From Gracilibacillus orientalis (GTDB taxonomy: Bacteria; Bacillota; Bacilli; Bacillales; Amphibacillaceae): a DNA stretch of 64,000 nucleotides. Both the position numbers and the translations under genes were made by a program. How positions within the stretch are numbered: position 1 is the first letter of the stretch; each line of letters begins with the position of its first letter. The DNA lies in NCBI RefSeq assembly GCF_900114645.1, contig NZ_FOTR01000009.1:62001-126000 (forward strand). The letters run 5' to 3'. The notes under the pieces were generated by a model that worked only from the letters and a program-made list of their open reading frames with translations, searched no databases and had not been told where the DNA came from. Positions 1-64,000 of the stretch are shown here, in pieces.

Positions 1-177
1 AAAAAATGACAGACACCTGGCTCAATCACCAACCACTATACATTAGAATACTTTCATGGATCAGCATCCCCTTCCGCATCTTTTTATGATGGGGTTGAGG
101 ATTGAGAGATTCCATCTGCGGCAATCCAGCTTTGCGGAAAAAGCCTTCGCAATGTTTTTCTATCCGCAGTGCGTGAC
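1..177. other. Non-coding left edge with a small imperfect hairpin
   Basis: No credible gene is visible here. Positions 116-121 (CTGCGG) pair with 164-169 (CCGCAG), and GCTTT/AAAGC pair inside them, giving a stem-loop of about 54 bp. This may be a degenerate palindromic repeat. Nothing further can be supported. Confidence 0.4.
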
Positions 178-203
178 TTATGATTTGTCTTTGAATTTAA
201 AAT

Positions 204-458
204 AATTAACAAATCTTCCTTGAGTAAGTTGATAATTGTCAGATATATCCATATAACTTACAAATCTTCCTTCAATGTGCTTAGATTTGTCTGTTATATC
301 AAGATAACTTACAAATCTCCCTTCAGTGTGCCGAGATTTGTCTGTTATATCAAGATAACTTACAAATCTCCCTTCAGTGTGCCGAGATTTGTCTGTTATA
401 TCAAGATAACTTACAAATCTTCCTTCAGTGAGCCGAAATTTGTCATTAAAATTGGGAT
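204..458. repeat. Tandem 51-bp repeat, five units, each with an internal dyad
   Basis: Units begin at 204, 255, 306, 357 and 408, an exact 51-bp period. Units 3 and 4 are identical and the outer units have diverged. The best units contain ACAAATCT paired with AGATTTGT across a loop of about 15 nt, so the array is a series of potential hairpins. Because 51 is a multiple of three, both strands stay open and yield a 17-residue repeating peptide. That reading frame has no ribosome binding site and its ATG lies inside the argS terminator, so I treat it as a minisatellite and not a gene. Confidence 0.85.
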
Positions 459-460
459 AT

Positions 461-515
461 AAAAAAAGGGCTACCATAAGTTATTTGCTAGAACTTATGG
501 GACAGCCCTTTTTTA
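461..515 (-). terminator. argS terminator
   Basis: A long hairpin pairs AAGGGCT and ATAAGTT with AACTTAT and AGCCCTT, with T runs on both sides. It overlaps the argS stop codon and separates argS from the 51-bp repeat array. It should work in both directions. Confidence 0.8.
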
Positions 516-2180
516 CATACTTGTTGGTGCCTGGACACCGATTAGTTTCATTCCGTTGGCTAGAGTAATGCGAACTGCTTGCATTAACGCTAGTCTTGCC
601 TTTGTTGCATCGAGGTCGTCTTCGTTAATTACTTTTTCAGCATTGTAGAAGCTGTGTAAGTTTGCTGCTAGGTCAAAAATGTATTGTGTAATGCGATGTG
701 GTGTGCGGTTTTCCGCTGCATCAGCAACCACTTGGGTAAACTCGCCTAGCTTTTTCAATAAGTCTTCTGCTTTCTCTGATTGTAAGATGCTTGCATTATA
801 ATCTGTATAATCGATTCCTTTTTCATCTGCTTGCTTCAACATCGTACAAATACGTGCGTGCGCATACTGTACATAGTAAACCGGATTGTCATTCGACTGG
901 GATTTCGCTAAGTCCATATCAAAGTCTAAATGAGAGTCTGCTGAACGCATGACGAAGAAATAACGCATGGCATCAATACCGACTTCCTCCATTAGTTCAC
1001 GTAAGGTTACTGCTTTACCGGTACGCTTGCTCATCTTCACCCTTTCACCATTTTCGAAAAGGTTGACCATTTGAATAATTTCGACTCCTAGCGTATCGGC
1101 ATCATAACCTAAAGCCTGGATAGCCGCATGCATTCTTGGAATATAGCCGTGGTGATCTGCACCCCAAATATTTATTAATTTATCAAAACCGCGATCAAGT
1201 TTATTTTTATGATAAGCAATATCTGGTGATAAATAGGTATAAGAACCGTCTTGTTTGATTAGCACACGATCTTTATCATCTCCGAAGTCCGTCGTGCGGA
1301 ACCATGTTGCTCCATCTTGTTCATAGATATAACCTTTTTCTTTTAGTAATTCAATGGCCGGAACAATTTTGTGCTCTTCATATAATGACGTTTCCGAGAA
1401 CCAATTATCGAACGTTACACGGAATTGCGCTAAATCTTTTGCGAGTTTATCTAATTCGATTTTTAACCCATATTCACGGAAAAAGGATTGCTGCTCTTCT
1501 TCTGTTTTCTCCAGCAATGCTTCCCCATGTTCCTTTACCAACGTTTCACCGATGCCAATAATATCGGCGCCATGATAACCGTCTTCCGGCATTGGAAAGT
1601 CTTTCCCAAGTGCTTGCATATAACGTGCTTGTACAGATAAAGCAAGGTTGTTAATTTGATTACCGGCGTCATTAATGTAATATTCACGTTGCACTTCATA
1701 ACCCGCTTTATCTAAAATGTTACATAAGGCATCACCGACTGAAGCACCACGAGCATGACCTAAGTGCAGGTCCCCTGTTGGGTTAGCTGAAACGAACTCG
1801 ACTTGAACTTTTTCAGCCTTACCAGTGTTTGAAGCTCCGTACGCTTCATCTTGTTCTAAAATAGTTGGAATTAAATTCGATAAGTATTGATTGTCCATAA
1901 AAAAGTTGATAAAACCCGGGCCTGCGATATCAACACTTTTAATCGAAGCTTTCGATTTATCCAATTGCGCAACTATATCTTCAGCAATTTGACGCGGTGC
2001 TTTTTTGGCGACTTTGGCCAATTGCATAGCGATATTTGTTGCATAATCACCGTGTGCTTTTTCTTTTGGTTGTTCAAGTATAACCATTGGAATTTCTGCT
2101 TCAGATGCCAACTCTGCTGCTAGTACGGCCTGCTTAATTTCCGCTTTTAAATTTTCCTGCATCTTTTGCATCACGTTCAT
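513..2180 (-). CDS. argS: Arginyl-tRNA synthetase
   Basis: Class I aminoacyl-tRNA synthetase that charges tRNA-Arg in the cytoplasm. The 555-residue product has the family's usual length. It has an N-terminal additional domain, the HIGH-type motif HLGH at about 139-142, the KMSKS loop as KMSKR at about 382-386, and a C-terminal DALR anticodon-binding domain ending in the typical GVxAPxxM tail. A GGAGG ribosome binding site lies 8 nt before the ATG. It is the last gene of a run with the AimR-like gene and ywiB, 13 nt after ywiB, and ends in a strong terminator. ywiB-argS adjacency is conserved in Bacillus. Confidence 0.97.
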
Positions 2181-2193
2181 ACAATAACCTCCA

Positions 2194-2634
2194 TTAGTTT
2201 TCTTTTTTTAGCCTAATCGTTAAGCGTTGATGTCTTGGTGTTTCTCCGTTCAAACTTGTTTGGTAACTAATAAATAATTTACCATTTTTATTTGCAACAG
2301 GTGGCTGATATAAAATTTGATCTGTTTGAGTTTCCATATGCATGGTGCCAAATTGATGACGATACACATTTTCCGTTGTTTGCTTACTACGAAACTTCTG
2401 TAGCATCGATACTGCTCCGGACCTTTTGACACTAACCTTATCGGGGTGAATCGTAATCAGGGAATCCGTTTGTTCATTATTTTCGTTTGTTTCACTAAAT
2501 TTCAAAACAGTTGTCTCATCTTTTTCCAATAACTGACCTTCTTCTTCGACAACCGTAACGTCTTTGTTTCCTAGGTCGTTAATTTCCATTGTCATTTTAA
2601 TCGATACGGGAGATTTATTCACGTTATCATTCAT
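2194..2634 (-). CDS. ywiB: DUF1934 (YwiB) family protein
   Basis: Small cytoplasmic protein of the YwiB/DUF1934 family, a lipocalin-like beta barrel of unknown function, about 146 residues. The family pattern is visible: an N-terminal strand (SIKMTMEI), the central VKRSGAVSM segment and the C-terminal [11 protein letters not shown] strands. The start is uncertain. The ATG at 2634 aligns with the family but directly abuts AGAAGG, and it sits four bases after the upstream stop codon, which suggests translational coupling. A TTG at 2649 in the same frame would overlap the upstream gene. It lies just before argS, as in B. subtilis. Confidence 0.85.
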
Positions 2635-2638
2635 CCTT

Positions 2639-3676
2639 CTACTGATCAAGGGCGTTTAACGCCTCAAGTGGTAATTTCGCATAAAAATAATCATCACGTT
2701 CTTCAATAAAACGTTGATAGGACGTCCGTAATAAATGTTTATCTTGCTTAGCTCGTCCTAAATAATATTGTTGAAAAGGGGTAAGTTCATCGAAGCCTTC
2801 TAATATATGAATACACTTGTCCAGGTCATTCTCTGCCAATGCAATGTGGGCCTGCTCTGCCTTATCTTCACTTGTAATACCTTCCGTTCGCTGATAATAT
2901 GATGCGATAAAAGGAAGAGTAAAGTTTTTTAAGCCATACACCGCTCGCTCATTTTGCATTTGTTTTGCCATTTCCATTGCGATAGAGACATGATTCATCG
3001 CTTGTTCATAGCTTTCGAACAAGTAACCTTGCGCCAAAACATTATGGATATCCATTTGTTTTCGTTGATTATTTGTTTTCGTTAATAATTGATAACCATA
3101 CTTTCGTGACAAAATAAGTTCGTTTCGTTTCCAATGATAATTAAACAGTGCTTCATTCAATCTCGATTCAAATAAATCATATAGTAATGGATCTTTTACA
3201 TACAGGAGATTTTGTTTAATGGACTGATTGAAAGTACCAATCCTGCCATACTGATGTAAATCAAAATAACAATATATGTGAACAAGATCACGAAGAATTT
3301 TCAATGAATACTCATTATCATTTATCTTCAAACGATTTACTGATTGTATATATTTTGCAGGAGAATCCGGCTTTAATTGTTTGGCGCTCAATGTTTTGCG
3401 CTCATACATAACTTGATAAATTCGTGATGTTTTACGGACCACCTTGTTCGTTGCATATTTTGTCTTTTCCATTAATAGCTTTAACTCATGAAATAAACCA
3501 TTGGCATACAAATATTCCATCGACGTACATTGATTTGCTTCATTTTTACTTGCTAAACAAATGTCACTCATATCTTTGAATTCATTGGGTTGACCTTTCA
3601 ACTGCTGATAAACAACATGTAACGGCATTTCTTTCTCATTCGACAAAAAATCTCTCACGATTTGATTCCTTTTCAT
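2639..3676 (-). CDS. AimR-like TPR protein without a recognisable DNA-binding head
   Basis: A 345-residue, all-helical protein whose second half resembles the tetratricopeptide region of AimR, the arbitrium receptor of SPbeta-group phages. The matching stretch has a GYLFESYEQAMNHV-type helix pair followed by AMEMAKQ and a LPFI motif. Phage AimR proteins start with a helix-turn-helix and are nearer 380-400 residues. Here the first 50 residues show no clear HTH, and no AimP-like secreted peptide gene follows because ywiB overlaps. A GGAG ribosome binding site precedes the ATG. It lies in a housekeeping context with no phage genes, so it is probably a chromosomal relative with another role. The family assignment is from memory of the fold and moderately sure. 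Confidence 0.6.
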   Translation of the reverse strand: MKRNQIVRDFLSNEKEMPLHVVYQQLKGQPNEFKDMSDICLASKNEANQCTSMEYLYANGLFHELKLLMEKTKYATNKVVRKTSRIYQVMYERKTLSAKQLKPDSPAKYIQSVNRLKINDNEYSLKILRDLVHIYCYFDLHQYGRIGTFNQSIKQNLLYVKDPLLYDLFESRLNEALFNYHWKRNELILSRKYGYQLLTKTNNQRKQMDIHNVLAQGYLFESYEQAMNHVSIAMEMAKQMQNERAVYGLKNFTLPFIASYYQRTEGITSEDKAEQAHIALAENDLDKCIHILEGFDELTPFQQYYLGRAKQDKHLLRTSYQRFIEERDDYFYAKLPLEALNALDQ

Positions 3677-3764
3677 CTAATATCTCCTAATCCTAAATAA
3701 ATCCTTAATAAACTGTAACATATTTTATCATATTTACGTCATAGTTTACATAGCTTGTGACTTA

Positions 3765-4634
3765 TTACACCCAACCTAACAACATTTCCCGGATAAACTT
3801 ACTCGCAGCAATTGAAGTCTGTTCAGTTGGATCGTAGTTAGGTGCTACTTCGACAAGATCTGCTCCAACTACGGTCACACCCGAACGTGCTATCAAATGA
3901 ATAGCTGCCAATAATTCTTTAGACGAAATTCCTCCTGCTTCCGCGGTTCCTGTACCCGGTGCAAATGCGGGATCTAATACATCGATATCTATCGTAACAT
4001 AAACGGGACGTCCCGCTATTTTCGGTAACATTTCCTCTAATGGCTCTGCCACATCAAATTTCGCCATGTACATTCCGCTTTCTTTAGCATATTGAAACTC
4101 CTCACGATCACCGGAACGAATTCCAAAAGAAAAAACATTTTCAGGACCAATTTTTTCACAGACTTTCCGGATCGGTGTTGAATGGGATAATGGCTCTCCC
4201 TCATACTCCTCGCGCAAATCTGCATGAGCATCAATATGAATCACCGCAAGATCTGGATACTTTTCATACATTGCTTCGATAATCGGCCAACTAACGAGAT
4301 GTTCACCTCCTAAACCTAATGGGAATTTCCCTTTTTCCAAAATTTGATTGATATAATCACGAATCATCTCCAGACTTCTTTTTGGATTACCAAAAGGGAG
4401 CGGGATATCGCCTGCATCAAAATAGGTCACTTCTTCTAAATGACGGTCTAAATAAGGACTATATTCCTCCAGACCAATCGATGCCTCACGAATCCGATTC
4501 GGTCCGAAACGTGATCCTGGACGAAAACTAACTGTCCAATCCATTGGCATCCCATAAATTATCACATCTGCATCTTCAAAGTCTGGTCGTGACATAATAA
4601 ATACTTTTCCTGAGTAAGCTTCATCAAATCGCAT
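3765..4634 (-). CDS. speB: Agmatinase
   Basis: Ureohydrolase that splits agmatine into putrescine and urea for polyamine synthesis. At 289 residues it matches B. subtilis SpeB. The Mn-binding motifs are complete: GGEH at about 109-112, DAHAD at 135-139 and DIDVLDP at 216-222. It follows speE by 16 nt with a very strong GGGGGGAG ribosome binding site, so the two form the spermidine operon: SpeB supplies the putrescine that SpeE aminopropylates. About 90 nt separate it from the AimR-like gene downstream, with no clear terminator. Confidence 0.96.
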   Translation of the reverse strand: MRFDEAYSGKVFIMSRPDFEDADVIIYGMPMDWTVSFRPGSRFGPNRIREASIGLEEYSPYLDRHLEEVTYFDAGDIPLPFGNPKRSLEMIRDYINQILEKGKFPLGLGGEHLVSWPIIEAMYEKYPDLAVIHIDAHADLREEYEGEPLSHSTPIRKVCEKIGPENVFSFGIRSGDREEFQYAKESGMYMAKFDVAEPLEEMLPKIAGRPVYVTIDIDVLDPAFAPGTGTAEAGGISSKELLAAIHLIARSGVTVVGADLVEVAPNYDPTEQTSIAASKFIREMLLGWV

Positions 4635-4650
4635 TTCCCTACTCCCCCCT

Positions 4651-5478
4651 TTAAACAGTTAAATCCTCTACAAATTTCGGTAGTACAAAGCAAGCATGAT
4701 GCAGCTGTTTTGTATAATACTTCGTCTCTATCTCAAAAAAGCGATCCTCTTTTACCTTTAATGGATCATGAATCTTGCTTCCGATCGTAAATGTCCACAA
4801 CCCACTTGGATAAGTTGGAATATTTGCCGTATACAAGCGTGTAACAGGAAATATTTCTTTGACATCAGCATATACTTGGCGAATTAAATCTGCTTTAAAC
4901 CAAGGATTATCCGTTTGTGCTACAAAGATACCGTCATCTTTTAATGCACTGGCGATTCCTGCATAAAAGCCTTTAGTAAAAAGGTTAACAGCTGGCCCGA
5001 CTGGTTCCGTGGAATCGACCAGGATAACATCGTACGCCTTTTCACTTTCTGCGATATGCATAAATCCATCTGCTACACGCACTTCAACAAGTGGATCATC
5101 TAATTTCCCTGCTATCGAAGGTAAATATTTTTTAGCGTATTCAATAACTTTTCCGTCGATATCAACCAGAACTGCTTTCGTAACAGAAGGGTGTTTTAAG
5201 ATTTCTCGTATAACCCCTCCGTCACCACCACCTACGACTAGTACTTCTTTTGGATTGGGGTGCGTAAACAATGGAACGTGTGCGACCATTTCATGATAAA
5301 CAAACTCGTCTTTCTCAGTCGTCATGACCATGTCGTCTAGCAGCAGCATGTTGCCCCATTCTGCAGTTTCGACCATGTCCAATTTTTGATAATCGGTTTG
5401 TTCAGTATGGTATGTTTGCTTGATTTTTGCGGTAATCCCAAAGTTTTCGGTTTGTTTTTCGGTAAACCATAATCCCAT
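4651..5478 (-). CDS. speE: Spermidine synthase
   Basis: Transfers the aminopropyl group of decarboxylated S-adenosylmethionine to putrescine. The start chosen is ATG at 5478 (MGLWFTEKQ), 7 nt after GGGAG. This gives 275 residues and aligns with the B. subtilis N-terminus; a longer in-frame reading to 5565 has no ribosome binding site. Visible motifs are the N-terminal beta region, the SAM-binding GGGDGG at 83-88, the acidic VDIDGK after the next strand, and DSTEP near the active site. It is the first gene of speE-speB and is divergent from pbpG across a repeat-containing 728-bp gap. Confidence 0.96.
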
Positions 5479-5805
5479 CTGGATCGCTCCCTCATCTATG
5501 TTAAAGAAAAAATTGGTTTGTCGCCCAGCACTGGCGGAAGACTTGATTTTTCTTATATTATCCACATTAAATTTTTATAGTACAAATGATTATTTTAGAA
5601 GTAAACAATACTATTCTAGAGTTTTTCCGTAAAAAATCAAGTAATTCTTTTATCTTTTATGTTTATCCCCGGTGTGATTTATCCATAATGCTAATAATGG
5701 CAAAAACTGAACAGGATTCAGGCAATCGGGCTAACGTAGTGAAAATTCTCATTTCCGTGACTTTGTACCATCCTGAAGTTTGATTGATGCATAGATTCGC
5801 TCCGC
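5479..5805. other. Left part of the speE-pbpG intergenic region
   Basis: AT-rich divergent intergenic DNA. It should contain the speE promoter, but no convincing operator or riboswitch is visible. Short open frames here lack ribosome binding sites. Confidence 0.4.
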
Positions 5806-5869
5806 CAAGATACTTCGCTTTTCTGCGGGATCTTCAGCTAGCGCTTCCCGCAGGAGTCTTCGTATCTTG
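5806..5869 (+). repeat. Structured dispersed repeat, short copy
   Basis: A 64-bp element with outer arms CAAGATAC (5806-5813) and GTATCTTG (5862-5869). The inner arms CTGCGGGA (5823-5830) and TCCCGCAG (5846-5853) pair perfectly. It carries the conserved GGATCTTC and CAGGAGTC blocks but lacks the internal hairpin present in the copies near 28.5, 28.8 and 55.2 kb. Confidence 0.8.
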
Positions 5870-5971
5870 TCTACGCTAGTTATGATGTTCTTATTTTCGA
5901 TAGAAGAAACCTATAAAATCAGTATCCATCGATTTTATCCTTTCAATCATCAGTGAATCCTTACCAGCGGA

Positions 5972-6084
5972 GGCAGAATACCAGTCTACTACAGGAACAG
6001 CACATATCCGCGGAACTCATAGCGAGGTACGAGCGAGGAGCCTGTGGCCACTTGTGCCCTCTGGTGCAAGCGAAGTATTCTGCC
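5972..6084 (-). repeat. Second palindromic element with arms shared with the 55-kb copy
   Basis: The outer arms GGCAGAATAC (5972-5981) and GTATTCTGCC (6075-6084) are identical to those of the element at 55168-55277. The interior is different, containing GTGGCCACTTGTG and GCGAGGTACGAGCGAGG. The flanking TTCGC block on the inverted strand is shared. It appears to be a related but distinct palindromic unit. Confidence 0.7.
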
Positions 6085-6206
6085 GGAGTGTTATTCCAGT
6101 ACTCCCTATAGAAGAAAGAAAATGGATGAGAAAGTTACTTAGCAGTTGATGGATTTTGTGTATATTTTAAAATTTCTGTTACATGGTGAAATGGAGGTGT
6201 GGTCTG

Positions 6207-8321
6207 GTGAGGCGTAGGTATAGACGTAGAAGGAAAAAGAGACGGTTGTTGAAGATTGGTTTTTTCCTGGTATTAATGATGGGGGCTTGTGTTGCAGTTC
6301 TGTTGATTGCGAGCTTTTTACTTGGCCCACCTTCTTTAGAACGGCCACAAAATACCATCTATTATAGTGACAATGAAGAAGTAATTGGGGAAGAATTCGG
6401 TTCAGAAAAAAGATACTGGGTATCACTCGATGAAATAGACGACCGTTTGGAACAAGCAACCGTATGGACAGAGGATCAACACTTCTATGATCACTTCGGG
6501 TTTGACTTTAAACGGTTAGCCGGAGCAATCTTGAAAGACATTCGCACCATGTCGCTAAAAGAAGGGGCAAGCACAATTACACAGCAGTACGCTCGTAATC
6601 TTTTTCTTACACATGATAAAACATGGCAACGGAAATTATATGAAGCTTTTTATACGATTCGATTAGAAATGTTTTATGATAAAGATGAGCTATTAGAAGG
6701 ATATTTAAATACGATATATTTCGGGCATGGTGCGTACGGTATTGAAGCTGCTAGTAAGTACTTTTTTGATAAATCTGCATCTGATCTCAGTTGGGCAGAA
6801 GCATCCATGCTGGCAGGAATACCGAAGGGGCCGTCAAACTACTCGCCTTTTCATAACTTAGATAATGCTAAAAACAGGCAAGAATTTATCTTAACCAATC
6901 TTTATGAGAAAAACGTGATCGATGATGTCACATATGAAACAGCTTTAAATGAAGAATTATCTTTTTCTGATAAGCGTGATATTACTACCAAAAGTGTCGC
7001 ACCTTACTTCCAGGATGTTGTGGTCAATGAATTAAAAGAATTACTGGATGTGGACATCGAAGATATTCGTTCAGGAGGCTACAAAGTCTATACCACATTA
7101 GACCTGAACCAGCAGCAAGCAATGAAACAAGCTTCTGATACCATCGATGCCAATTCCGACATTCAAATGGGTGCTGTGGCGATGAATCCTGATTCGGGGA
7201 GTGTCAGCGCATTGATTGGTGGCCGAAATTACCAAGATTCTTCATTTAACCGGGTAACACAAGCAAAGAGAATGCCAGGATCTGCTTTTAAACCTTTTCT
7301 GTATTATACCGCTTTAGAAAATGGGATGACGGCAGCCACGACCCTAATGAGTAAACCGACCACCTTTGAGTTAGCTGATGGTAAAAGCTATCAGCCTAGT
7401 AACTATAATGATTATTATGCCAATCAACCGATCACAATGGCGCAAGCGTTGGCACTTTCCGACAATATTTTCGCTGTCAAAACAAATATGTATGTGACAC
7501 CCGAGCGATTTGCCCAAGTTGCCAAAGATAAATTTCAATTTAAAAGTGAGTTGGAGCCAGTTCCATCCCTAGCATTAGGAACAGAGGTGGTGACAATGCA
7601 GGAGATGGTGACAGGGTACAGTATCATCGCCAATGGTGGTCTTGAAGTGGATGGCCATACCATCACAAAAGTGACAGATCCGTACGGTGAAGTGCTATAT
7701 GATCGAGAGGAAGAACAAACAGAGGATAAAGGATGGAACCCTTTTTCCAAACAAGAAGATGAACAAGTGTTGACAAAAGAGTATGCTTATATCCTGTCTG
7801 ATATGATGAAAGGGATGTTCCAAGAAGAATTAAACGGGTATATGAGTGTGACTGGTGCTTCTATAAATGACCAATTGACACATGAATATGCCGGAAAATC
7901 AGGAACAACTAATGGAGATAACTGGATGATTGGCTTCACACCCGCTCTTACTACTGGTGTTTGGGTTGGTTATGACGATAATCGCGACATTGTAAAAACC
8001 CGAGATAAACAATATGCGAAGGAAGTATGGGCAAGTTTTATGGAGACGGCCCATAAAGATCTACCTGAAGAACATATTACAAAACCTGAAAACGTGGTAG
8101 AAGCGTCGATTGATTTAAATACGGGTTACCTAGCAACAGATGCATGTGGTCAGACACACACGATGTTATTTGTGCGAGGAACAGAGCCGACAAAACATTG
8201 TACCATCCATTTAGAAGAATATGAACATGAGCATCCGGAAGAATTGGATGAGATGATTCCGGAAGACCGACTACTCGAAAACTGGTGGGAATGGATGTGG
8301 ACAGGAGAAGATGGTAGATAG
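6207..8321 (+). CDS. pbpG: Class A penicillin-binding protein (PbpG/PBP2d-like)
   Basis: Bifunctional peptidoglycan synthase anchored in the membrane. The start is GTG at 6207, 7-8 nt after GGAGGTG; an ATG at 6183 has no ribosome binding site. The protein has 704 residues. A basic cytoplasmic tail is followed by a membrane segment (about 16-38) and a GT51 glycosyltransferase domain with EDQHF (89-93), GASTITQQ and a YGIEAAS segment. The transpeptidase domain has SAFK (359-362), SDN (418-420) and KSGT (564-567), all intact. In B. subtilis the neighbour order speE-pbpG-ywhD is the same, and PbpG there acts in spore germ-cell-wall synthesis with PbpF. A strong hairpin terminator follows directly. 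Confidence 0.93.
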   Translation: MRRRYRRRRKKRRLLKIGFFLVLMMGACVAVLLIASFLLGPPSLERPQNTIYYSDNEEVIGEEFGSEKRYWVSLDEIDDRLEQATVWTEDQHFYDHFGFDFKRLAGAILKDIRTMSLKEGASTITQQYARNLFLTHDKTWQRKLYEAFYTIRLEMFYDKDELLEGYLNTIYFGHGAYGIEAASKYFFDKSASDLSWAEASMLAGIPKGPSNYSPFHNLDNAKNRQEFILTNLYEKNVIDDVTYETALNEELSFSDKRDITTKSVAPYFQDVVVNELKELLDVDIEDIRSGGYKVYTTLDLNQQQAMKQASDTIDANSDIQMGAVAMNPDSGSVSALIGGRNYQDSSFNRVTQAKRMPGSAFKPFLYYTALENGMTAATTLMSKPTTFELADGKSYQPSNYNDYYANQPITMAQALALSDNIFAVKTNMYVTPERFAQVAKDKFQFKSELEPVPSLALGTEVVTMQEMVTGYSIIANGGLEVDGHTITKVTDPYGEVLYDREEEQTEDKGWNPFSKQEDEQVLTKEYAYILSDMMKGMFQEELNGYMSVTGASINDQLTHEYAGKSGTTNGDNWMIGFTPALTTGVWVGYDDNRDIVKTRDKQYAKEVWASFMETAHKDLPEEHITKPENVVEASIDLNTGYLATDACGQTHTMLFVRGTEPTKHCTIHLEEYEHEHPEELDEMIPEDRLLENWWEWMWTGEDGR

Positions 8322-8324
8322 AAC

Positions 8325-8357
8325 GGAAAAAGGCTGGGCAAATGCCCAGCCTTTTCC
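8325..8357 (+). terminator. pbpG terminator
   Basis: A perfect hairpin, GGAAAAAGGCTGGGCA against TGCCCAGCCTTTTCC, starts four bases after the pbpG stop codon. The stem itself contains the A and T runs, so it can act on either strand. Confidence 0.85.
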
Positions 8358-8461
8358 GGTCCTAGTAACTAAGAGTTACCATGTGTATATATTTTATAAA
8401 AAAATGTTAGCTTAGGACAAGTATATTTGTTCATTTTTAGTTAATGTTCACAAAATGTTCA

Positions 8462-8974
8462 TTATTCTGGTAACGCTTGTTTTAATTCGTCGGATGAATT
8501 TTTCCACATCTGCGAATCAAATTCACGTAAGAAATCAGCGAGTAACTTTTGCGATTTTTCATCCATATGATCGACAATCACATGCCCTTTCATCGATTTA
8601 TCCATATGGTTCACATGTTCTGGCATTGATTTGTAAGCGCGTTTAATAGAACGGTCGACACGGACTTCACATCCGGTTACACCATGATAGTATGAACCGA
8701 TATCTCCACGTTCTACCGTTACCCAGACAATCCAGTATAGTTTACCGTTTGGAACATCTTCTTTATTCGGGAGAAATTTCACACGACGTTCCACTTCACT
8801 TCTCGCATGCATGGCTCCCATATCAACAAATGTGCGATCTTCATTCGGATCAACAATTACAGGGGAGATGTTTTCTAAACTGACGGATCCAACACCATAT
8901 CCTCCATGACCATCCGTGGAATCGTCCTTCATGATCGTAAATGCATTGGATTTCTTTTTCTTTTCTTCACTCAT
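8462..8974 (-). CDS. ywhD: YwhD family protein
   Basis: A 170-residue cytoplasmic protein of unknown function, conserved in Bacillaceae and close in length to B. subtilis YwhD (172). Characteristic segments are GHGGYGVGS near residue 22, GAMHARSEVERRVKFLP, YWIVWVTVERG and the HVNHMDKSMK-HVIVDHMD block. The start is supported by GGAGGA 5 nt before the ATG. It faces pbpG tail to tail and is divergent from ywhB. It keeps its B. subtilis neighbours, but nothing in the sequence shows an enzyme activity. Confidence 0.93.
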   Translation of the reverse strand: MSEEKKKKSNAFTIMKDDSTDGHGGYGVGSVSLENISPVIVDPNEDRTFVDMGAMHARSEVERRVKFLPNKEDVPNGKLYWIVWVTVERGDIGSYYHGVTGCEVRVDRSIKRAYKSMPEHVNHMDKSMKGHVIVDHMDEKSQKLLADFLREFDSQMWKNSSDELKQALPE

Positions 8975-9056
8975 GACAATCCTCCTACTTCTTTTACTAA
9001 TTATTGTAGCATGTTTAAAAGTGAGTTTTCATCTTCTTTGTTTCCCCTCTTCTTGC

Positions 9057-9082
9057 TTTTACGATACAATGATATTGTAAAG
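9057..9082. promoter_or_regulatory. Imperfect dyad upstream of ywhB (possible operator)
   Basis: TTTTACGATA and TATTGTAAAG form a nearly palindromic pair separated by 6 nt, about 50 bp before the ywhB start. The layout resembles an operator for a dimeric regulator. No regulator can be named from this sequence. Confidence 0.3.
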
Positions 9083-9132
9083 TGCCCGATATCCGTATTG
9101 GACACTCGTATTTTAATGAGGAGTGAATACAT

Positions 9133-9315
9133 ATGCCATACGTAACAGTTCAAATGCTAGAAGGCAGAACAGACGAGCAACGTAAAGCTTTGATTGACAA
9201 AGTAACAGATGCAGTTGTCGAGACAACTGGCGCATCTCGCGAAAAGGTTGTCGTATTTGTCGAAGATATTGACAAGCGTAATTATGGTGTAGGCGGCAAG
9301 CGTTTAATTGACTAA
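9133..9315 (+). CDS. ywhB: 4-oxalocrotonate tautomerase family protein
   Basis: A 60-residue tautomerase. After removal of the initiator Met, the N-terminal proline (MPYVTVQ) is the catalytic base of this superfamily. The downstream EGRTDEQRKALI helix, the VVVFVEDIDKRNYGVGG segment and the length fit the YwhB/2-hydroxymuconate tautomerase group. The proteins assemble as hexamers, and their natural substrate in Bacillus is not firmly known. GAGGAG precedes the ATG. It is monocistronic between ywhD (divergent) and a small membrane gene, with a hairpin right after its stop. Confidence 0.93.
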   Translation: MPYVTVQMLEGRTDEQRKALIDKVTDAVVETTGASREKVVVFVEDIDKRNYGVGGKRLID

Positions 9316-9332
9316 TCTATATAGTTGGTAAA

Positions 9333-9371
9333 TGGGATGAAGGACACTTTTTAGTGATTTCCTTCACTCCC
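9333..9371 (+). terminator. Hairpin after ywhB
   Basis: GGGATGAAGGA pairs with TCCTTCACTCCC around a T-rich loop, leaving small bulges. The T tail is weak, so termination is probable but not certain. Confidence 0.5.
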
Positions 9372-9415
9372 TACCTTTCATTGATATACTACCCATATGA
9401 AAGGATGTGTTTTGT

Positions 9416-9610
9416 TTGATTTATGCAAGTATAAGCGGATTTAACGTTAGCGGCATCATATTTTCGCTTATTTCGCTTATCTTCTTTTTCACCATTAACA
9501 CACTAATATTCTCACTTATTTTCCGACCTATCAAAAAAAGAAAACAACTAGAGCGGATCGAGGAAAAACTGGATAGACTTTTAGCGGAAAAAAATAACCC
9601 ATCATCATAA
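9416..9610 (+). CDS. Small single-span membrane protein (DUF4083-like)
   Basis: About 64 residues. One strongly hydrophobic segment (about 10-36) is followed by a basic, charged amphipathic tail (RPIKKRKQLERIEEKLDRLL), the pattern of DUF4083 proteins. The start chosen is TTG at 9416, 10 nt after AAAGGA; a GTG at 9407 is in frame but overlaps the ribosome binding site. Topology suggests the N-terminus outside and a cytoplasmic coiled tail. Function is unknown. A bidirectional terminator overlaps its stop and separates it from convergent ywgA. Confidence 0.65.
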   Translation: MIYASISGFNVSGIIFSLISLIFFFTINTLIFSLIFRPIKKRKQLERIEEKLDRLLAEKNNPSS

Positions 9611-9625
9611 ATGGGTTATTTTTGT
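9589..9625. terminator. Bidirectional terminator
   Basis: AAAAAATAACCCAT pairs with ATGGGTTATTTTT between two convergent genes. Both strands have a T run, and the hairpin overlaps both stop codons. Confidence 0.8.
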
Positions 9626-10110
9626 AGTCTATCAATAAATGCCCATGCTTCCTGTATGTCTTCTGGTGTATAGTTCGATTTTTTCTTTACTTCTTGCACC
9701 TTTTGTTCCATCTCATGTTTCGGCAGGTGATCGAAATAAAGCATGGTCGCAACGAGCTCCAAAAAACGTGAACTCTGTTCTTTCATTTCATGCACAATTG
9801 ACTCCATCAACGGCAGTTCTGTATGGGAATGTTTGAGAAAATCTTCTCCCTGCTCTGTCACCTGATAACGATATTGATAATAATTGCTCTTATTTTCTTT
9901 AACTTCTGAGACAAAACCGAGGTTGGTGATTTCCTCGATTCGTAAACTTAACTCTTCTGAATAAGGCCCGTAAAAGTAAAAGGTATACTTTTCTTCAAAA
10001 GGCAAGCCGAATTTTTTCATGATGTAGATGATTTTTTGTAACTTTTTACGCCCGACAATTCCTTCCGATGCTGCGATTACTTTAACAAGCTTTGCATGAT
10101 TATCTAGCAA
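9616..10110 (-). CDS. ywgA: YwgA family protein
   Basis: A 164-residue cytoplasmic protein of unknown function, syntenic with B. subtilis ywgA. The start chosen is TTG at 10110 (MLDNHAKL), which matches the family N-terminus and lies 7 nt after GGGGTG; a GTG at 10119 would overlap that site. Conserved blocks are GRKKLQKIIYIMKKFG, YTFYFYGPYSEEL and LRIEEITNLGFV. It follows ywfO by 19 nt in the same direction, so the two are probably co-transcribed. The pairing with an HD phosphohydrolase is conserved, but a functional link is only inference. Confidence 0.9.
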   Translation of the reverse strand: MLDNHAKLVKVIAASEGIVGRKKLQKIIYIMKKFGLPFEEKYTFYFYGPYSEELSLRIEEITNLGFVSEVKENKSNYYQYRYQVTEQGEDFLKHSHTELPLMESIVHEMKEQSSRFLELVATMLYFDHLPKHEMEQKVQEVKKKSNYTPEDIQEAWAFIDRLQK

Positions 10111-10129
10111 TGAAAACACCCCAGTTTCT

Positions 10130-11434
10130 TTAACTTTCTTGTTTGTTTAATATTTTCTTTATTTTTTCTTTTTCCGGTCTGTCCTCTGGCAACTTTTCTA
10201 TTAAATCTTTGGGATAATATAGTTTATGATCGGTCCGTTTCTTACCTGAAATCGCCTCTACAATATCGGATTGACGGGATAATTCCCGTAATTCCTTGTT
10301 CGGCATTAACAAATGAATTGGTAGCCTTTCTTCTTCCTCTCCTGGCCGATAAAAATCATACGGCAAATCTGATGAGGAATCAACAACTAAATAATAATCC
10401 GGATCAAGATCGACATCACGAAACAATTGATAGAGCTCCATCCATTCGTTCATTTGCAAATTCGGATTAAATTCAATATATTTAAACAAACGGCGATTCA
10501 TAAAGCGATACGCCAAATCACTTAAAATCGTGTCATCTTCTTCCGCCCACATTTGGAAATAATACAAGACTACTGCTTCATCCAGTCTAATGTAATCAGC
10601 AAGCGACACTTGTCCCTCAAAGAACGAAACAAAAGGTATCGGTTCTACCTTAAACATATAGCCATTGTCATATAATTCTTTGACACGGTGAAGAATTTTC
10701 GTCAAAATCACCTCGGCACTACGAGTAACCGGGTGGAAATAGACTTGCCAATACATCTGGTAACGGCTCATTATATAATCTTCTACTGCATGCATGCCTG
10801 ATTCCTTAATGACAACTTGATCCTCTACCGGACGCATCACACGTAAAATCCGCTCCATGTCAAAGTGACCATAGCTTACACCAGTAAAATAAGCATCACG
10901 CTGTAAGTAATCCATCCGATCAGCGTCAATCTGACTGGAAATCAGGCTCACTACTAATTTGTCATGATAGGTCTTATTAATAACATCGGCAACTTTTTGT
11001 GGGAATTCGTTTCCAACTTTTGTTAACACTTGATTGACTTCAGTGTCCCCTAAAATAATCGATCGGGTGAAATCTTCGTGGTCTAATTTAAACACTTTTT
11101 CAAATGAATGTGAAAATGGTCCATGCCCTAAATCATGAAGTAATGCAGCACATAAACATAACAATCGTTCTTCACGATTCCAGTTCGGCCTGTCCTCAAA
11201 GTTGATAAGAATCCGGCGGACGATTTCATAAACTCCCAGTGAATGGTTAAGACGACTGTGTTCTGCTCCGTGAAATGTTAAAAAAGATGTGCCTAATTGC
11301 TTGATTCTTCTCAGGCGCTGGAATTCTTTGGTACCAATCAAATCCCAGATCACTCGATCCCTTACATGTACGTAACGATGGACTGGATCTTTAAATACTT
11401 TTTCCTCATGTAACTGATCATCTCTATAAGCCAT
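10130..11434 (-). CDS. ywfO: HD-domain phosphohydrolase (YwfO)
   Basis: A 434-residue HD-superfamily enzyme of the dNTP triphosphohydrolase/SAMHD1-like group, equal in length to B. subtilis YwfO. The metal-binding residues are visible: H in FHGAEHSR, the HD pair in LHDLGHGPFSHSFE, and D in SQIDADRMDYL with the following RDAYFTG. The N-terminal KVFKDPVHRYVHV is typical. Family members hydrolyse nucleoside triphosphates; the physiological substrate here is not determinable. GAGGAAGG lies 8-9 nt before the ATG. It is first in ywfO-ywgA and is divergent from lipL with only 76 bp between the starts. Confidence 0.93.
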   Translation of the reverse strand: MAYRDDQLHEEKVFKDPVHRYVHVRDRVIWDLIGTKEFQRLRRIKQLGTSFLTFHGAEHSRLNHSLGVYEIVRRILINFEDRPNWNREERLLCLCAALLHDLGHGPFSHSFEKVFKLDHEDFTRSIILGDTEVNQVLTKVGNEFPQKVADVINKTYHDKLVVSLISSQIDADRMDYLQRDAYFTGVSYGHFDMERILRVMRPVEDQVVIKESGMHAVEDYIMSRYQMYWQVYFHPVTRSAEVILTKILHRVKELYDNGYMFKVEPIPFVSFFEGQVSLADYIRLDEAVVLYYFQMWAEEDDTILSDLAYRFMNRRLFKYIEFNPNLQMNEWMELYQLFRDVDLDPDYYLVVDSSSDLPYDFYRPGEEEERLPIHLLMPNKELRELSRQSDIVEAISGKKRTDHKLYYPKDLIEKLPEDRPEKEKIKKILNKQES

Positions 11435-11510
11435 GGCAAATACCTTCCTCTTTTTTCTTACTATTAGTATAATATAGTTTCAGGTGAACGAAAAGGTTTG
11501 GAGGATAATA

Positions 11511-12332
11511 ATGAAAGATTGGAAGCAATTTTTTAGTGACAAAAAAATTAGAGTGATTGACCATAGCGATCCGGAGACTCTCGGGACAGCTATAGCATCT
11601 TTTGCGGTCGATGATACGCTGTGTGAATCGGTAGGGCGAAGCAGTGATCAAGTCGCGTGCAGGTTCTGGGTCCATGACAACACGGTTGTTCTTGGCATTA
11701 TCGATAGTCGCTTACCAGCTGTGGACGATGCTGTCATGTTTTTACAGGAAAAAGGGTTTGATGTTGTCGTTCGGAATTCTGGTGGTCTGGCGGTGGTGCT
11801 GGATCGTGATGTGCTGAATTTTTCTTTTGTGGTGCCGGATTTGCCGGAGATGGGGATTCATTCTGGTTATGAGTTGATGACGGCGTTTGTAAAGGATATG
11901 TATGCGGATCTCACTGATGGGATTGAGGCGTTTGAGGTGGTTGGTTCGTATTGTCCTGGTGAGTATGATTTGAGTATTGGTGGCAAGAAGTTTGCGGGTA
12001 TTTCGCAGCGCCGAGTAAAAAAAGGAATTGCGGTGCAGATTTATATTTGTGTGCGAGAGAGTGGGTCGGCTCGTGCTGAGTTAGTTCGTGATTTTTATCG
12101 TGTGGGGCGTTCGATTGATGATGAGCGATTTGATTATCCGGCGGTTGAGCCTGATACGATGCGTTCGCTGTCTGAATTGGTTGGCGTGGAGTTGACGGTG
12201 GAGGATAGTATTCATCGTGTGTTACGCCTGTTAGGTGATGTGGAATATGTGGACTTAGCAGGTGATGAGTTAGCAGTTTTTGAAAAGAGGATGACACAAA
12301 TGATTGAGCGGAATCAAAAAACACTCAAGTGA
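11511..12332 (+). CDS. lipL: Octanoyl-[GcvH]:protein N-octanoyltransferase
   Basis: Amidotransferase that moves octanoyl groups from GcvH to E2 subunits in the Bacillus lipoate pathway. The start is ATG at 11511 with GGAGG upstream, giving 273 residues. The BPL/LplA fold shows RNSGGLAVVLD at about 88-98, the catalytic cysteine in GSYCPG (C148) and the lysine-containing GGKKFAGISQRR. The N-terminal VDDTLCESVG is typical of LipL. The 3' half is strongly rich in G and T on the coding strand and poor in A, unlike its neighbours. Its last 8 bp overlap the convergent enolase-superfamily gene. Confidence 0.92.
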   Translation: MKDWKQFFSDKKIRVIDHSDPETLGTAIASFAVDDTLCESVGRSSDQVACRFWVHDNTVVLGIIDSRLPAVDDAVMFLQEKGFDVVVRNSGGLAVVLDRDVLNFSFVVPDLPEMGIHSGYELMTAFVKDMYADLTDGIEAFEVVGSYCPGEYDLSIGGKKFAGISQRRVKKGIAVQIYICVRESGSARAELVRDFYRVGRSIDDERFDYPAVEPDTMRSLSELVGVELTVEDSIHRVLRLLGDVEYVDLAGDELAVFEKRMTQMIERNQKTLK

Positions 12333-13413
12333 GTACTTTTTGATCCGCTGATTGGAGGTTTAGGTCGTAGCCGATGCCGGGCTTTTTTGGTAGTGTGACA
12401 TAACCATTGTTGACCTCTACTTCCGGGGTGATAATATCTTGATGCCAATAGCGGCTCGATGCACCTGGATCGGCAGGTAGCGTGAAATTGGGTAGTGTTG
12501 CTAATGCTAAAGATTGTGCACGTCCTACTCCTGCTTCCAGCATTCCACCACACCAGACGGGAATGTTATGTTTGTGGCAATAGTTATGTATTTGAATTGC
12601 ATTGGTAAATCCGCCGACTTTTGCTAATTTAATACTGATGATCTTACAGCTTTGTAGTGCGATCGCCGTTTTGACATCTGCTAAAGTATGGATACTTTCA
12701 TCAAGGCAGATAGGTGTTTCTATCTGTTGCTGGAGCTTGGCATGCTCTGTTAAATCATCTGGTGCCAGTGGTTGTTCGAGCATCATTAAATGGTATTGAT
12801 CCATTTTTTTAAGATGTGCGATGTCTTGGAGCGTATAAGCAGAATTGGCATCGACCATCAATGGCGTTATGGGAAAATGTTCGCGTACCTTTTCTAAAAT
12901 GTGCAGGTCGTTTTTCGGCTTTATTTTTAATTTGATGCGTTTATAACCTTGGTCAAGTGCTTGTGTAATTTTTTCGATAAGTTGATCGTCACTGGATTGC
13001 AGTCCGATTGCGGCACCTACTGGAATATGGTTATTTGTGCCTCCAATGGCTTGGTAGAGCGGCAGTTTATTTCGCTTCGCATAGAGATCCCACACTGCAC
13101 CTTCGACAGCTGTTTTCGCCATATGATTTCTACGGATAGTGTTTAGTGCGAGTTCGCTCGGATGATTGATCTGTTGTACTTTGATCAATGGCCATAGATG
13201 GTGTTCGATCATATATTGCACAGTTGCTGTTGTTTCCTCTGTGTACCAAGGCGTATCAAATGCCACCGACTCGCCATAACCTATGAATCCATCCTTGTCA
13301 TGAAGTTCGGTAATAATGACGTCCTTTTTCTTAATGGTAGTGGTGCTATTTGAAAAAGGAAATTTGAGCGGCATCTTAAAACGATGCATGATTAATTTTT
13401 CGAATGCTAGCAT
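12325..13413 (-). CDS. menC: o-Succinylbenzoate synthase / N-acylamino acid racemase-type enolase-superfamily enzyme
   Basis: A 362-residue muconate-lactonizing-subgroup enzyme. Catalytic features are KIK in YKRIKLKIKP, the metal ligands in DANSAY, LEQPL and LDESI, and the second lysine in SIKLAKVGG. The C-terminal CGGMLEAGVGRA and SSRYWHQDI segments are typical of the OSBS/NSAR (MenC2) branch rather than Ala-Glu epimerases. No other menaquinone genes are nearby, so the physiological reaction may be OSB synthesis or N-acylamino acid racemisation. The reading frame opens just before the 21-bp repeat array, which therefore occupies its promoter region. The start is the first ATG, and its ribosome binding site (GGAGCC) is modest. 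Confidence 0.82.
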   Translation of the reverse strand: MLAFEKLIMHRFKMPLKFPFSNSTTTIKKKDVIITELHDKDGFIGYGESVAFDTPWYTEETTATVQYMIEHHLWPLIKVQQINHPSELALNTIRRNHMAKTAVEGAVWDLYAKRNKLPLYQAIGGTNNHIPVGAAIGLQSSDDQLIEKITQALDQGYKRIKLKIKPKNDLHILEKVREHFPITPLMVDANSAYTLQDIAHLKKMDQYHLMMLEQPLAPDDLTEHAKLQQQIETPICLDESIHTLADVKTAIALQSCKIISIKLAKVGGFTNAIQIHNYCHKHNIPVWCGGMLEAGVGRAQSLALATLPNFTLPADPGASSRYWHQDIITPEVEVNNGYVTLPKKPGIGYDLNLQSADQKVLT

Positions 13414-13430
13414 ATTGGTGGCTCCTTTTT

Positions 13431-13552
13431 TTGCTGGCCACTTTTTGGTGATTGCTGGCCACTTTTCTTCGTTTGCTGGCCACTTTATTTACTTTACTGG
13501 CCACTTTTTTGTATTTGCTGGCCACTTTTCCTCATTTGCTGGCCACTTTTAA
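13431..13552. repeat. Six-copy 21-bp phased TGGCCA array
   Basis: The core CTGGCCAC starts at 13434, 13455, 13476, 13497, 13518 and 13539, an exact 21-bp period. The consensus is about TTTGCTGGCCACTTTT plus five variable bases. The core contains the palindrome TGGCCA. The last three copies lie inside the 3' end of the NERD gene and encode KSGQQ repeats. A second array with the same consensus lies at 42051-42148. Confidence 0.9.
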
Positions 13553-14504
13553 AAAATTGTACTAAATACGGATGTGAATAATAAACTTGTTTGCTCTCTC
13601 CGAATTTTATATATCCTGCTCGTAATATTAATTTTCTAGTTGCTTCCGGTGAGTCAAGCATCAAAAATTCCTGCACTAATTTCTTCGTCAATCTATTCCC
13701 CGTCAACAATGCTAAGTGATAGAGCATCGACAAGTGTGCATCGTTACTGCGTGTGCCACAATACGAACATTGCCAGCGCATACGCTCACGTAACATTCCA
13801 CGTCTTTGACAATGGGGGCAGGGTACTCCTTTGATTAAATCTTCCCACAAAATGTGATGTTTTTCTAGTATCGAGATCGAGCGTTCTTGATGGTTTTCTT
13901 GCAAAAATTCAACTAATGCTCTATTTTGTTGTTCTGTTATAGCGGGTGAATGTTTGGCGGAAAGTTTTTCTAAAAATGCGGGAACTGCTTGACTAGTGAG
14001 GATGCGGTGATGTTCGGGGTAATCATGAAGTTGCAAGATGGCATGATGATTAACAAAGACCGCTGCTCTGTATACCGGCAGTTGTTGGATTTCATGATCA
14101 GATAAATAAGTTCGTAAGTTGGCATATTGCCTGTCCACTTGTAAAAGGGGATCATCAAAGGTTCTGGTGATGCCGTCTTTTTCACGAATCAATTGGTTAG
14201 ATTTCGGGTCAAAATAAATGATACCGGTGTAATTTTTCACTTCAAGAATGACGCGAAAGCCAGGTGTGAGAATGATCCAATCCAGTTGAAAGGATGAATG
14301 GTGTTCTAAACGCAGTCTTTTGATCAATTGGAAGCTTGGGATATATGCTTGATGAAGGTGATATTCGAGGTTGTCTTCTCCTGCGATTCCGGAGTCAAGG
14401 CGGCGGAAATGTCCATTAATGATTGGGTATTGGGTGTGCATTTCTGGGAGGTGTTCTAGGAGTGCATGATATTGCTGCCAAATAATTGGGGTTTCGGGTA
14501 TCAA
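13494..14504 (-). CDS. NERD-domain protein with C-terminal zinc ribbon and repeat tail
   Basis: About 336 residues. The N-terminal half is a nuclease-related domain: GIAGEDNLEYHL, LDWIILTPGFRVILEVKNYTG with the D...ExK pattern of the PD-(D/E)xK fold, then DPLLQVDRQ. A zinc ribbon follows (CPHC...CSYC). The last residues (KSGQQMRKSGQQIQKSGQ) are the translated 21-bp array, so the C-terminus was probably extended by the repeat. The start chosen is TTG at 14504 after AGGAGAGGG, because the upstream ATG at 14549 lies inside the pta terminator hairpin. NERD proteins are presumed to process nucleic acid; no specific role is established. Confidence 0.82.
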   Translation of the reverse strand: MIPETPIIWQQYHALLEHLPEMHTQYPIINGHFRRLDSGIAGEDNLEYHLHQAYIPSFQLIKRLRLEHHSSFQLDWIILTPGFRVILEVKNYTGIIYFDPKSNQLIREKDGITRTFDDPLLQVDRQYANLRTYLSDHEIQQLPVYRAAVFVNHHAILQLHDYPEHHRILTSQAVPAFLEKLSAKHSPAITEQQNRALVEFLQENHQERSISILEKHHILWEDLIKGVPCPHCQRRGMLRERMRWQCSYCGTRSNDAHLSMLYHLALLTGNRLTKKLVQEFLMLDSPEATRKLILRAGYIKFGESKQVYYSHPYLVQFFKSGQQMRKSGQQIQKSGQ

Positions 14505-14537
14505 TTTTTCCCTCTCCTTTCCTACCCCTATATCATA

Positions 14538-14570
14538 GCAAAAATGCACAGTAGAAATCTACTGTGCATC
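14538..14570 (-). terminator. pta terminator
   Basis: ATGCACAGTAGA pairs with TCTACTGTGCAT, followed on the minus strand by a T run. The hairpin overlaps the pta stop codon and covers the first in-frame ATG of the NERD gene, which supports the later TTG start there. Confidence 0.8.
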
Positions 14571-15539
14571 TAATGCTTGTGCTGCGGTGATTAATGCTAA
14601 TTTATAGGCTTCTTCACTGCTGCAACCACGTGATAGGTCGTTTACCGGTTGGTTGAGTCCTTGAAGAATGGGACCTACTGCATCGAAACCACCTAAACGT
14701 TGGGCGATTTTATAACCGATGTTACCTGCTTCAAGACCAGGGAATATAAATACGTTGGCGTCCCCTTTCAAAACAGCACCAGGTGCTTTTTTCTCTGCTA
14801 CTGATGGAACAAAGGCAGCATCAAATTGAAATTCGCCGTCCAATGTCAGGTCTGGTGCCTTTTCTCTGGCGATGTTTACTGCATCGGCAACTTTCTCTGT
14901 CTCTTCTGACTTTGCTGAGCCTTTTGTTGAGAAGCTAAGCATGGCAACTCGAGGGTCAATATTAAAAAGTTTTGCGGTTTCGGCACTACCAACTGCGATT
15001 TCCGCTAAATCCTGACTGTCTGGAGCGATGTTGATTGCACAGTCTGCAAATACATATTTCTCTTCATCGCGCACCATAATAAAAACGCCAGAGGTTTTCT
15101 TGATACCTTCTTTTGTTTTAATAATTTGTAATGCCGGGCGTACTGTGTCTGCTGTGGAATGAGCAGCACCACTTACTAAACCGTCTGCTTTCCCCATATA
15201 AACAAGCATCGTACCAAAATAATTTTCATCCAATAACATGTTGCGCGCATCTTCTTCTGTTGCTTTGCCTTTACGACGTTCGACAAAAGACGTAACCATC
15301 TCTTCAAAAGCCGGGTAAGTGCTTGGATCTAAGATTTCCACTCCTTTAATATCTACACTTAATTCTTTCGCCTTCTGTTCTATTTTTTCTTGCAATCCGA
15401 CTAATACAGGTTCTACTAATCCGTCTTCTTTTAATTGGCTAGCAGCTGTTAAAATCCGTTCGTCCAATCCTTCAGGAAACACAATTTTTCTAGTATTTCC
15501 TTTTAATCTACTTTTAATATCCGTAAATAAATCAGTCAT
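14559..15539 (-). CDS. pta: Phosphate acetyltransferase
   Basis: Interconverts acetyl-CoA and acetyl phosphate in the Pta-AckA overflow pathway. The start is ATG at 15539, 7 nt after GGAGGG, giving 326 residues (B. subtilis Pta has 323); an upstream in-frame ATG at 15593 has no ribosome binding site. Family segments include KIVFPEGLDERI, DGLVSGAAHSTADTVRPALQIIKT, SFSTKGSAKSEE, GELQFDAA-like GEFQFDAAF, and VFIFPGLEAGNIGYKIAQR with GPILQGLNQPVNDLSRG near the end. It is monocistronic, with its own terminator, and divergent from hemQ as in B. subtilis. Confidence 0.97.
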   Translation of the reverse strand: MTDLFTDIKSRLKGNTRKIVFPEGLDERILTAASQLKEDGLVEPVLVGLQEKIEQKAKELSVDIKGVEILDPSTYPAFEEMVTSFVERRKGKATEEDARNMLLDENYFGTMLVYMGKADGLVSGAAHSTADTVRPALQIIKTKEGIKKTSGVFIMVRDEEKYVFADCAINIAPDSQDLAEIAVGSAETAKLFNIDPRVAMLSFSTKGSAKSEETEKVADAVNIAREKAPDLTLDGEFQFDAAFVPSVAEKKAPGAVLKGDANVFIFPGLEAGNIGYKIAQRLGGFDAVGPILQGLNQPVNDLSRGCSSEEAYKLALITAAQALDAQ

Positions 15540-15755
15540 TTTTTTACCCTCCAACTTATTATCTGTATTATATGATACGCTTTTTTGTGTCATAATGAAA
15601 GGATGAACCTATATGAATGCGTTTCATTCTAAAAAATTTTAAAATTGTTCATTTTTTTGTAAAATATTAGTCTTTTTACATAGCGTTTCAATCATTATTT
15701 TTCCCCAAATATGTTATATTAAAACGAAAGAATCATTTCAGAAGGAGTGAATCAG

Positions 15756-16502
15756 ATGCCCGAAGCAGTAGAAACAATGGATGGTTGGTATTGTTTACAT
15801 GATTTACGCAAAATAGATTGGACAAAGTGGAAAAAGGCATCAGAAGAAGAACGCAAACAAGCGATTGATGAATTACAGTCGATGATTCGCGAATGGGAAG
15901 CTGTCTCAGAAGCACGTGATGGCAGTCATGCTTTTTACTCGTTAATCGGACAAAAGGCAGATATTATTTTAATGATTCTCCGTCCGACAATAAAAGAATT
16001 AGAAGACATCGAATTACGTTTCAATAAATCAAAATTCGCCGAGTTCACCACTCCAAGCTATTCCTATGTCTCAGTTGTAGAGTTATCCAAATATATGTCG
16101 AAAGCAGGGGACAATCCAGAAGAAAATCCTGGAGTTCGTGCGCGCTTGAAGCCAAAGCTACCACAATGGGACCATATTTGCTTTTACCCGATGGACAAGC
16201 GTCGTAATGGTAATGATAACTGGTATATGCTACCGATGGATGAACGTCGTCAATTAATGTATGAGCATAGTTTGACCGGAAGAAAATATGCTGGTGAGAT
16301 CAAGCAAATTATTACCGGCTCCATGGGCTTTGATGATTGGGAATGGAGTGTTACCTTATTCGCAAATGACGTACTACAAATTAAAAAGATCGTCTATGAA
16401 ATGCGCTTTGACGTTGTAACTGCTAGATATGGAGAGTTCGGACCATTCTATGTAGGCAACATTTTACAAACAGATGAGATTCCATCTTATTTAGCTGTCT
16501 AA
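15756..16502 (+). CDS. hemQ: Coproheme decarboxylase HemQ
   Basis: Last enzyme of the coproporphyrin-dependent haem pathway of Gram-positives; it oxidatively decarboxylates coproheme to haem b. The start is ATG at 15756, preceded by AAGGAG, giving 248 residues. The chlorite-dismutase fold is recognisable. The reactive tyrosine is in CFYPMDKRR (Y144) and the proximal haem-ligand histidine is in [12 protein letters not shown] (H171), one residue off the positions known in Geobacillus HemQ. It is divergent from pta and followed by a strong terminator, hence monocistronic. Confidence 0.96.
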
Positions 16503-16533
16503 AACACACGGATTATCCCGTGTGTTTTTTTAT
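16502..16533 (+). terminator. hemQ terminator
   Basis: AAAACACACGG pairs with CCGTGTGTTTT, followed by a T run directly after the hemQ stop. Confidence 0.88.
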
Positions 16534-16625
16534 GCATGTTTATTGAACAAAATGCATATAAATGGCTAGTAGGAATGCGGAAACAAGCACGAGCAAATTT
16601 CCGATTACAGAAAGGAGTCTTATTG

Positions 16626-17120
16626 ATGAGTCAAAACCAGAACCAGAGCCAACAACAGCCTGTGAATATGCAACCATATACTCCACAAGGCTATTATGGT
16701 ATGCAAAGTGGCTATGGAGCATATCAATATCCGTATGGACAAATGCCTCGAATGGATCAACTGGGACAAATGCAGATGGCACAAAATGGACCGCAACAAC
16801 AGCAACAACCACCCGTTTCTGATGTACCTGGGATGCTTCCGGCAGAAGAATCTTATATTGAAAATATATTACGATTAAACAAAGGAAAAAAAGCTACTGT
16901 TTACATGACTTTTGAAAACAATGACCGTTGGAACGCAAAAGTATTTAAAGGGACTATCGAAGCTGCAGGTCGTGATCACATTATTTTAAGTGATACAGAA
17001 ACTGGAAAACGTTATGTTTTATTAATGGTATACTTAGATTATATTACGTTTGATGAAGAAATTAATTATGACTATCCATATAATCAAAGTCCAGGCATGA
17101 CTTCCTATTCACCAAGGTAA
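16626..17120 (+). CDS. gerQ: Spore coat protein GerQ
   Basis: Inner spore-coat protein needed to localise the cortex-lytic enzyme CwlJ and cross-linked by transglutaminase in B. subtilis. The start is ATG at 16626 after AAAGGAG, giving 164 residues; a longer reading from 16536 lacks a ribosome binding site. The N-terminal 75 residues are a low-complexity Q/N/Y/G/P/M region that supplies acyl-donor glutamines. The C-terminal domain has the family signature: SYIENILRLNKGK, VYMTFEN, EAAGRDHIILSD and LDYITFDEEINYDY. It shows that the organism forms spores. A terminator follows. Confidence 0.95.
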   Translation: MSQNQNQSQQQPVNMQPYTPQGYYGMQSGYGAYQYPYGQMPRMDQLGQMQMAQNGPQQQQQPPVSDVPGMLPAEESYIENILRLNKGKKATVYMTFENNDRWNAKVFKGTIEAAGRDHIILSDTETGKRYVLLMVYLDYITFDEEINYDYPYNQSPGMTSYSPR

Positions 17121-17164
17121 AGTGGGACTTCTTAGATCAATGTTCACCATGATAAGAGCAACTT

Positions 17165-17194
17165 AGACACAAGTATATGCTTGTGTCTTTTTTT
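17165..17194 (+). terminator. gerQ terminator
   Basis: AGACACAAG pairs with CTTGTGTCT across a 6-nt loop, followed by seven T residues. Confidence 0.88.
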
Positions 17195-17218
17195 ACAAGA
17201 TAAGAAAGTATAAACGGA

Positions 17219-17364
17219 GATGTCTAGCTCCAAGCGCCAAAAACTAGGCGACTTCACGAATCACCCTACGATAAGTCATCATCGGTTCGTAAACTCACCG
17301 TGATTCCTTTATCTCAGTTGATTCGCTCCAGTCACTACGTTTCTAAACGGGCGCTTTGCGCTTT
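17219..17364. repeat. Dispersed Bacillaceae-type intergenic repeat
   Basis: It begins TCTAGCTCCAAGCGCC and ends GGGCGCTTTGCGCTTTTC, with internal clusters of short complementary pieces (GGCGCTT against AAGCGCC). I recall similar elements with TCTAGCTC...AAGCGC ends from many Bacillus genomes. It ends immediately upstream of the ribosome binding site of the next gene, so it may be transcribed as its leader. Confidence 0.55.
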
Positions 17365-17383
17365 TCTTATGGAGGTATATCAA

Positions 17384-17632
17384 ATGATGAGAAAAGCTAC
17401 AGTCGATGAAATAACGGTTGCTTGCTTTAGCATAACATTAGTATTCATGGTGCTGGCATGGCAAAATGGGTCGGTTTTTTTAGGAATGATTGCATTAGGC
17501 TGTTTAAGTATCAACCTATTTATTGAAGCTTGGAAAGAGTGGCAAAAGAGACATGCTGTTTTCTTTTCACAATTTGTATTACGAGGTATTGGTATTATCG
17601 TCATTATGGCGTTTGCAATTCTCTATATCTAA
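17384..17632 (+). CDS. Small three-span membrane protein, unknown
   Basis: 82 residues from ATG at 17384 (or 17387), preceded by GGAGG at an 8-nt spacing. Three hydrophobic segments are visible, at about 10-26, 30-45 and 60-81, with a basic loop (EAWKEWQKRH) between the second and third. I do not recognise a family. The leader is formed by the dispersed repeat just upstream, which may have displaced the original promoter. The tail faces a frameshifted gene on the other strand, with a shared hairpin between them. Confidence 0.65.
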   Translation: MMRKATVDEITVACFSITLVFMVLAWQNGSVFLGMIALGCLSINLFIEAWKEWQKRHAVFFSQFVLRGIGIIVIMAFAILYI

Positions 17633-17655
17633 AAAAAGTGTGGTATCCCCCACTT
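17631..17655 (-). terminator. Hairpin between convergent small membrane genes
   Basis: On the minus strand AAGTG...CACACTT forms a short stem followed by seven T residues, directly after the decayed DUF4190-like gene. It overlaps the end of the plus-strand gene. Confidence 0.5.
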
Positions 17656-17923
17656 CTACACATTTCCTGCCATACCTAAAAAAATTACGCCGATCCAAAA
17701 GAGAAATTTTAATGCTATCATTATGATGCCTAAAATTAGCCATCCCTCTTTTAACTTGCTTATTTAAACCAACAATACCAAAGATAACAGCGAGAACGCC
17801 TAGAATATACGGTATAAAAGGAATAATATTTAAGACAACACCAATAATTCCTAACACTAACCCCGCGACTGCCAGTCCGTTTCCTTCCTGTTGTTCCACC
17901 ATAACTCGTTGTGGTTCCTCCAA
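17656..17923 (-). pseudogene. DUF4190-like small membrane protein gene with a frameshift
   Basis: Frame 1 starts at TTG 17923 (GTG 17932 is an alternative), 8 nt after GGGGGAGGAG, and encodes EEPQRVMVEQQ followed by a Gly/Ile/Val-rich two-helix membrane region (GLAVAGLVLGIIG, GVLAVIFGIVGLN). After GLNK the open frame turns hydrophilic and runs antisense into the neighbour. The +1 frame instead continues as a third membrane helix (EGWLILGIIMIAL, FLFWIGVIFLGMAGNV) and stops at 17656, directly before a terminator. The simplest reading is a one-base frameshift near 17745-17760 in an otherwise ordinary gene. A sequencing error is possible. Confidence 0.65.
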
Positions 17924-17957
17924 CTCAATCACTCCTCCCCCATTAATTGCATAAAAC

Positions 17958-17990
17958 AAGGGTCCTTTGATTTTCATCAAAGGACCCTGA
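17958..17990 (-). terminator. ywdK terminator
   Basis: GGGTCCTTTGAT pairs with ATCAAAGGACCC across a 4-nt loop, followed by a T-rich stretch on the minus strand. It lies between ywdK and the frameshifted gene. Confidence 0.8.
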
Positions 17991-17994
17991 AGAA

Positions 17995-18363
17995 TTATAT
18001 ATACTTGATTACTGCATAGCCTAGCAACACCCAGCCGACTAAAAATGCTAGTCCGCCAATTGGTGTAATCATCGCAAACGTTTTGATCTGCGTTGTCGAA
18101 TAGATGTAGAGACTGCCGGAGAATAAAATAATGCCCGCAAAGAAAAACCAACCTGCTGACATCATACTGCCAGCCGTAATTTTCGGCATTAATAAACCTG
18201 TTGCAAGTAAGGCGACGGTATGGAACATTTGATATTGTACCGCCTTCTCCCATGTAGCAAGCATCTTTTCTGATAATTTCCCTTCTAAACCATGTGCACC
18301 GAAAGCACCTAGTGCAACGGCAAGAAAACCATTAAGAATACCTAATAATAATAAGATTTTCAT
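17995..18363 (-). CDS. ywdK: DUF423 family membrane protein (YwdK)
   Basis: 122 residues from ATG at 18363, 6 nt after GGAG; a GTG at 18375 overlaps the ribosome binding site. It is a four-helix membrane protein of the DUF423/YwdK family, with the signature GAFGAHGLEGKLS in the first loop, then YQMFHTVALLATGL, FFFAGIILFSGSLYIY and a last segment TPIGGLAFLVGWVLL. Function is unknown. It follows ywdI by 19 nt in the same direction, and the pair is in the same neighbourhood as in B. subtilis, near gerQ. Confidence 0.92.
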   Translation of the reverse strand: MKILLLLGILNGFLAVALGAFGAHGLEGKLSEKMLATWEKAVQYQMFHTVALLATGLLMPKITAGSMMSAGWFFFAGIILFSGSLYIYSTTQIKTFAMITPIGGLAFLVGWVLLGYAVIKYI

Positions 18364-18382
18364 CTGTTTCTCCACTCCCTAT

Positions 18383-18667
18383 TTAAAAGTCAAGTAGTGA
18401 ATCCCCATTAGAACCGTCATCTTCCACTTTTTTCTCTTGCTTTGTAGGTGGTTTTGGTGCAGGTTGTCCAACCATTTGCTGCCACTCTAATTGATCGATC
18501 GAATTCGTGGATGATGCCGCTTCCGGCTTACTGCTATCCTGATCTAATAATAAATCTGTTAAAGATTGCACTGCTTTGGCATGTTCTCTTACTTTGCTAT
18601 CATTTTGCAGCGCTTGTTCACATTCCGCTATAATTTTCTGCAAAATTTGCTGATTGGTAATTGCCAT
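18383..18667 (-). CDS. ywdI: YwdI family protein (DUF5327)
   Basis: A 94-residue soluble protein. The N-terminal helix (QQILQKIIAECEQAL) and the HAKAVQSLTDLLLD motif match the YwdI family. The C-terminal half is low-complexity, rich in S, E, K and P, and ends in DSLLDF. GAGGGG precedes the ATG. Function is unknown. It begins the ywdI-ywdK pair and lies 24 nt after the NSS transporter gene, so it may be part of that transcript. Confidence 0.82.
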   Translation of the reverse strand: MAITNQQILQKIIAECEQALQNDSKVREHAKAVQSLTDLLLDQDSSKPEAASSTNSIDQLEWQQMVGQPAPKPPTKQEKKVEDDGSNGDSLLDF

Positions 18668-18691
18668 AATTGCACATCCCCTCTCACGCTA

Positions 18692-20029
18692 TTATACAAT
18701 TCCAAGCGAATTTAAGAAAATGATAATGATTAAAATCGGTGCGATAAATTTCACTAGTACATACCAAATCTGACTAATCTGATTATTGGTTAAATCCGAT
18801 GCTTCTAAAGCTTCTTGTTTGGTAAAATACCACCCGACAAAAACTGCCATCGTTAGTCCGCCGATTGGTAAGAAAATATTAGACGAAAGAAAATCCATCG
18901 AATCTAAAATATTTCGATCACCAATTAAGGTTAAATCACTCCATTTTCCCATTCCCAAGGAAACCGTAACACCAGATGCAAATATGACGATGCCGACGAT
19001 AAGTGATGCTAATTTTCTCGACATCTTTGCTGCACGCATCAGATAGGCAACTGGTACTTCCAGCAAGGAAATCGAAGAAGAAATCGCAGCTAAGCTTAAG
19101 GCTGTAAAGAATACCAAACCAACGATGTCACCGAAGTTCATTTGATAAAAGATTTCCGGTAATGTGATGAAAACAAGCGGTGGTCCAGAACTAGGATCAA
19201 TGTCAAAGGCAAACACAGCCGGGAATATCACAATACCAGAAATAATCGCAAATAAGGTATCCATCACACCAATTCCCACTGTTGCGCCCGGCAACTGGTG
19301 CTGTTTTGTTAAATAACTTCCGTACGTCATCATCGTACCAACACCTAAGCTAAGTGAGAAGAAAGCTTGTCCTAATGCCGCAATATACACAGAAGGATCA
19401 TCTAATACCGACCAATCTGGCTTAAAGAGGAAAGCAAGTCCATCAGCAGCGCCTGGCAACGTTATACTATAAATCGCCAATGCAACCATCATTAATGCTA
19501 AAATCGGCATTAATATTTTATTGGCAAGCTCTATTCCCTTTTTAACACCTACTAATACAATTAACATGGTAATCCCCATGAAAAGAGCATGCCAGAATAA
19601 TGGTGCATAATCCTGTGAAATAAATGCATCAAAGGATCCGCCAAACCCATTCTCTGGCATCACTGTCATTACACCTGTTACATATCCCCACCAGTAATAC
19701 AATGCCCATCCAGCGACGACACTGTAAAAGCTTAGGATCAGAAAGGCACTCGCAACTCCTACATATCCGACCATAAACCATGGTTGTTTTGGTGCTAGCT
19801 TCTTATATGATCCGACAATATCTCTTTGTGCCTTCCGTCCAATACTTACTTCTACTAATAATAATGGAATACCTATAACTAACACACTCAAAATATATAA
19901 AATTAAAAATGCGCCTCCACCATTTTCACCAGCTACATAAGAGAACCGCCAAATATTACCTAATCCAACAGCAGAACCCATTGCAGCTAACATAAATCCA
20001 AGTCTTGATGCCCAATTTTCTCGTTGCAT
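18692..20029 (-). CDS. Neurotransmitter:sodium symporter (NSS/SNF family)
   Basis: A 445-residue Na+-coupled amino-acid-type transporter with about 11-12 membrane helices. TM1 has the family signature NWASRLGFMLAAMGSAVGLGNIWRF, whose unwound AVGLGN forms the substrate and sodium site. It is followed by GGGAFLILY and the intracellular loop EVSIGRKAQRD. The length is typical of bacterial LeuT/MhsT-type members. The substrate cannot be read from the sequence; amino acids are likely. GAGGTG lies 7 nt before the ATG. The gene is divergent from the fructosamine kinase gene. Confidence 0.92.
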   Translation of the reverse strand: MQRENWASRLGFMLAAMGSAVGLGNIWRFSYVAGENGGGAFLILYILSVLVIGIPLLLVEVSIGRKAQRDIVGSYKKLAPKQPWFMVGYVGVASAFLILSFYSVVAGWALYYWWGYVTGVMTVMPENGFGGSFDAFISQDYAPLFWHALFMGITMLIVLVGVKKGIELANKILMPILALMMVALAIYSITLPGAADGLAFLFKPDWSVLDDPSVYIAALGQAFFSLSLGVGTMMTYGSYLTKQHQLPGATVGIGVMDTLFAIISGIVIFPAVFAFDIDPSSGPPLVFITLPEIFYQMNFGDIVGLVFFTALSLAAISSSISLLEVPVAYLMRAAKMSRKLASLIVGIVIFASGVTVSLGMGKWSDLTLIGDRNILDSMDFLSSNIFLPIGGLTMAVFVGWYFTKQEALEASDLTNNQISQIWYVLVKFIAPILIIIIFLNSLGIV

Positions 20030-20144
20030 TTATTTTCACCTCTAACTACAAATAAATAAATTCTTTCCTATTGTACATGATAGAACCTCGCTTTTCTACC
20101 TTGATTTTTTGATGCTATACTAGTGTTACAAGGAGGAATCGTTT

Positions 20145-21002
20145 ATGTACAAGAAGTTACAATTAATGGGAGATTATTCCCCCGTTCAACTCGTCCAACC
20201 GGTAGCTGGTGGTGATATTAATCAGGCTTATTATGTCCAAACAGCGGAAAAACATTATTTTATCAAAACCAATCAACGCGTACCGGCAGATTTCTTTAAA
20301 ATAGAAGCAGATGGATTGGAACAAATTCGTGCTACTAATACCATTGCTGTACCGGAAGTATATCATTATGACATCGCTAACGGTGATGAAGAAATTGTCT
20401 TGATCATGGAATGGGTAGAAGGAAACAAAAATGCCACTACTGCTCGTGTGTTAGGGGAGAATGTAGCTGCTTTACATTTAGCGGAAGCAGGCTCATCCTT
20501 TGGGTTAGATCAGACCACATTTGTTGGAGAGTTGACGCAGGACAATGTATGGTATGACAATTGGGTGGATTATTATCGGGAGAAGCGCCTTCGTCCACAA
20601 ATGGAGCTTGCCATTGAAAAAGGGAGAATGAATGGCAAAAGGCGCGAACGTATGGAATCTTTATTAGCCAATCTCGATCAATACATACCGAAAACCCCTA
20701 GAGTATCATTATTACATGGTGATTTATGGGGTGGAAACTGGCTAGTTGGCAAAGATGGGGAACCTTATTTGATTGATCCTTCTATTGTTTATGGGGATCA
20801 TTTATTTGAGCTTGCGTTTACGGAGCTATTCGGTGGCTTTCCGGCTGATTTTTATCAGAGTTACCAAATAGCGTTCCCGATCGAAGCATATTATGAGGAT
20901 GTAAAGCCCATATATCAACTGTTTTATTTGATGGTTCATTTGAATTTGTTTGGAGAGGGATATGGCGGAAGTGTAGACCGGATCCTGGCACATTATTATT
21001 AA
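20145..21002 (+). CDS. Fructosamine kinase family protein
   Basis: A 285-residue kinase of the fructosamine-3-kinase/ketosamine-3-kinase family, which phosphorylates sugar adducts on amines to promote deglycation. Visible features are VAGGDINQAYYV at the nucleotide loop, YFIKTNQ with the ATP-binding lysine, the EMDG-type EADGLEQI, LHGDLWGGNW as the catalytic loop and LIDPSIVYGDHLFELAFTELFGGF as the metal-binding and family-specific end. GGAGG precedes the ATG. It appears monocistronic. Bacterial members act on low-molecular-weight or protein fructosamines; the precise substrate is unknown. Confidence 0.93.
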   Translation: MYKKLQLMGDYSPVQLVQPVAGGDINQAYYVQTAEKHYFIKTNQRVPADFFKIEADGLEQIRATNTIAVPEVYHYDIANGDEEIVLIMEWVEGNKNATTARVLGENVAALHLAEAGSSFGLDQTTFVGELTQDNVWYDNWVDYYREKRLRPQMELAIEKGRMNGKRRERMESLLANLDQYIPKTPRVSLLHGDLWGGNWLVGKDGEPYLIDPSIVYGDHLFELAFTELFGGFPADFYQSYQIAFPIEAYYEDVKPIYQLFYLMVHLNLFGEGYGGSVDRILAHYY

Positions 21003-21034
21003 AAAAACATCCGCACACTTGAATCGTGAAAGAT

Positions 21035-21094
21035 GCTGCGAAGTAATGAAAATTTGTCTTGATATAGCTTTCACCCAAGGACACAAGTGCAACA
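21035..21094 (-). repeat. Fragment of the 55-kb inverted-repeat element
   Basis: It shares GCTGCG and a downstream TTTxACCCAAxG...CACAAGTGCAAC block with the right half of the element at 55379-55612, in opposite orientation. It looks like a truncated relic after the kinase gene. Confidence 0.5.
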
Positions 21095-21097
21095 CGA

Positions 21098-21127
21098 AAG
21101 AAAAGCCATCTTATGATGACTTTTCTT
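21098..21127 (-). terminator. Hairpin at the acyltransferase gene end
   Basis: AAGAAAAG..ATC pairs with GAT..CTTTTCTT around the stop codon. The following T run is poor, so it is only a possible terminator. Confidence 0.4.
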
Positions 21128-22154
21128 GGTATTGATATACTTGTTCTGTTGGTTTTTCCTTCGTTTTTCGCTCTTTCCACCATTGGTGAATAATGTCTGT
21201 TTTTACTTCGACTATTGGTTGGGTAAAGGTTACGACCCATTTGGATGCTAAGAACCATACGATTGCAGCTGCGATGACGGCAAGACCTAACGTATCAAGG
21301 TTTTGATCTACGGCTAGCAAGTTTGCTTGTCGCCCGTATTGAATAATAACGCCATGCAATAAATAGACATACATCGTATTTTGACCTAGTGGTGTAAAGG
21401 AATAGTGTTTATTTGGAACTAAAAGTAACACCGCAAAGACCATTAACATGGCTACCATATACAACATAGTACGGATAAAACCACCGCTAACTGCTGCATC
21501 CATCACCTGATAAGAATGAGAACCAAATAACCATTCAGCCGGAATCGTTGGTGTCACATAACTCACGACAAACACCGCAATTAAAACACCTATTGCTACT
21601 GCCTTTTTATTAACTGTCTTCCATTTAAATAATTGCTCCTTAGACAGCCAATAACCGATTAAGAAAAACGGAAAAAAGACAAGTGTTCTTGATAAACTGA
21701 ATGATGGTCCGATAAATGGTAAGTAACCAATCAAAATACCAATTACAAAAGCTAATGGTATGCCGTAAACAGGTTTCAGTTTTTTAAATCCAATCAGTAA
21801 TATATGCCAGCTAAATAAGCTTAATAAGAACCATAATCCCCAAAGTGGGTCATATAACGTTGAATCCCAACTATCTTTACCAATCCCTAAAAAATAGATA
21901 GAATAAAAGAGTTGGAATAAGAAGTACGGGAGTATAATTCGTTTGGCTAATTTCAATAAGTACCCTTTGTCACTTGCCCCTTTAGCAAAAAAACCACTCA
22001 CTAAAATAAAGACAGGCATGTGAAAAATATACATCCATTGATAAATTACATCGACTATTTCAATATTTTGCTTTAAAGGCTGAATTAAGTGACCAAACAC
22101 AACTAAAAATATAAACAGAAGTTTGGCATTGTCAAAATAAGCTTCTCGGCGCAT
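21111..22154 (-). CDS. Membrane-bound acyltransferase (acyltransferase-3 family)
   Basis: A 347-residue integral membrane protein with about ten helices. The N-terminus has the family signature: REAYFDNAKLLFIFLVVFGH with the catalytic-type histidine, then WMYIFHMPVFILVSGFFAKG. It resembles B. subtilis YkrP/YfiQ-type proteins. Such enzymes O-acylate cell-surface carbohydrates or lipids, and the acceptor here is unknown. GGGAG precedes the ATG. The last 25 residues are hydrophilic and rich in K, E and Q. It is monocistronic, convergent with the kinase gene and 115 bp after ampS. Confidence 0.88.
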   Translation of the reverse strand: MRREAYFDNAKLLFIFLVVFGHLIQPLKQNIEIVDVIYQWMYIFHMPVFILVSGFFAKGASDKGYLLKLAKRIILPYFLFQLFYSIYFLGIGKDSWDSTLYDPLWGLWFLLSLFSWHILLIGFKKLKPVYGIPLAFVIGILIGYLPFIGPSFSLSRTLVFFPFFLIGYWLSKEQLFKWKTVNKKAVAIGVLIAVFVVSYVTPTIPAEWLFGSHSYQVMDAAVSGGFIRTMLYMVAMLMVFAVLLLVPNKHYSFTPLGQNTMYVYLLHGVIIQYGRQANLLAVDQNLDTLGLAVIAAAIVWFLASKWVVTFTQPIVEVKTDIIHQWWKERKTKEKPTEQVYQYQEKSS

Positions 22155-22269
22155 ACTTTTATTCTCCCTTTTTATGCTTTAATTCTATCTTACCCTCTAT
22201 AAGGGAGAACAAAAAGTGTTTCCGTTTATTGTTAACAATTTGTAAATACTGTGTTATGTTTTTGAAATT

Positions 22270-23502
22270 TTAAAACGAAATAGCCCATGTGCCATTATGG
22301 AAAATCGCTTCTGTTTCTCCGTCTTTCGTTATGCCATCAATATCCATATCTGCAGAGCCGATCATAAAGTCTTCATGAACAATGCTATCATTGACACCAT
22401 GTTGATCCATTTCTTTCTCCTTCATATCAGATCCACCTTCTATATTAGTTGGGTATGCTTTTCCTAATGCAATGTGGCAAGATGCATTTTCATCAAACAG
22501 TGTATTAAAGAAAATAATTCCCGCTTGAGAAACTGGCGATTCATGTGGTACTAAGGCAACTTCACCTAAACGTGATGCTCCATCACCATCTGCTTCTAAC
22601 AACTGTTTGAGCGCTTCTTTCCCCTTCTCACATGTGTAATCAACTACCTTACCGTCTTTAAACGTCAACGTGAAATTCTCTATTATCTGACCTTGAAAGC
22701 TTAGTGGTTTTGTACTTGCAACATGCCCATTGACTCCGTATTTATGAGGCATTGAGAATACTTCTTCTGTCGGCATATTTGGGTTAAACGCTATTCCATC
22801 TGTCGCCTTTGCCGCTCCTCCATGCCAAATATGACCTTCTGGTAGTTCAATAGTTAAGTCAGTTCCTGCTGCTTGAAAATGGAGTTTTGCATAGTTCTTT
22901 TCATTTAAGTACTCACGAGCATCTCGTAATAATTGATTATGTTTATTCCACGCTGCGATTGGATCATCTTGGTCAACACGTGCAATACGGAAAATTTCCT
23001 CCCATAGTTTCCCTTTCGCCTCTTCGGCATCTAGGCCTGGGTATATTTTGTGAGCCCATTCTGTCGTTGGATAGCCAACAATTGACCAACGCGCTCGATC
23101 ATTCATCATATAATCGCGATATTCTCTTAAGGCAGTAGAACTTGCTTTCGTAGCTGCAGCCATCCGTTTACCATCGATACCTTGTAAGAGATCAGGGTTC
23201 TCGCCATAAATATTTAATACAGCATAGCCATCTTTCACCATGCTAACCATGGCATCCTTACGCCATTCCGGGAATGTTTCCAGTACCTCCATTGGGGCAT
23301 GCTTCATTTTTAAATAAGTTAACTCATCATCTTTCCATTCGACGTGAACATTTTTTGCTCCTATCTCGTATGCTTGCTTCACAACTATTCGCACAAATTC
23401 AACCGCTTCAATTGGGGCCTGAACTAATAATCCTTGACCTTCTTGTAAATTCACACCTGTATGTAATGATAGTTTTGCATATTTTCTTAGTAATTCCTGC
23501 AT
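22270..23502 (-). CDS. ampS: Aminopeptidase, M29 family (AmpS), copy 1
   Basis: A 410-residue metallo-aminopeptidase of the M29/AmpS family, the same length as B. subtilis AmpS. Conserved features are LQEGQGLLVQAP near the N-terminus, the metal-ligand glutamates in the central and C-terminal regions (NPDLLQGID, MPTEEVF), and the C-terminal block LALGKAYPTN-like HIALGKAYPTNIEGG followed by HEDFMIGSADMDIDG. AAGGAGG lies 6 nt before the ATG. A clear paralogue lies at 42196-43434. It is cytoplasmic, with a probable role in peptide turnover. It is divergent from the RND pump gene. Confidence 0.95.
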   Translation of the reverse strand: MQELLRKYAKLSLHTGVNLQEGQGLLVQAPIEAVEFVRIVVKQAYEIGAKNVHVEWKDDELTYLKMKHAPMEVLETFPEWRKDAMVSMVKDGYAVLNIYGENPDLLQGIDGKRMAAATKASSTALREYRDYMMNDRARWSIVGYPTTEWAHKIYPGLDAEEAKGKLWEEIFRIARVDQDDPIAAWNKHNQLLRDAREYLNEKNYAKLHFQAAGTDLTIELPEGHIWHGGAAKATDGIAFNPNMPTEEVFSMPHKYGVNGHVASTKPLSFQGQIIENFTLTFKDGKVVDYTCEKGKEALKQLLEADGDGASRLGEVALVPHESPVSQAGIIFFNTLFDENASCHIALGKAYPTNIEGGSDMKEKEMDQHGVNDSIVHEDFMIGSADMDIDGITKDGETEAIFHNGTWAISF

Positions 23503-23630
23503 GTTTCATCCTCCTTAAAAATAGTCCTACAATAATGCTACCTCAACGATTTAAAAATGCAAATACAAACCTTTATTGTTTTCATTTAGCTAATTGTATA
23601 CAATAATAAATATAATGGGAGGTGTTGCTA

Positions 23631-26600
23631 TTGGAAACATTAATAAAATACCGAAAAATAGTTTGGATTTTCGTTTTATTATTTATTATCACAGGCGTTT
23701 TTACATATTTACAAACACCTAAGCGCGACATACCAGAAATCGAACAAAATATTGCCTCCATTTCAACTGTTTACCCTGGCGCAAACCCGGAAATAGTCGA
23801 ACAGGTTATTACAAATCCTATTGAGGAGGAACTACTTGACATAGATGGTATCGATCAAGTGACATCTGCTTCTACTAATGGATTTTCTACCTTAACGGTT
23901 ACAATAGAAGATAGTGCACATATTGATTCCGTCTATTCTACGATACGACAGGCCGTACAGGATGCTCAAAAAAACTTTCCAGATGCGGCCATGTCACCGG
24001 ATGTTACAACAGACCTTGCCACCTCAAGTGTGGCTACCTATCATTTACTGAGTGAAGATCGTGAACATCTGTTTTCTACTCGTCAACAAATGGAGACCTG
24101 GAAATCTACCTTAAGCGAAATAAGGGGAGTTGCTTCTGTTTCCGTTAAAGGATTACCAGATCAGAAAGTTGTTATTTCATTGGATCAATCATTATTATCG
24201 GAGAATGGGATTCAACCTAATCAAGTGATTGACGCCATTCAAAGTGAATTAAGCCCAAGTGCATTAGGAACTGAACAAAATGAAGGGCAGAATATCTTAT
24301 TAAATATAGACACTATTGATGACATATCACAATTAGAGAACATTTATATAACAGAAGATACGCATTTAACTGATCTCGCTACTATTTCGGTAGAAAACGA
24401 AGTAGTAGATGATTTGATTACACATCATGAACAAGCCGCATTATCGTTAACGATTTTTGCAGAAAGTGCTGTTAATATTACAAACCTCCAAGCACAAATT
24501 GATAAGAAAATAGCAAATCTAAAAGAAGATTTACCTACTGATGTTTCCGTAGAACGGTTTTACTCACAGAGCACTGTCATTGATGAGGTGTATTCAAGTT
24601 TATTAATCTCATTTGCGATATCCTTGCTTGCTGTCATTGTCATTATGATTCTCGGGCTACCATTGTCTTCGGCTTTTTTAGTAGCACTTGCTATTCCGAT
24701 CTCGATTATTATCGGCTTCATTCCTTTACCATATACAGGAGTAGACCTAAACCAAATTTCGATCATCGGTATTATAGTCGCGATAGGCATATTAGTCGAT
24801 GATGCGATCGTTGTGAATGATAATATTATGCGGCGTTATCAATTAGGTGACCCACCGCTGGAAGGAGCAAAAAAAGGAGTAAAAGAAGTCGGTGTATCGA
24901 TTGTGACATCTACGTTATTAATCGTATTCAGCTTCTTCCCTCTGACCTTTTTATCCGGTAGTAATGGAGAATTTATCAAAGCTTTACCGATCGCCTTAAT
25001 GGGGACTATTATTGCGTCTACATTAATAGCCTTGGCATTTATTCCAACCATTCAATATACCAGACAATTAAAGGTATACCGTACCAAAAAACGTCATATT
25101 GGAATATTAACGAACTTTTTCCGTTGGTTAGAAGATCAATATACAGAAAATGTTTTACCAACAACAATTAAAAAACCATGGATTACCGTTATCAGTGGGA
25201 TGATCATTTGTATTTTATTACTATTATTGGTTATAAAAGTACCGTTTGAATTCTTCCCTGCTGCAGACCGTCAAGAAGTAACGCTTTCTTTAACACTAGA
25301 GGAAGGTACACCTCTAGAAAAAACAGATCAAACATTGGCAGAGATAGAAAACTATATACATGGCAATGCCGAACATATAACGGAAACGGTTCGCTACACT
25401 GGAGATGGTTTACCTAATATCTTCAATTCTAGTTTGACTAGATCTGGTGAAAATACCGGTCAAATCGTAGTTCGTGTTGATCGTGACCAAACATCTGCTA
25501 GTGATTTTATTAAAAATTATCAAGAAGAATTACGAGAGCAGTTTCCTGATGGCGAGATTTTCTTAGAAACAATTGTATCGGGGCCACCACCATCTCCAAC
25601 AATTCAGTTGAAAATACAAGGGACAGATTTAGATGTATTACTAGAAAAATCAACTGAGTTAAAAGATAAGTTAAATGCTCTCGAATCTGTTGAAATTGCA
25701 ACAGTGAATGCAGGAACGAGCCAATCAGTAAAGACATATAAGATTGACCGTGATTTTTTGGAGGAACATAGGATTCCGATTAATCAAGTAAAAAATACAC
25801 TTCAATCTGCAAATACTGGTATACCACTGACCAAAATTAACGTGGAAGATAACAGATTAAACATGAATTTAGTGTTGGATGAAGGAGCAGAAAATTCGAT
25901 AGACCTAAGCGCCTTGAATGCTGTCGTCCCTACAGAAGAAGGAGTACTGGAAATTTATTCCTATGAAGAATTTATTTCTACTCACACAAAAGAACAAATG
26001 GCTGCGATCACCCATGAAAACGGTGAGAGAACCATTACGATTGCTGCGTATGATTCTGGTCAAGGTGATTTTGCTGCCGAAACTTCAGAAGTGATCGAAG
26101 CAATGCGTACAGAACTTGCCGGATTAGGGGGCAATTACGTTTTGAATGAGGATGGAGAAGTAAGTGCTGAGACAGAATTCTTTGTTGAAATTGCTAAATT
26201 ATTTGTAATTGTGTTATTTCTTATCTATATAACACTTGCGGTTCAGTTTAATTCGTTATTGACGCCAGTTTTAATTACAAACACTGTATTTTTAGCCTTG
26301 ACAGGTGCAGTTGTTGGCTTATTTGTCAGTGGTCAGCCACTTAGCTTTCTAGCAGTACTCGGTATTGTTTCCTTATCTGGTATCGTCGTTCGAAATTCGA
26401 TATTAATTATTGAATTTATCGAACAGAATAAAGGACGCTATGACGGTAATACTGTTGATGCCATACTTGCAGCAGGCCGTGCAAGATTACGACCAATCAT
26501 TTTAACAACATTGACATCCATCGCAGCGTTAACACCGATCATGTTTATGGGTGACGTATTGTTTAAACCATTAGCAGTATCGATTGTGTCTGGGATTATT

Positions 26601-26675
26601 TTCTCGACAGTATTGACATTATTATTACTCCCAGCCTTTTATATAACGATGGAACGAATAAGGATCAAAAAATAA
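23631..26675 (+). CDS. RND family efflux permease
   Basis: A 1014-residue HAE1/AcrB-type RND permease, related in the Gram-positive context to SwrC/YerP. The start chosen is TTG at 23631, 8 nt after GGGAGG; a GTG at 23622 sits too close. The layout is TM1 (about 10-27), the first periplasmic-type domain with PxxEQNIASISTVYPGA and EQVITNPIEE, TM2-6 containing the proton-relay pair in GILVDDAIVVNDNIM, a second porter domain, and TM8-12 ending ITMERIRIKK. No adaptor (MFP) gene is adjacent. Substrate unknown; surfactin-like lipopeptides, drugs or lipids are possible. A terminator follows. Confidence 0.93.
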   Translation: METLIKYRKIVWIFVLLFIITGVFTYLQTPKRDIPEIEQNIASISTVYPGANPEIVEQVITNPIEEELLDIDGIDQVTSASTNGFSTLTVTIEDSAHIDSVYSTIRQAVQDAQKNFPDAAMSPDVTTDLATSSVATYHLLSEDREHLFSTRQQMETWKSTLSEIRGVASVSVKGLPDQKVVISLDQSLLSENGIQPNQVIDAIQSELSPSALGTEQNEGQNILLNIDTIDDISQLENIYITEDTHLTDLATISVENEVVDDLITHHEQAALSLTIFAESAVNITNLQAQIDKKIANLKEDLPTDVSVERFYSQSTVIDEVYSSLLISFAISLLAVIVIMILGLPLSSAFLVALAIPISIIIGFIPLPYTGVDLNQISIIGIIVAIGILVDDAIVVNDNIMRRYQLGDPPLEGAKKGVKEVGVSIVTSTLLIVFSFFPLTFLSGSNGEFIKALPIALMGTIIASTLIALAFIPTIQYTRQLKVYRTKKRHIGILTNFFRWLEDQYTENVLPTTIKKPWITVISGMIICILLLLLVIKVPFEFFPAADRQEVTLSLTLEEGTPLEKTDQTLAEIENYIHGNAEHITETVRYTGDGLPNIFNSSLTRSGENTGQIVVRVDRDQTSASDFIKNYQEELREQFPDGEIFLETIVSGPPPSPTIQLKIQGTDLDVLLEKSTELKDKLNALESVEIATVNAGTSQSVKTYKIDRDFLEEHRIPINQVKNTLQSANTGIPLTKINVEDNRLNMNLVLDEGAENSIDLSALNAVVPTEEGVLEIYSYEEFISTHTKEQMAAITHENGERTITIAAYDSGQGDFAAETSEVIEAMRTELAGLGGNYVLNEDGEVSAETEFFVEIAKLFVIVLFLIYITLAVQFNSLLTPVLITNTVFLALTGAVVGLFVSGQPLSFLAVLGIVSLSGIVVRNSILIIEFIEQNKGRYDGNTVDAILAAGRARLRPIILTTLTSIAALTPIMFMGDVLFKPLAVSIVSGIIFSTVLTLLLLPAFYITMERIRIKK

Positions 26676-26734
26676 TACATCACATATTATTCACCACTAC
26701 ATCAACATACTTCATTTTTTAGGATTCAAACATT

Positions 26735-26770
26735 AAAACTCCTCTTGTAATCATAACAAGAGGAGTTTTA
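26735..26770. terminator. Bidirectional terminator between the RND gene and tcyP
   Basis: AAAACTCCTCTTGT pairs perfectly with ACAAGAGGAGTTTT across a 6-nt loop. The A and T runs at the stem base allow termination on both strands. Confidence 0.88.
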
Positions 26771-26775
26771 ATGTA

Positions 26776-28170
26776 TTATAATGCGATGTCTTTGTTGACT
26801 GCTTCTTTATCGTCGTATTTTTTAATGTTTAGTTTTTTCATTATTTTAGATGTTAATGTTCCAGATAAGATGGAGTCATTTACATTTAATGCTGTACGTC
26901 CCATATCGATTAGTGGTTCTACAGTAATAAGTAAACCTGCTAATGCTACTGGCAGATTCATAGATGATAGCACGATTAATGCAGCGAATGTTGCACCACC
27001 ACCAACACCAGCAACACCGAATGAACTAATACCAATGATTAAAATCAATGGCAATAAGAAACCTGGCGATAACGGATCGATTCCTTGTGTAGGAGCGATC
27101 ATTACTGCTAGCATCGCTGGATAGATACCAGCACAACCATTTTGACCAATAGTAGCACCAAATGATGCTGCCATATTAGCTGTACCACTATGCACACCGA
27201 GACTCTCTTTTTGCACCTGAATCGTTAACGGAATAGTACCTGCGCTTGATCTTGATGTAAACGCAAAGCCCAGTACTGGTACTACTTTACGTATATAAGT
27301 TAATGGATTCAAGCCAAATACAGCTAGAATAATCATGTGAATAATAAACATGGCAATCAATGCGACATATGATGCACCAACAAATTTACCCAGTTCAATA
27401 ATACCTGCTATATTTGTCTGTGCTACTGTATTTGCCATTAATCCTAAGATACCAAATGGTGCTAAGCGTAAAATGATGGTTACAATACGCATGATCACTG
27501 TATAAAACGTGTTTACTATATCTACAAATTTTTCCGCTTGTTCCGGTTGCTTTCTCCTTACACCCAACACAGCAATTCCGACTAAAATAGAGAAAATAAC
27601 AACAGCAATAACAGATGTTGCACGTCCTCCTGTCATATCTAAGAAAATATTAGACGGAATAAATTCTAATATTTTTTGCGGGGTTGACATGCCATCTAAG
27701 GAACCTAATCTCTCTTCAAGCGCTAAACCACGCTCTTCTTCTTCTTGCCCCATTTCAATTTGATCAGCATTTAAGTCGAAAATAGTGGAACTTGTTACCC
27801 CAACTACTGCAGCTATCATAGCGGTAGAGACAAGGATACCAATAATCCATGCTGACATTTTTCCTAGTTCGGATGATTTCTCTAAATTAATGATTGATTG
27901 AATAATAGAAACCATTACTAATGGAATAACAATCATCATTAATAGACGGACATATCCTCTCCCAACAATGTTATACCAATCTGTTGTCGCACTTACAACT
28001 TCTGAATCTACTGAATAGACAATTTGTAAAAAGGCACCTAATAGAATACCCAAGCCTAAACCTGCGAAAACTCGTTTACTGAACGATACATATTTTCTCT
28101 GCATACCAATTAAAATACCGATAAATAATAGCATGATCGCAATATTGATAATTATTAAAAATGTATTCAT
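26776..28170 (-). CDS. tcyP: L-cystine uptake symporter TcyP
   Basis: A 464-residue dicarboxylate/amino acid:cation symporter (DAACS) family member, closest by length and sequence feel to B. subtilis TcyP (463). Features are FAGLGLGILLGA at the N-terminus, TGGRATSVIAVVIFS, the re-entrant FTSRSSAGTIPLTIQ loop (serine-rich HP1), NGCAGIYPAMLA and the VGGGATFAALIVLSSM segment of HP2. AAGGAGGAG precedes the ATG. The upstream 300 bp show no obvious riboswitch. It is monocistronic. Cystine import would feed the same sulphur metabolism as metY elsewhere in the window. Confidence 0.93.
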   Translation of the reverse strand: MNTFLIIINIAIMLLFIGILIGMQRKYVSFSKRVFAGLGLGILLGAFLQIVYSVDSEVVSATTDWYNIVGRGYVRLLMMIVIPLVMVSIIQSIINLEKSSELGKMSAWIIGILVSTAMIAAVVGVTSSTIFDLNADQIEMGQEEEERGLALEERLGSLDGMSTPQKILEFIPSNIFLDMTGGRATSVIAVVIFSILVGIAVLGVRRKQPEQAEKFVDIVNTFYTVIMRIVTIILRLAPFGILGLMANTVAQTNIAGIIELGKFVGASYVALIAMFIIHMIILAVFGLNPLTYIRKVVPVLGFAFTSRSSAGTIPLTIQVQKESLGVHSGTANMAASFGATIGQNGCAGIYPAMLAVMIAPTQGIDPLSPGFLLPLILIIGISSFGVAGVGGGATFAALIVLSSMNLPVALAGLLITVEPLIDMGRTALNVNDSILSGTLTSKIMKKLNIKKYDDKEAVNKDIAL

Positions 28171-28501
28171 CTTTTCTCCTCCTTTTTATTAAACCGATAT
28201 AAATACTTGGATTATGTTACATTTTATTATTTCATATGTCAAAACTTATGATTTGTGCAATAAAATATTTCCAAGTATTTATTATTTTATCAATATATCT
28301 TTGGTTACTTCTAGAGTGTTTGTCGTTCATCTCATTTTGTTCATCAAACACCATCATAAGAAAAAACGGGAAAGCCCACCCGGTCCTTATAACAGACAAA
28401 AATAAGAATCGTGAACATGCAAAAAGGGTGGATATCTTATCGTTTACTTTGCTCACATACGGTTGAAATGAATAGTATAGATAACACCCGCTTCGGCTTG
28501 T
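28171..28501. other. Upstream region of tcyP
   Basis: AT-rich DNA that should contain the tcyP promoter. Short open frames on both strands lack ribosome binding sites and family likeness. From 28502 the gap is occupied by two inverted copies of the structured repeat. Confidence 0.4.
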
Positions 28502-28605
28502 CCATTTCGCTTTCCGGGTGGCATGCTCGTCAGCTAACTTTGCAAAGAAAAGCCCTTTGCAAAGTGGATCTTCCGATCACGCTGATCACCCAGGAGTCGA
28601 AATGG
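28502..28605 (+). repeat. Structured dispersed repeat, full copy
   Basis: Outer arms are CCATTTCG (28502-28509) and CGAAATGG (28598-28605). The inner arms are GGGTG (28516-28520) and CACCC (28587-28591). An internal hairpin, ACTTTGCAAAG/CTTTGCAAAGT, spans 28537-28565 with an A-rich 7-nt loop. It carries GGATCTTC and CAGGAGTC. The arms differ in sequence from those of the other copies but pair perfectly. Confidence 0.85.
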
Positions 28606-28733
28606 CCGCCTACGCTAAATAATGCTCGACAATGCGTGTAAGTATTGATGACGACTGCCATTCTATGTTTTAAGAAAACTCGACATGTTCCGTGTACATA
28701 ACATTGTAGCATCACTATCTAGCGAAGGCCGGA

Positions 28734-28837
28734 CGCTTCCACTCCAGTGGGAACTGTTTTACTCGAAGATCCACTTTTCCAAGCGGTTTTTGCTCGGAAA
28801 AGTTAGCTGAGAGGAAAACCCCACGGAAAGGGAAGTG
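28734..28837 (-). repeat. Structured dispersed repeat, inverted copy
   Basis: This copy runs opposite to the one at 28502. The outer arms CGCTTCC/GGAAGTG and the internal hairpin TTTTCCAAGC/GCTCGGAAAA each have one imperfect pair. The inner arms GTGGG/CCCAC are perfect. The conserved GGATCTTC is present on the minus strand. The two copies flank a spacer of about 130 bp. Confidence 0.75.
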
Positions 28838-28950
28838 ACCAGCCGTAGCGATTGCCTAACACTCTATACCTTTCAAAACACTCTTTATTTATGTCGCTGC
28901 TATAAGACAAAACGCTGTTATACCACGGATTATATATTTTCTTTAATTAT

Positions 28951-28982
28951 AAAAAAACTTGCACTCACTAGGAGTACAAGTT
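28951..28982 (-). terminator. OsmC-family gene terminator
   Basis: AACTTG.ACTC pairs with GAGT.CAAGTT on the minus strand, followed by seven T residues at the end of the OsmC-like gene. Confidence 0.8.
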
Positions 28983-29430
28983 AGCTTGCAATCGATAAAT
29001 CTTCTTCTAATACAAGTTCAACGTTCCCTTGAATTGCGCGGGAGATCATACAGGATGACTCTGCTTGTTTGACGATATTTTTTAGTCGCTGCAAATGATC
29101 TGCGGTTGCTTCTTTGTTTAATACCACGACTGGACGATGAGTAATTCGTTTATAGGTAAATACTCCATTGGATACATCCACGTCTCCCAGAGAACTTAAT
29201 TCTATGTGCTCCAGAGGTAAATGTGCTCGTTCGATCATTGCCGCCAGTGTTATTAAATAACAGGTAGCTGCAGCACCTAGTAACATCTCGTCTGGATTTG
29301 TACCAATACCCGGACCATCCATTTCTGGAGGGATAGAAATTTGAGTGTTAAGATTGCCTGCCTGAATATGTCCTACTTCATTTCTGCCACCAGGCCACGT
29401 GGCATTTAACGTAAATTGATGTAATGCCAT
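28981..29430 (-). CDS. OsmC family peroxiredoxin-like protein
   Basis: A 149-residue OsmC/Ohr-superfamily protein of the SACOL1771/YmaD group. The two redox cysteines are in AATCYLITLAAM and ESSCMISRAI. The N-terminal TWPGGRNEVGHI and GTNPDEMLLGAA are typical. Members reduce organic hydroperoxides using low-molecular-weight thiols. The start is supported by AAAGGATG 8 nt before the ATG. It is monocistronic between two terminators and lies beside the TerC manganese exporter gene, both plausible stress genes, though co-regulation is not shown. Confidence 0.9.
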   Translation of the reverse strand: MALHQFTLNATWPGGRNEVGHIQAGNLNTQISIPPEMDGPGIGTNPDEMLLGAAATCYLITLAAMIERAHLPLEHIELSSLGDVDVSNGVFTYKRITHRPVVVLNKEATADHLQRLKNIVKQAESSCMISRAIQGNVELVLEEDLSIAS

Positions 29431-29493
29431 TTTTATTCATCCTTTCCTTCCCCTAGTATAGACATGATGCTTCAGATGATAAAAATGATCTGT

Positions 29494-30264
29494 TTACGCT
29501 TCTGCTTCACCTTTTTTACTAGAAAGGAACCAGCCAGCTACTGCAATAGCAACAAGCACAAGATAGAACGTTAACTTCCATGCTAACGAGTGTGCGAAAT
29601 CATGCGGCAATAAGTGGACATCTTCATGAGCTAATACACTTATTACCAATTTAATACCAACCCATCCAACAATAATAAATGCTGCAACTTCTAATCCAGG
29701 ACGTTCTTTCAATAATCTAACAAATACATTTGCTGCAAAACGCATAATGATTAACCCGATCATCCCACCAGCTAATACTACAAGGAATTGTCCTGTATCA
29801 AGACTCCCGATTGTACCAAGACCTGTTTCAGGTAAAGCTACAGCTAATGCTACGGCAGCTAAAATAGAATCTACCGCGAATGCTAAGTCGGCAAATTCGA
29901 CTTTTAAGACGGTCATCCAGAAACCGGTTCCGCCTTTTTTCTCGGCCTCTTCTTCAAGTTCTTCCGTTTCTCCCTTATTCTTCTTACGAAATGTGTCATA
30001 TAAGTGCTTAATCGAGATAAATAATAAATAAGCTGCTCCAATTGCCTGTACTTGCCATACATCAACAAGGAACGAAATAATAAATAATGAAGCAAACCTT
30101 AAAACAAAAGCACCTGCTAACCCATAAAAGAGTGCTTTTTTACGTTGGTCATCCGGTAAATGTTTTACCATTATGGCTAGAACAAGCGCATTATCCGCTG
30201 CTAAAATCCCTTCAAGACCAATTAAAACTAATAACACCCATCCGTACTCTAAAAGTAATTCCAA
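29494..30264 (-). CDS. TerC family manganese exporter (MeeF/MeeY-like)
   Basis: A 256-residue TerC-family membrane protein of the B. subtilis YceF/YkoY (MeeF/MeeY) group, which exports Mn2+ and helps metallate secreted proteins. Conserved acidic motifs sit in helices: EGILAADNALVLA near residue 18 and EFADLAFAVDSILAA in the second half. A charged cytoplasmic loop (KKNKGETEELEEEAEKKGG) separates two bundles. It starts with TTG at 30264, downstream of AAAGGAG. A yybP-ykoY (Mn) riboswitch and a consensus promoter lie directly upstream, which strongly supports the manganese role. Confidence 0.93.
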   Translation of the reverse strand: MELLLEYGWVLLVLIGLEGILAADNALVLAIMVKHLPDDQRKKALFYGLAGAFVLRFASLFIISFLVDVWQVQAIGAAYLLFISIKHLYDTFRKKNKGETEELEEEAEKKGGTGFWMTVLKVEFADLAFAVDSILAAVALAVALPETGLGTIGSLDTGQFLVVLAGGMIGLIIMRFAANVFVRLLKERPGLEVAAFIIVGWVGIKLVISVLAHEDVHLLPHDFAHSLAWKLTFYLVLVAIAVAGWFLSSKKGEAEA

Positions 30265-30320
30265 ACTACTCCATCTCCTTTAGTACATAAATATGATCTC
30301 CACCAGCTAATAAAGGCCAT

Positions 30321-30438
30321 AAAAAAAACGAGACCTTTACCACTGATGGTAAAGGTCTCGCTAACAACGTCGAGTTGCCAATAATGCCGGAGATTACTCT
30401 CGAAATGACGGCATTTACTGTAACAGCTACTCCCCTTT
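30321..30438 (-). promoter_or_regulatory. yybP-ykoY manganese riboswitch with terminator
   Basis: Read on the minus strand from 30438, the element has the conserved AAAGGGGAGTAGC 5' strand, the ACAGTAAATGCCG and GAGAGTAATCTCCGGCAT helices, the CTCGACG loop segment and the 3' GCGAGACCTTTACC strand (30348-30361). This 3' strand also forms a perfect terminator stem, GAGACCTTTACC/GGTAAAGGTCTC, with eight T residues (30321-30361). The two pairings are mutually exclusive, so Mn2+ binding should stabilise P1, disrupt the terminator and turn on the TerC exporter. Confidence 0.95.
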
Positions 30439-30450
30439 ATGTATGTTATA

Positions 30451-30479
30451 ACTATAAGTCTTTTTTTACTTCATGTCAA
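30451..30479 (-). promoter_or_regulatory. Promoter of the Mn-riboswitch transcript
   Basis: TTGACA (30479-30474) and TATAGT (30456-30451) lie 17 bp apart, just upstream of the riboswitch. This is a near-consensus sigma-A promoter. Confidence 0.8.
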
Positions 30480-30490
30480 TCTGTACTTAT

Positions 30491-30531
30491 CAAAAAGACC
30501 CAATACCATCCAAGTGATAGCATTAGGTTCT
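30491..30531 (-). terminator. pgcA terminator
   Basis: On the minus strand ACCTAAT.CTATC pairs with GATGGTATTGGGT-type sequence (one wobble and small bulges), followed by a T run. Confidence 0.6.
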
Positions 30532-30546
30532 TCTTTTTCTTCTTCA

Positions 30547-32265
30547 TTATGCATGAATAATCTTATTTATTCTTTCCTCTACTTCTGTTTGAATATTTTG
30601 TAAAAGGGCTTTACTTTGATTGGCATCATCTGTTTTAACACCGAAATAACTTTTAATTTTAGGTTCCGTACCAGAAGGACGGAAACATACCCAAGCATCA
30701 TTTTCTAATAAAAATTTCATGACGTTTTCTTTTGGTAAAGTAATGTCCTCTTCCGTCGCATCGATTGGTAATTGACGCTTACTGCTTTGATAATCTTCGA
30801 TAGCCGTTACTTGTAATCCACCTAATTGCGTAAATGGATTTTTACGAATATCTTCCATAATTGCTGCAATTTGTTCTGCACCGTCTTTACCTTTCAGTGT
30901 TAATGATTTCAAACCTTCTAAGTAATAACCGTGTTGTTCATATAATGTATCTAATGCCTCTAATAATGTCTTCCCTTTCGTCTTCCAGTAATTCGCCATT
31001 TCACATGCTGCTACTGCTGCTTGTACCGCATCTTTATCACGGACGAAATCTCCAATTAGGTAGCCATAGCTTTCTTCATAACCGAAAAGGAATTGTCTTT
31101 CATCCGATTCAAATTGTTTTATTTTTTCTCCGATAAATTTAAACCCCGTTAACGTGTTAATCGTATCGACACCATAATGAGAAGCGATCGCTCGTCCCAA
31201 TTCCGTTGTTACAATTGTTTTAATGAATTGTCCATTTTTGAGTTCCTTATCATTTGAATGTGATAACGTGTAATCTAATAACAAAGATCCCAACTGATTA
31301 CCTGTTAATACTTGATAAGAACCATCGCCATCTTTAACAGCAACACCCAAACGATCTGCATCTGGATCTGTACCAATTAAAATATCTGCATCGACTTTTT
31401 TTCCTTGTTCAATTGCCATCTCAAATGCTTGATGCTCTTCAGGATTTGGCGATTGCACTGTCGAGAATTCTGGATCCGGTTTTGCTTGTTCTTTCACCAC
31501 ATGTACATGATCATAGCCAATTTGAGCTAATCCTTTTAACACTAGGTCGTGTGCCGTTCCATGCAATGGTGTAAAAACAATATTGACTGTATTTTCTTCT
31601 GCTTGCTTTTGAATGGTTTTCAGCTCTTGGAGGTAAGCTTTATCTACTGTTTCCCCAACCCATTCCAAGAGTCCTGCACTTTCAATTTCTTCCTTACTTT
31701 TTACGCTAACATTCAATTCATCTTCTACTTTATTTACTTCTTCAATAATGGATGCAGCTTCTTTTAATGGTACTTGTCCACCGTCCTCGTTATATACTTT
31801 AAAACCATTATATTCTGGAGGGTTGTGACTGGCTGTAATCATGATACCGGAGGCCGTGTTTAAATACCTAACCGCAAATGAAAGTAATGGTGTTGGGCGT
31901 AATGATTCAAATACATATGCCTTTATATTGTGTGCTCCTAAAACCCTTGCCGTTTCTACAGCAAATTCCTGTGACATATAGCGAGAGTCATATGCTATCA
32001 CAACCCCTTTGTTATGTGCATGATCTATATGTTGTGTTATGTAATTAGCCAATCCTTCCACTGCTTTACGAACAGTATAGATGTTCATTCGATTGGTTCC
32101 AGGTCCTAGCATTCCACGCATACCACCTGTACCAAAGGTTAAATTGGTATAGAAGGAATCTTCTAACTCATTCTCACTTTTGGATAGTTCATCTAATTGT
32201 TTTTCTAAATCTTCATCAAGCGCTGTAAACGATGTCCATTTTTTTAATGTATCTTGCCATGTCAT
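30547..32265 (-). CDS. pgcA: Alpha-phosphoglucomutase / phosphohexomutase
   Basis: A 572-residue alpha-D-phosphohexomutase that interconverts glucose 6-phosphate and glucose 1-phosphate for UDP-glucose, glycolipid and teichoic-acid synthesis (B. subtilis PgcA has 581). The phosphoserine loop is TASHNPPEYNG (S146), the Mg site is GTDPDADRLGV, the sugar-specificity loop is GYEESYGYL and the phosphate-binding loop is FRPSGTEPKIKSYF. The N-terminal GTGGMRGMLGPG is also typical. GGGGGAAATCGC precedes the ATG. The gene is monocistronic and has its own terminator. Confidence 0.95.
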   Translation of the reverse strand: MTWQDTLKKWTSFTALDEDLEKQLDELSKSENELEDSFYTNLTFGTGGMRGMLGPGTNRMNIYTVRKAVEGLANYITQHIDHAHNKGVVIAYDSRYMSQEFAVETARVLGAHNIKAYVFESLRPTPLLSFAVRYLNTASGIMITASHNPPEYNGFKVYNEDGGQVPLKEAASIIEEVNKVEDELNVSVKSKEEIESAGLLEWVGETVDKAYLQELKTIQKQAEENTVNIVFTPLHGTAHDLVLKGLAQIGYDHVHVVKEQAKPDPEFSTVQSPNPEEHQAFEMAIEQGKKVDADILIGTDPDADRLGVAVKDGDGSYQVLTGNQLGSLLLDYTLSHSNDKELKNGQFIKTIVTTELGRAIASHYGVDTINTLTGFKFIGEKIKQFESDERQFLFGYEESYGYLIGDFVRDKDAVQAAVAACEMANYWKTKGKTLLEALDTLYEQHGYYLEGLKSLTLKGKDGAEQIAAIMEDIRKNPFTQLGGLQVTAIEDYQSSKRQLPIDATEEDITLPKENVMKFLLENDAWVCFRPSGTEPKIKSYFGVKTDDANQSKALLQNIQTEVEERINKIIHA

Positions 32266-32397
32266 GCGATTTCCCCCTTAGTCTAACATTATATATTCTT
32301 ATACTAGCATAGTCTTTCTATCGTTTCTAATGTTACCTCACGTCACTTTACGTGGAGTACTAAGCAACGAACTTTGTGATCCCCGCAGCGTTTGTAA

Positions 32398-32460
32398 AGC
32401 ACTTGGCAGGAAATAAATTCTAAAATAACGAGATTTCACGTCAGAATTTATCACGGTGCT
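32398..32460. repeat. Nested inverted repeat between pgcA and the AI-2E gene
   Basis: AGCAC/GTGCT enclose a perfect 9-bp pair, ATAAATTCT (32413-32421) and AGAATTTAT (32443-32451). There is no T run, so it is not an intrinsic terminator. The rest of the 333-bp gap shows only the expected promoter space. Confidence 0.5.
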
Positions 32461-32598
32461 CATCGTCCATAAAACCTGATAAGTTTCACTAACCATCATC
32501 GAAGGTTAAAAATCCGACTGACTATGGAATCGAATCATTTTTAGCCTAGCTCAAATACCATTTTTTCCATTTTATATGATAGAATAGAATGGACGAAT

Positions 32599-33705
32599 AT
32601 GATAGAAAAGGTTGTGGCGTTTTTGTTTGAAAAAAAAGGCATACGTATTCTCTTTACATGTATACTGATTTTTACATTAATCTATCTCATCTCTTTAACA
32701 AAGTTTATATTTGAACCTGTTGGTGCTTATCTAACCGCCATTTCGGTTCCTATCATTGGAGCTGGGATTATATTTTATATTACCAATCCGATTGTTAACT
32801 GGTTAGAAAAAAAGAAATTACCACGAATTGCAGGTACGTTTATCGTGTTCCTCTTGATTCTGTTCTTGGTTACCATAATAATTAACTTCGTTGCTCCTGT
32901 TGTCCAAAAACAATTTTCAAACTTTGTTGATAGTATCCCGAAAATGGTAAACAATGCTGAGAATCTGTTCGAAATGTGGCAGGAGAATCAAAATATTATA
33001 CCACCACAGTTTGAAAATACAATTCAAAACGTAACGGATAACTTCAATCAATATGCTGAAAGAATCACATCTAGTATTATCGGAGTAATCGGTCAAATTT
33101 TCAGTTTTGTTTTTGCTTTTTTCTTAATACCGTTCTTCCTTTTCTTTATGTTAAAAGACGGTTACAAATTTGCGCCCTTTGTATCAAAATTCCTAAGTGC
33201 TAGCAAAGAAAGAAGCTTTAAAACATTAACAGCAAACATTAATCATACGCTGGCTTCGTTTATCCAAGGTCAATTTATCGTGAGTGTTTGTGTTGGGGTG
33301 ATGCTTTATATTGGCTATTTGATCATCAGACTGGAGTACTCCTTGTCCTTGGCATTGTTCGGATTAATAATGAATTTCATTCCATTTCTAGGTCCATTTT
33401 TATCAGCAATTCCCGCCATTATCGTTGGCTTCTTTCAAGAGCCAATCATGGCACTATGGGCCACTATCGTAATGGTGGTAGCGCAACAAATTGAAAGTAA
33501 TCTCATCTCTCCAAATGTGATGGGAAGGGCATTGGCTATTCACCCATTAACCGTTATTACTCTGATTTTAGCTGCAGGAGGAATTGCAGGATTTTTAGGA
33601 TTATTGTTCATCATTCCTGCGTATGCGGTTGTTAAAACGATCATTGCACATTTCTATCGTGAGTGGAAACAAAAACAACCAGAAGAGGATCCGGATTTGT
33701 TATAG
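32599..33705 (+). CDS. AI-2E family transporter
   Basis: A 368-residue membrane protein of the AI-2E/PerM family. It has an N-terminal pair of helices, a helix followed by a soluble amphipathic segment (NFVDSIPKMVNNAENLFEM...), and then five to six C-terminal helices. The C-terminal part has the typical LMNFIPFLGPFLSAIPAI, QQIESNLISPNVMGRALAIHPL and GGIAGFLGLLFIIPAYAV. Family members have been assigned to autoinducer-2 export, Na+/H+ exchange or unknown jobs, so the substrate is open. The ribosome binding site is weak, and the ATG at 32599 is the most natural start. It is monocistronic. Confidence 0.9.
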   Translation: MIEKVVAFLFEKKGIRILFTCILIFTLIYLISLTKFIFEPVGAYLTAISVPIIGAGIIFYITNPIVNWLEKKKLPRIAGTFIVFLLILFLVTIIINFVAPVVQKQFSNFVDSIPKMVNNAENLFEMWQENQNIIPPQFENTIQNVTDNFNQYAERITSSIIGVIGQIFSFVFAFFLIPFFLFFMLKDGYKFAPFVSKFLSASKERSFKTLTANINHTLASFIQGQFIVSVCVGVMLYIGYLIIRLEYSLSLALFGLIMNFIPFLGPFLSAIPAIIVGFFQEPIMALWATIVMVVAQQIESNLISPNVMGRALAIHPLTVITLILAAGGIAGFLGLLFIIPAYAVVKTIIAHFYREWKQKQPEEDPDLL

Positions 33706-33738
33706 AAGAGAAGAATAGACGATGATATAAGATACCAT

Positions 33739-33768
33739 GGCTTTTCGCCACTTATGCTGGCGAAAGCC
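33739..33768 (+). terminator. Hairpin after the AI-2E gene
   Basis: GGCTTTTCGCCA pairs with TGGCGAAAGCC with one bulge. The T run is short, so the terminator is probable only. Confidence 0.5.
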
Positions 33769-33830
33769 TTAGTTACCTTATTAAAAAAGCACATAAGACA
33801 ATTTCACTTGAAGATGTGATGCTTTTACCA

Positions 33831-34349
33831 TTATTCTAAATGCTTGACCATAATATAATTGTTATGTTCTTCATCTCCTATAAAGATAGAGTAAGACCCT
33901 CTCTTTTCAAATCCCATTTTTTGATGAAAATCAATTGCATTTTTATTTTTGCGCCATATTCCTAACCAGATGTCGCTTTTTTCCCTCTCTCTTGCAATAT
34001 CAATCCCTGTTTGCAGTAGTAATTTTCCTAATCCTTTCTCATGAAAAGTATTCTTCACGTAAATACGTTCGATTTCCAGGGCGTTATCACCTATTTGGTA
34101 TGTTTGGGCGTCTCCTTCATTTACTTTTAAATAACCTGTTAGCATGTTGTCTACGTATTGGAATAAAAATGTCGAGGATGGATTGCTTAGTTCTTTCGTT
34201 AGTTGTTCTGAATTGAAGGCTTGTTCTAAATATTCATTAATATTTTCGGGTGTGTTTAAATGACTGTATGTTTCATTATACGTTTCTGTACCAAGGTCCT
34301 GTAGCAACTCTAAGTCTTCCAGTGTACATTTTCTAATACTTGTTTGCAC
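33831..34349 (-). CDS. paiA: Spermine/spermidine N-acetyltransferase (PaiA-like)
   Basis: A 172-residue GNAT acetyltransferase, equal in length to B. subtilis PaiA. The acetyl-CoA loop is FHEKGLGKLLL, preceded by the beta-strand LEIERIYVKN; IWLGIWRKNKNAIDFHQKMGFEKRG is motif B with the terminal strand. The N-terminal IRKCTLEDLELLQ and the PENINEYLEQAFN block match PaiA. It would acetylate polyamines, so it connects to speE/speB in the same window, although the genes are 28 kb apart. It starts with GTG at 34349 behind GAGAGGA. paiB is not adjacent. Confidence 0.88.
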   Translation of the reverse strand: MQTSIRKCTLEDLELLQDLGTETYNETYSHLNTPENINEYLEQAFNSEQLTKELSNPSSTFLFQYVDNMLTGYLKVNEGDAQTYQIGDNALEIERIYVKNTFHEKGLGKLLLQTGIDIAREREKSDIWLGIWRKNKNAIDFHQKMGFEKRGSYSIFIGDEEHNNYIMVKHLE

Positions 34350-34534
34350 TAAATCCTCTCCCTTACAGTTTTTTTAAATTAAACTTTGCTTATTGGGCAA
34401 AATTTAATGGCAGGTAATTCAAGTATATTGGGTAATTCTTATTCAGTCAATGAAAGCGAATTCAGATTTTAACATTTTTTAGTTATTTTATCTCTTATCA
34501 GTTTTTAATGATAAAATGCACTAAAAAAATTCAT

Positions 34535-34563
34535 AAAAAAAGCCTTAGCATTTCGCTAAGACT
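34535..34563 (-). terminator. TRAP operon terminator
   Basis: GTCTTAGC pairs with GCTAAGGC on the minus strand, followed by seven T residues, 15 bp after dctP. Confidence 0.85.
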
Positions 34564-34577
34564 TATTTGGGATGAAA

Positions 34578-35720
34578 TTATTCACCCATTACTTCTGCAA
34601 TTTCTTCTTGAAGTTTATCGAAGATTTCCGGATCGATACCTTCTACTTCATCACGATAGTATTGATGTACTGGTTCTGCAGCCTCTCTAAACTCAGCAAT
34701 TTGATCTTCATTTAGTTCGATAATTTCGGTTTCGTTTTCTGTATCAGCTTCAATTGCTTCTAAACCTGCTTGATTTTGAGATTTTTGCTCGTCAAATACC
34801 CAATCTTGCATTTCTGTTACTGTTTCATCTACTACGGCTTTCACATTTTCATCAAGACCGTTATACCACTCTGTATTAGCTGTAGTCATTGCTACATAGT
34901 TATTATGGTTAGAAATCGTTACAGTATCTTGTACTTCATGGAAACTTGCTGACTCGATAAAGAAAATCGGGTTTTCCTGAGCGTCAACCGTTTCACGGTC
35001 TAATGCTGTGTACAGTTCACCCCAATCCAATGCTTGAACAGTTGCACCATAGGCATCATATGATTCACGCATTAGTGGTGATTCTTGCACACGCATATTG
35101 AGTCCTTCCCAATCAGAAGGTGACTCGATACCAACATTACTAGTCCATGCCATTGCACCTTCTGTCCAGTATGAAAGTGGTGAAATGCTATGCTCTTCAT
35201 ATTTTGCTCTTAAATCCTGATTCAATGCTTCACTATTAGTTAATACTTCCTGAACTTGTTCTTGATCAGATGGGAAGAAATAGTGAAGGGAGAAAATTTG
35301 ACCATCTGATACTTGACCACCCGTAAAACCTGGTGACATAACTGCCAGTTGAACTCCACCTTGTTGTAATAGTTGCGCTTGGTCAACACTACTACCTAGT
35401 GAACCATATTCTAATGCATCTACTGTGATAGCTCCACCTGTTTTTTCACTAATACGGTTAGCAAACTCTGCTGCATATTCATATTGAACCTCACCTTGAG
35501 TTTCTTCTGTTACGAATTGCCATTCATCTTCTTCAAATTCTCCTGCTGCTTCTTCGCTTCCTTCACCTTCAGAACCTGTATCCGTTTCTTCACCTGTATC
35601 TTCTTCTGTGTTGCCTTCATCTGTTCCTTCTTCACTGTCTCCACCACATGCAACTAGCAAAAAGCTAAGTGTTAAAATGGAGAGTAGCATAATAAGATAC
35701 TTTTTGTTTAAAATGACCAT
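34578..35720 (-). CDS. TRAP transporter substrate-binding lipoprotein (DctP type)
   Basis: A 380-residue extracytoplasmic binding protein. A lipoprotein signal peptide ends at LLVAC (Cys about 25), followed by an acidic linker of about 45 residues (E/G/T/D-rich), common in halotolerant Firmicutes. The DctP fold starts near residue 70. The conserved NMRVQESPLM region carries the arginine that ligates a substrate carboxylate, and GELYTALDRETVDAQENP is the family motif. The substrate is unknown but should be an organic acid. It is last in dctQ-dctM-dctP, 65 bp after dctM, and precedes a terminator. Confidence 0.92.
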   Translation of the reverse strand: MVILNKKYLIMLLSILTLSFLLVACGGDSEEGTDEGNTEEDTGEETDTGSEGEGSEEAAGEFEEDEWQFVTEETQGEVQYEYAAEFANRISEKTGGAITVDALEYGSLGSSVDQAQLLQQGGVQLAVMSPGFTGGQVSDGQIFSLHYFFPSDQEQVQEVLTNSEALNQDLRAKYEEHSISPLSYWTEGAMAWTSNVGIESPSDWEGLNMRVQESPLMRESYDAYGATVQALDWGELYTALDRETVDAQENPIFFIESASFHEVQDTVTISNHNNYVAMTTANTEWYNGLDENVKAVVDETVTEMQDWVFDEQKSQNQAGLEAIEADTENETEIIELNEDQIAEFREAAEPVHQYYRDEVEGIDPEIFDKLQEEIAEVMGE

Positions 35721-35785
35721 TACCCCCTAGTAATTTTTTAATATTTTATTTTAAGCGGCTAAATATTTTAGCACACTTTAATAAC

Positions 35786-37057
35786 TTAGATTAAAATTAA
35801 TGATAATTGTGGGAACACAATCAATAAAACCCCTATAATCAGTAACATAATAATATACGGTGGTGTACTCTTTATTACTTCTAGATATGGCTTCTTAAAC
35901 ACTGCACTGGCGGTAAAAATATCAACGCCAAATGGCGGTGTTGCTGAACCTAATGCTGCTTGGAACGTAATAATAATTCCAAGATGTATTAAATCTACAC
36001 CTGCTGCTTCTGCTGCCGGAGCAAAGATCGGTGTCAAAATTAATATAACTACAATAGGGTCTACGAACATACATCCTACAAAGAAAAATATACTGACAAT
36101 AGCTAATACATATATTTTACTTGGGTCAGTTCCCAATACCGATTCGGTAATTTGTTGCGGAATTTGAGCATAACCAAGTACCCATGTAAATAACTGTCCA
36201 CCAGCTACTAATATAAATACAGCCGATGTAACTAAACCAGTCGACCGAGCGATACTAGGTAGCTTTTTCCATGGAATAGTTTTAAAGATTAACACTTCTA
36301 AAATAATGGCATATAATACCGAAATACCAGACGCTTCTACCGGTGTAAAGTAACCTAAATAAATACCACCGATAATAATAATAGGGAAGCCTAATGGTAA
36401 TAAAGCTTTTCTAAAGAATTTTAATTTTTCTGGCCATGTTACTCTATCTGCTAATGGAATATTTTTAATCTTTGCATAGATGACACTATAAGTAGCAAAC
36501 GATAAAAATACTATTACCCCTGGAATAACACCAGCAATAAACAGATCCCCGACAGACACCCCGGATCCTGCTGCTAGCGCATAGATAATCATACCGATAC
36601 TTGGAGGCACAAGTAATGCAACATCACTAGAGTTGATAATTAATGCCATTGCACTGGAATCTTTATATCCAATTTTCAATAATCTTTCTCGCATAGGACG
36701 ACCGATTGCAACAACCGTCGCCTGTGTTGAGCCAGAAATTGCCCCGAACATCGTGCATGCTGCTGCTGTTGTAACAGCATATCCACCACGAATATGGCCA
36801 ACAAAGGCTCCAATAAAGTCCAACAGTCGTTCTGACGTTTTTCCGGATGTCATAATATCTGCTGCAAATATAAATAACGGAACACATAATAACACCGGTG
36901 ATTCAATACCTGTCAAAAGCTGCTTCATTAACAAATCCATACTTAAGTTTGGATTAAAAAACAACATAATAACAACTGGTGCTAAAATCAACGGTATCAT
37001 CATTGGAAAATTTAACAGCAGTAATATAATCATTACCGATAATAATGTCGTTAGCAT
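35786..37057 (-). CDS. TRAP transporter large permease (DctM type)
   Basis: A 423-residue membrane protein with about 12 helices that forms the Na+-coupled transport channel of the TRAP system. Features are the N-terminal NFPMMIPLILAP, GKTSERLLDFIGAFVGHIRGG, the helix-hairpin motifs SGSTQATVVAIGRPM and NSSDVALLVPPSIGMIIYA, and GSATPPFGVDIFTASAVFKKP near the C-terminus. GAGAGGA precedes the ATG. It lies 28 nt after dctQ. The length and topology are those of an unfused DctM. Confidence 0.93.
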   Translation of the reverse strand: MLTTLLSVMIILLLLNFPMMIPLILAPVVIMLFFNPNLSMDLLMKQLLTGIESPVLLCVPLFIFAADIMTSGKTSERLLDFIGAFVGHIRGGYAVTTAAACTMFGAISGSTQATVVAIGRPMRERLLKIGYKDSSAMALIINSSDVALLVPPSIGMIIYALAAGSGVSVGDLFIAGVIPGVIVFLSFATYSVIYAKIKNIPLADRVTWPEKLKFFRKALLPLGFPIIIIGGIYLGYFTPVEASGISVLYAIILEVLIFKTIPWKKLPSIARSTGLVTSAVFILVAGGQLFTWVLGYAQIPQQITESVLGTDPSKIYVLAIVSIFFFVGCMFVDPIVVILILTPIFAPAAEAAGVDLIHLGIIITFQAALGSATPPFGVDIFTASAVFKKPYLEVIKSTPPYIIMLLIIGVLLIVFPQLSLILI

Positions 37058-37085
37058 AAGTTTTTCCTCTCTACTTTTTTATCGT

Positions 37086-37655
37086 TTATACAGATAAATC
37101 TTCCAACTTTACATCTTTTTGCTCTTGATCATTGTAATCTACTGCATCAATACCTAAATAAACTTTATCTTTTGCTTTAGCTGTAAAATTAACGTATGTA
37201 TTACGTAAGAATTGGATTCCTGCTGTTAAGAAACCGATTGGAATAAATACGGCCATTAGATATCTAGGAACTTCTAGTGAGGTTGTAATCGCTCCTGTAT
37301 TGTATTCAAACATTACGAAATTGTAGGAGTAATACGCCATTAAAAACATTACAATTGCTGTAATAAAGTTAATAAGTATCATCATTACTTTTCGCACTTT
37401 GAAAGGTGCAAAGTCGTAAAAAGCAGACATACTGATGTGTCGCCCTTTTCTTGCTGCGTAAGCTATACCCATGAATGTAGCAATGACTATCGCAAATTTA
37501 CTAACTTCATATGCAAAGTAGAATGCCCCTGAGTTAAACACTTCGCGCGCTATAACATTTCCAACTATCATGATGGAAATTAGTATAATGGCAAAGCTAA
37601 GGATAAATTCCTCCAACTTCATCATAATTTTGTCTATCCATTGAAATACTTTCAA
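37086..37655 (-). CDS. TRAP transporter small permease (DctQ type)
   Basis: A 189-residue protein with four membrane helices, the small subunit that scaffolds the large permease. The start chosen is TTG at 37655, 10 nt after GGAGGAAG; an ATG at 37685 precedes the ribosome binding site and is unlikely. The conserved ARKGRHISMSAFYD motif sits between helices 2 and 3. It is the first gene of the operon. No TRAP-type two-component regulator is nearby. A hydrophilic C-terminal tail (about residues 155-189) is rich in D, E and K. Confidence 0.9.
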   Translation of the reverse strand: MKVFQWIDKIMMKLEEFILSFAIILISIMIVGNVIAREVFNSGAFYFAYEVSKFAIVIATFMGIAYAARKGRHISMSAFYDFAPFKVRKVMMILINFITAIVMFLMAYYSYNFVMFEYNTGAITTSLEVPRYLMAVFIPIGFLTAGIQFLRNTYVNFTAKAKDKVYLGIDAVDYNDQEQKDVKLEDLSV

Positions 37656-37967
37656 CGTTTTTCTTCCTCCTCTGTATAAAGGCAATGAATTTATACTACA
37701 TTTATACTAATATTAATGGTACAAAATTGGTACAGAATTCACAAATTTACTATACCCTTATTCAGAACAATAAAACCACAAATTTTCGTAAATCAAAAAA
37801 ATGTTCCCATTTCATGGATATATGATATCAAATACTCATAAATGATCTATATTCCTCAAAAAACGCAGCGATTTTCCTTCAAATTGTAGTTTTTCTAGTT
37901 GCTTGCTAATTCTCAAAAACTGAATTACGCTTAGAAAAAGTAATATATCATTATTGGAGTGATAAAT

Positions 37968-38147
37968 ATGAACAGACAAGAAATTGAAACAGAAATAGAA
38001 GATTTGAAAGCTGATTACACACGACTGTCCGCTGACTTAGAGAAACTAAACTATGTTGATGGCAGAACCGAGCACAATGAAAGAGAATTAGAACGCTTAG
38101 CAGAAAAAATAGCCTCCTTACGTAAACAGCAAAAAGCTAGCAACTAA
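37968..38147 (+). CDS. SE1832-like small coiled-coil protein
   Basis: 59 residues from ATG at 37968 behind GGAG; a GTG at 37959 overlaps the ribosome binding site. The entire protein is a charged helix with heptad spacing (IETEIEDLKADY, RLSADLEKL, ELERLAEKIASLRK), broken by a YVDGRTE turn, suggesting an antiparallel coiled-coil hairpin. It resembles the SE1832 family of short Firmicute proteins, which has no known function. A shared terminator separates it from the antiporter gene. Confidence 0.65.
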   Translation: MNRQEIETEIEDLKADYTRLSADLEKLNYVDGRTEHNERELERLAEKIASLRKQQKASN

Positions 38148-38165
38148 AGTGTTGCTAGCCTTTTT
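38131..38165. terminator. Bidirectional terminator
   Basis: GCTAGCAAC pairs with GTTGCTAGC across a 6-nt loop, with A and T runs on both sides between convergent genes. Confidence 0.88.
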
Positions 38166-39999
38166 CATTCCGTTTCACCTCTAATTTTTCCCGGATTTTA
38201 TGAAACTCCTTGCTTGGCGGTGTTAAACTGACAATCGTATCGCCTGCAATTGCTGTGCTTTCTAATTCTTCTGTAAAGAATTCAATTTGTTTGGATTGCT
38301 TTAACACGAATAACAGTACTGTTTCCTTATCACGGTCTTTCATATAATTTTCATACGAATAGCGCTCTGTTAACGACGTTTTTCGTAAAACATACCCACT
38401 GTTTAATTTGTATTTCAGTTCTTCGACACCCATGGAAGGTGTAAACACTTCTCTTCCGCCAATCGTGTGATCAATGTTAACTAAATGGTCTCCACTATGA
38501 CTTTGGTTGGGTAAACGGAACACATTCTTACGACCAAACTCAGGCAGGAAAGTAGAACATACTAACGCATTATAGGAATCATATTCAGTCGCCGTTAACA
38601 AATAATCATATGGTGTAAAATCTGTCTTATATTCCGTCTGTTCCGATAAAATTTCGCAATGTTTATGCTGTACCCCTGCTTTTCTAGCACTGTATAATTG
38701 ATCCCATGATGAATCAACGACAACTGTGGGGATATCTAATTCTTTCATAACTTTTGCCAGAGAATTAGTGAAACTGTTGGAACCGACAATCAGGACACCA
38801 GGCTTTCCTTCTGCAGAAAGGTTTAATTTTTTGGCTAACCAACCAATCGAAAAGCCATGGACAACAACTGTTGAAAATACTAAAGCAAAAGTTAAAGGTG
38901 TAACAAGCGAGGCTCCTTCAAAACCTTCATCTGCCAGGATTGTCGCAAAATAGCTTGCTACCGTTAAGGCAACAATACCTCTTGGTGCGATCCAGCCAAC
39001 CAATGTTTTCTCCTGCAGTGATAACCCCGAATTAATCGTCGATAAGAAAATCGACAGTGGCCGAACAACAAATAACATTAATAATACATAGCCAATAATT
39101 TTTGGTTGGAAGACATCCATTAATGTATCCATTGTAAGTGAGGCAGTTAATAGGATAAACACGGTTGAAATTAAAAGAATCGAGATATTTTCTTTAAAGT
39201 GACGCATATCCTTGATTGATGAAATACCCAGGTTTGCCAATGTCATCCCCATTGCTGTTACTGCTAATAAACCTGTTTCATGTTTCACTTCATCCGCTAT
39301 AATAAAGCAGGCAGTAACCGCTGCAAAAACGGCAGGAGATTTTAAAAACTCTGGCATATGACCGGTCTCGAACATCCAACCGGTCACTTTCCCAAATACA
39401 ACGCCAAGCACTACGGCAAATAATGATGCTAATAAGAAAAACAATAAAGCTGTTGCATCTCTTCCATCTGCTAATAGAAATAAAAGGAATTCGAACGCAA
39501 AGACAGCTAATAAAGCACCAAACGGGTCGACAATAACCCCTTCCCATTTCAAGATCTTAGCAGGTGTTGGCTTTAATTTGGATTGCCTTAATAATGGTAA
39601 AATAACTGTTGGACCTGTTACAATAAAAATACCACCAACAACAAATGCAATCGCCCAGGATAATCCTGCAACATAATGTGCGGTTAGAGAACCGAAAATC
39701 CATGCAAGAAAAGCACCCCAAGTTACAATCCGAAAGACTGGTTTCCCTAATCCTTTTACCTCTTTAAAATTCAGATTTAAGCTTCCTTCAAAAAGAATGA
39801 TCGCCACAGCTATCGAAATTAAAGGACGATACAAATCACCAAAAGCTTCTTCTGGGTTCATCAGTCCAAATATTGGACCAGCGAGTAAACCTGCTATCGA
39901 CATAACCACGATCGCCGGCAATCGAAATTTCCAGGCTATCCATTGCGATCCAACACCAAGCACTGCAATAAGCATGAGTATTAATAATAATGAGTCCAT
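38155..39999 (-). CDS. CPA1 Na+/H+ antiporter with C-terminal RCK (TrkA) domains
   Basis: About 614 residues. The first 400 form a CPA1/NhaP-type exchanger with about 12-13 helices, including FEGSLNLNFKEV, GPTVILPLLRQ, the ion-site WEGVIVDPFGALLAV (an Asp near 160) and GWIAPRGIVALTVASYFA. The remainder is cytoplasmic: a Rossmann-like TrkA_N domain (GVLIVGSNSFTNSLAKVMKEL) and a TrkA_C-like domain (GDTIVSLTPP). The C-terminal domains suggest gating by nucleotide or ions. The start may be 40002 or 39999, behind GGGGGATA. It fits a halotolerant lifestyle. It is monocistronic. Confidence 0.92.
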   Translation of the reverse strand: MDSLLLILMLIAVLGVGSQWIAWKFRLPAIVVMSIAGLLAGPIFGLMNPEEAFGDLYRPLISIAVAIILFEGSLNLNFKEVKGLGKPVFRIVTWGAFLAWIFGSLTAHYVAGLSWAIAFVVGGIFIVTGPTVILPLLRQSKLKPTPAKILKWEGVIVDPFGALLAVFAFEFLLFLLADGRDATALLFFLLASLFAVVLGVVFGKVTGWMFETGHMPEFLKSPAVFAAVTACFIIADEVKHETGLLAVTAMGMTLANLGISSIKDMRHFKENISILLISTVFILLTASLTMDTLMDVFQPKIIGYVLLMLFVVRPLSIFLSTINSGLSLQEKTLVGWIAPRGIVALTVASYFATILADEGFEGASLVTPLTFALVFSTVVVHGFSIGWLAKKLNLSAEGKPGVLIVGSNSFTNSLAKVMKELDIPTVVVDSSWDQLYSARKAGVQHKHCEILSEQTEYKTDFTPYDYLLTATEYDSYNALVCSTFLPEFGRKNVFRLPNQSHSGDHLVNIDHTIGGREVFTPSMGVEELKYKLNSGYVLRKTSLTERYSYENYMKDRDKETVLLFVLKQSKQIEFFTEELESTAIAGDTIVSLTPPSKEFHKIREKLEVKRNEKG

Positions 40000-40274
40000 C
40001 ATTATCCCCCTTTACGTTCTAACTTTTATCTATTTTGCATTCATTAATTTCATCAGAAGCTAGCATTATTTTAATGGTTAATAGATGGGATGTAAATATT
40101 TTTATTCCAAACTTTTTTCTTCACACGATAAACCTCTTTCATCCCCTATGATTATAGTATAAGTAAAATGATGACTTTCATTAAAAGGTACAGCGATAAG
40201 CCAAGTATTGCTTATATGTATCATGGTTAAAAAATGTTATGCTAACAATGAGTTTATTTAAAGGATGATCATTT

Positions 40275-42047
40275 ATGAGTACATTACATTTATTAAAAAA
40301 ATATTTTGGTTACGATGATTTCCGCCCTGGGCAAGAAAAAATTGTAGACCAAGTTCTCCATCAGAAAAACACATTAGCAATCATGCCGACTGGCGGAGGC
40401 AAATCGATTTGTTATCAAATTCCCGGTTTAGCACAAGATGGGATTACCATAGTAATCTCTCCGCTTATTTCCTTAATGAAAGATCAAGTGGACGCCCTTC
40501 AATCATTAGGTGTTGCTGCTACATACATAAACAGCTCCTTGACTACAGAAGAGCAATTCAACAGATTAGCTGAGATTCGTAACGGAAAATATAGATTTGT
40601 CTATGTTGCACCGGAACGTTTTGATTCCAAAGCTTTTTTTAATGCGCTTAATTCACTAGATGTTTCTTTGATTGCTTTTGATGAAGCCCACTGTATTTCA
40701 CAATGGGGACACGACTTCCGGCCCAGTTATCGTACCGTTGTACAAGCTGTCAATCAGTTACGAAAGCGTCCTGTTCTCGTTGGATTAACAGCAACAGCCA
40801 CGGCTGAGGTGATTCGTGATTTACAACAGTTGCTCGATGTGAAGGACGAGGCTGTTGTCAATACTGGCTTTGCTCGTGACAATCTTACCTTCCAAGTTGT
40901 AAAAGGACATGATCGTCAAAATTATGTAACAGATTATTTACGAGCACACCCTGATGACACTGGTATTATTTATGCTATTACAAGAAAACAAGTTGACCAA
41001 TTATATTTTTTATTACAAGGAAAAGGCTTCTCTGTAAGGAAATATCACGCAGGGATGTCAGAAGAAGCTAGAAAAGAAGCACAAAATGATTTTATTTACG
41101 ACAATGCGCAAGTGATGGTAGCTACCAATGCATTCGGAATGGGGATTGATAAGTCCAATGTCCGCTACGTTCTCCACTATGCCTTGCCGAAAAATCTAGA
41201 AAGTTATTATCAAGAGGCTGGTCGTGCCGGACGTGATGGTGAACCAAGTCAATGTGTGATTCTTTTTTCCGGACAGGATATTACCTTGCAAAAATACTTA
41301 ATTGATCAGTCAGAAATGATGGATGAGGAGAAAAAGAAAGGCGAATATGGTAAATTACAGGCAATGATCAATTATTGCCATACCGACCAATGTCTACAGC
41401 AATATATCCTGCGTTATTTTAATGATAAGATTTCTTCGACTGAAGCATGTGGAAATTGCTCTAATTGTGACAGTGAATTAGAAAAAGTCGACCGCACCAA
41501 GGAAGCTCAAAAGGTACTCTCCTGTGTCAAGCGGATGGATGAGCGATTCGGTGCCAGTTTAGTTGCAAAAGTCTTAAAGGGATCGAATGACAAAAAAGTA
41601 AAACAATTTCGCTTTGACCGGTTATCTACATACGGACTAATGAAAGATATGACAGAGAAAGAGCTCGTTTCCTTTATTCAATTTTTAGTAGCGGAAGACT
41701 TTTTGTTATCTGAAGGCGGACGTTTCCCTGTCCTACGCCTGAGCAAACGAGCAGTATCTGTTTTAACAGAAGAAGAAAAAGTCTATGTACAAGCAGCCAA
41801 AGTTGAGACAAAAGAAGTTGTTGAATACGATGTGGAGATATTTGAACAACTACGAAAATTGCGCAAATCCTTAGCAGATCAGCAAGGGGTTCCGCCTTAT
41901 GTCATTTTTTCTGATAAAAGCTTGCGGGAGATGTCTGTTGACAAGCCTACATCTAAATATGAGATGTTGCAGATTCATGGAGTTGGTGAGCGCAAGTTCG
42001 AACAATATGGCGATGTGTTTTTGGAATGCTTTGTGGAAAAAGCATAA
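40275..42047 (+). CDS. recQ: ATP-dependent DNA helicase RecQ
   Basis: A 590-residue superfamily 2 3'-5' helicase for recombination and replication-fork repair, the length of B. subtilis RecQ (591). The Walker A is TGGGKS (39-44) and the DEAH box is at 136-139, followed by the aromatic-rich loop QWGHDFRPSY. Motif VI is QEAGRAGRDGEPS, and the zinc-binding region has cysteines in DQCLQQY and CGNCSNCD. A winged helix and a C-terminal HRDC domain (VPPYVIFSDKSLREM, IHGVGERKFEQYG) complete it. AAGGATG precedes the ATG. The stop is followed at once by the second 21-bp TGGCCA array. Confidence 0.96.
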   Translation: MSTLHLLKKYFGYDDFRPGQEKIVDQVLHQKNTLAIMPTGGGKSICYQIPGLAQDGITIVISPLISLMKDQVDALQSLGVAATYINSSLTTEEQFNRLAEIRNGKYRFVYVAPERFDSKAFFNALNSLDVSLIAFDEAHCISQWGHDFRPSYRTVVQAVNQLRKRPVLVGLTATATAEVIRDLQQLLDVKDEAVVNTGFARDNLTFQVVKGHDRQNYVTDYLRAHPDDTGIIYAITRKQVDQLYFLLQGKGFSVRKYHAGMSEEARKEAQNDFIYDNAQVMVATNAFGMGIDKSNVRYVLHYALPKNLESYYQEAGRAGRDGEPSQCVILFSGQDITLQKYLIDQSEMMDEEKKKGEYGKLQAMINYCHTDQCLQQYILRYFNDKISSTEACGNCSNCDSELEKVDRTKEAQKVLSCVKRMDERFGASLVAKVLKGSNDKKVKQFRFDRLSTYGLMKDMTEKELVSFIQFLVAEDFLLSEGGRFPVLRLSKRAVSVLTEEEKVYVQAAKVETKEVVEYDVEIFEQLRKLRKSLADQQGVPPYVIFSDKSLREMSVDKPTSKYEMLQIHGVGERKFEQYGDVFLECFVEKA

Positions 42048-42050
42048 ACT

Positions 42051-42148
42051 TTGCTGGCCACTTTTTATGCTTTGCTGGCCACTTTTTTCAATTTGATGGC
42101 CACTTTTCCAATTTTCCTGGCCACTTTCAGACGTTTGCTGGCCACTTT
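42051..42148. repeat. Five-copy 21-bp phased TGGCCA array after recQ
   Basis: Core positions are 42054, 42075, 42096, 42117 and 42138, an exact 21-bp period. The consensus TTTGCTGGCCACTTTT is the same as in the 13431-13552 array. The third unit has ATGGCCAC and the fourth CCTGGCCAC. It starts 3 bp after the recQ stop and ends just before a terminator, between convergent genes. Confidence 0.9.
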
Positions 42149-42152
42149 AATC

Positions 42153-42188
42153 AAAAGAACTCCCGTTACAACATAACGGGAGTTCTTT
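42153..42188. terminator. Bidirectional terminator between recQ and ampS copy 2
   Basis: AAAGAACTCCCGTTA pairs with TAACGGGAGTTCTTT, with A and T runs on both sides. Confidence 0.88.
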
Positions 42189-42195
42189 ATTTTCA

Positions 42196-43434
42196 TTATT
42201 CAAAGTTGATTGCCCATGCTCCTTGACGAAATACGGGTTCTTTTTCGCCATCTACAGTTTCTCCGTCGATGTCTAAGTCTGCTGAACCGATCATGAAGTC
42301 CACATGTGTCAGGCTATCATTGACACCATGCTTGTCCAACTCTTCTTCACTCATGTCGGATCCGCCTTCAAGATTGGTTGGATAGGCTTTTCCTAATGCG
42401 ATATGGCACGAAGCATTTTCATCAAATAAGGTGTTATAGAAAATTAAGCCTGATTGTGAAATCGGGGATGCATGTGGTACTAATGCCAACTCTCCCAGTC
42501 TTGTTGCCCCTTCATCTGTATCAAGTAAATGTTTAAATGTGTCATAGCCTTTTTCTGCTTCAAAATCGACTACTTTCCCATCTTTAAACGTTACACTGAA
42601 GCCATCAATCAAATTACCACCATATACAAGTGGCTTTGTCGCTGTTACTTTACCATCAACTTTGTATTTATGAGGTAAAGTAAATACTTCTTCTGTTGGC
42701 ATATTCGGATTAAAGTCGTTACCATTTGGTGTTTTCGTTGCACCGCCTTTCCAAACATGTCCTTCTGGTAATTCGAAGCGGATATCCGTTCCTTCTGATT
42801 TGAAAATTAAGGCTTTATAGGATTTTTTATTTAAGTAATCACGTGCTTGTTTTAAATTATGGTTATGCTCTTCCCATGCAGCAACAGGATTCTCTTGATC
42901 GACTCGGACTATTTTGAATATTTCTCCCCATAAACTCTCGATTGCATCTTCTTTTGGTTTATCCCGGAAGATTTTTTGGGCCCAGTCACCTGTTGGAATC
43001 GAAATAATCGACCATGGTATCCGGTCATTCATTGTGTACTGTCGGAATTCTTTCATTGCTTCCCCACTTGCTTTACTAGCCTTTGCGACTTTAGCAGGAT
43101 CAATATCTTTCAGTAAATCCGGATTAGTGGAGCGAATCGATAATAGCGCCGCACCATCCTCAGCAAAATCTAAATGCTTTGCTACTTGCCATTCAGGGAT
43201 ATCTGTCAGCACTTCTTCTGATGCATAGTTGAATTTTAAATAGGTCAGCTCATCATCTGTCCAATTAATATGGACATTTTTGGCTCCTATTTCATACGCT
43301 TTACGAGCAACAATTTTTGTGAAATCTGCTCCCTCTATGGAAGAATTAATCACTAATGCTTGTCCTTCTTGTAAGTTGACACCTGTCTTTAATGCGAGTT
43401 CTGCATATTTTTCCTGTAGTTGTTTGTTTGCCAT
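42196..43434 (-). CDS. Aminopeptidase, M29 family (AmpS), copy 2
   Basis: A 412-residue paralogue of the enzyme at 22270-23502, alike along the whole length (LQEGQALVINSSIE, EIGAKNVHINWTDDELTYLKF, MPTEEVFTLPHKYKV, HIALGKAYPTNLEGG, FMIGSADLDIDG). The start is ATG at 43434, with GGAGGAG upstream; a longer frame to 43482 lies inside yfmR. Its ATG overlaps the yfmR stop as TAATG, so translation is probably coupled. The context of an ABC-F ribosome factor plus a peptidase suggests a general growth role. It ends at a shared terminator. Confidence 0.94.
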   Translation of the reverse strand: MANKQLQEKYAELALKTGVNLQEGQALVINSSIEGADFTKIVARKAYEIGAKNVHINWTDDELTYLKFNYASEEVLTDIPEWQVAKHLDFAEDGAALLSIRSTNPDLLKDIDPAKVAKASKASGEAMKEFRQYTMNDRIPWSIISIPTGDWAQKIFRDKPKEDAIESLWGEIFKIVRVDQENPVAAWEEHNHNLKQARDYLNKKSYKALIFKSEGTDIRFELPEGHVWKGGATKTPNGNDFNPNMPTEEVFTLPHKYKVDGKVTATKPLVYGGNLIDGFSVTFKDGKVVDFEAEKGYDTFKHLLDTDEGATRLGELALVPHASPISQSGLIFYNTLFDENASCHIALGKAYPTNLEGGSDMSEEELDKHGVNDSLTHVDFMIGSADLDIDGETVDGEKEPVFRQGAWAINFE

Positions 43435-45317
43435 TATGACTCCTCCTTCAGTTCTTCTATTAAAAGGGATAGTTCTTCCCATCTTTCCATTTTTTCTTCC
43501 AACTGTTGTTCGACTTCACTTTGCTTATTATATAGGGGTTGAATTTTACCAATATCACTGCCTGCTTCCGCAATCTCTGTTGCTATTTGCTCTAACTCTG
43601 TTTCCAGCTCTGTTATTTCATCTTCAATCGTATCCCATTCTTTTTGTTCATGATAAGATAGCTTTTTCTTTTTGCGTTTCGTTTTTTGCTTCGGTTTAGT
43701 CTTGTTGTATTTATCCTCTGATTCTTGTTGCTGTTCACGAAATTCAGAATAATTGCCATGAAAAACAGTTAATGTTTCACTTCCGGTAAAAGCAATAATC
43801 TTTTCGACGGTTTTGTCCAGAAAGTACCGGTCGTGGGATACTGTGATCACCACTCCAGGAAATTGCTCTAAATAATCTTCAAGCACCGCGAGTGTTTCCG
43901 TATCAAGATCATTAGTTGGCTCATCCAGAAATAATACATTTGGCTCTCGCATTAGCACGGTTAATAAATACAGTCTTCTGCGTTCGCCACCTGATAACAT
44001 TCTGACATATGTCCACTGTTGTGGTCTGGGGAATAAAAACCGTTCTAGCATTTGTTCTGCTGTGATCACACTTCCATCCATTGTGTGAACAACCTCTGCT
44101 ACATCACGGACAAGGTCAATCACTTTGACAGCATCATCTAGTGGTGGATGATTTTGCGTGTAATATCCAATTTTTACGGTTTCACCAACGTCAATAGTAC
44201 CCGCATCCTGTTCGACACGACCAGCTAAAATATTTAATAAAGTCGTTTTTCCAGTACCATTAGCGCCTACAATACCGAGTCTGTCACCTGGGTTGATTAG
44301 AAAATCAAAATCCTTAAAGATTGTTTTACCATCATATGCTTTAGCTAATCCTTCTAATTCCATAACTTTTTTACCAAGGCGGGTGGAACCTACTTGAAAG
44401 CTGAGATCTTGTTTTTTGGTATCAAATGTTTTTTCCTTCATTTGCTCAACACGATCAATACGTGCTTTTTGTTTTGTAGTTCTTGCCTTCACACCTGCTT
44501 TAAGCCAAGCGACTTCTTTTTTTAGAATATTTTTATGCTTTTGCTCTTCTTGTATTTCTTGTTCTTCCCTTAATGCTTTTTGTTCTAAAAAGGTTTGATA
44601 ATTGCCATCATACGTATATAAGTTACCCTTATCCAACTCAAAAATACGGTTAGTAATGCGATTGAGAAAATAACGATCGTGCGTAACAAGTAAAATTGCA
44701 CCTTGATAGGTTGGCAAGTATTCTTCTAGCCATTCGATTGTATCGTTGTCGAGATGATTGGTAGGCTCATCTAGTATGAGTAAATCTGCCGGTTGGATCA
44801 AAGCTTTGGCAATTGCTACACGTTTGCGCTGCCCACCAGAAAGATTTTCCGTTTTTCGGTCAAATGCCGGGATACCTAATTTCGTTAAGATTGTTTTGGC
44901 AATGGTCATAGCGTCCCATGCTTCTAGCTGATCCATTCTTTCCTGCATTTTTAATAATTGATTTTGCATCGTTGCATTCTCTGGATCTTTTTCTAACGCT
45001 AACATGGCTGATTCGTATTGCCGTAAGGTGACCATCACCTTAGAATCACCATAATATATCTGGTTCAACACCGTATCCCCATCTGTTAGCTGTGGGTCTT
45101 GATCTAAGTATTCTATCCGGTAATCATTCGGATGATCCATTGTGCCGGCTTCTGCCTGATCGATTCCTGCTAAGACTTTTAATAGGGTAGATTTTCCCGT
45201 TCCGTTGACTCCGATCAAACCAATACGATCGGTTTCTGTAATCGAAAATGAAATCTCGTCAAACAAAACTTTTTCACCATATGTTTTGACTAGATCCTCT
45301 ACTTTTATCATGCGCAT
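43434..45317 (-). CDS. yfmR: ABC-F family ATPase (YfmR/Uup-like)
   Basis: A 627-residue soluble ATPase with two ABC domains and no membrane part. The Walker A motifs are GVNGTGKST and GANGTGKTT. The signatures are LSGGQRKRVAIAKAL and LSGGERRRLYLL, with Walker B LLILDEPTNHLD and VLFLDEPTNDLD. The linker (about 245-320, K/R/Q-rich) is the P-site tRNA interaction motif. The C-terminal coiled coil (about 545-625) is typical of Uup/YfmR. Family members act on the ribosomal E/P sites to relieve stalled translation. AAAGGAT lies 7 nt before the ATG. It is the first gene of yfmR-ampS. Confidence 0.93.
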   Translation of the reverse strand: MRMIKVEDLVKTYGEKVLFDEISFSITETDRIGLIGVNGTGKSTLLKVLAGIDQAEAGTMDHPNDYRIEYLDQDPQLTDGDTVLNQIYYGDSKVMVTLRQYESAMLALEKDPENATMQNQLLKMQERMDQLEAWDAMTIAKTILTKLGIPAFDRKTENLSGGQRKRVAIAKALIQPADLLILDEPTNHLDNDTIEWLEEYLPTYQGAILLVTHDRYFLNRITNRIFELDKGNLYTYDGNYQTFLEQKALREEQEIQEEQKHKNILKKEVAWLKAGVKARTTKQKARIDRVEQMKEKTFDTKKQDLSFQVGSTRLGKKVMELEGLAKAYDGKTIFKDFDFLINPGDRLGIVGANGTGKTTLLNILAGRVEQDAGTIDVGETVKIGYYTQNHPPLDDAVKVIDLVRDVAEVVHTMDGSVITAEQMLERFLFPRPQQWTYVRMLSGGERRRLYLLTVLMREPNVLFLDEPTNDLDTETLAVLEDYLEQFPGVVITVSHDRYFLDKTVEKIIAFTGSETLTVFHGNYSEFREQQQESEDKYNKTKPKQKTKRKKKKLSYHEQKEWDTIEDEITELETELEQIATEIAEAGSDIGKIQPLYNKQSEVEQQLEEKMERWEELSLLIEELKEES

Positions 45318-45392
45318 TGTATCTATCCTTTCTAGTGTGAAAACAGGAATATTCCTTATTCACGAGGGTCTCGCATTATTTGAACTAAATAA

Positions 45393-45431
45393 AAGGTATT
45401 AACCCGTATCATCTATACGGGCTTATACCTT
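45393..45431 (-). terminator. cls terminator
   Basis: AAGGTAT.AA.CCCGTAT pairs with ATACGGG.TTATACCTT, followed by TTTTATTT on the minus strand. Confidence 0.88.
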
Positions 45432-45461
45432 ATAAAACAATCTCTTTATTTCACTGCTATC

Positions 45462-46904
45462 TTATAAAATTGGTGAAATCAACCTTGAAATAGACTCTTT
45501 GAAGCGAATCCATACTGAACGTTGCTGGTATAAGGGATACGTAAGGATGGTTACATGCTCCATATCTTTTTCGAATTCATCAACCAGCATTTCTGCCAAT
45601 GTTTCATTATATAAAAAGGCATTTATTTCGAAGTTCAGACGAAAACTGCGAACATCAATATTTGCCGTTCCTATCGAGGCTATCTTACTATCGACTACTA
45701 TCATTTTAGCATGCAGGAAACCTTTTTGATAAATATAAACGGTTGCTCCGGCTTTTAACAAATCACCGATATATGAATACGTTGCCCAATAGACAAAGGG
45801 ATGATCTGGTTTATTCGGGATCATAATCCGAACGTCTACACCTGAGAGGCAAGCAATTTTCAATGCATTCAGCAAACTTTCATCCGGGATAAAATATGGT
45901 GTTTGAATAAAGATATACTCTTTTGCTGACATAATCATCTTAATATAACCATTTTTTATCTGTTCCCACTCAGAATCCGGGCCACTTGAAACAATTTGCA
46001 TGCCGATATTACCAGCTGGTACAGGTGTATAATAACGCTCATCATAGTCAATATCATGACGGGATGCCTGATTCCAATCCAAGATAAAACGAGTTTGCAA
46101 ATGCTTCACAGCACTACCTTTGATACGCAAATGAGTATCGCGCCAATAACCAAATCGCTTGTTTTGCCCCAAATACTCATCACCAATATTAAAACCACCG
46201 ATATATCCTGTTTTTCCATCAATAATAACCAGTTTGCGGTGATTACGATGGTTAATCTTAAAATTCACTTTCGGAATCAATGGTGGGAAGAATCCTTGGA
46301 CATCTGCCCCAGCATGACGCATTTTTCTGATCATCTTCCTACTTAACGTCCGGGAGCCTAAATCGTCATATAAAAAACGAACTTCAACCCCTTCTTTCGC
46401 TTTTTTTATCAAAGCATCTGCTAAGCGTGATCCAAGATGATCAGACCTTACTATGTAATACAATAAATGAATATGATCCGTTGCATTTTCGATATCTTCC
46501 AATAAAGAATCGAATTTACGATGTCCATCTGTAAATATGTTGACGTCATTATCCTGTGAATAGATGGCATCATTATTTCGTAAGTGCAGATAGAAGAGAT
46601 CCTTATATTGATACATTCTTGGATCATTGACAAAGAAGTCACCATTTTCAATATCACGCAATTGATGCTGTACTGCAGTTTTGACACCTAATTTACTTTT
46701 GGTATCCCAAGTAAAAATCGTTTTATTACTTAACTTTCGTCCAAAAATAAGATATAAAATAAAGCCGAAAATCGGGATGAATGTCAGTACCATAATCCAT
46801 GCCCAGGTAGCAGTTGGATTCTTGCGCTCTAAAAAGATAATGGTTAAAGATAAAAGAATATTAAAAACTAAGATAAAAGTTATGATCAGTTGTGTAATCT
46901 CCAC
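45462..46904 (-). CDS. cls: Cardiolipin synthase
   Basis: A membrane enzyme of the phospholipase D superfamily that condenses two phosphatidylglycerols to cardiolipin. The start chosen is GTG at 46904, 7 nt after GGGAGG, giving 480 residues; the longer frame from 46940 would include the ribosome binding site. Two N-terminal membrane helices with a short basic hinge (LERKNPTATWAW) are followed by two HKD motifs, HRKLVIID and HAKMIVVD, each with the downstream GG/GSx residues (YIGGFNIG, SIGTANID). All catalytic residues are present. Cardiolipin rises with salinity in bacilli, consistent with the inferred lifestyle. Confidence 0.95.
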   Translation of the reverse strand: MEITQLIITFILVFNILLSLTIIFLERKNPTATWAWIMVLTFIPIFGFILYLIFGRKLSNKTIFTWDTKSKLGVKTAVQHQLRDIENGDFFVNDPRMYQYKDLFYLHLRNNDAIYSQDNDVNIFTDGHRKFDSLLEDIENATDHIHLLYYIVRSDHLGSRLADALIKKAKEGVEVRFLYDDLGSRTLSRKMIRKMRHAGADVQGFFPPLIPKVNFKINHRNHRKLVIIDGKTGYIGGFNIGDEYLGQNKRFGYWRDTHLRIKGSAVKHLQTRFILDWNQASRHDIDYDERYYTPVPAGNIGMQIVSSGPDSEWEQIKNGYIKMIMSAKEYIFIQTPYFIPDESLLNALKIACLSGVDVRIMIPNKPDHPFVYWATYSYIGDLLKAGATVYIYQKGFLHAKMIVVDSKIASIGTANIDVRSFRLNFEINAFLYNETLAEMLVDEFEKDMEHVTILTYPLYQQRSVWIRFKESISRLISPIL

Positions 46905-46988
46905 ACGAAGTCCTCCCATCTTCTGACATGTTACACACACTATTAATATAGCATAATTATGATCAAGCTAATAGCAATCGCTATCAGC

Positions 46989-47444
46989 TTAGTCGATCAT
47001 AATCGAACCATTATCTTTTTCAGTTTTAGGACCTCTAATTTCTAATACCCCATTTTGAAAGCTTGCTTTGGCCGTTTTCTTATCAACTGCATATGGCAAT
47101 GTAACGGTGCGCTGGTTACGATGCTGCCTTCTCTCTTTATGGTAATAATGATACGAGTCTTCATGCTGTTCGGTTTCCTCAAGATGATCCACCATAATCG
47201 TAATTTGATTACCAACTATACGCAGTTGTATTTGATCTTTTTTAAGACCGGGTAAATCGACGCGGACAATCCATTCTTGTTCGGTTTCTGCAACATCAAC
47301 AGGAATTTGTTTCGGTACTTTTGCTTGTTCAAAAAAACTATCAATCGTTTCCATGACGTTTCGAGTTGGTTTTTCGTAGAGAAAGGCATCTAACTTTTTG
47401 ATTAAATCTTCTCCCCATTCCGGCATTCCGCCTTTTTGTGACAT
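46989..47444 (-). CDS. Small heat-shock protein (Hsp20 / alpha-crystallin)
   Basis: 151 residues from ATG at 47444, 8 nt after AAAGGAG; a GTG at 47453 lies too close. It has a variable N-terminal arm of about 55 residues (WGEDLIKKLDAFLYEK, ETIDSFFEQAKVP), then the alpha-crystallin domain from IPVDVAETEQEWIVRVDLPGLKKDQI to the hallmark AxxxNGVLEI, here ASFQNGVLEIRGPK. The C-terminal IxI motif appears as SIMID. It acts as an ATP-independent holdase. It is upstream of cls in the same direction, with 84 bp between. No CIRCE element is seen. Confidence 0.9.
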   Translation of the reverse strand: MSQKGGMPEWGEDLIKKLDAFLYEKPTRNVMETIDSFFEQAKVPKQIPVDVAETEQEWIVRVDLPGLKKDQIQLRIVGNQITIMVDHLEETEQHEDSYHYYHKERRQHRNQRTVTLPYAVDKKTAKASFQNGVLEIRGPKTEKDNGSIMID

Positions 47445-47626
47445 TTGGGTCACTCCTTTTCATTGAAATCAGCAGTGGAATTTTTTATGGCTAACGAAAT
47501 GTATTAGCATGCTAGCCTCCATTACTTACGGACGTTCGTTCATCGTATAAAATTCTCCACTTTATTTTATGCATATGGGCAAGAAATGATCCTCCTGTTA
47601 AATTTTATTAATATTCTGATTTTTTA

Positions 47627-47655
47627 TTGACGATTACCAATATATAACTTATAAT
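47627..47655 (+). promoter_or_regulatory. Promoter of the SAM-riboswitch transcript
   Basis: TTGACG (47627-47632) and TATAAT (47650-47655) lie 17 bp apart, about 28 bp before the riboswitch. This is a near-perfect sigma-A promoter. Confidence 0.88.
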
Positions 47656-47682
47656 AAGAACAATTCAATTGCATAGCAGTAA

Positions 47683-47848
47683 CTCTTATTTTGAGTGGCA
47701 GAGGGAATAGGCCCAGTGAAGCCCGGCAACCGTCAATTTGAACATCAAATTGGAATGGTGCTAAATCCTACAGGTTTTACCTGAGAGATAAGAGGAGGAC
47801 AACTAATATTTTCAACCTCTTCTTACTTTCGTTAAGAAGGGGTTTTTT
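47683..47848 (+). promoter_or_regulatory. SAM-I riboswitch (S box) with terminator
   Basis: P1 pairs CTCTTAT (47683-47689) with ATAAGAG (47788-47794). The conserved core is present: GAGTGGCAGAGGGAATAGGCC, AGTGAAGCCCGGCAACC, the P3 hairpin, GGTGCTAAATCC and ACCTGAGAGATAAGAGG. A terminator hairpin follows at 47814-47848 (CCTCTTCTTA with TAAGAAGGGG, then T residues), whose 5' strand can alternatively pair with the 3' side of P1. With SAM bound the terminator forms and the metY gene is off. Confidence 0.96.
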
Positions 47849-47858
47849 ATTTTAATGA

Positions 47859-49541
<1,683 letters not shown>

Positions 49542-49596
49542 TCTTTCTCCCTGAATTTCGTTATTTATCTCCCCAAGATAAATATATATACATAAG

Positions 49597-49627
49597 ACCG
49601 CAGACCTTTTTAATGGTTTGCGGTTTT
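49597..49627 (+). terminator. metY terminator
   Basis: CCGCAGACC pairs with GGTTTGCGG (one wobble), followed by TTTTATT. Confidence 0.78.
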
Positions 49628-49816
49628 ATTGTTGTGTTTACAGCATATTTTCCTATTTACCTTAAATTCTTTGTTGTGATACAATACATATCATTATACA
49701 AAACAAGCATTTTAATCCATTGAATTGCATAACCTTTAACACAAAGTATCTTACCACAAGAATGTAACGACAAGTGCAATGCGCAGGTTATGGCTTTTAT
49801 GTTTTGCTTGTTTTCT

Positions 49817-49844
49817 TTTAACAATTATAAAAGACGGGTATAAT
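49817..49844 (+). promoter_or_regulatory. Probable ypmR promoter
   Basis: A consensus -10 TATAAT (49839-49844) lies 16 bp after TTTAAC (49817-49822), 34 bp upstream of the ypmR start. The -35 is weak. The rest of the 330-bp gap holds the metY terminator and no gene. Confidence 0.5.
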
Positions 49845-49877
49845 CAAGTAAGAGACTTTTTAATGTAGGTGTTTATG

Positions 49878-50756
49878 ATGAGCAAAAAGGTGTTCATTTT
49901 TATTATATTTATCCTCGCTGCTGGAACGGCTATCTTTCTATTGCTTTCCCAAACAGATACTAAGGAAACGACGGATTCTATTTCTCAACCTAACGAGGAA
50001 CCATCAGAAGAGACAACCACAGAAGCAGAAACAACCGAAGAGCAAAAAGGTTCCATTACCGAAAATGTACGCAATGCAGTGAGGGAGGCACTTAACTTCT
50101 TCCAAAAAGATACACATATTACCGCAATTGGCGACTCCTTAACCCAAGGCATTGGTGATGAGGCAGGTAATGGCGGTTATATAGGGGTTTTAGATGAACG
50201 ATTGGACGAACAAGATATCGACGTGACCTTTGATAACTTTGGCAAACGAGGGAATCGTACAGATCATTTGTTAAAAAGATTACAAGAGAAACCTGAGATT
50301 AATGAATCCTTAGAAAAAGCAGATATGGTACTCATTACCATTGGCGCAAATGATGTTATGCAAATTATGAAGGATAATTTTATGGACCTGACAGAGGAAC
50401 CTTTCATGGCCGAACGAGGGCCTTATGGTGAACGATTATCACAAATAATGGATCATATTATTTCTGTTCAGCCGGAAGCAAAGATATATCTGCTAGGCTT
50501 TTTCAACCCTTTTGAGAAGTATTTTGGTGATATTGAAGCATTAAATCAGATTTTGACACGTTGGAATAATGAAAGCTTACAAGTTACTAATCAATATGAG
50601 CAGGTTGATTATATTCCGATGCAAGACATCTATCAATATGAAACAGAGAATGTCTTTTCAGATGATCATTTTCACCCGAATCACAAAGGATACAAATTAA
50701 TGGCGGAACGTGTCATAACTTATTTAGAGAATGATCTACAAGAAGTTCAAAATTAA
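49878..50756 (+). CDS. ypmR: SGNH/GDSL hydrolase (YpmR-like lipase)
   Basis: About 292 residues. The N-terminal membrane anchor (residues 5-24) is followed by a Ser/Thr/Glu-rich linker and an SGNH hydrolase domain outside the cell. Block I is AIGDSLTQGIGDE (nucleophile Ser), block II has the glycine in NFGKRGNRT, block III is TIGANDVM (Asn) and block V is SDDHFHPNHKGY (Asp and His). It resembles B. subtilis YpmR. The substrate is unknown; lipid or cell-wall esters are likely. The start is the second ATG of an ATGATG pair behind AGGTG. ypmS follows 12 nt later. Confidence 0.9.
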   Translation: MSKKVFIFIIFILAAGTAIFLLLSQTDTKETTDSISQPNEEPSEETTTEAETTEEQKGSITENVRNAVREALNFFQKDTHITAIGDSLTQGIGDEAGNGGYIGVLDERLDEQDIDVTFDNFGKRGNRTDHLLKRLQEKPEINESLEKADMVLITIGANDVMQIMKDNFMDLTEEPFMAERGPYGERLSQIMDHIISVQPEAKIYLLGFFNPFEKYFGDIEALNQILTRWNNESLQVTNQYEQVDYIPMQDIYQYETENVFSDDHFHPNHKGYKLMAERVITYLENDLQEVQN

Positions 50757-50768
50757 AGGATGACAATA

Positions 50769-51374
50769 ATGGAAGAGAAAAAAATAACCAATTGGAAAAA
50801 GCTATTTGTTACCTTAGGTTCCATTAACATTCTCCTGATTGTCGGGATTGTACTTTTCATTTTCTGGCCGGTACCCGGTGCGGAACCACCAGAGAAAGTA
50901 TTTCTTGAAGAGGAATCAGGGGCGGAATTTACGATCCGCTCAAGTAAAGATAACCTAAATGAGTTAGTTAATGCTTATATTGAGAAATTACCGAAGCCAG
51001 CAAACATACAATATTCACTCCGGCTAGATGAAGAAGTCCATATGATGGGGACTGTTGAAGCTTTCTCAACAGAAGTGCCAGTAAACATTTCGTTTGAACC
51101 GATCGTACAGGAAAATGGTGACATCATCCTCCAGTCTACCGGGATGTCCCTAGGATTATTACGCTTACCACAGGACCGTATTTTGCAATATGTTAGCAGT
51201 CGTGTAGAAACACCTGAATGGATTACGATCAATCCAAAAGAAGAACAAATTTATATCGCTATAACACAAATGGAATTAAGAAGTAATTTCCATATAAGAG
51301 CACAGCAAATTGATCTAGTAAAGGATAATATTTCTTTCCGTATTAAGGTGCCGAATAATACTTTAGGATTATAA
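50769..51374 (+). CDS. ypmS: YpmS family protein (DUF2140)
   Basis: 201 residues from ATG at 50769, 9 nt after AAAGG; an in-frame ATG at 50760 overlaps that site. There is one N-terminal membrane helix (about 12-33), then an extracytoplasmic beta-rich DUF2140 domain with an LNELVNAYIEKLP motif, alternating hydrophobic strands (YSLRLDEEVHMMGTVEAF, VPVNISFEPIVQENGDIIL) and the SLGLLRLPQDRILQYV helix. It is always paired with ypmR in Bacillus. Function unknown, probably envelope-related. It ends convergent with liaR, only 46 bp away. Confidence 0.88.
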   Translation: MEEKKITNWKKLFVTLGSINILLIVGIVLFIFWPVPGAEPPEKVFLEEESGAEFTIRSSKDNLNELVNAYIEKLPKPANIQYSLRLDEEVHMMGTVEAFSTEVPVNISFEPIVQENGDIILQSTGMSLGLLRLPQDRILQYVSSRVETPEWITINPKEEQIYIAITQMELRSNFHIRAQQIDLVKDNISFRIKVPNNTLGL

Positions 51375-51420
51375 TTAGGCGAGGTAGACAATCCTTGCTT
51401 TTTTTGTTCACTATTTGGAC

Positions 51421-52062
51421 CTAGCTACCATTTTCAATTAATCCGTTTTGATAGGCATAAACAGCCGCCTGTGTACGATCTTGCACTTCCAGCTTACTTA
51501 AAATATTGCTGACGTGGACTTTCGTAGTTTTTAGCGCAATAAACAGTTCGTCAGCAATTTCCTGATTGGTCTTTCCTTGGGCAACTAATAAAAGGATTTC
51601 CATCTCCCGTTTTGTTAAACTTTCATGTAATGCTTGAGAACTTCGACTACTGAATTTTGCCATCACTTTAGCTGTCACTTCTTTTTCAAGAACAGATTCG
51701 CCTGCATAGGTATCGCGAATGGCTTTGGCGATCACATCTGCTTTCGAAGTTTTTAATAGATAGCTTGTCGCACCAGCTTCTAATGCAGGATAGACTTTAT
51801 CATCGTCAATAAAACTAGTAACAATTAAAATCTTCGCTTCCGGCCATTTATCAATGATCAGGCGTGTTGCTTCGATACCATCCATCCCATCCATAACTAA
51901 GTCCATTAAAATCACATCCGGTCTATGTTCCAGAGCTAATTCCACTGCTTTTTGACCATTATCCGCCTCCGCAATAACATCGATATCACCCTGTGTTGTC
52001 AAATAAGCACTCACACCGATTCGCACCATTTCATGATCATCAACAAATAATACTCGTATCAT
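51421..52062 (-). CDS. liaR: LiaR response regulator
   Basis: A 213-residue NarL/FixJ-type regulator. The receiver domain has the acidic pair in FVDDHEMVR, the phospho-acceptor D54 in ILMDLVMDG, the Thr in VTSFIDD and the Lys in YLLKTSK. The LuxR-type HTH is LTKREMEILLLVAQGKTNQEIADELFIALKT (about 147-178), split here as LTKREMEILLL and NQEIADELFI. It is last in liaF-liaS-liaR; its ATG overlaps the liaS stop as TAATG. It should activate the liaI promoter and, by inference, the similar promoter near 57.1 kb. Confidence 0.94.
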   Translation of the reverse strand: MIRVLFVDDHEMVRIGVSAYLTTQGDIDVIAEADNGQKAVELALEHRPDVILMDLVMDGMDGIEATRLIIDKWPEAKILIVTSFIDDDKVYPALEAGATSYLLKTSKADVIAKAIRDTYAGESVLEKEVTAKVMAKFSSRSSQALHESLTKREMEILLLVAQGKTNQEIADELFIALKTTKVHVSNILSKLEVQDRTQAAVYAYQNGLIENGS

Positions 52063-53096
52063 TATTTCTCACCTTCTTCACTGATTAATGGAACACGTAC
52101 TTCTATTTTTGTACCTTCATTTGTTAGACTTACCATGTTGAGACGAGCACCAACTTCTGCCGCTCGCTCATATATATTAGTGAGCCCATAAGAACTTTCT
52201 TTTTTCTCCTCTACATTAAATCCGATACCATCGTCGACAATTCTCAGAATTAAAAAATCATCCCGTTCAATTAATAAGATATCGATTGCAGAAGCTTTAG
52301 CATGTCTTAATGCATTGGAGATAGCTTCTTGTAAAATTCGGAAGAGCTGATCTTCAATTCCCTTGTTCACTTTAATTTCTTCCAAACGCCAGGATATATC
52401 CATTGGTACTTTGGCGTGGAGCTCCTCCAGTAGTTGCTCCATTCCTTCATTTAATGATTTATCATTTAATAAGACCGGACGCAAATGCAATAGCAAAGCA
52501 CGCATTTCTAATTGTGCCTGTTGAATCATTGCTTCGATTTGATGTAGTTGCTTAGTTGTTGTTTCTTTTTGCTCTTTATTAGATGCAATCACAGCAGAAA
52601 CAAGCATAGAAGCAGCAAAAAGCTCCTGACTGACAGAGTCATGTAACTCTCTTGCTAAACGGTTTCGCTCTTCGGAAATAACCCGATTAATCGTCTCTTC
52701 CTGTGCACTTGCTCTTTCATCGATTAATTTCTGGGTCCGTTTTGTCTGATCTTGAATGTATTGCTGTACTTCTTTTAACCGACTGAGCACATGATTCATT
52801 TCTTCATAGGATACAGGATCTGAAAAAGATTGATTTTTAAGCAATCCGGTTAAACTGTTTTCTAAAAACTGAATACGTCGTTGCCAGATAGCAGCAATGA
52901 TAATACCGATAATCGTACCAAAAAGAATCGTGACAGTCGGCAGCATAACGACAAATGGAATCTCTAAGACTTTTGTCGTCCATAGTAATTGCCAATTTTC
53001 GATTGGAAATGCCAGATAATAAAATACACTCAAAATGATGAGCAGGAACAATGCAAACATAGACCCAGTTGCGATCATTCTAGTATATAATTTCAT
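52062..53096 (-). CDS. liaS: LiaS sensor histidine kinase
   Basis: A 344-residue intramembrane-sensing kinase with two membrane helices (about 8-30 and 47-70) and only a short extracellular loop. A coiled-coil linker follows. The HisKA_3 phosphoacceptor is ARELHDSVSQELFA (H152) and the HATPase has EAISNALRHAKA (N box), VDDGIGFN and SYGLTNIYERA. It pairs with LiaR and is inhibited by LiaF in B. subtilis. Its ATG overlaps the liaF stop as ATGA, so liaF-liaS-liaR are translationally coupled. Confidence 0.94.
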   Translation of the reverse strand: MKLYTRMIATGSMFALFLLIILSVFYYLAFPIENWQLLWTTKVLEIPFVVMLPTVTILFGTIIGIIIAAIWQRRIQFLENSLTGLLKNQSFSDPVSYEEMNHVLSRLKEVQQYIQDQTKRTQKLIDERASAQEETINRVISEERNRLARELHDSVSQELFAASMLVSAVIASNKEQKETTTKQLHQIEAMIQQAQLEMRALLLHLRPVLLNDKSLNEGMEQLLEELHAKVPMDISWRLEEIKVNKGIEDQLFRILQEAISNALRHAKASAIDILLIERDDFLILRIVDDGIGFNVEEKKESSYGLTNIYERAAEVGARLNMVSLTNEGTKIEVRVPLISEEGEK

Positions 53097-53812
53097 CCTC
53101 TTCTCACCTCAAGCTTTCCAGCAATCATTTGGGTAAAGATTTTTACCCTTTGAGGTGAGCTATGATAGTCTTTGGTCTGTAGTTGAACGTGACGATTAAA
53201 AGCATTTTTCTCCTCATGATCAAATGCTTCGATATCACCAAATACGACAGAGTGATCAATCGTAACTTCTACATCATATGGAACAATAATGACAATTTTT
53301 CCAGCAAGGTGACGTATGACCATAATTGATTCTTCTTTCGGCAGCATCGTATCATTTAAATCGACTGCCACATCACCGAATGCTGATTGAATATTCAGGT
53401 CCTGCCAGGAGAAGCCGTTTTGAGTTGTATGGTATTTACCAAACCATTTATTTTGAATGACACGGTCCTCGTACAGTGTTTCTTCTGTCATATCAATATA
53501 GTTAGGTAGCGGTTGTTGCTCCTTTTGCTTCTGTTGGTACCAATGCCAGATCAAATAAATAATAATAGCAAAAATAAAGAATCGAATCACAAACGTATTG
53601 ATAACAGCAACAAAAACAATGAATGCACCACCCCAGAAAAGCGTTTTACCAGTGGTGCTTTGAAAAGAACGTCTTCCGAAATACATTCCTACTGCCCCTA
53701 ATGCAATAAGAAAAAGGAGGCCAGCATCCATAAAAATAAATTCTACAAGCAAAAACACACAACCGATTGTTAATAGAATCTTTAATAGATCATTATTTGG
53801 TTTTTTTGACAT
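53093..53812 (-). CDS. liaF: LiaF, inhibitor of LiaS
   Basis: A 239-residue membrane protein with four N-terminal helices (about 8-100, including LFWGGAFIVFVAVINTF) and a soluble C-terminal beta-helix domain of the LiaF/cell-wall-active-antibiotics-response type: FGDVAVDLNDTML, IRHLAGKIVIIVPYDVEVTIDHSVVFGDIEAF, split by charged turns. It keeps LiaS off until the cell envelope is damaged. AAAGGGGG lies 9 nt before the ATG. No liaG gene is present between liaH and liaF, unlike B. subtilis; a terminator hairpin sits there instead. Confidence 0.92.
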   Translation of the reverse strand: MSKKPNNDLLKILLTIGCVFLLVEFIFMDAGLLFLIALGAVGMYFGRRSFQSTTGKTLFWGGAFIVFVAVINTFVIRFFIFAIIIYLIWHWYQQKQKEQQPLPNYIDMTEETLYEDRVIQNKWFGKYHTTQNGFSWQDLNIQSAFGDVAVDLNDTMLPKEESIMVIRHLAGKIVIIVPYDVEVTIDHSVVFGDIEAFDHEEKNAFNRHVQLQTKDYHSSPQRVKIFTQMIAGKLEVRRG

Positions 53813-53920
53813 ATGAGCAGGCCCCCTTTTGTGAATTTTTTATCGTTAACGAAAACTTTTTTTCGTCATTTCAATTAGTCATCTATGCTTAAATTTTACA
53901 CTTTCCTAACATGTAATAAA

Positions 53921-53945
53921 AGGTGCAGGATTTTCTGCACCTTTA
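53921..53945 (-). terminator. Attenuating terminator between liaH and liaF
   Basis: AAAGGTGCAG pairs with CTGCACCTTT around a 5-6-nt loop, followed by TTTTATTA on the minus strand. It should keep induced liaIH expression much higher than liaFSR. Confidence 0.85.
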
Positions 53946-53960
53946 TAGGATAGCATGTTT

Positions 53961-54590
53961 TTAGTTAGTTGTTGTAGCCTTTTTTTCTAATTCTTGAAAG
54001 CGTGCATCTAAAGTATGCAAGCGAGAATCTGTTTGGACACGTTGTTCAATGCGTTCAATGTAGCTTTCAAGCTCCGCAAATTTTGAGGCGCTTTTAGATA
54101 CTAGTTCCGTTTCCAGCACTTTGTTCATCCCTTGTTTTGTACGAGCAATGTTTTCTCTGCTTCGTAATTCCAGTCGCTTTACATAAAGATCTTTTAATTT
54201 CTGTTTCATTTGGACGTATTTTGTCTCCAGCATTTCTAGATCTTTGACTGACTTATCGGACATTTCATTTAAGTGGGAAACACGTGCCTCGAATTGCTCT
54301 AAATCTGTTTTTGCCTCTTCCAACAATTCTGTTTCTTCCATTTCTTCTGCTAATTGGACTTGACGTTTACGTTTTTCGACCATCATATTTGCGTGGTTTA
54401 ATTCTTTTGCAATATCCTGTTTTATTTCATATTGTTTCTCAACCAATCGCTTGATTTTCTTTACTTCTACCTCACACTCTCGGATGTACTGGTTAACGTG
54501 TGCGATCGGATTTTTCTCCTCTTTTCGATCCATTGCCTCATGTAAATCTGCCTTCACCGAATCTTTAATACGTGTAAATAGGTTTGACAT
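53961..54590 (-). CDS. liaH: LiaH, PspA/IM30 family protein
   Basis: A 209-residue PspA-like protein, almost entirely long coiled coil. The N-terminal amphipathic helix (NLFTRIKDSVKADLHEAMD) should bind membranes, followed by PIAHVNQYIRECE and heptad repeats to the C-terminus. The start is ATG at 54590 behind GAGGAGG; the longer frame to 54629 overlaps liaI and lacks a ribosome binding site. LiaH forms large rings that protect the membrane when cell-wall antibiotics act. It is co-transcribed with liaI, 23 bp upstream. Confidence 0.93.
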   Translation of the reverse strand: MSNLFTRIKDSVKADLHEAMDRKEEKNPIAHVNQYIRECEVEVKKIKRLVEKQYEIKQDIAKELNHANMMVEKRKRQVQLAEEMEETELLEEAKTDLEQFEARVSHLNEMSDKSVKDLEMLETKYVQMKQKLKDLYVKRLELRSRENIARTKQGMNKVLETELVSKSASKFAELESYIERIEQRVQTDSRLHTLDARFQELEKKATTTN

Positions 54591-54613
54591 GTTAAATTCC
54601 TCCTCGTTTTTAT

Positions 54614-54922
54614 TTAAAGCTTGTCCCAATCTAAGTAATCCTGATGTTCTTTTTCTTCCTGATATTTTTTATAGCTGTAATATAGTACAACCAAAGCAAC
54701 CACACCGATTAGTGCTGGTATGTTAGACAATGACATTGAAACACCGATTAAAATCACAATTCCCCAACCGACTTTTTTTCCGGTGGTATTCGCTAAGATA
54801 AATTGCTTCACACCGTAATAAGCAAGCACCACACTAATTACAAGCATAATCATCGGGCCTAGGTTTGCTAGTAAGATGATTGAGGCGATCACAGCTAAAC
54901 TGATAAGTAGAAATGTTTTCAA
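54614..54922 (-). CDS. liaI: LiaI-like small membrane protein
   Basis: 102 residues from TTG at 54922, with AAGGAGGG upstream; the longer ATG frame from 54964 is promoter sequence. Three or four hydrophobic segments fill residues 3-85, ending in a charged cytoplasmic tail (YKKYQEEKEHQDYLDWDKL). It resembles LiaI, which anchors LiaH at the membrane, although it is shorter than B. subtilis LiaI (126). It is the first gene of the liaIH unit, directly after a LiaR-type promoter. Confidence 0.85.
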   Translation of the reverse strand: MKTFLLISLAVIASIILLANLGPMIMLVISVVLAYYGVKQFILANTTGKKVGWGIVILIGVSMSLSNIPALIGVVALVVLYYSYKKYQEEKEHQDYLDWDKL

Positions 54923-54930
54923 TTGCGTTC

Positions 54931-55020
54931 CCTCCTTCCATGTCTTAATAATAGCTTGTCTCACCGTTTTGGGTAATGGGCTGCAGATATATTTTAGACT
55001 AAGACCGGAGGCGTATTTTG
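54931..55020 (-). promoter_or_regulatory. liaI promoter and probable LiaR operator
   Basis: On the minus strand TTACCC (54976-54971) and TATTAT (54953-54948) lie 17 bp apart. Upstream are GTCTTAGTCTAAAATATATC and AAAATACGCCTC. The poor -35 fits an activator-dependent promoter. The whole block recurs at 57047-57136 with 73 of 88 aligned bases identical by hand count, so it is under selection or recently copied. Confidence 0.75.
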
Positions 55021-55167
55021 TGTAAGACTAGGTTGGAATTATATATAACAATTCTAAAGAAAACCGGGCATTACACGCGCCCCTTCGGTGTTCTCACTAG
55101 ATAAAAACTGCGAACCAATGAAAATTTCTATAGAGTGACTTTCTTCCATGTGGTATGTCACCGCTTC

Positions 55168-55277
55168 GGCAGAATACTTCGCTTTCCGGGGGCACGGCTT
55201 CAGCTTCCTCGGCAGAAACCCTCTGCCTGTGGGATCTTCAGCTCGCGCTATTCCCCCAGGAGTCTGCGTATTCTGCC
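55168..55277 (+). repeat. Structured dispersed repeat, full copy
   Basis: Outer arms are GGCAGAATAC (55168-55177) and GTATTCTGCC (55268-55277). The inner arms are GGGGG (55188-55192) and CCCCC (55253-55257). The internal hairpin GGCAGA/TCTGCC spans 55211-55227 with an AACCC loop. Conserved GGATCTTC and CAGGAGTC blocks are present. It lies between the liaI promoter and the next element. Confidence 0.85.
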
Positions 55278-55378
55278 TCCGCTGATAATGATTTTCTGAT
55301 GATGAGATGATGAAAGGATAAAATCCATGAATATGCATCTCATGGATTTCTTCTCACTTAATTATAAAACCATATGAA

Positions 55379-55612
55379 GCTGCGGAAAAATACGACACTC
55401 CTGTGGGAAAGGAACAATCTGAAAACCCCCGTGATGCGCCTGTGTCTTCTAGTAACGCTTCGTAGTGTCCTTCCTCGGCGCAAGCAAGGGATCCAAGAAG
55501 CCCATTCAAGTAGTCCCCTGGCTGAAACATAGAAAACACTACGAAAGCGGATCTTTGCTTGAGTAGATGTTGCACTTGTGCCATTGGGTAAAAGGGAGTG
55601 TTTTTCCGCAGC
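55379..55612. repeat. 234-bp element with terminal inverted repeats (MITE-like)
   Basis: The left end GCTGCGGAAAAA...CACTC is matched by the right end GAGTG.TTTTTCCGCAGC, an imperfect terminal inverted repeat of about 17 bp. The interior (with a TTGCACTTGTGCCATTGGGT segment) has no coding potential that I credit. A partial relative lies at 21035-21094. No target-site duplication is obvious. Confidence 0.65.
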
Positions 55613-55710
55613 GTTGGACTAACAATCATCTCCAACAAAATGGGAGAAATGACATCAAATTATTTGTCAAAAGATTATATACATTCAAAAAGAAAGGTGC
55701 TGATGTAGGG

Positions 55711-56304
55711 TTATCGTTCTTTTATATCAAAGGAAATAACGCGTTCTGTTGTCGGGTTGTATAATACAGTTCCTCTTACTGTTATCCTTTCCTGGGAGTT
55801 TTGTAAGGAATAATCATAGACTTCTCTTACTTGATTTTGTGCTGGTTGAGTTTTTTCCACAAAATTATAATCTCTCACATTATAATTTGGGTAAGCAGTC
55901 TGTATTACCCCTAATAAATATTTCCCCCATTTGACTTGCTCCAATTCCGGAGATGGTTGAAATTGAATAGAAAGTACACCTACAGAAGGGTTTGCACCTA
56001 ATGCCTCAAATGCCCTGCGATGTAAATTTAATCTTGTCGCTGGTGCATTAGGCACTGTATCAACAACCGTAACAATAACTTCTCTAGCATTTTGCGGATT
56101 TCTTACTTTAATGGTTTGCCCACACTGATATCGAGAATTAGTGCTAACAGCCACTGTCATGTATTGATTATGAGACCACGGTATATTACATTGCATTACA
56201 TTTCCGCCTTCTGTCCAAGTCGCCTGCCCATTGATCAAGTTTTGACGGATATCATCTGCATACATTTGATAATACGGATAACCGTAATGATAATATGGAT
56301 ACAT
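55711..56304 (-). CDS. RlpA-like double-psi beta-barrel plus DUF3889 protein
   Basis: 197 residues. After a Tyr-rich start (MYPYYHYGYPYYQMY), residues 25-115 look like a double-psi beta-barrel: NGQATWTEGG, MTVAVSTNSRYQCGQTIKV, VTVVDTVPN, then LNLHRRAFEALG, with the VVDxxP and L-AF pattern of RlpA/expansin barrels. Residues 120-197 match DUF3889 (WGKYLLGVIQTAYPNYNVRDYNFV, GTVLYNPTTERVISFDIKE). No signal peptide is visible. A role in spore or envelope is plausible only by association. Its leader lies in the gap to the NlpC/P60-like gene, and a MITE-like element follows its stop. Confidence 0.75.
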   Translation of the reverse strand: MYPYYHYGYPYYQMYADDIRQNLINGQATWTEGGNVMQCNIPWSHNQYMTVAVSTNSRYQCGQTIKVRNPQNAREVIVTVVDTVPNAPATRLNLHRRAFEALGANPSVGVLSIQFQPSPELEQVKWGKYLLGVIQTAYPNYNVRDYNFVEKTQPAQNQVREVYDYSLQNSQERITVRGTVLYNPTTERVISFDIKER

Positions 56305-56413
56305 CTTCTTTTCCTCCTAAACGTTTACTCAAGATATTCTATGAAAAGATAGGCAAATGTTGTAACAATTGGAATAGGGATAATAAAAATATCTAATGGA
56401 GAGTTTTTAGCCG

Positions 56414-56443
56414 AAAAAAAAGAGCCTTAATTAAGGCTCTTAC
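56414..56443 (-). terminator. Terminator of the NlpC/P60-like gene
   Basis: AGAGCCTTAA pairs with TTAAGGCTCT with essentially no loop beyond the centre, followed by eight T residues on the minus strand. Confidence 0.85.
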
Positions 56444-56468
56444 AAAAATAGTAAAATAATAATTGCTA

Positions 56469-57038
56469 TTAACTATAAATTTTATCCCATATAGGTGCTT
56501 TCACTTCAAAACCACCGTGTTGCAGTAGGTAGGCAGGCAAATCACCGTGATAAATTAACTCTAACGCTTTCCATTCTTTTAAATCTTGTGGTTTTACCAG
56601 ACATGCCGGTTTCTCGTCGATATAAAGCCCTACCTCTTTTAAGATAGTAACGACAAACTCCGAACAGAAATAAGCGTGTTCCCTTTGCCATTCCAAATTA
56701 AAGAGGACACCGAATAATCCTAACAAATTATAGTGATATTGATCTGTTTCAGCTTCCATCTTTTCGATCCTCTGTTTTAATACATAATATGTATCATCAG
56801 GTATCGTTAATTGATAGATCGCGCATTTGGCATGGCTGAAAAAAGGAGTGCGTAAATTTTCTCTTACAAATCCGCCAATCCAAGGGTTATATGGATTCTT
56901 TCTCCCAAAGCTGTACACTTCTGTTAAAGATGAATCAAAAGCAATCGAGGCATGATTTAATGTTGACTTTGTACACAGATTAATCATTTGTGATAAAAAC
57001 GTTCCCGTATCTGTAAAAAGAAGATAAACTTTTTTCAA
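56469..57038 (-). CDS. Permuted NlpC/P60 (YiiX-like) papain-fold protein
   Basis: 189 residues from TTG at 57038, 8 nt after AAGGAGG. The longer frame to 57188 is promoter sequence. The fold is suggested by LLFTDTGTFLSQMINLCTKSTLNHASIAFD (here the HxSIA histidine), a strand-rich middle (CAIYQLTIPDD) and HAYFCSEFVVTILKEVG (catalytic-type cysteine); the His-before-Cys order fits permuted NlpC/P60 proteins. No signal peptide is present, so it may act on lipids or internal amides. Its promoter, ribosome binding site and TTG start are a near copy of those of liaI, so it is probably a LiaR target. It ends in a strong terminator. Confidence 0.75.
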   Translation of the reverse strand: MKKVYLLFTDTGTFLSQMINLCTKSTLNHASIAFDSSLTEVYSFGRKNPYNPWIGGFVRENLRTPFFSHAKCAIYQLTIPDDTYYVLKQRIEKMEAETDQYHYNLLGLFGVLFNLEWQREHAYFCSEFVVTILKEVGLYIDEKPACLVKPQDLKEWKALELIYHGDLPAYLLQHGGFEVKAPIWDKIYS

Positions 57039-57046
57039 CTTCACCC

Positions 57047-57136
57047 CCTCCTTCCATCTCTTTATGATAGTTTGTCTTATCGGTTTGGATAATGGGCTGT
57101 GGATATATTTTGAAGTAAGACTTGAGGCGTATTTTT
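57047..57136 (-). promoter_or_regulatory. Second lia-type promoter
   Basis: On the minus strand TTATCC (57092-57087) and TATCAT (57069-57064) lie 17 bp apart, at positions matching the liaI promoter. The upstream AAAATACGCCTC..GTCTTA block is conserved, as is the GGAAGGAGG ribosome binding site. Differences from the liaI copy are scattered single bases, so spacing is preserved throughout. Confidence 0.75.
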
Positions 57137-57365
57137 CAATTTTGAAACATTTATTTACTTTGATTTTCTTAGGTGGAAAAAAATACAATATAAATGTATT
57201 TTTACTATATTATACTTTTTACCAATGTGCAAGTGGGACTTGCCTAGAAAGTGTATAGGCTTTTCTCCATACTTAACAAACATTCCTTAAGAATGATTAT
57301 TAATTTCTTAAAAAACAGCAAGGAACACCTGTAGTGACCCATGTTGTTCAAAATAAAACCTTTTT

Positions 57366-57539
57366 TCACATATTATATTTACGAAAAAAGAATGTGAAAA
57401 GTTTTGGTAGTAATAATATTTCAAAAAAAATTAGTACAGCAAATAAGAAGCGATTCTCTACTAAATAAGAAAGTATGACTGCGATTAACCCAGCAACTAA
57501 GCCTACTATGACAACTTCCGGGAATTTCTTCTGTCTCAT
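57366..57539 (-). CDS. Small membrane protein (57 residues)
   Basis: It starts at ATG 57539 behind GAGGGTG (8 nt) and encodes a basic N-terminus (MRQKKFPE), a hydrophobic segment VVIVGLVAGLIAVILSYLV, a short polar turn (ENR), a second hydrophobic segment FLFAVLIFFEILLLP and a basic end (FRKYNM). It is a plausible two-span membrane protein. I recognise no family. It lies in a 725-bp gap that otherwise looks empty, four bases after the stop of another tiny ORF, which suggests coupling. Confidence 0.55.
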   Translation of the reverse strand: MRQKKFPEVVIVGLVAGLIAVILSYLVENRFLFAVLIFFEILLLPKLFTFFFRKYNM

Positions 57540-57542
57540 TTG

Positions 57543-57629
57543 TTATACACCCTCATGAATATGTGCACCCCATTCACTCCCAGTGTTATTTGATCTGAGT
57601 AGTACAACAACTGCTACTGAAGCGACCAA
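57543..57629 (-). CDS. Possible tiny upstream membrane ORF
   Basis: The frame from TTG 57629 gives VASVAVVVLLRSNNTGSEW and ends HEGV before TAA at 57543, a short hydrophobic segment with a polar tail (28 residues). The open frame continues upstream without a standard start. AGGG lies only 3 nt before the TTG. It may be the remnant of a longer gene. Low confidence; the main support is its tight junction with the 57-residue ORF. Confidence 0.25.
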   Translation of the reverse strand: MVASVAVVVLLRSNNTGSEWGAHIHEGV

Positions 57630-57730
57630 AGTCCCTATCTGGATATAATTGTATGAAATATCCTGTATTTACTAATTTAAATTAGTTACCATCTACGTTA
57701 ACATACAGATCAATTATTATAAAACCTATG

Positions 57731-57760
57731 CAAAAAGTGGCGGTTAGTTTCCGCCACTTT
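57731..57760 (-). terminator. topB terminator
   Basis: AAAGTGGCGG pairs with CCGCCACTTT across a 7-nt loop, with T residues on the minus strand. Confidence 0.88.
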
Positions 57761-57763
57761 ACT

Positions 57764-59929
57764 TTATTTTTTCTTCAATTTTGCAAGTGCGTCTGCTAAT
57801 GCAGTGTTGGTAAAGTCTTCGTCCTGTTTGTTCATGTATTTATTCACATCTCGTTTGGTTGCTTTATTTTTCCCTTGTTTATCTTTTCGTTTTTGGAATG
57901 AGGATAGTTTTTCGCGATATCCACAAACACAGGAAAAGGCTTGTCCTTCTCCCTGTCCACGTAATTCCATTCGTTTATGGCATTTTGGACAGCGGGCATT
58001 TGTCTTCTTGGCAATCGGTTTACGCTCTCCACACTCACGATCCTGGCAGACAAGCATACGGCCTTTCTTGCCGTTGACTTCTAACATAAGCTTGCCGCAC
58101 GTTGGACATTTCGTGCCCGTCATATTATCGTGTTTATACTTCACATCGCTTGATTTCACTTGGTGTACGACTTCTTTTGTATAGTCTTTAATTTCATTGA
58201 TAAAAGCTGCTTTCTTCAATTGACCGTTAGCGATCTGGTTCAGTTTTTTCTCCCACTCAGCCGTTAACATTGGTGAACGCAAATCAGCTGGTACGAGGTC
58301 CAGTAACTGTTTACCTTTGGACGTCAGATATAAATACTTACCTTTTTTCTCGATGTAAAAGGTGTTAAATAACTTCTCGATAATATCCGCTCTTGTAGCA
58401 ACAGTTCCTAATCCGCCAGTTGCTTGTAAAGTTTTTGTTGCGTGTTTTTCATTTTGCTCCAAAAACTTCGCCGGGTTTTCCATTGCTTGCAATAATGTAC
58501 CTTCCGTTAAACGTTCTGGTGGTTTTGTTTCACCTTCGATCATTGATAAGACAGGTTTATCCCAGACATGTTTTTCTTTAATATTATTGATTTTTTGTTC
58601 GTCGTCATCATTTTCATCAGTGTTATAAACTGCTTTAAAGCCTTGATCGATTACATTTTTTCCAGTAGCTGTAAATGTTTCTCCTGCTATCTCTGCAGTT
58701 AACTGTATGTGCTCAAATTGAAAAGGCGGTAGCAACACTGCTAAGAAACGTTTAATAACCAGATCATATATTTTTTGTTCCTGATCTGATAGCTTCGATA
58801 AATAAACCGGCTCCTCAGTCGGGATAATAGCATGGTGATCAGAAACTTTGGTATTGTCGACAAATGATTTGTGTGCTTTAATCGGTTGTTTTTTAATTTT
58901 GTTTGCTGCCGTTGCGTAAGGACCTACTCCACAGCTTGCAACTCTTTCCTTTAATGTTGGTACAATATCTGTGGAAATATATTTAGAATCAGTACGTGGA
59001 TAGGTCAATACTTTATGCTGTTCATAAAGCTTCTGCATAATCGATAATGTTTGTTTCCCCGAAAAACTAAATATCCGGTTCGCATCCCGCTGTAAATCGG
59101 TTAAATCGTATAATGTTGGTGCATAGCTCTTTTTGTTTTTTTTGTCGATATTAGTGACAGTTAATGGTTTGTTTTGCAACCGAGTTTGGAGCTCTTTTGC
59201 CTTTGATTGATCAAAAGAGCGCGTTTCTCCCTTGGCATTTCGCCATGTTAAGGTGATTCCGTCTTTTGTACGTGCTTTGATTTGATAATATTTTTTCGGG
59301 TTAAATTGCTTAATTTCTTTTTCCCTTGAGGCGATCATCGCCAATGTCGGTGTCTGAACACGACCACTTGATAACTGTGCATTAAATTTGGTTGTTAATG
59401 CTCTTGTCGCGTTTAAGCCAACATACCAGTCCGCTTCTGAACGTGCGACTGCTGCTTGGTATAAATTTTCATATTGCTTTCCTGGCTTTAAGTTTTGAAA
59501 GCCTTGTTTAATGGCTTGATCTGTTACGGAAGATATCCACAATCTTTTGACAGGCTTGTTCGCTCGTATTTTTGCCAAAATCCAGCGAGCTACTAGTTCA
59601 CCTTCTCTTCCTGCATCTGTTGCGATCACTATCTCGCTAACGTCTTTACGTATCACTTGGCTTTTAACTGCTTGGAATTGTTTGCCTGTTTTTTTGATCA
59701 CGACTAAATTCAGTTGATCTGGCAACATTGGCAATTCGTCTAGCTTCCATGTTTTATATTTATTATCATAGGCTTCTGGATCAGCTAATGTTACTAAATG
59801 ACCAAGTGCCCAAGTTACAATATATTTTGTTCCTTCAAAATAACCGTTTCCTTTTTTGTTACATTTCAATACTCGTGCTATGTCACGGCCAACAGATGGC
59901 TTTTCTGCTATTACTACTGTTTTGCTCAT
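57764..59929 (-). CDS. topB: DNA topoisomerase III
   Basis: A 721-residue type IA topoisomerase that decatenates replication and recombination intermediates. The start chosen is ATG at 59929 behind AGGAAGGG (9 nt); a TTG at 59938 abuts the site. The Toprim domain has VIAEKPSVGRDIA and the acidic TDAGREGE. The nucleophilic tyrosine is in LTYPRTDSKY (about residue 310). GLNATRAL, SSGRVQTPTLA and GTLLQAMENP are family motifs. The C-terminus has zinc-ribbon cysteines (CPTCGKLM, CQDRECGE, CPKCHKRM, CVCG). It is the usual partner of RecQ-type helicases, and recQ lies 16 kb away in the window. Monocistronic. Confidence 0.96.
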   Translation of the reverse strand: MSKTVVIAEKPSVGRDIARVLKCNKKGNGYFEGTKYIVTWALGHLVTLADPEAYDNKYKTWKLDELPMLPDQLNLVVIKKTGKQFQAVKSQVIRKDVSEIVIATDAGREGELVARWILAKIRANKPVKRLWISSVTDQAIKQGFQNLKPGKQYENLYQAAVARSEADWYVGLNATRALTTKFNAQLSSGRVQTPTLAMIASREKEIKQFNPKKYYQIKARTKDGITLTWRNAKGETRSFDQSKAKELQTRLQNKPLTVTNIDKKNKKSYAPTLYDLTDLQRDANRIFSFSGKQTLSIMQKLYEQHKVLTYPRTDSKYISTDIVPTLKERVASCGVGPYATAANKIKKQPIKAHKSFVDNTKVSDHHAIIPTEEPVYLSKLSDQEQKIYDLVIKRFLAVLLPPFQFEHIQLTAEIAGETFTATGKNVIDQGFKAVYNTDENDDDEQKINNIKEKHVWDKPVLSMIEGETKPPERLTEGTLLQAMENPAKFLEQNEKHATKTLQATGGLGTVATRADIIEKLFNTFYIEKKGKYLYLTSKGKQLLDLVPADLRSPMLTAEWEKKLNQIANGQLKKAAFINEIKDYTKEVVHQVKSSDVKYKHDNMTGTKCPTCGKLMLEVNGKKGRMLVCQDRECGERKPIAKKTNARCPKCHKRMELRGQGEGQAFSCVCGYREKLSSFQKRKDKQGKNKATKRDVNKYMNKQDEDFTNTALADALAKLKKK

Positions 59930-60211
59930 TGATTCCAACCCTTCCTAATGCTTCACTCCTTCTACTTTAACATAATAATTCAAAATCGACACTTGCCTTC
60001 TCTTCTGACCCTGTTAATAGATAAATGTAGAATAGACGATGGAGTAAGACAAGAATGAAGATCAGCTATCGGAGATTGGTTTTGAATGACACAAGACAGA
60101 ACTGTTATAGCTCCCCCTCTCGAAAATCATCTTCCTTCTAGGATTATCTTTTTATTAAATCGTGTTATCATAATAGAATCGTATACTTATCATTTGTTGG
60201 AGTGATATAAC

Positions 60212-61327
60212 TTGAAAACATGGATACAAAAACAAACGAAAAAGCAGCTTTTTATATACTTTTTGATAGTGGCAAGCTTTATCGGATCGATTATTTTTGT
60301 CAATTATAATCATGCATTCTACGACCAGCCGATTGCCAAAGTGACAGGAGCTACCGAAACGGACAGAACAGAAACAGTTGATCAACATCAAAATCAAGAT
60401 ATTACTGTTACTCAGCAAATAACAGCGACAGTAAAAAACGGTTCATACAAAGGGGAAACTATCGACATTACCAACGAATATTCGGGCTCACATGCCTATG
60501 ACCATGCCTTTCAGCCTGGTGATGAAGTATTTGTAACAATTGATGATTCCACATTTACTGGAACCATTGAAAATGTAAAACGTGATAAGTATCTCATCTT
60601 AGTGGCATGGCTTTTCATCATTGTTTTGCTGGCAGTTGGTAAAAAACAAGGCCTTTTATCGGTTATCAGTTTAGCTGTGAATGCAGTGATTTTGTCATTC
60701 GCACTGGATATATATCTACAAAACTCCGATATCAGTCTACTGATCATTTGTGGCATTAGCATCGTGCTTTTTACCGTGATATCGTTACTGATGGTTAATG
60801 GCATGAATGAAAAGACATACACAGCGATTATCGCGACCTTACTAGGTACATTAAGTTCCTTGTTGATTGCCTATCTAGCTTTATTTGTGACAGGTGAACA
60901 GGGATTACGCTATGAAGAAATGTCATTTCTCAGTCGAAATCCGCAAACTGTTTTTATGGCAGGTCTGTTGATCGGATCATTAGGGGCTGTGATGGATGTC
61001 GCCATCACGATGTCATCTTCTATTTTTGAACTCTATGAAAAAAATAACCAGATAAATTTGAAGACGCTCAAAGCTTCTGGCATAGATATCGGAAAAGATA
61101 TTATGGGGACGATGACCAATATATTATTTTTTGCCTATGTAAGTGGTTCGATTCCGATGCTACTTTTATACTTCAAGAACGCATCACCACTCGGATTCAC
61201 ATTATCGATGAATCTTTCTATTGAATTAGCACGTGCTTTAGCAGGTGGCATTGGTATTGTACTGACGATTCCTATTGCTATCTATACGTCGATTTTCTTT
61301 ATTCAGAGAAAGAGGGCGAGAACATGA
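60212..61327 (+). CDS. YibE/F family membrane protein, first of pair
   Basis: 371 residues from TTG at 60212 behind GGAG. One N-terminal helix (about 13-30) is followed by an extracytoplasmic beta domain of about 95 residues (AKVTGATET..., GETIDITNEYSGSHAYDHAFQPGDEVFV). Seven or so helices follow, with the YibE/F signatures GLLSVISLAVNAVILSF, IATLLGTLSSLLIAYLA, GSLGAVMDVAITMSSSIFEL and GKDIMGTMTNILFFAYVSGSIPML. Function is unknown. It overlaps the next YibE/F gene by 4 bp (ATGA), so the two products probably form one complex. Confidence 0.88.
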   Translation: MKTWIQKQTKKQLFIYFLIVASFIGSIIFVNYNHAFYDQPIAKVTGATETDRTETVDQHQNQDITVTQQITATVKNGSYKGETIDITNEYSGSHAYDHAFQPGDEVFVTIDDSTFTGTIENVKRDKYLILVAWLFIIVLLAVGKKQGLLSVISLAVNAVILSFALDIYLQNSDISLLIICGISIVLFTVISLLMVNGMNEKTYTAIIATLLGTLSSLLIAYLALFVTGEQGLRYEEMSFLSRNPQTVFMAGLLIGSLGAVMDVAITMSSSIFELYEKNNQINLKTLKASGIDIGKDIMGTMTNILFFAYVSGSIPMLLLYFKNASPLGFTLSMNLSIELARALAGGIGIVLTIPIAIYTSIFFIQRKRART

Positions 61328-62091
61328 ATGTATTAGTAGTTTTATCGATCATATTATTTGTGTTGATGGCTATTGTCGGTGGAAAAAAAGGGGTGAAATC
61401 GTTTATTGCCTTATTTTTAAATTTTGGCGTGCTTATTATTACGATTTTAGTGATGAACGATCCCAACGCCAATCCAATTTGGTTAACACTAGTGGCATGT
61501 GCTTTCATTAGTGCAATCAGTCTTTTTTATATCAATGATGTTAACAGTAAAACGACAATGGCCTTCTTTTCTACCATTATTACGCTTCTGATTCTATTCT
61601 TTTTCATCATTATCATCACTGAAAAGTCGATGATTCAAGGATTTGGCGCAGAAGAATCGGAAGAACTGATGACCTTCTCCTTATTTATCGGAATTGATTT
61701 TATAAAAGTAGCTGCGTCCGTGATTATAATGAGTACGATCGGAGCGATTGTTGATACAGCTATTTCAATTACCTCACCAATGCGGGAAATTCATCACCAT
61801 AACCCGATGATCACCAGAAAAGATTTATTTCTGGCAGGGATAAGGATCGGCAGAGATATATTAGGCACAAGTACAAACACACTGTTCTTTGCTTTTTTTG
61901 GAGGTTATATGGGGCTGCTGATATGGTTTAAAGATTTGTCTTACTCATTTAGTGAAATTATTAATGCCAAGGTATTTAGTGACGAAATGATTACCATCTT
62001 CACGGCTGGAATGGGTGTTGCCCTCGTAATTCCGATTGCTTCTTGGATGACTTCCTATTACCTTGTAACAATAGGAAACAAAAAGAAATAG
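61324..62091 (+). CDS. YibE/F family membrane protein, second of pair
   Basis: A 255-residue YibE/F protein without the extracytoplasmic N-terminal domain. About seven helices are present, including GVKSFIALFLNFGVLIITILVM, STIGAIVDTAISITSPMREIH (matching GAVMDVAITMSSSIFELY in the first gene) and GRDILGTSTNTLFFAFFGGYMGLL. The ATG overlaps the stop of the preceding gene as ATGA. The two genes together look like a heteromeric or duplicated transporter-like unit. Substrate unknown. Confidence 0.88.
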   Translation: MNVLVVLSIILFVLMAIVGGKKGVKSFIALFLNFGVLIITILVMNDPNANPIWLTLVACAFISAISLFYINDVNSKTTMAFFSTIITLLILFFFIIIITEKSMIQGFGAEESEELMTFSLFIGIDFIKVAASVIIMSTIGAIVDTAISITSPMREIHHHNPMITRKDLFLAGIRIGRDILGTSTNTLFFAFFGGYMGLLIWFKDLSYSFSEIINAKVFSDEMITIFTAGMGVALVIPIASWMTSYYLVTIGNKKK

Positions 62092-62118
62092 GCCACGAAG
62101 TTAGCTTGTGCTTCGGCC
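62090..62118. terminator. Hairpin between convergent genes
   Basis: AGGCCACGAAG pairs with CTTCGGCCT with a two-base bulge, followed by ATTTC and T-rich DNA. A modest bidirectional terminator. Confidence 0.5.
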
Positions 62119-62636
62119 TATTTCAATTTATTATATTCCAGCATCATCTGATCATAATTAAGCTGACCAAACACATAAAACTGAATGATACCATCAGAGT
62201 CAATCATATAGGTAGTAGGAACAGGGCGGATTTGGTAACGATCCCCTACGATATTTTTCTTATCCAATGGTATTGTAAATGTTAAATCATACTCTTCTAC
62301 AAACGGATCAATATCCTCCATATTAGATTCTGTTTTCGTCAAATTAATCGCTAAAATATTCATCCCAGTATCCTGATAAAACCTTTGCATATCTGGCATT
62401 TCTTCCCGGCATGGCGGACACCAAGTTGCCCAAAAATTAAGCATTACCGGCTCACCACGATAATCCGATAATTTCACTGTTTCACCACTCCATGTTTCCA
62501 ATTCAAAATCCGGAGCCATGTTTCCTATTTCCAAACCGATATTATCTGCCTCTGTAACCTTATTATCTGTTAGAACATCGACAACGACCCAAGCTATCAT
62601 CGCAAGTAAAACGGCACTAAAGATCCATTTTTTCAT
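62118..62636 (-). CDS. TlpA/ResA-type thiol-disulfide oxidoreductase
   Basis: A 172-residue membrane-anchored thioredoxin-fold protein. One N-terminal helix (about 3-22) anchors it outside the membrane. The redox motif is NFWATWCPPCREEMP (CPPC), followed by a beta-rich core and the cis-proline in RPVPTTYMID. GNMAPDFELET and GETVKLSDYRGEPVMLNFW are the standard AhpC/TSA-redoxin start. The CPPC motif is nearer to StoA/YneN than to ResA, which has CEPC. No cytochrome-maturation genes are nearby, so the partner is unknown. GGAGGTAGG precedes the ATG. Confidence 0.9.
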   Translation of the reverse strand: MKKWIFSAVLLAMIAWVVVDVLTDNKVTEADNIGLEIGNMAPDFELETWSGETVKLSDYRGEPVMLNFWATWCPPCREEMPDMQRFYQDTGMNILAINLTKTESNMEDIDPFVEEYDLTFTIPLDKKNIVGDRYQIRPVPTTYMIDSDGIIQFYVFGQLNYDQMMLEYNKLK

Positions 62637-62860
62637 CGTAGACCTACCTCCATTACGATAATATGTATATCCTTAAGAAACGCCGATCATGACTAAAAGT
62701 TTATATATGGTGAAAAATAAAAAATAGTAGTTTGTTTTATTGTTTACAATAGTCTGATATTTTATGCTTCCATTTTAGTAAGTATATGTTTTTCTTTAGC
62801 CTTTCAGTTCCACGATAAGACTCCTTTTTAATGCCGTTCTTCAGTAGGATGATAGAGTAT

Positions 62861-62890
62861 AAAAAACAAGAGAGTCTCAACCCTCTTGTT
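62861..62890 (-). terminator. Terminator of the SEDS gene
   Basis: AACAAGAG pairs with CTCTTGTT on the minus strand, followed by a T run. It overlaps the stop codon of the SEDS gene. Confidence 0.7.
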
Positions 62891-63992
62891 CAACATTTTT
62901 ATTAGAAGAGGCGGAAATGTTCAATAGAATACCCGCAGATACCATTGTTATCAGTAATGATGAACCACCATAACTAATAAAAGGTAATGTAATACCGGTA
63001 ATTGGTAGCATCCCCAAAATCGCACCTAAATTGATAATAGCTTGTACAATGATTTGAAAGGTAATACCGATTGCTAACAGCTTACCAAATTCATCTCGCG
63101 TGTTTATTGCAATACGAATCCCTTTCATAAAAAGAAAGAAATAGAAACTTAACACGGCAATAACACCTAGCAAGCCTAACTCTTCCGTTATAATTGACAT
63201 AATAAAGTCTGTATGTGCTTCTGGTAAATAACCGAGCTTTTGAACACTTCCTCCTAATCCGTTTCCTGTAATTCCGCCTGTATGGATCGATATATAAGAA
63301 TTCACTAATTGATATCCTGTACCTTGCGCATCAGCAAAAGGATCGAGAAAAGATGTAATCCGTTCTATCCGATAGGGGGACATCATTGCAAAGAAAACAA
63401 ATACCGATACCGCTAAACTTCCTAGTAAAAATAGATGACGAAATCGAATGCTTGTGAAAAACAAAATCATAACGCAGGAAAATAGTATAAGTGTTGCAGA
63501 ACCTAAATCTGGTTGCCTCAATAACAAACCAAATATAATTGCCAAGATAATAATTGGCGGGATAACTCCTTTACCGAAATGCCCGATATAGGCTTCTTTT
63601 CGACTATAAAAATAGGCGAAATAAATAAGCATTGCTAATTTTGCAAACTCAACTGGTTGGAATAAAAAACCACCGATTGAAATCCATCTTGTTGAAAAAT
63701 TACGCTCCACTCCGACTCCAGGTATCAAAACGAGAACCAAAGTAGCCAAAGTAAGCATTACAAATAAAGGACTTAATTTCCCATATACTTGATAAGGAAT
63801 TACAATAGCACCTATTAAAAACAAACTGCTGATAACAGCCCAAAATAACTGTCTGTGAAAATAGTATTCTGCGTTATCAAACTGGATATATGCATAAGGA
63901 TAGCTTGCACTATATACCATTACGATACCAAATATTACGAATAACAAAAGGACAATGAATAATGTTAAGTCTATATTTCTCATGCGTTTCAT
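62877..63992 (-). CDS. SEDS peptidoglycan glycosyltransferase (FtsW/RodA family)
   Basis: A 371-residue membrane protein with about ten helices, a SEDS glycan polymerase that works with a class B PBP. Conserved segments are GIVMVYSASYPYA, STRWISIGGFLFQPVEFAKLAM, RQPDLGSATLIL, GTGYQLVNSYISIHTGGITGNGLGGSVQKLGYLPEAHTDFIMSIITEELG (read as shorter motifs GNGLGGSVQK and PEAHTDFI) and GMLPITGITLPFISYGGSS. The AHTDFI and LPFISYGGSS motifs lean to the FtsW/SpoVE branch over RodA. Only 8 bases precede the ATG in the window, so the ribosome binding site, the start choice and any upstream partner cannot be judged. Confidence 0.88.
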   Translation of the reverse strand: MKRMRNIDLTLFIVLLLFVIFGIVMVYSASYPYAYIQFDNAEYYFHRQLFWAVISSLFLIGAIVIPYQVYGKLSPLFVMLTLATLVLVLIPGVGVERNFSTRWISIGGFLFQPVEFAKLAMLIYFAYFYSRKEAYIGHFGKGVIPPIIILAIIFGLLLRQPDLGSATLILFSCVMILFFTSIRFRHLFLLGSLAVSVFVFFAMMSPYRIERITSFLDPFADAQGTGYQLVNSYISIHTGGITGNGLGGSVQKLGYLPEAHTDFIMSIITEELGLLGVIAVLSFYFFLFMKGIRIAINTRDEFGKLLAIGITFQIIVQAIINLGAILGMLPITGITLPFISYGGSSLLITMVSAGILLNISASSNKNVEQEG

Positions 63993-64000
63993 CGTATACT

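Follow-up and report, generated by a model that had tools for sequence, protein, structure and literature searches.

Integron attC sites and the ends of IS200/IS605 elements are folded single-stranded DNA that is read by shape, with arms that are free in sequence, and they may be compared with the repeats described here in how such repeats would work, and in that respect only. Among dispersed bacterial repeats, REPs are 20-40 bp long, REPIN/RAYT systems carry a GTAG or CGTC tag at one end, and bcr1 of the B. cereus group is a non-coding, structured, mobile-like MITE, according to PMC3733652. PMC2267715 describes the stem-loop families Bhal-1, Bant-1 and Sta-1 to Sta-4 of B. halodurans, B. anthracis and S. 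aureus, including Bhal-1 (74 bp, 36 copies) and Sta-1 (105 bp, 25 copies).

The units of the present family are imperfect nested hairpins of 105-130 nt with strongly conserved internal-loop motifs. They resemble REPs and REPINs in forming inverted palindrome pairs that are mostly intergenic and multiplied within genomes, but they differ in length and internal loops, and linkage to a RAYT was not found. With MITEs they share terminal inverted repeats in the commonest composite type and, as described for bcr1, a non-coding, structured and mobile-like character; however, their complementary arms are hypervariable and no parent insertion sequence was found. Bhal-1, Bant-1 and Sta-1 to Sta-4 are likewise stem-loop repeats, a likeness drawn from their published description. 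No description of this family was found in the literature searched, which included PMC2267715, PMC3733652 and PMC2873960.

We analysed a window of 64,000 nt, the whole stretch of Gracilibacillus orientalis DNA considered here. A sequence-only reading of it had described four intergenic copies of a repeat with covarying arms, and a check of the sequence confirmed these four elements at their positions with the claimed pairing (RNA folding z-scores of -4.2, -4.3, -5.2 and -4.2). The count of four was too low, as the window holds six units, the additional ones being 1b and 4b:

5798-5876, plus strand: unit 1, carrying an internal deletion, outer arms CAAGATAC/GTATCTTG (covariance model R1, E 2.4e-9; sequence)
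5967-6090, minus strand: unit 1b, inverted partner of unit 1, degenerate, outer arms GGCAGAATAC/GTATTCTGCC (R1, E 2.8e-4; sequence)
5701-6163, no strand: composite W1, degenerate ends, limits approximate (comparison with the same gap in relatives G088, G073 and G090)
28489-28615, plus strand: unit 2, outer arms CCATTTCG/CGAAATGG, inner arms GGGTG/CACCC (R1, E 7.8e-21)
28722-28850, minus strand: unit 3, inverted partner of unit 2, inner arms GTGGG/CCCAC (R1, E 9.3e-18)
28357-28957, no strand: composite W2, limits approximate (absent in G088 and G090, occupied in G073)
55162-55282, plus strand: unit 4, outer arms GGCAGAATAC/GTATTCTGCC, inner arms GGGGG/CCCCC (R1, E 1.3e-23)
About 55379-55612, minus strand: unit 4b, inverted partner of unit 4, a large part of its interior replaced, outer arms GCTGCGGAAAAA/TTTTTCCGCAGC (read from sequence; BLAST)
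55098-55640, no strand: composite W3, left limit at the TAGATAAAAACTGCGAA end, right limit approximate, matching end not found (sequence; BLAST)

Units 4 and 4b together (55162-55612) showed an 81% BLAST match to another composite, in locus L042, and unit 4b gave no match to covariance model R1. The inner arm assigned to copy 1 (CTGCGGG/CCCGCAG), when read from the sequence, was not homologous to the inner arms of the other copies, because an internal deletion puts the 3' flank of the apical hairpin there. The window copies are intergenic as claimed. Two mechanical 94-aa ORFs overlap composite W3, and none of the flanking Pfam-matched genes extends into it. Divergent genes flank one of the three sites (5.8 kb), and the other two lie in tandem gene context.

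The repeat is not a product of chance, because the core pattern GGRTCTTCN{8,30}AGGAGTC matched 77 times in the 4.61 Mb own genome and the reversed control pattern gave 0 matches. Building a covariance model and searching genomes with it, as had been proposed, returned many matches: at least 143 in the own genome, and units in 75 of the 80 genomes of the host's family (own genome counted). Units are present in 20 named genera, and other Bacillales carry them too. All copy numbers per genome (own genome, family, wider Bacillales and tsr24 matches) are lower bounds. The own-genome input to R1 was 57 loci plus the window, after 9 overlapping loci and L031 were dropped, and the named-genome input was 79 of 114 stretches, on which alignment A5 and the gene-context counts rest. 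Units were omitted when R1 was built, with 27 sequences in alignment A1, 22 in A2 and 21 in A3. The patterns used to pick the own-genome and named-genome loci include part of GGRTCTTC and AGGAGTC, and this choice accounts in part for how constant these motifs are in A3, A5 and A6; the outer arms lie outside the patterns. Alignments A4-A7 were fitted to R1, which biases their pair counts towards the R1 structure.

Near-identical copies were found at many unrelated, mostly intergenic sites, with composites at different sites showing up to 97.7% identity, and 96.5% across 664 bp. Mechanically called ORFs of 110 aa or longer overlapped 15 of 147 composites. The own-genome units were mostly arranged as tail-to-tail inverted pairs. 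The 147 composites comprised 68 '+-' pairs, 1 '+--' and 78 single units, with 0 '-+'. The commonest composite type is bounded by a terminal inverted repeat with AAACTGCGNA ends (57 and 49 fuzzy end matches in overlapping sets); ends of this kind were not seen in the W2-type composite. In a non-exhaustive look for an autonomous partner with such ends, 12 further AAACTGCGNA-end sites were taken: in 9 of them the two ends are separated by 133-436 bp, and in 3 no partner end was seen. Carriage by plasmids or phages was also considered, and blastn at E 1e-5 gave no match between unit 28490-28616 and plasmids or between one L065 unit and phages, single-unit searches that diverged copies may escape.

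Comparison with close relatives showed that two of the window's sites, W1 and W2, are polymorphic. The W1 composite was missing from the same gap in all three relatives examined (G088, G073 and G090), and the W2 composite was missing in G088 and G090, whereas its site was occupied in G073. The empty sites (L191, L193 and L203-L205) gave no R1 match; the relatives there had flanks 85-90% identical, with 24-178 bp of unrelated sequence in place. Because the relatives are too diverged at these sites, the exact insertion junction was not found, and no target-site duplication was seen by eye at the composite ends.

The paired arms showed strong covariation. In 21 own-genome units, 97.2% of cells were paired and 11 of 19 pairs had two-sided changes, each value being greater than in all 500 shuffles; a slid-partner control gave 38.8-53.4% pairing. 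The number of further pair types in these units was not above the shuffles (450 of 500 were as high). The 108 distinct units from the named genomes have 96.2% paired cells, a level reached by 0 of 500 shuffles, and two-sided changes occur in each of the ten outer pairs. The outer arms were characteristic of a genome or genus, yet complementary, and in Sporosarcina-type units further outer arms covary, as read from the alignment. Across the family, the outer stem is free in sequence and constrained in pairing. The earlier proposal of a selected fold stands in that pairing is kept while sequence changes, above shuffles and slid controls, in the own genome and the 20 named genera.

Whether that fold acts as RNA was considered through tsr24 and through mismatches. 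A tsr24-like structured RNA, either an sRNA or a cis element, multiply duplicated and with compensatory changes keeping its fold, would produce the covariation seen in own and named genomes, and we consider it a rather doubtful explanation. The Rfam comparison showed nothing at the window places that reached a gathering score, and a sub-threshold relation to RF02577 tsr24 (E 2.8e-6 when two loci were searched; E 3.8e-8 for the own genome, where the best score was 43.7 bits vs the gathering 50 bits). Units in L065, taken as reverse complement, align with model positions 94-214 and 123-210, with both stems and the loop motifs within the aligned part. RF02577 is itself multi-copy in several genomes of one family (f20), for example with at least 6 matches in G125, and a reciprocal R1 search, whose input was 23 loci from the wider Bacillales and 10 tsr24 loci, found units in 6 of these 10 loci (L325-L334). 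In its model, however, tsr24 is a 238-nt transcript of the opposite strand, and its name is that of an sRNA rather than of a dispersed repeat. Outer-arm mismatches did not show the G-U preference of a SAM-riboswitch control: the 102 distinct arm pairs of A5 and A7 together, which are the most distant sets from the own genome, had 14 G-U and 28 A-C, vs 21 and 1 for the control (Fisher p 9e-7), which comprised the window's aptamer and the 20 of 30 loci past the filter and gave 13 distinct outer stems and 13 distinct P4 stems. The outer-arm G-U/A-C counts per set were 7/5 in A4, 13/24 in A5, 36/23 in A6 (own genome, 41 distinct pairs) and 1/4 in A7. The other stems gave mixed signs. The second stem without its first pair had 23 G-U and 8 A-C in named genomes (15/14 in the own genome, 3/3 in the genus set), and this named-genome lean is RNA-like on the GGAGTC strand. 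The apical hairpin had 1 G-U and 15 A-C, an excess that reads as G-U on the opposite (tsr24) strand and is partly shared ancestry. Both leans favour an RNA, but they indicate opposite strands, and the first inner pair, T-G in 103 of 105 units, is an A-C mismatch on the tsr24 strand. Single units also showed no orientation bias, either to the gene majority (22 same, 27 opposite) or to GC skew (27 vs 30), and no fixed orientation to tandem neighbours (9 same, 14 opposite). Because of the outer-arm mismatches and this missing bias, the evidence leans against selection on a single-strand RNA. The RNA form of the selected fold is thus not clearly supported, although the second stem leans towards G-U, and the other form, in which a protein reads a DNA hairpin or cruciform, is a somewhat better fit, though unproven.

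Other mechanisms could maintain or move such hairpins. That a RAYT (REP-associated Y1 transposase) moves them as REPIN-like elements is suggested by their palindromic units in inverted pairs, their lineage-specific sequence and the Y1_Tnp matches in 64 of the 80 family genomes, some RAYT-like in length. This is nevertheless very unlikely: the own genome has a Y1 remnant only (profile positions 1-35, one stop), units persist in 13 of the 16 genomes of the 80 that lack Y1, and none of 20 RAYT-like loci, judged as such by frame length with 2 read as translations, had a unit within the 3.5 kb taken. No transposase was identified for the units. An old repeat without current mobility, its arms kept complementary by hairpin-templated correction (quasipalindrome repair or template switching), is unlikely. 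It would account for the named genomes, where at 5-10% divergence of the rest two-sided Watson-Crick changes outnumbered one-sided ones (263 vs 126 pair cells, from non-independent sequence pairs), but at the same divergence the own genome is dominated by one-sided arm changes (130 vs 46 two-sided), and near-identical copies at different sites together with site polymorphism require a copying step. Such correction and mobility could operate side by side. Transcription terminators or bidirectional attenuators, finally, would suit GC-rich hairpins and their excess in convergent gaps, which held 25 of 70 composites vs 31 of 225 other gaps (named-genome loci, unadjusted for gap length, as are the divergent counts). 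We regard this reading as most improbable, since 37 of 70 named-genome contexts are tandem and scanning the gaps that hold W2 and W3 turned up 4 terminator-like sites, of which a single one (28737-28752) lies inside a unit, unit 3, and has a weak T tract; apart from this weak site, the units in these two gaps did not show the hairpin with a following T tract of an intrinsic terminator. Divergent gaps held 8 of 70 composites vs 51 of 225 other gaps, and promoter placement is therefore not typical of the family.

We give about an even chance to the reading that the units are a Bacillales-wide family of non-coding, non-autonomous mobile DNA recognised by hairpin shape, on account of their dispersal, the presence and absence of W1 and W2, the covariation, the mismatch and orientation data, the composite geometry and the distribution over convergent and divergent gaps in the named-genome loci. 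Constraint would act on hairpin DNA rather than RNA, the hairpin being extruded or formed in single-stranded replication or transfer intermediates. A putative protein supplied in trans would read its shape via the loop bases and move or copy the element, and spread would be limited to copies with intact hairpins; new subfamilies would therefore arise with new but complementary arms. Against mobile DNA stand the lack of a transposase, target-site duplication or exact junction, the disagreement of the other-stem mismatches and of the own-genome outer arms, the Rfam listing of a relative as an S. aureus small RNA, and the excess of one-sided changes in the own genome.

More tentatively, and with a rather low probability in our judgement, the family may form a novel class of mobile elements that are addressed by the shape of folded DNA alone, in which a non-Y1/RAYT enzyme reads the conserved loop bases and the sequence-free arms are kept or remade complementary, giving a lineage-specific arm signature. 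If so, the tsr24 RNA of S. aureus would be transcribed from an element of this kind and would not be a dedicated regulator. The family brings together a small RNA listed in Rfam and many Bacillales repeats that were anonymous, and it offers natural data where covariation, commonly accepted as proof of RNA, occurs in an outer stem without RNA-like G-U tolerance. It thus calls for caution when RNAs are discovered by covariation, and it may lead to a putative structure-reading mobilising enzyme.

All four elements claimed by the sequence-only reading were present as described on inspection of the sequence, and as single strands they folded strongly (z -4.2 to -5.2). Two additional units, absent from its list, were found at 5967-6090 (the degenerate inverted partner of copy 1, the first element) and at ~55379-55612 (the disrupted inverted partner of copy 4, the last). 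We therefore read three composites in the window, with two inverted units apiece:

W1, ~5701-6163, divergent gap between the spermidine synthase and penicillin-binding protein genes
W2, ~28357-28957, tandem gap between the SDF symporter and OsmC protein genes
W3, ~55098-55640, tandem gap flanked by the DUF3889 gene and a 116-aa ORF that neighbours a PspA-like gene

The elements had been placed between genes, some in divergent promoter regions; of the three gaps, the one with W1 is divergent and those with W2 and W3 are tandem. Other repeats were also seen in the window. A direct repeat with 80% identity over 109 nt (54911-55019 and 57027-57135, family D4) adjoins W3, a 21-nt-period repeat is shared by two distant stretches at gene boundaries, with four copies in each (13410-13577 and 42009-42176, family D1), and a 51-nt-period repeat of four copies (182-459, family D2) overlaps a 99-aa ORF (178-477).

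Units have the form of nested, imperfect hairpins. The outermost stem, of ~5-10 pairs, encloses a loop in which CGC(T) faces AGTC, followed by a second stem (TTCC-GYGGG paired with CCCRC-A-GGAG), a variable third stem, an inner loop with a CTTCAGC-like motif facing GGRTCTTC, and an apical hairpin. The loop motifs appear almost invariant, partly because loci were in part picked with patterns containing GGRTCTTC and AGGAGTC. The outer arms are typical of a genome or genus, with the complement present on the opposite side each time:

Aquibacillus sediminis, outer arms GGCAGAATAC and GGAAATACAC
Paenibacillus bovis DE0126, outer arm TGTACAC
A Halobacillus, outer arm GTCAAAATAC
Sediminibacillus, outer arm GGTAGCATAC
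Sporosarcina, short and varied outer arms

In Sporosarcina-type single units a further outer arm pair covaries, as judged by eye (GTTGATT/AATCAAC, GTTGCTT/AAGCAAC, GTTGACT/AGTCAAC, GTTGTTT/AAACAAC, AGGATT/AATCCT and GATGATT/AATCATC). At eleven loci (L003, L014, L017, L019, L030, L033, L053, L057, L060, L063 and L067) the 5' half of the unit was replaced or interrupted by another repeat carrying AGTGTCTTCTATGCC or a close variant, and the units are therefore modular. One unit (L042:981-1105, minus strand) has outer arms that mix two subfamilies and pair imperfectly, which suggests recombination between copies.

The claim that arm sequences change while pairing is kept was borne out in three sets of units. 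Paired cells amounted to 97.2% in 21 G. orientalis units, 96.2% in 108 distinct units of pattern-scanned genomes (named genomes) and 96.3% in a set of 32 distinct units drawn from tsr24 loci and the wider class, with two-sided changes at 11, 14 and 17 of 19 pairs, respectively. Paired cells, two-sided-change cells and covariation score were above 500 of 500 shuffles in all three sets, and pairing fell to 37.5-55.8% when partners were slid by 1-3 columns. The count of further pair types was above all shuffles only in the 108 named-genome units; 450 of 500 shuffles were as high for the 21 G. orientalis units and 81 of 500 for the 32 wider-class units. At the W2 site the outer arms are CCATTTCG/CGAAATGG in G. 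orientalis and CCACTTCG/CGAAGTGG in the same-genus genome G073, with the differences compensated, and the second stem is GGGTG/CACCC versus GTGGG/CCCAC. These differences may instead reflect replacement by another copy at this site.

The core pattern GGRTCTTCN{8,30}AGGAGTC matched 77 times in the 4.61 Mb G. orientalis genome, where a reversed control pattern matched 0 times. A covariance model built from the 21 G. orientalis units (R1), the check that had been proposed, gave many matches: at least 143 in this genome at E 0.01 or better (150 candidates scored), and matches in 75 of 80 genomes of the host's family (44 of 46 genera) and, at E 1e-5, in 47 of 299 genomes of the class (24 of 119 genera), G. 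orientalis included in both. The pattern scan of named genomes gave at least 114 stretches, with 20 genus names among the matches listed (Aquibacillus, Sporosarcina, Halobacillus, Gracilibacillus, Sediminibacillus, Planococcus, Psychrobacillus, Evansella, Caldibacillus and others).

Comparison with Rfam, also proposed, gave the elements no family at gathering thresholds, where the sole match in the whole window was a SAM riboswitch outside them (RF00162, 47683-47794, 81.3 bits, upstream of the ORF at 47871-49541). Permissive searches repeatedly matched units to RF02577, the S. aureus small RNA tsr24, with E 2.8e-6 for locus L065 and the whole model in locus L116 at E 9e-4; of the 10 loci that the tsr24 search gave, R1 detected units in 6. 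The tsr24 model aligns with the reverse complement of the unit, a sub-threshold similarity on the opposite strand. The window elements did not reach the RF02577 gathering score and are therefore treated as relatives, not members. Several genomes of a single family, presumably Staphylococcaceae, hold multiple copies of tsr24, and our literature search found no paper on this RNA. A study of the S. aureus transcriptome reports a few repeated transcripts, mostly near transposases (PMC2873960).

A selected fold had been proposed, either an RNA or a cruciform read by a protein. A strand selected as RNA is expected to tolerate G-U but not A-C mismatches, and SAM riboswitches from genomes of the host's family, that of the window among them, served as control and showed, over distinct stems, 21 G-U and 1 A-C. 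The outer stem showed 14 G-U and 28 A-C in units of the named genomes and wider class (Fisher p 9e-7 versus the control), but the opposite sign in G. orientalis (36 and 23). The first inner pair was T-G in 103 of 105 units. The rest of the second stem showed 23 G-U and 8 A-C in the named genomes and 15 and 14 in G. orientalis, and so tilts towards RNA for the GGAGTC strand. The apical hairpin showed 1 G-U and 15 A-C, in part through shared ancestry, and therefore leans to RNA on the opposite (tsr24) strand. No stem came near the control's ratio on the GGAGTC strand. The scorable units among 63 single units showed no orientation preference: 22 lay with and 27 against the strand of most genes, 9 with and 14 against their tandem neighbours, and relative to GC skew the counts were 27 and 30. 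The outer stem in the named genomes and wider class and the lack of orientation bias lean against selection on a single-strand RNA. We read the mismatch and orientation counts, short of proof, as constraint on the DNA or on both strands; DNA-level constraint is supported, though contested by some stems.

Composites at different sites were up to 97.7% identical (383 bp), or 96.5% over 664 bp. Base-by-base site comparison covered W1 and W2 in close relatives. W1 was absent from all 3 examined, with 24-51 bp instead of ~490 bp; W2 was absent from two (104 and 178 bp instead of ~680) and present in a third, and the R1 search of these empty loci found no unit. In the composite type seen most often, the two ends can be told apart and both carry AAACTGCGNA; with both ends present, two-unit copies are ~430-680 bp and shorter copies 133-310 bp. 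Paired units were invariably tail to tail (147 composites: 68 '+-', one '+--', 78 single, no '-+'), and 15 of the 147 overlapped a mechanically called ORF. In the named-genome loci, by counts uncorrected for gap length, 25 of 70 composites versus 31 of 225 other gaps were convergent (p 1e-4), and 8 of 70 versus 51 of 225 were divergent (p 0.04).

A Y1/RAYT transposase, the obvious candidate, was unsupported as mobiliser. Y1 is only a remnant in G. orientalis (profile positions 1-35, with a stop), it is missing from 16 of 80 family genomes, 13 of which still have units, and 0 of 20 RAYT-like loci carried a unit within the 3.5 kb searched. Loci L285-L304, from relatives in the host's family, hold Y1 transposase-like genes with frames of ~190-300 aa, often one per genome. 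Some other enzyme may be at work, or the repeat may be copied by replication and repair alone. The elements make up a real structured repeat of very wide occurrence, for which pairing, dispersal, geometry and site polymorphism are demonstrated. It is most likely non-autonomous mobile DNA whose constraint is that of a hairpin and not of an RNA; a mobilising enzyme would act on it and a transposition step would move it.
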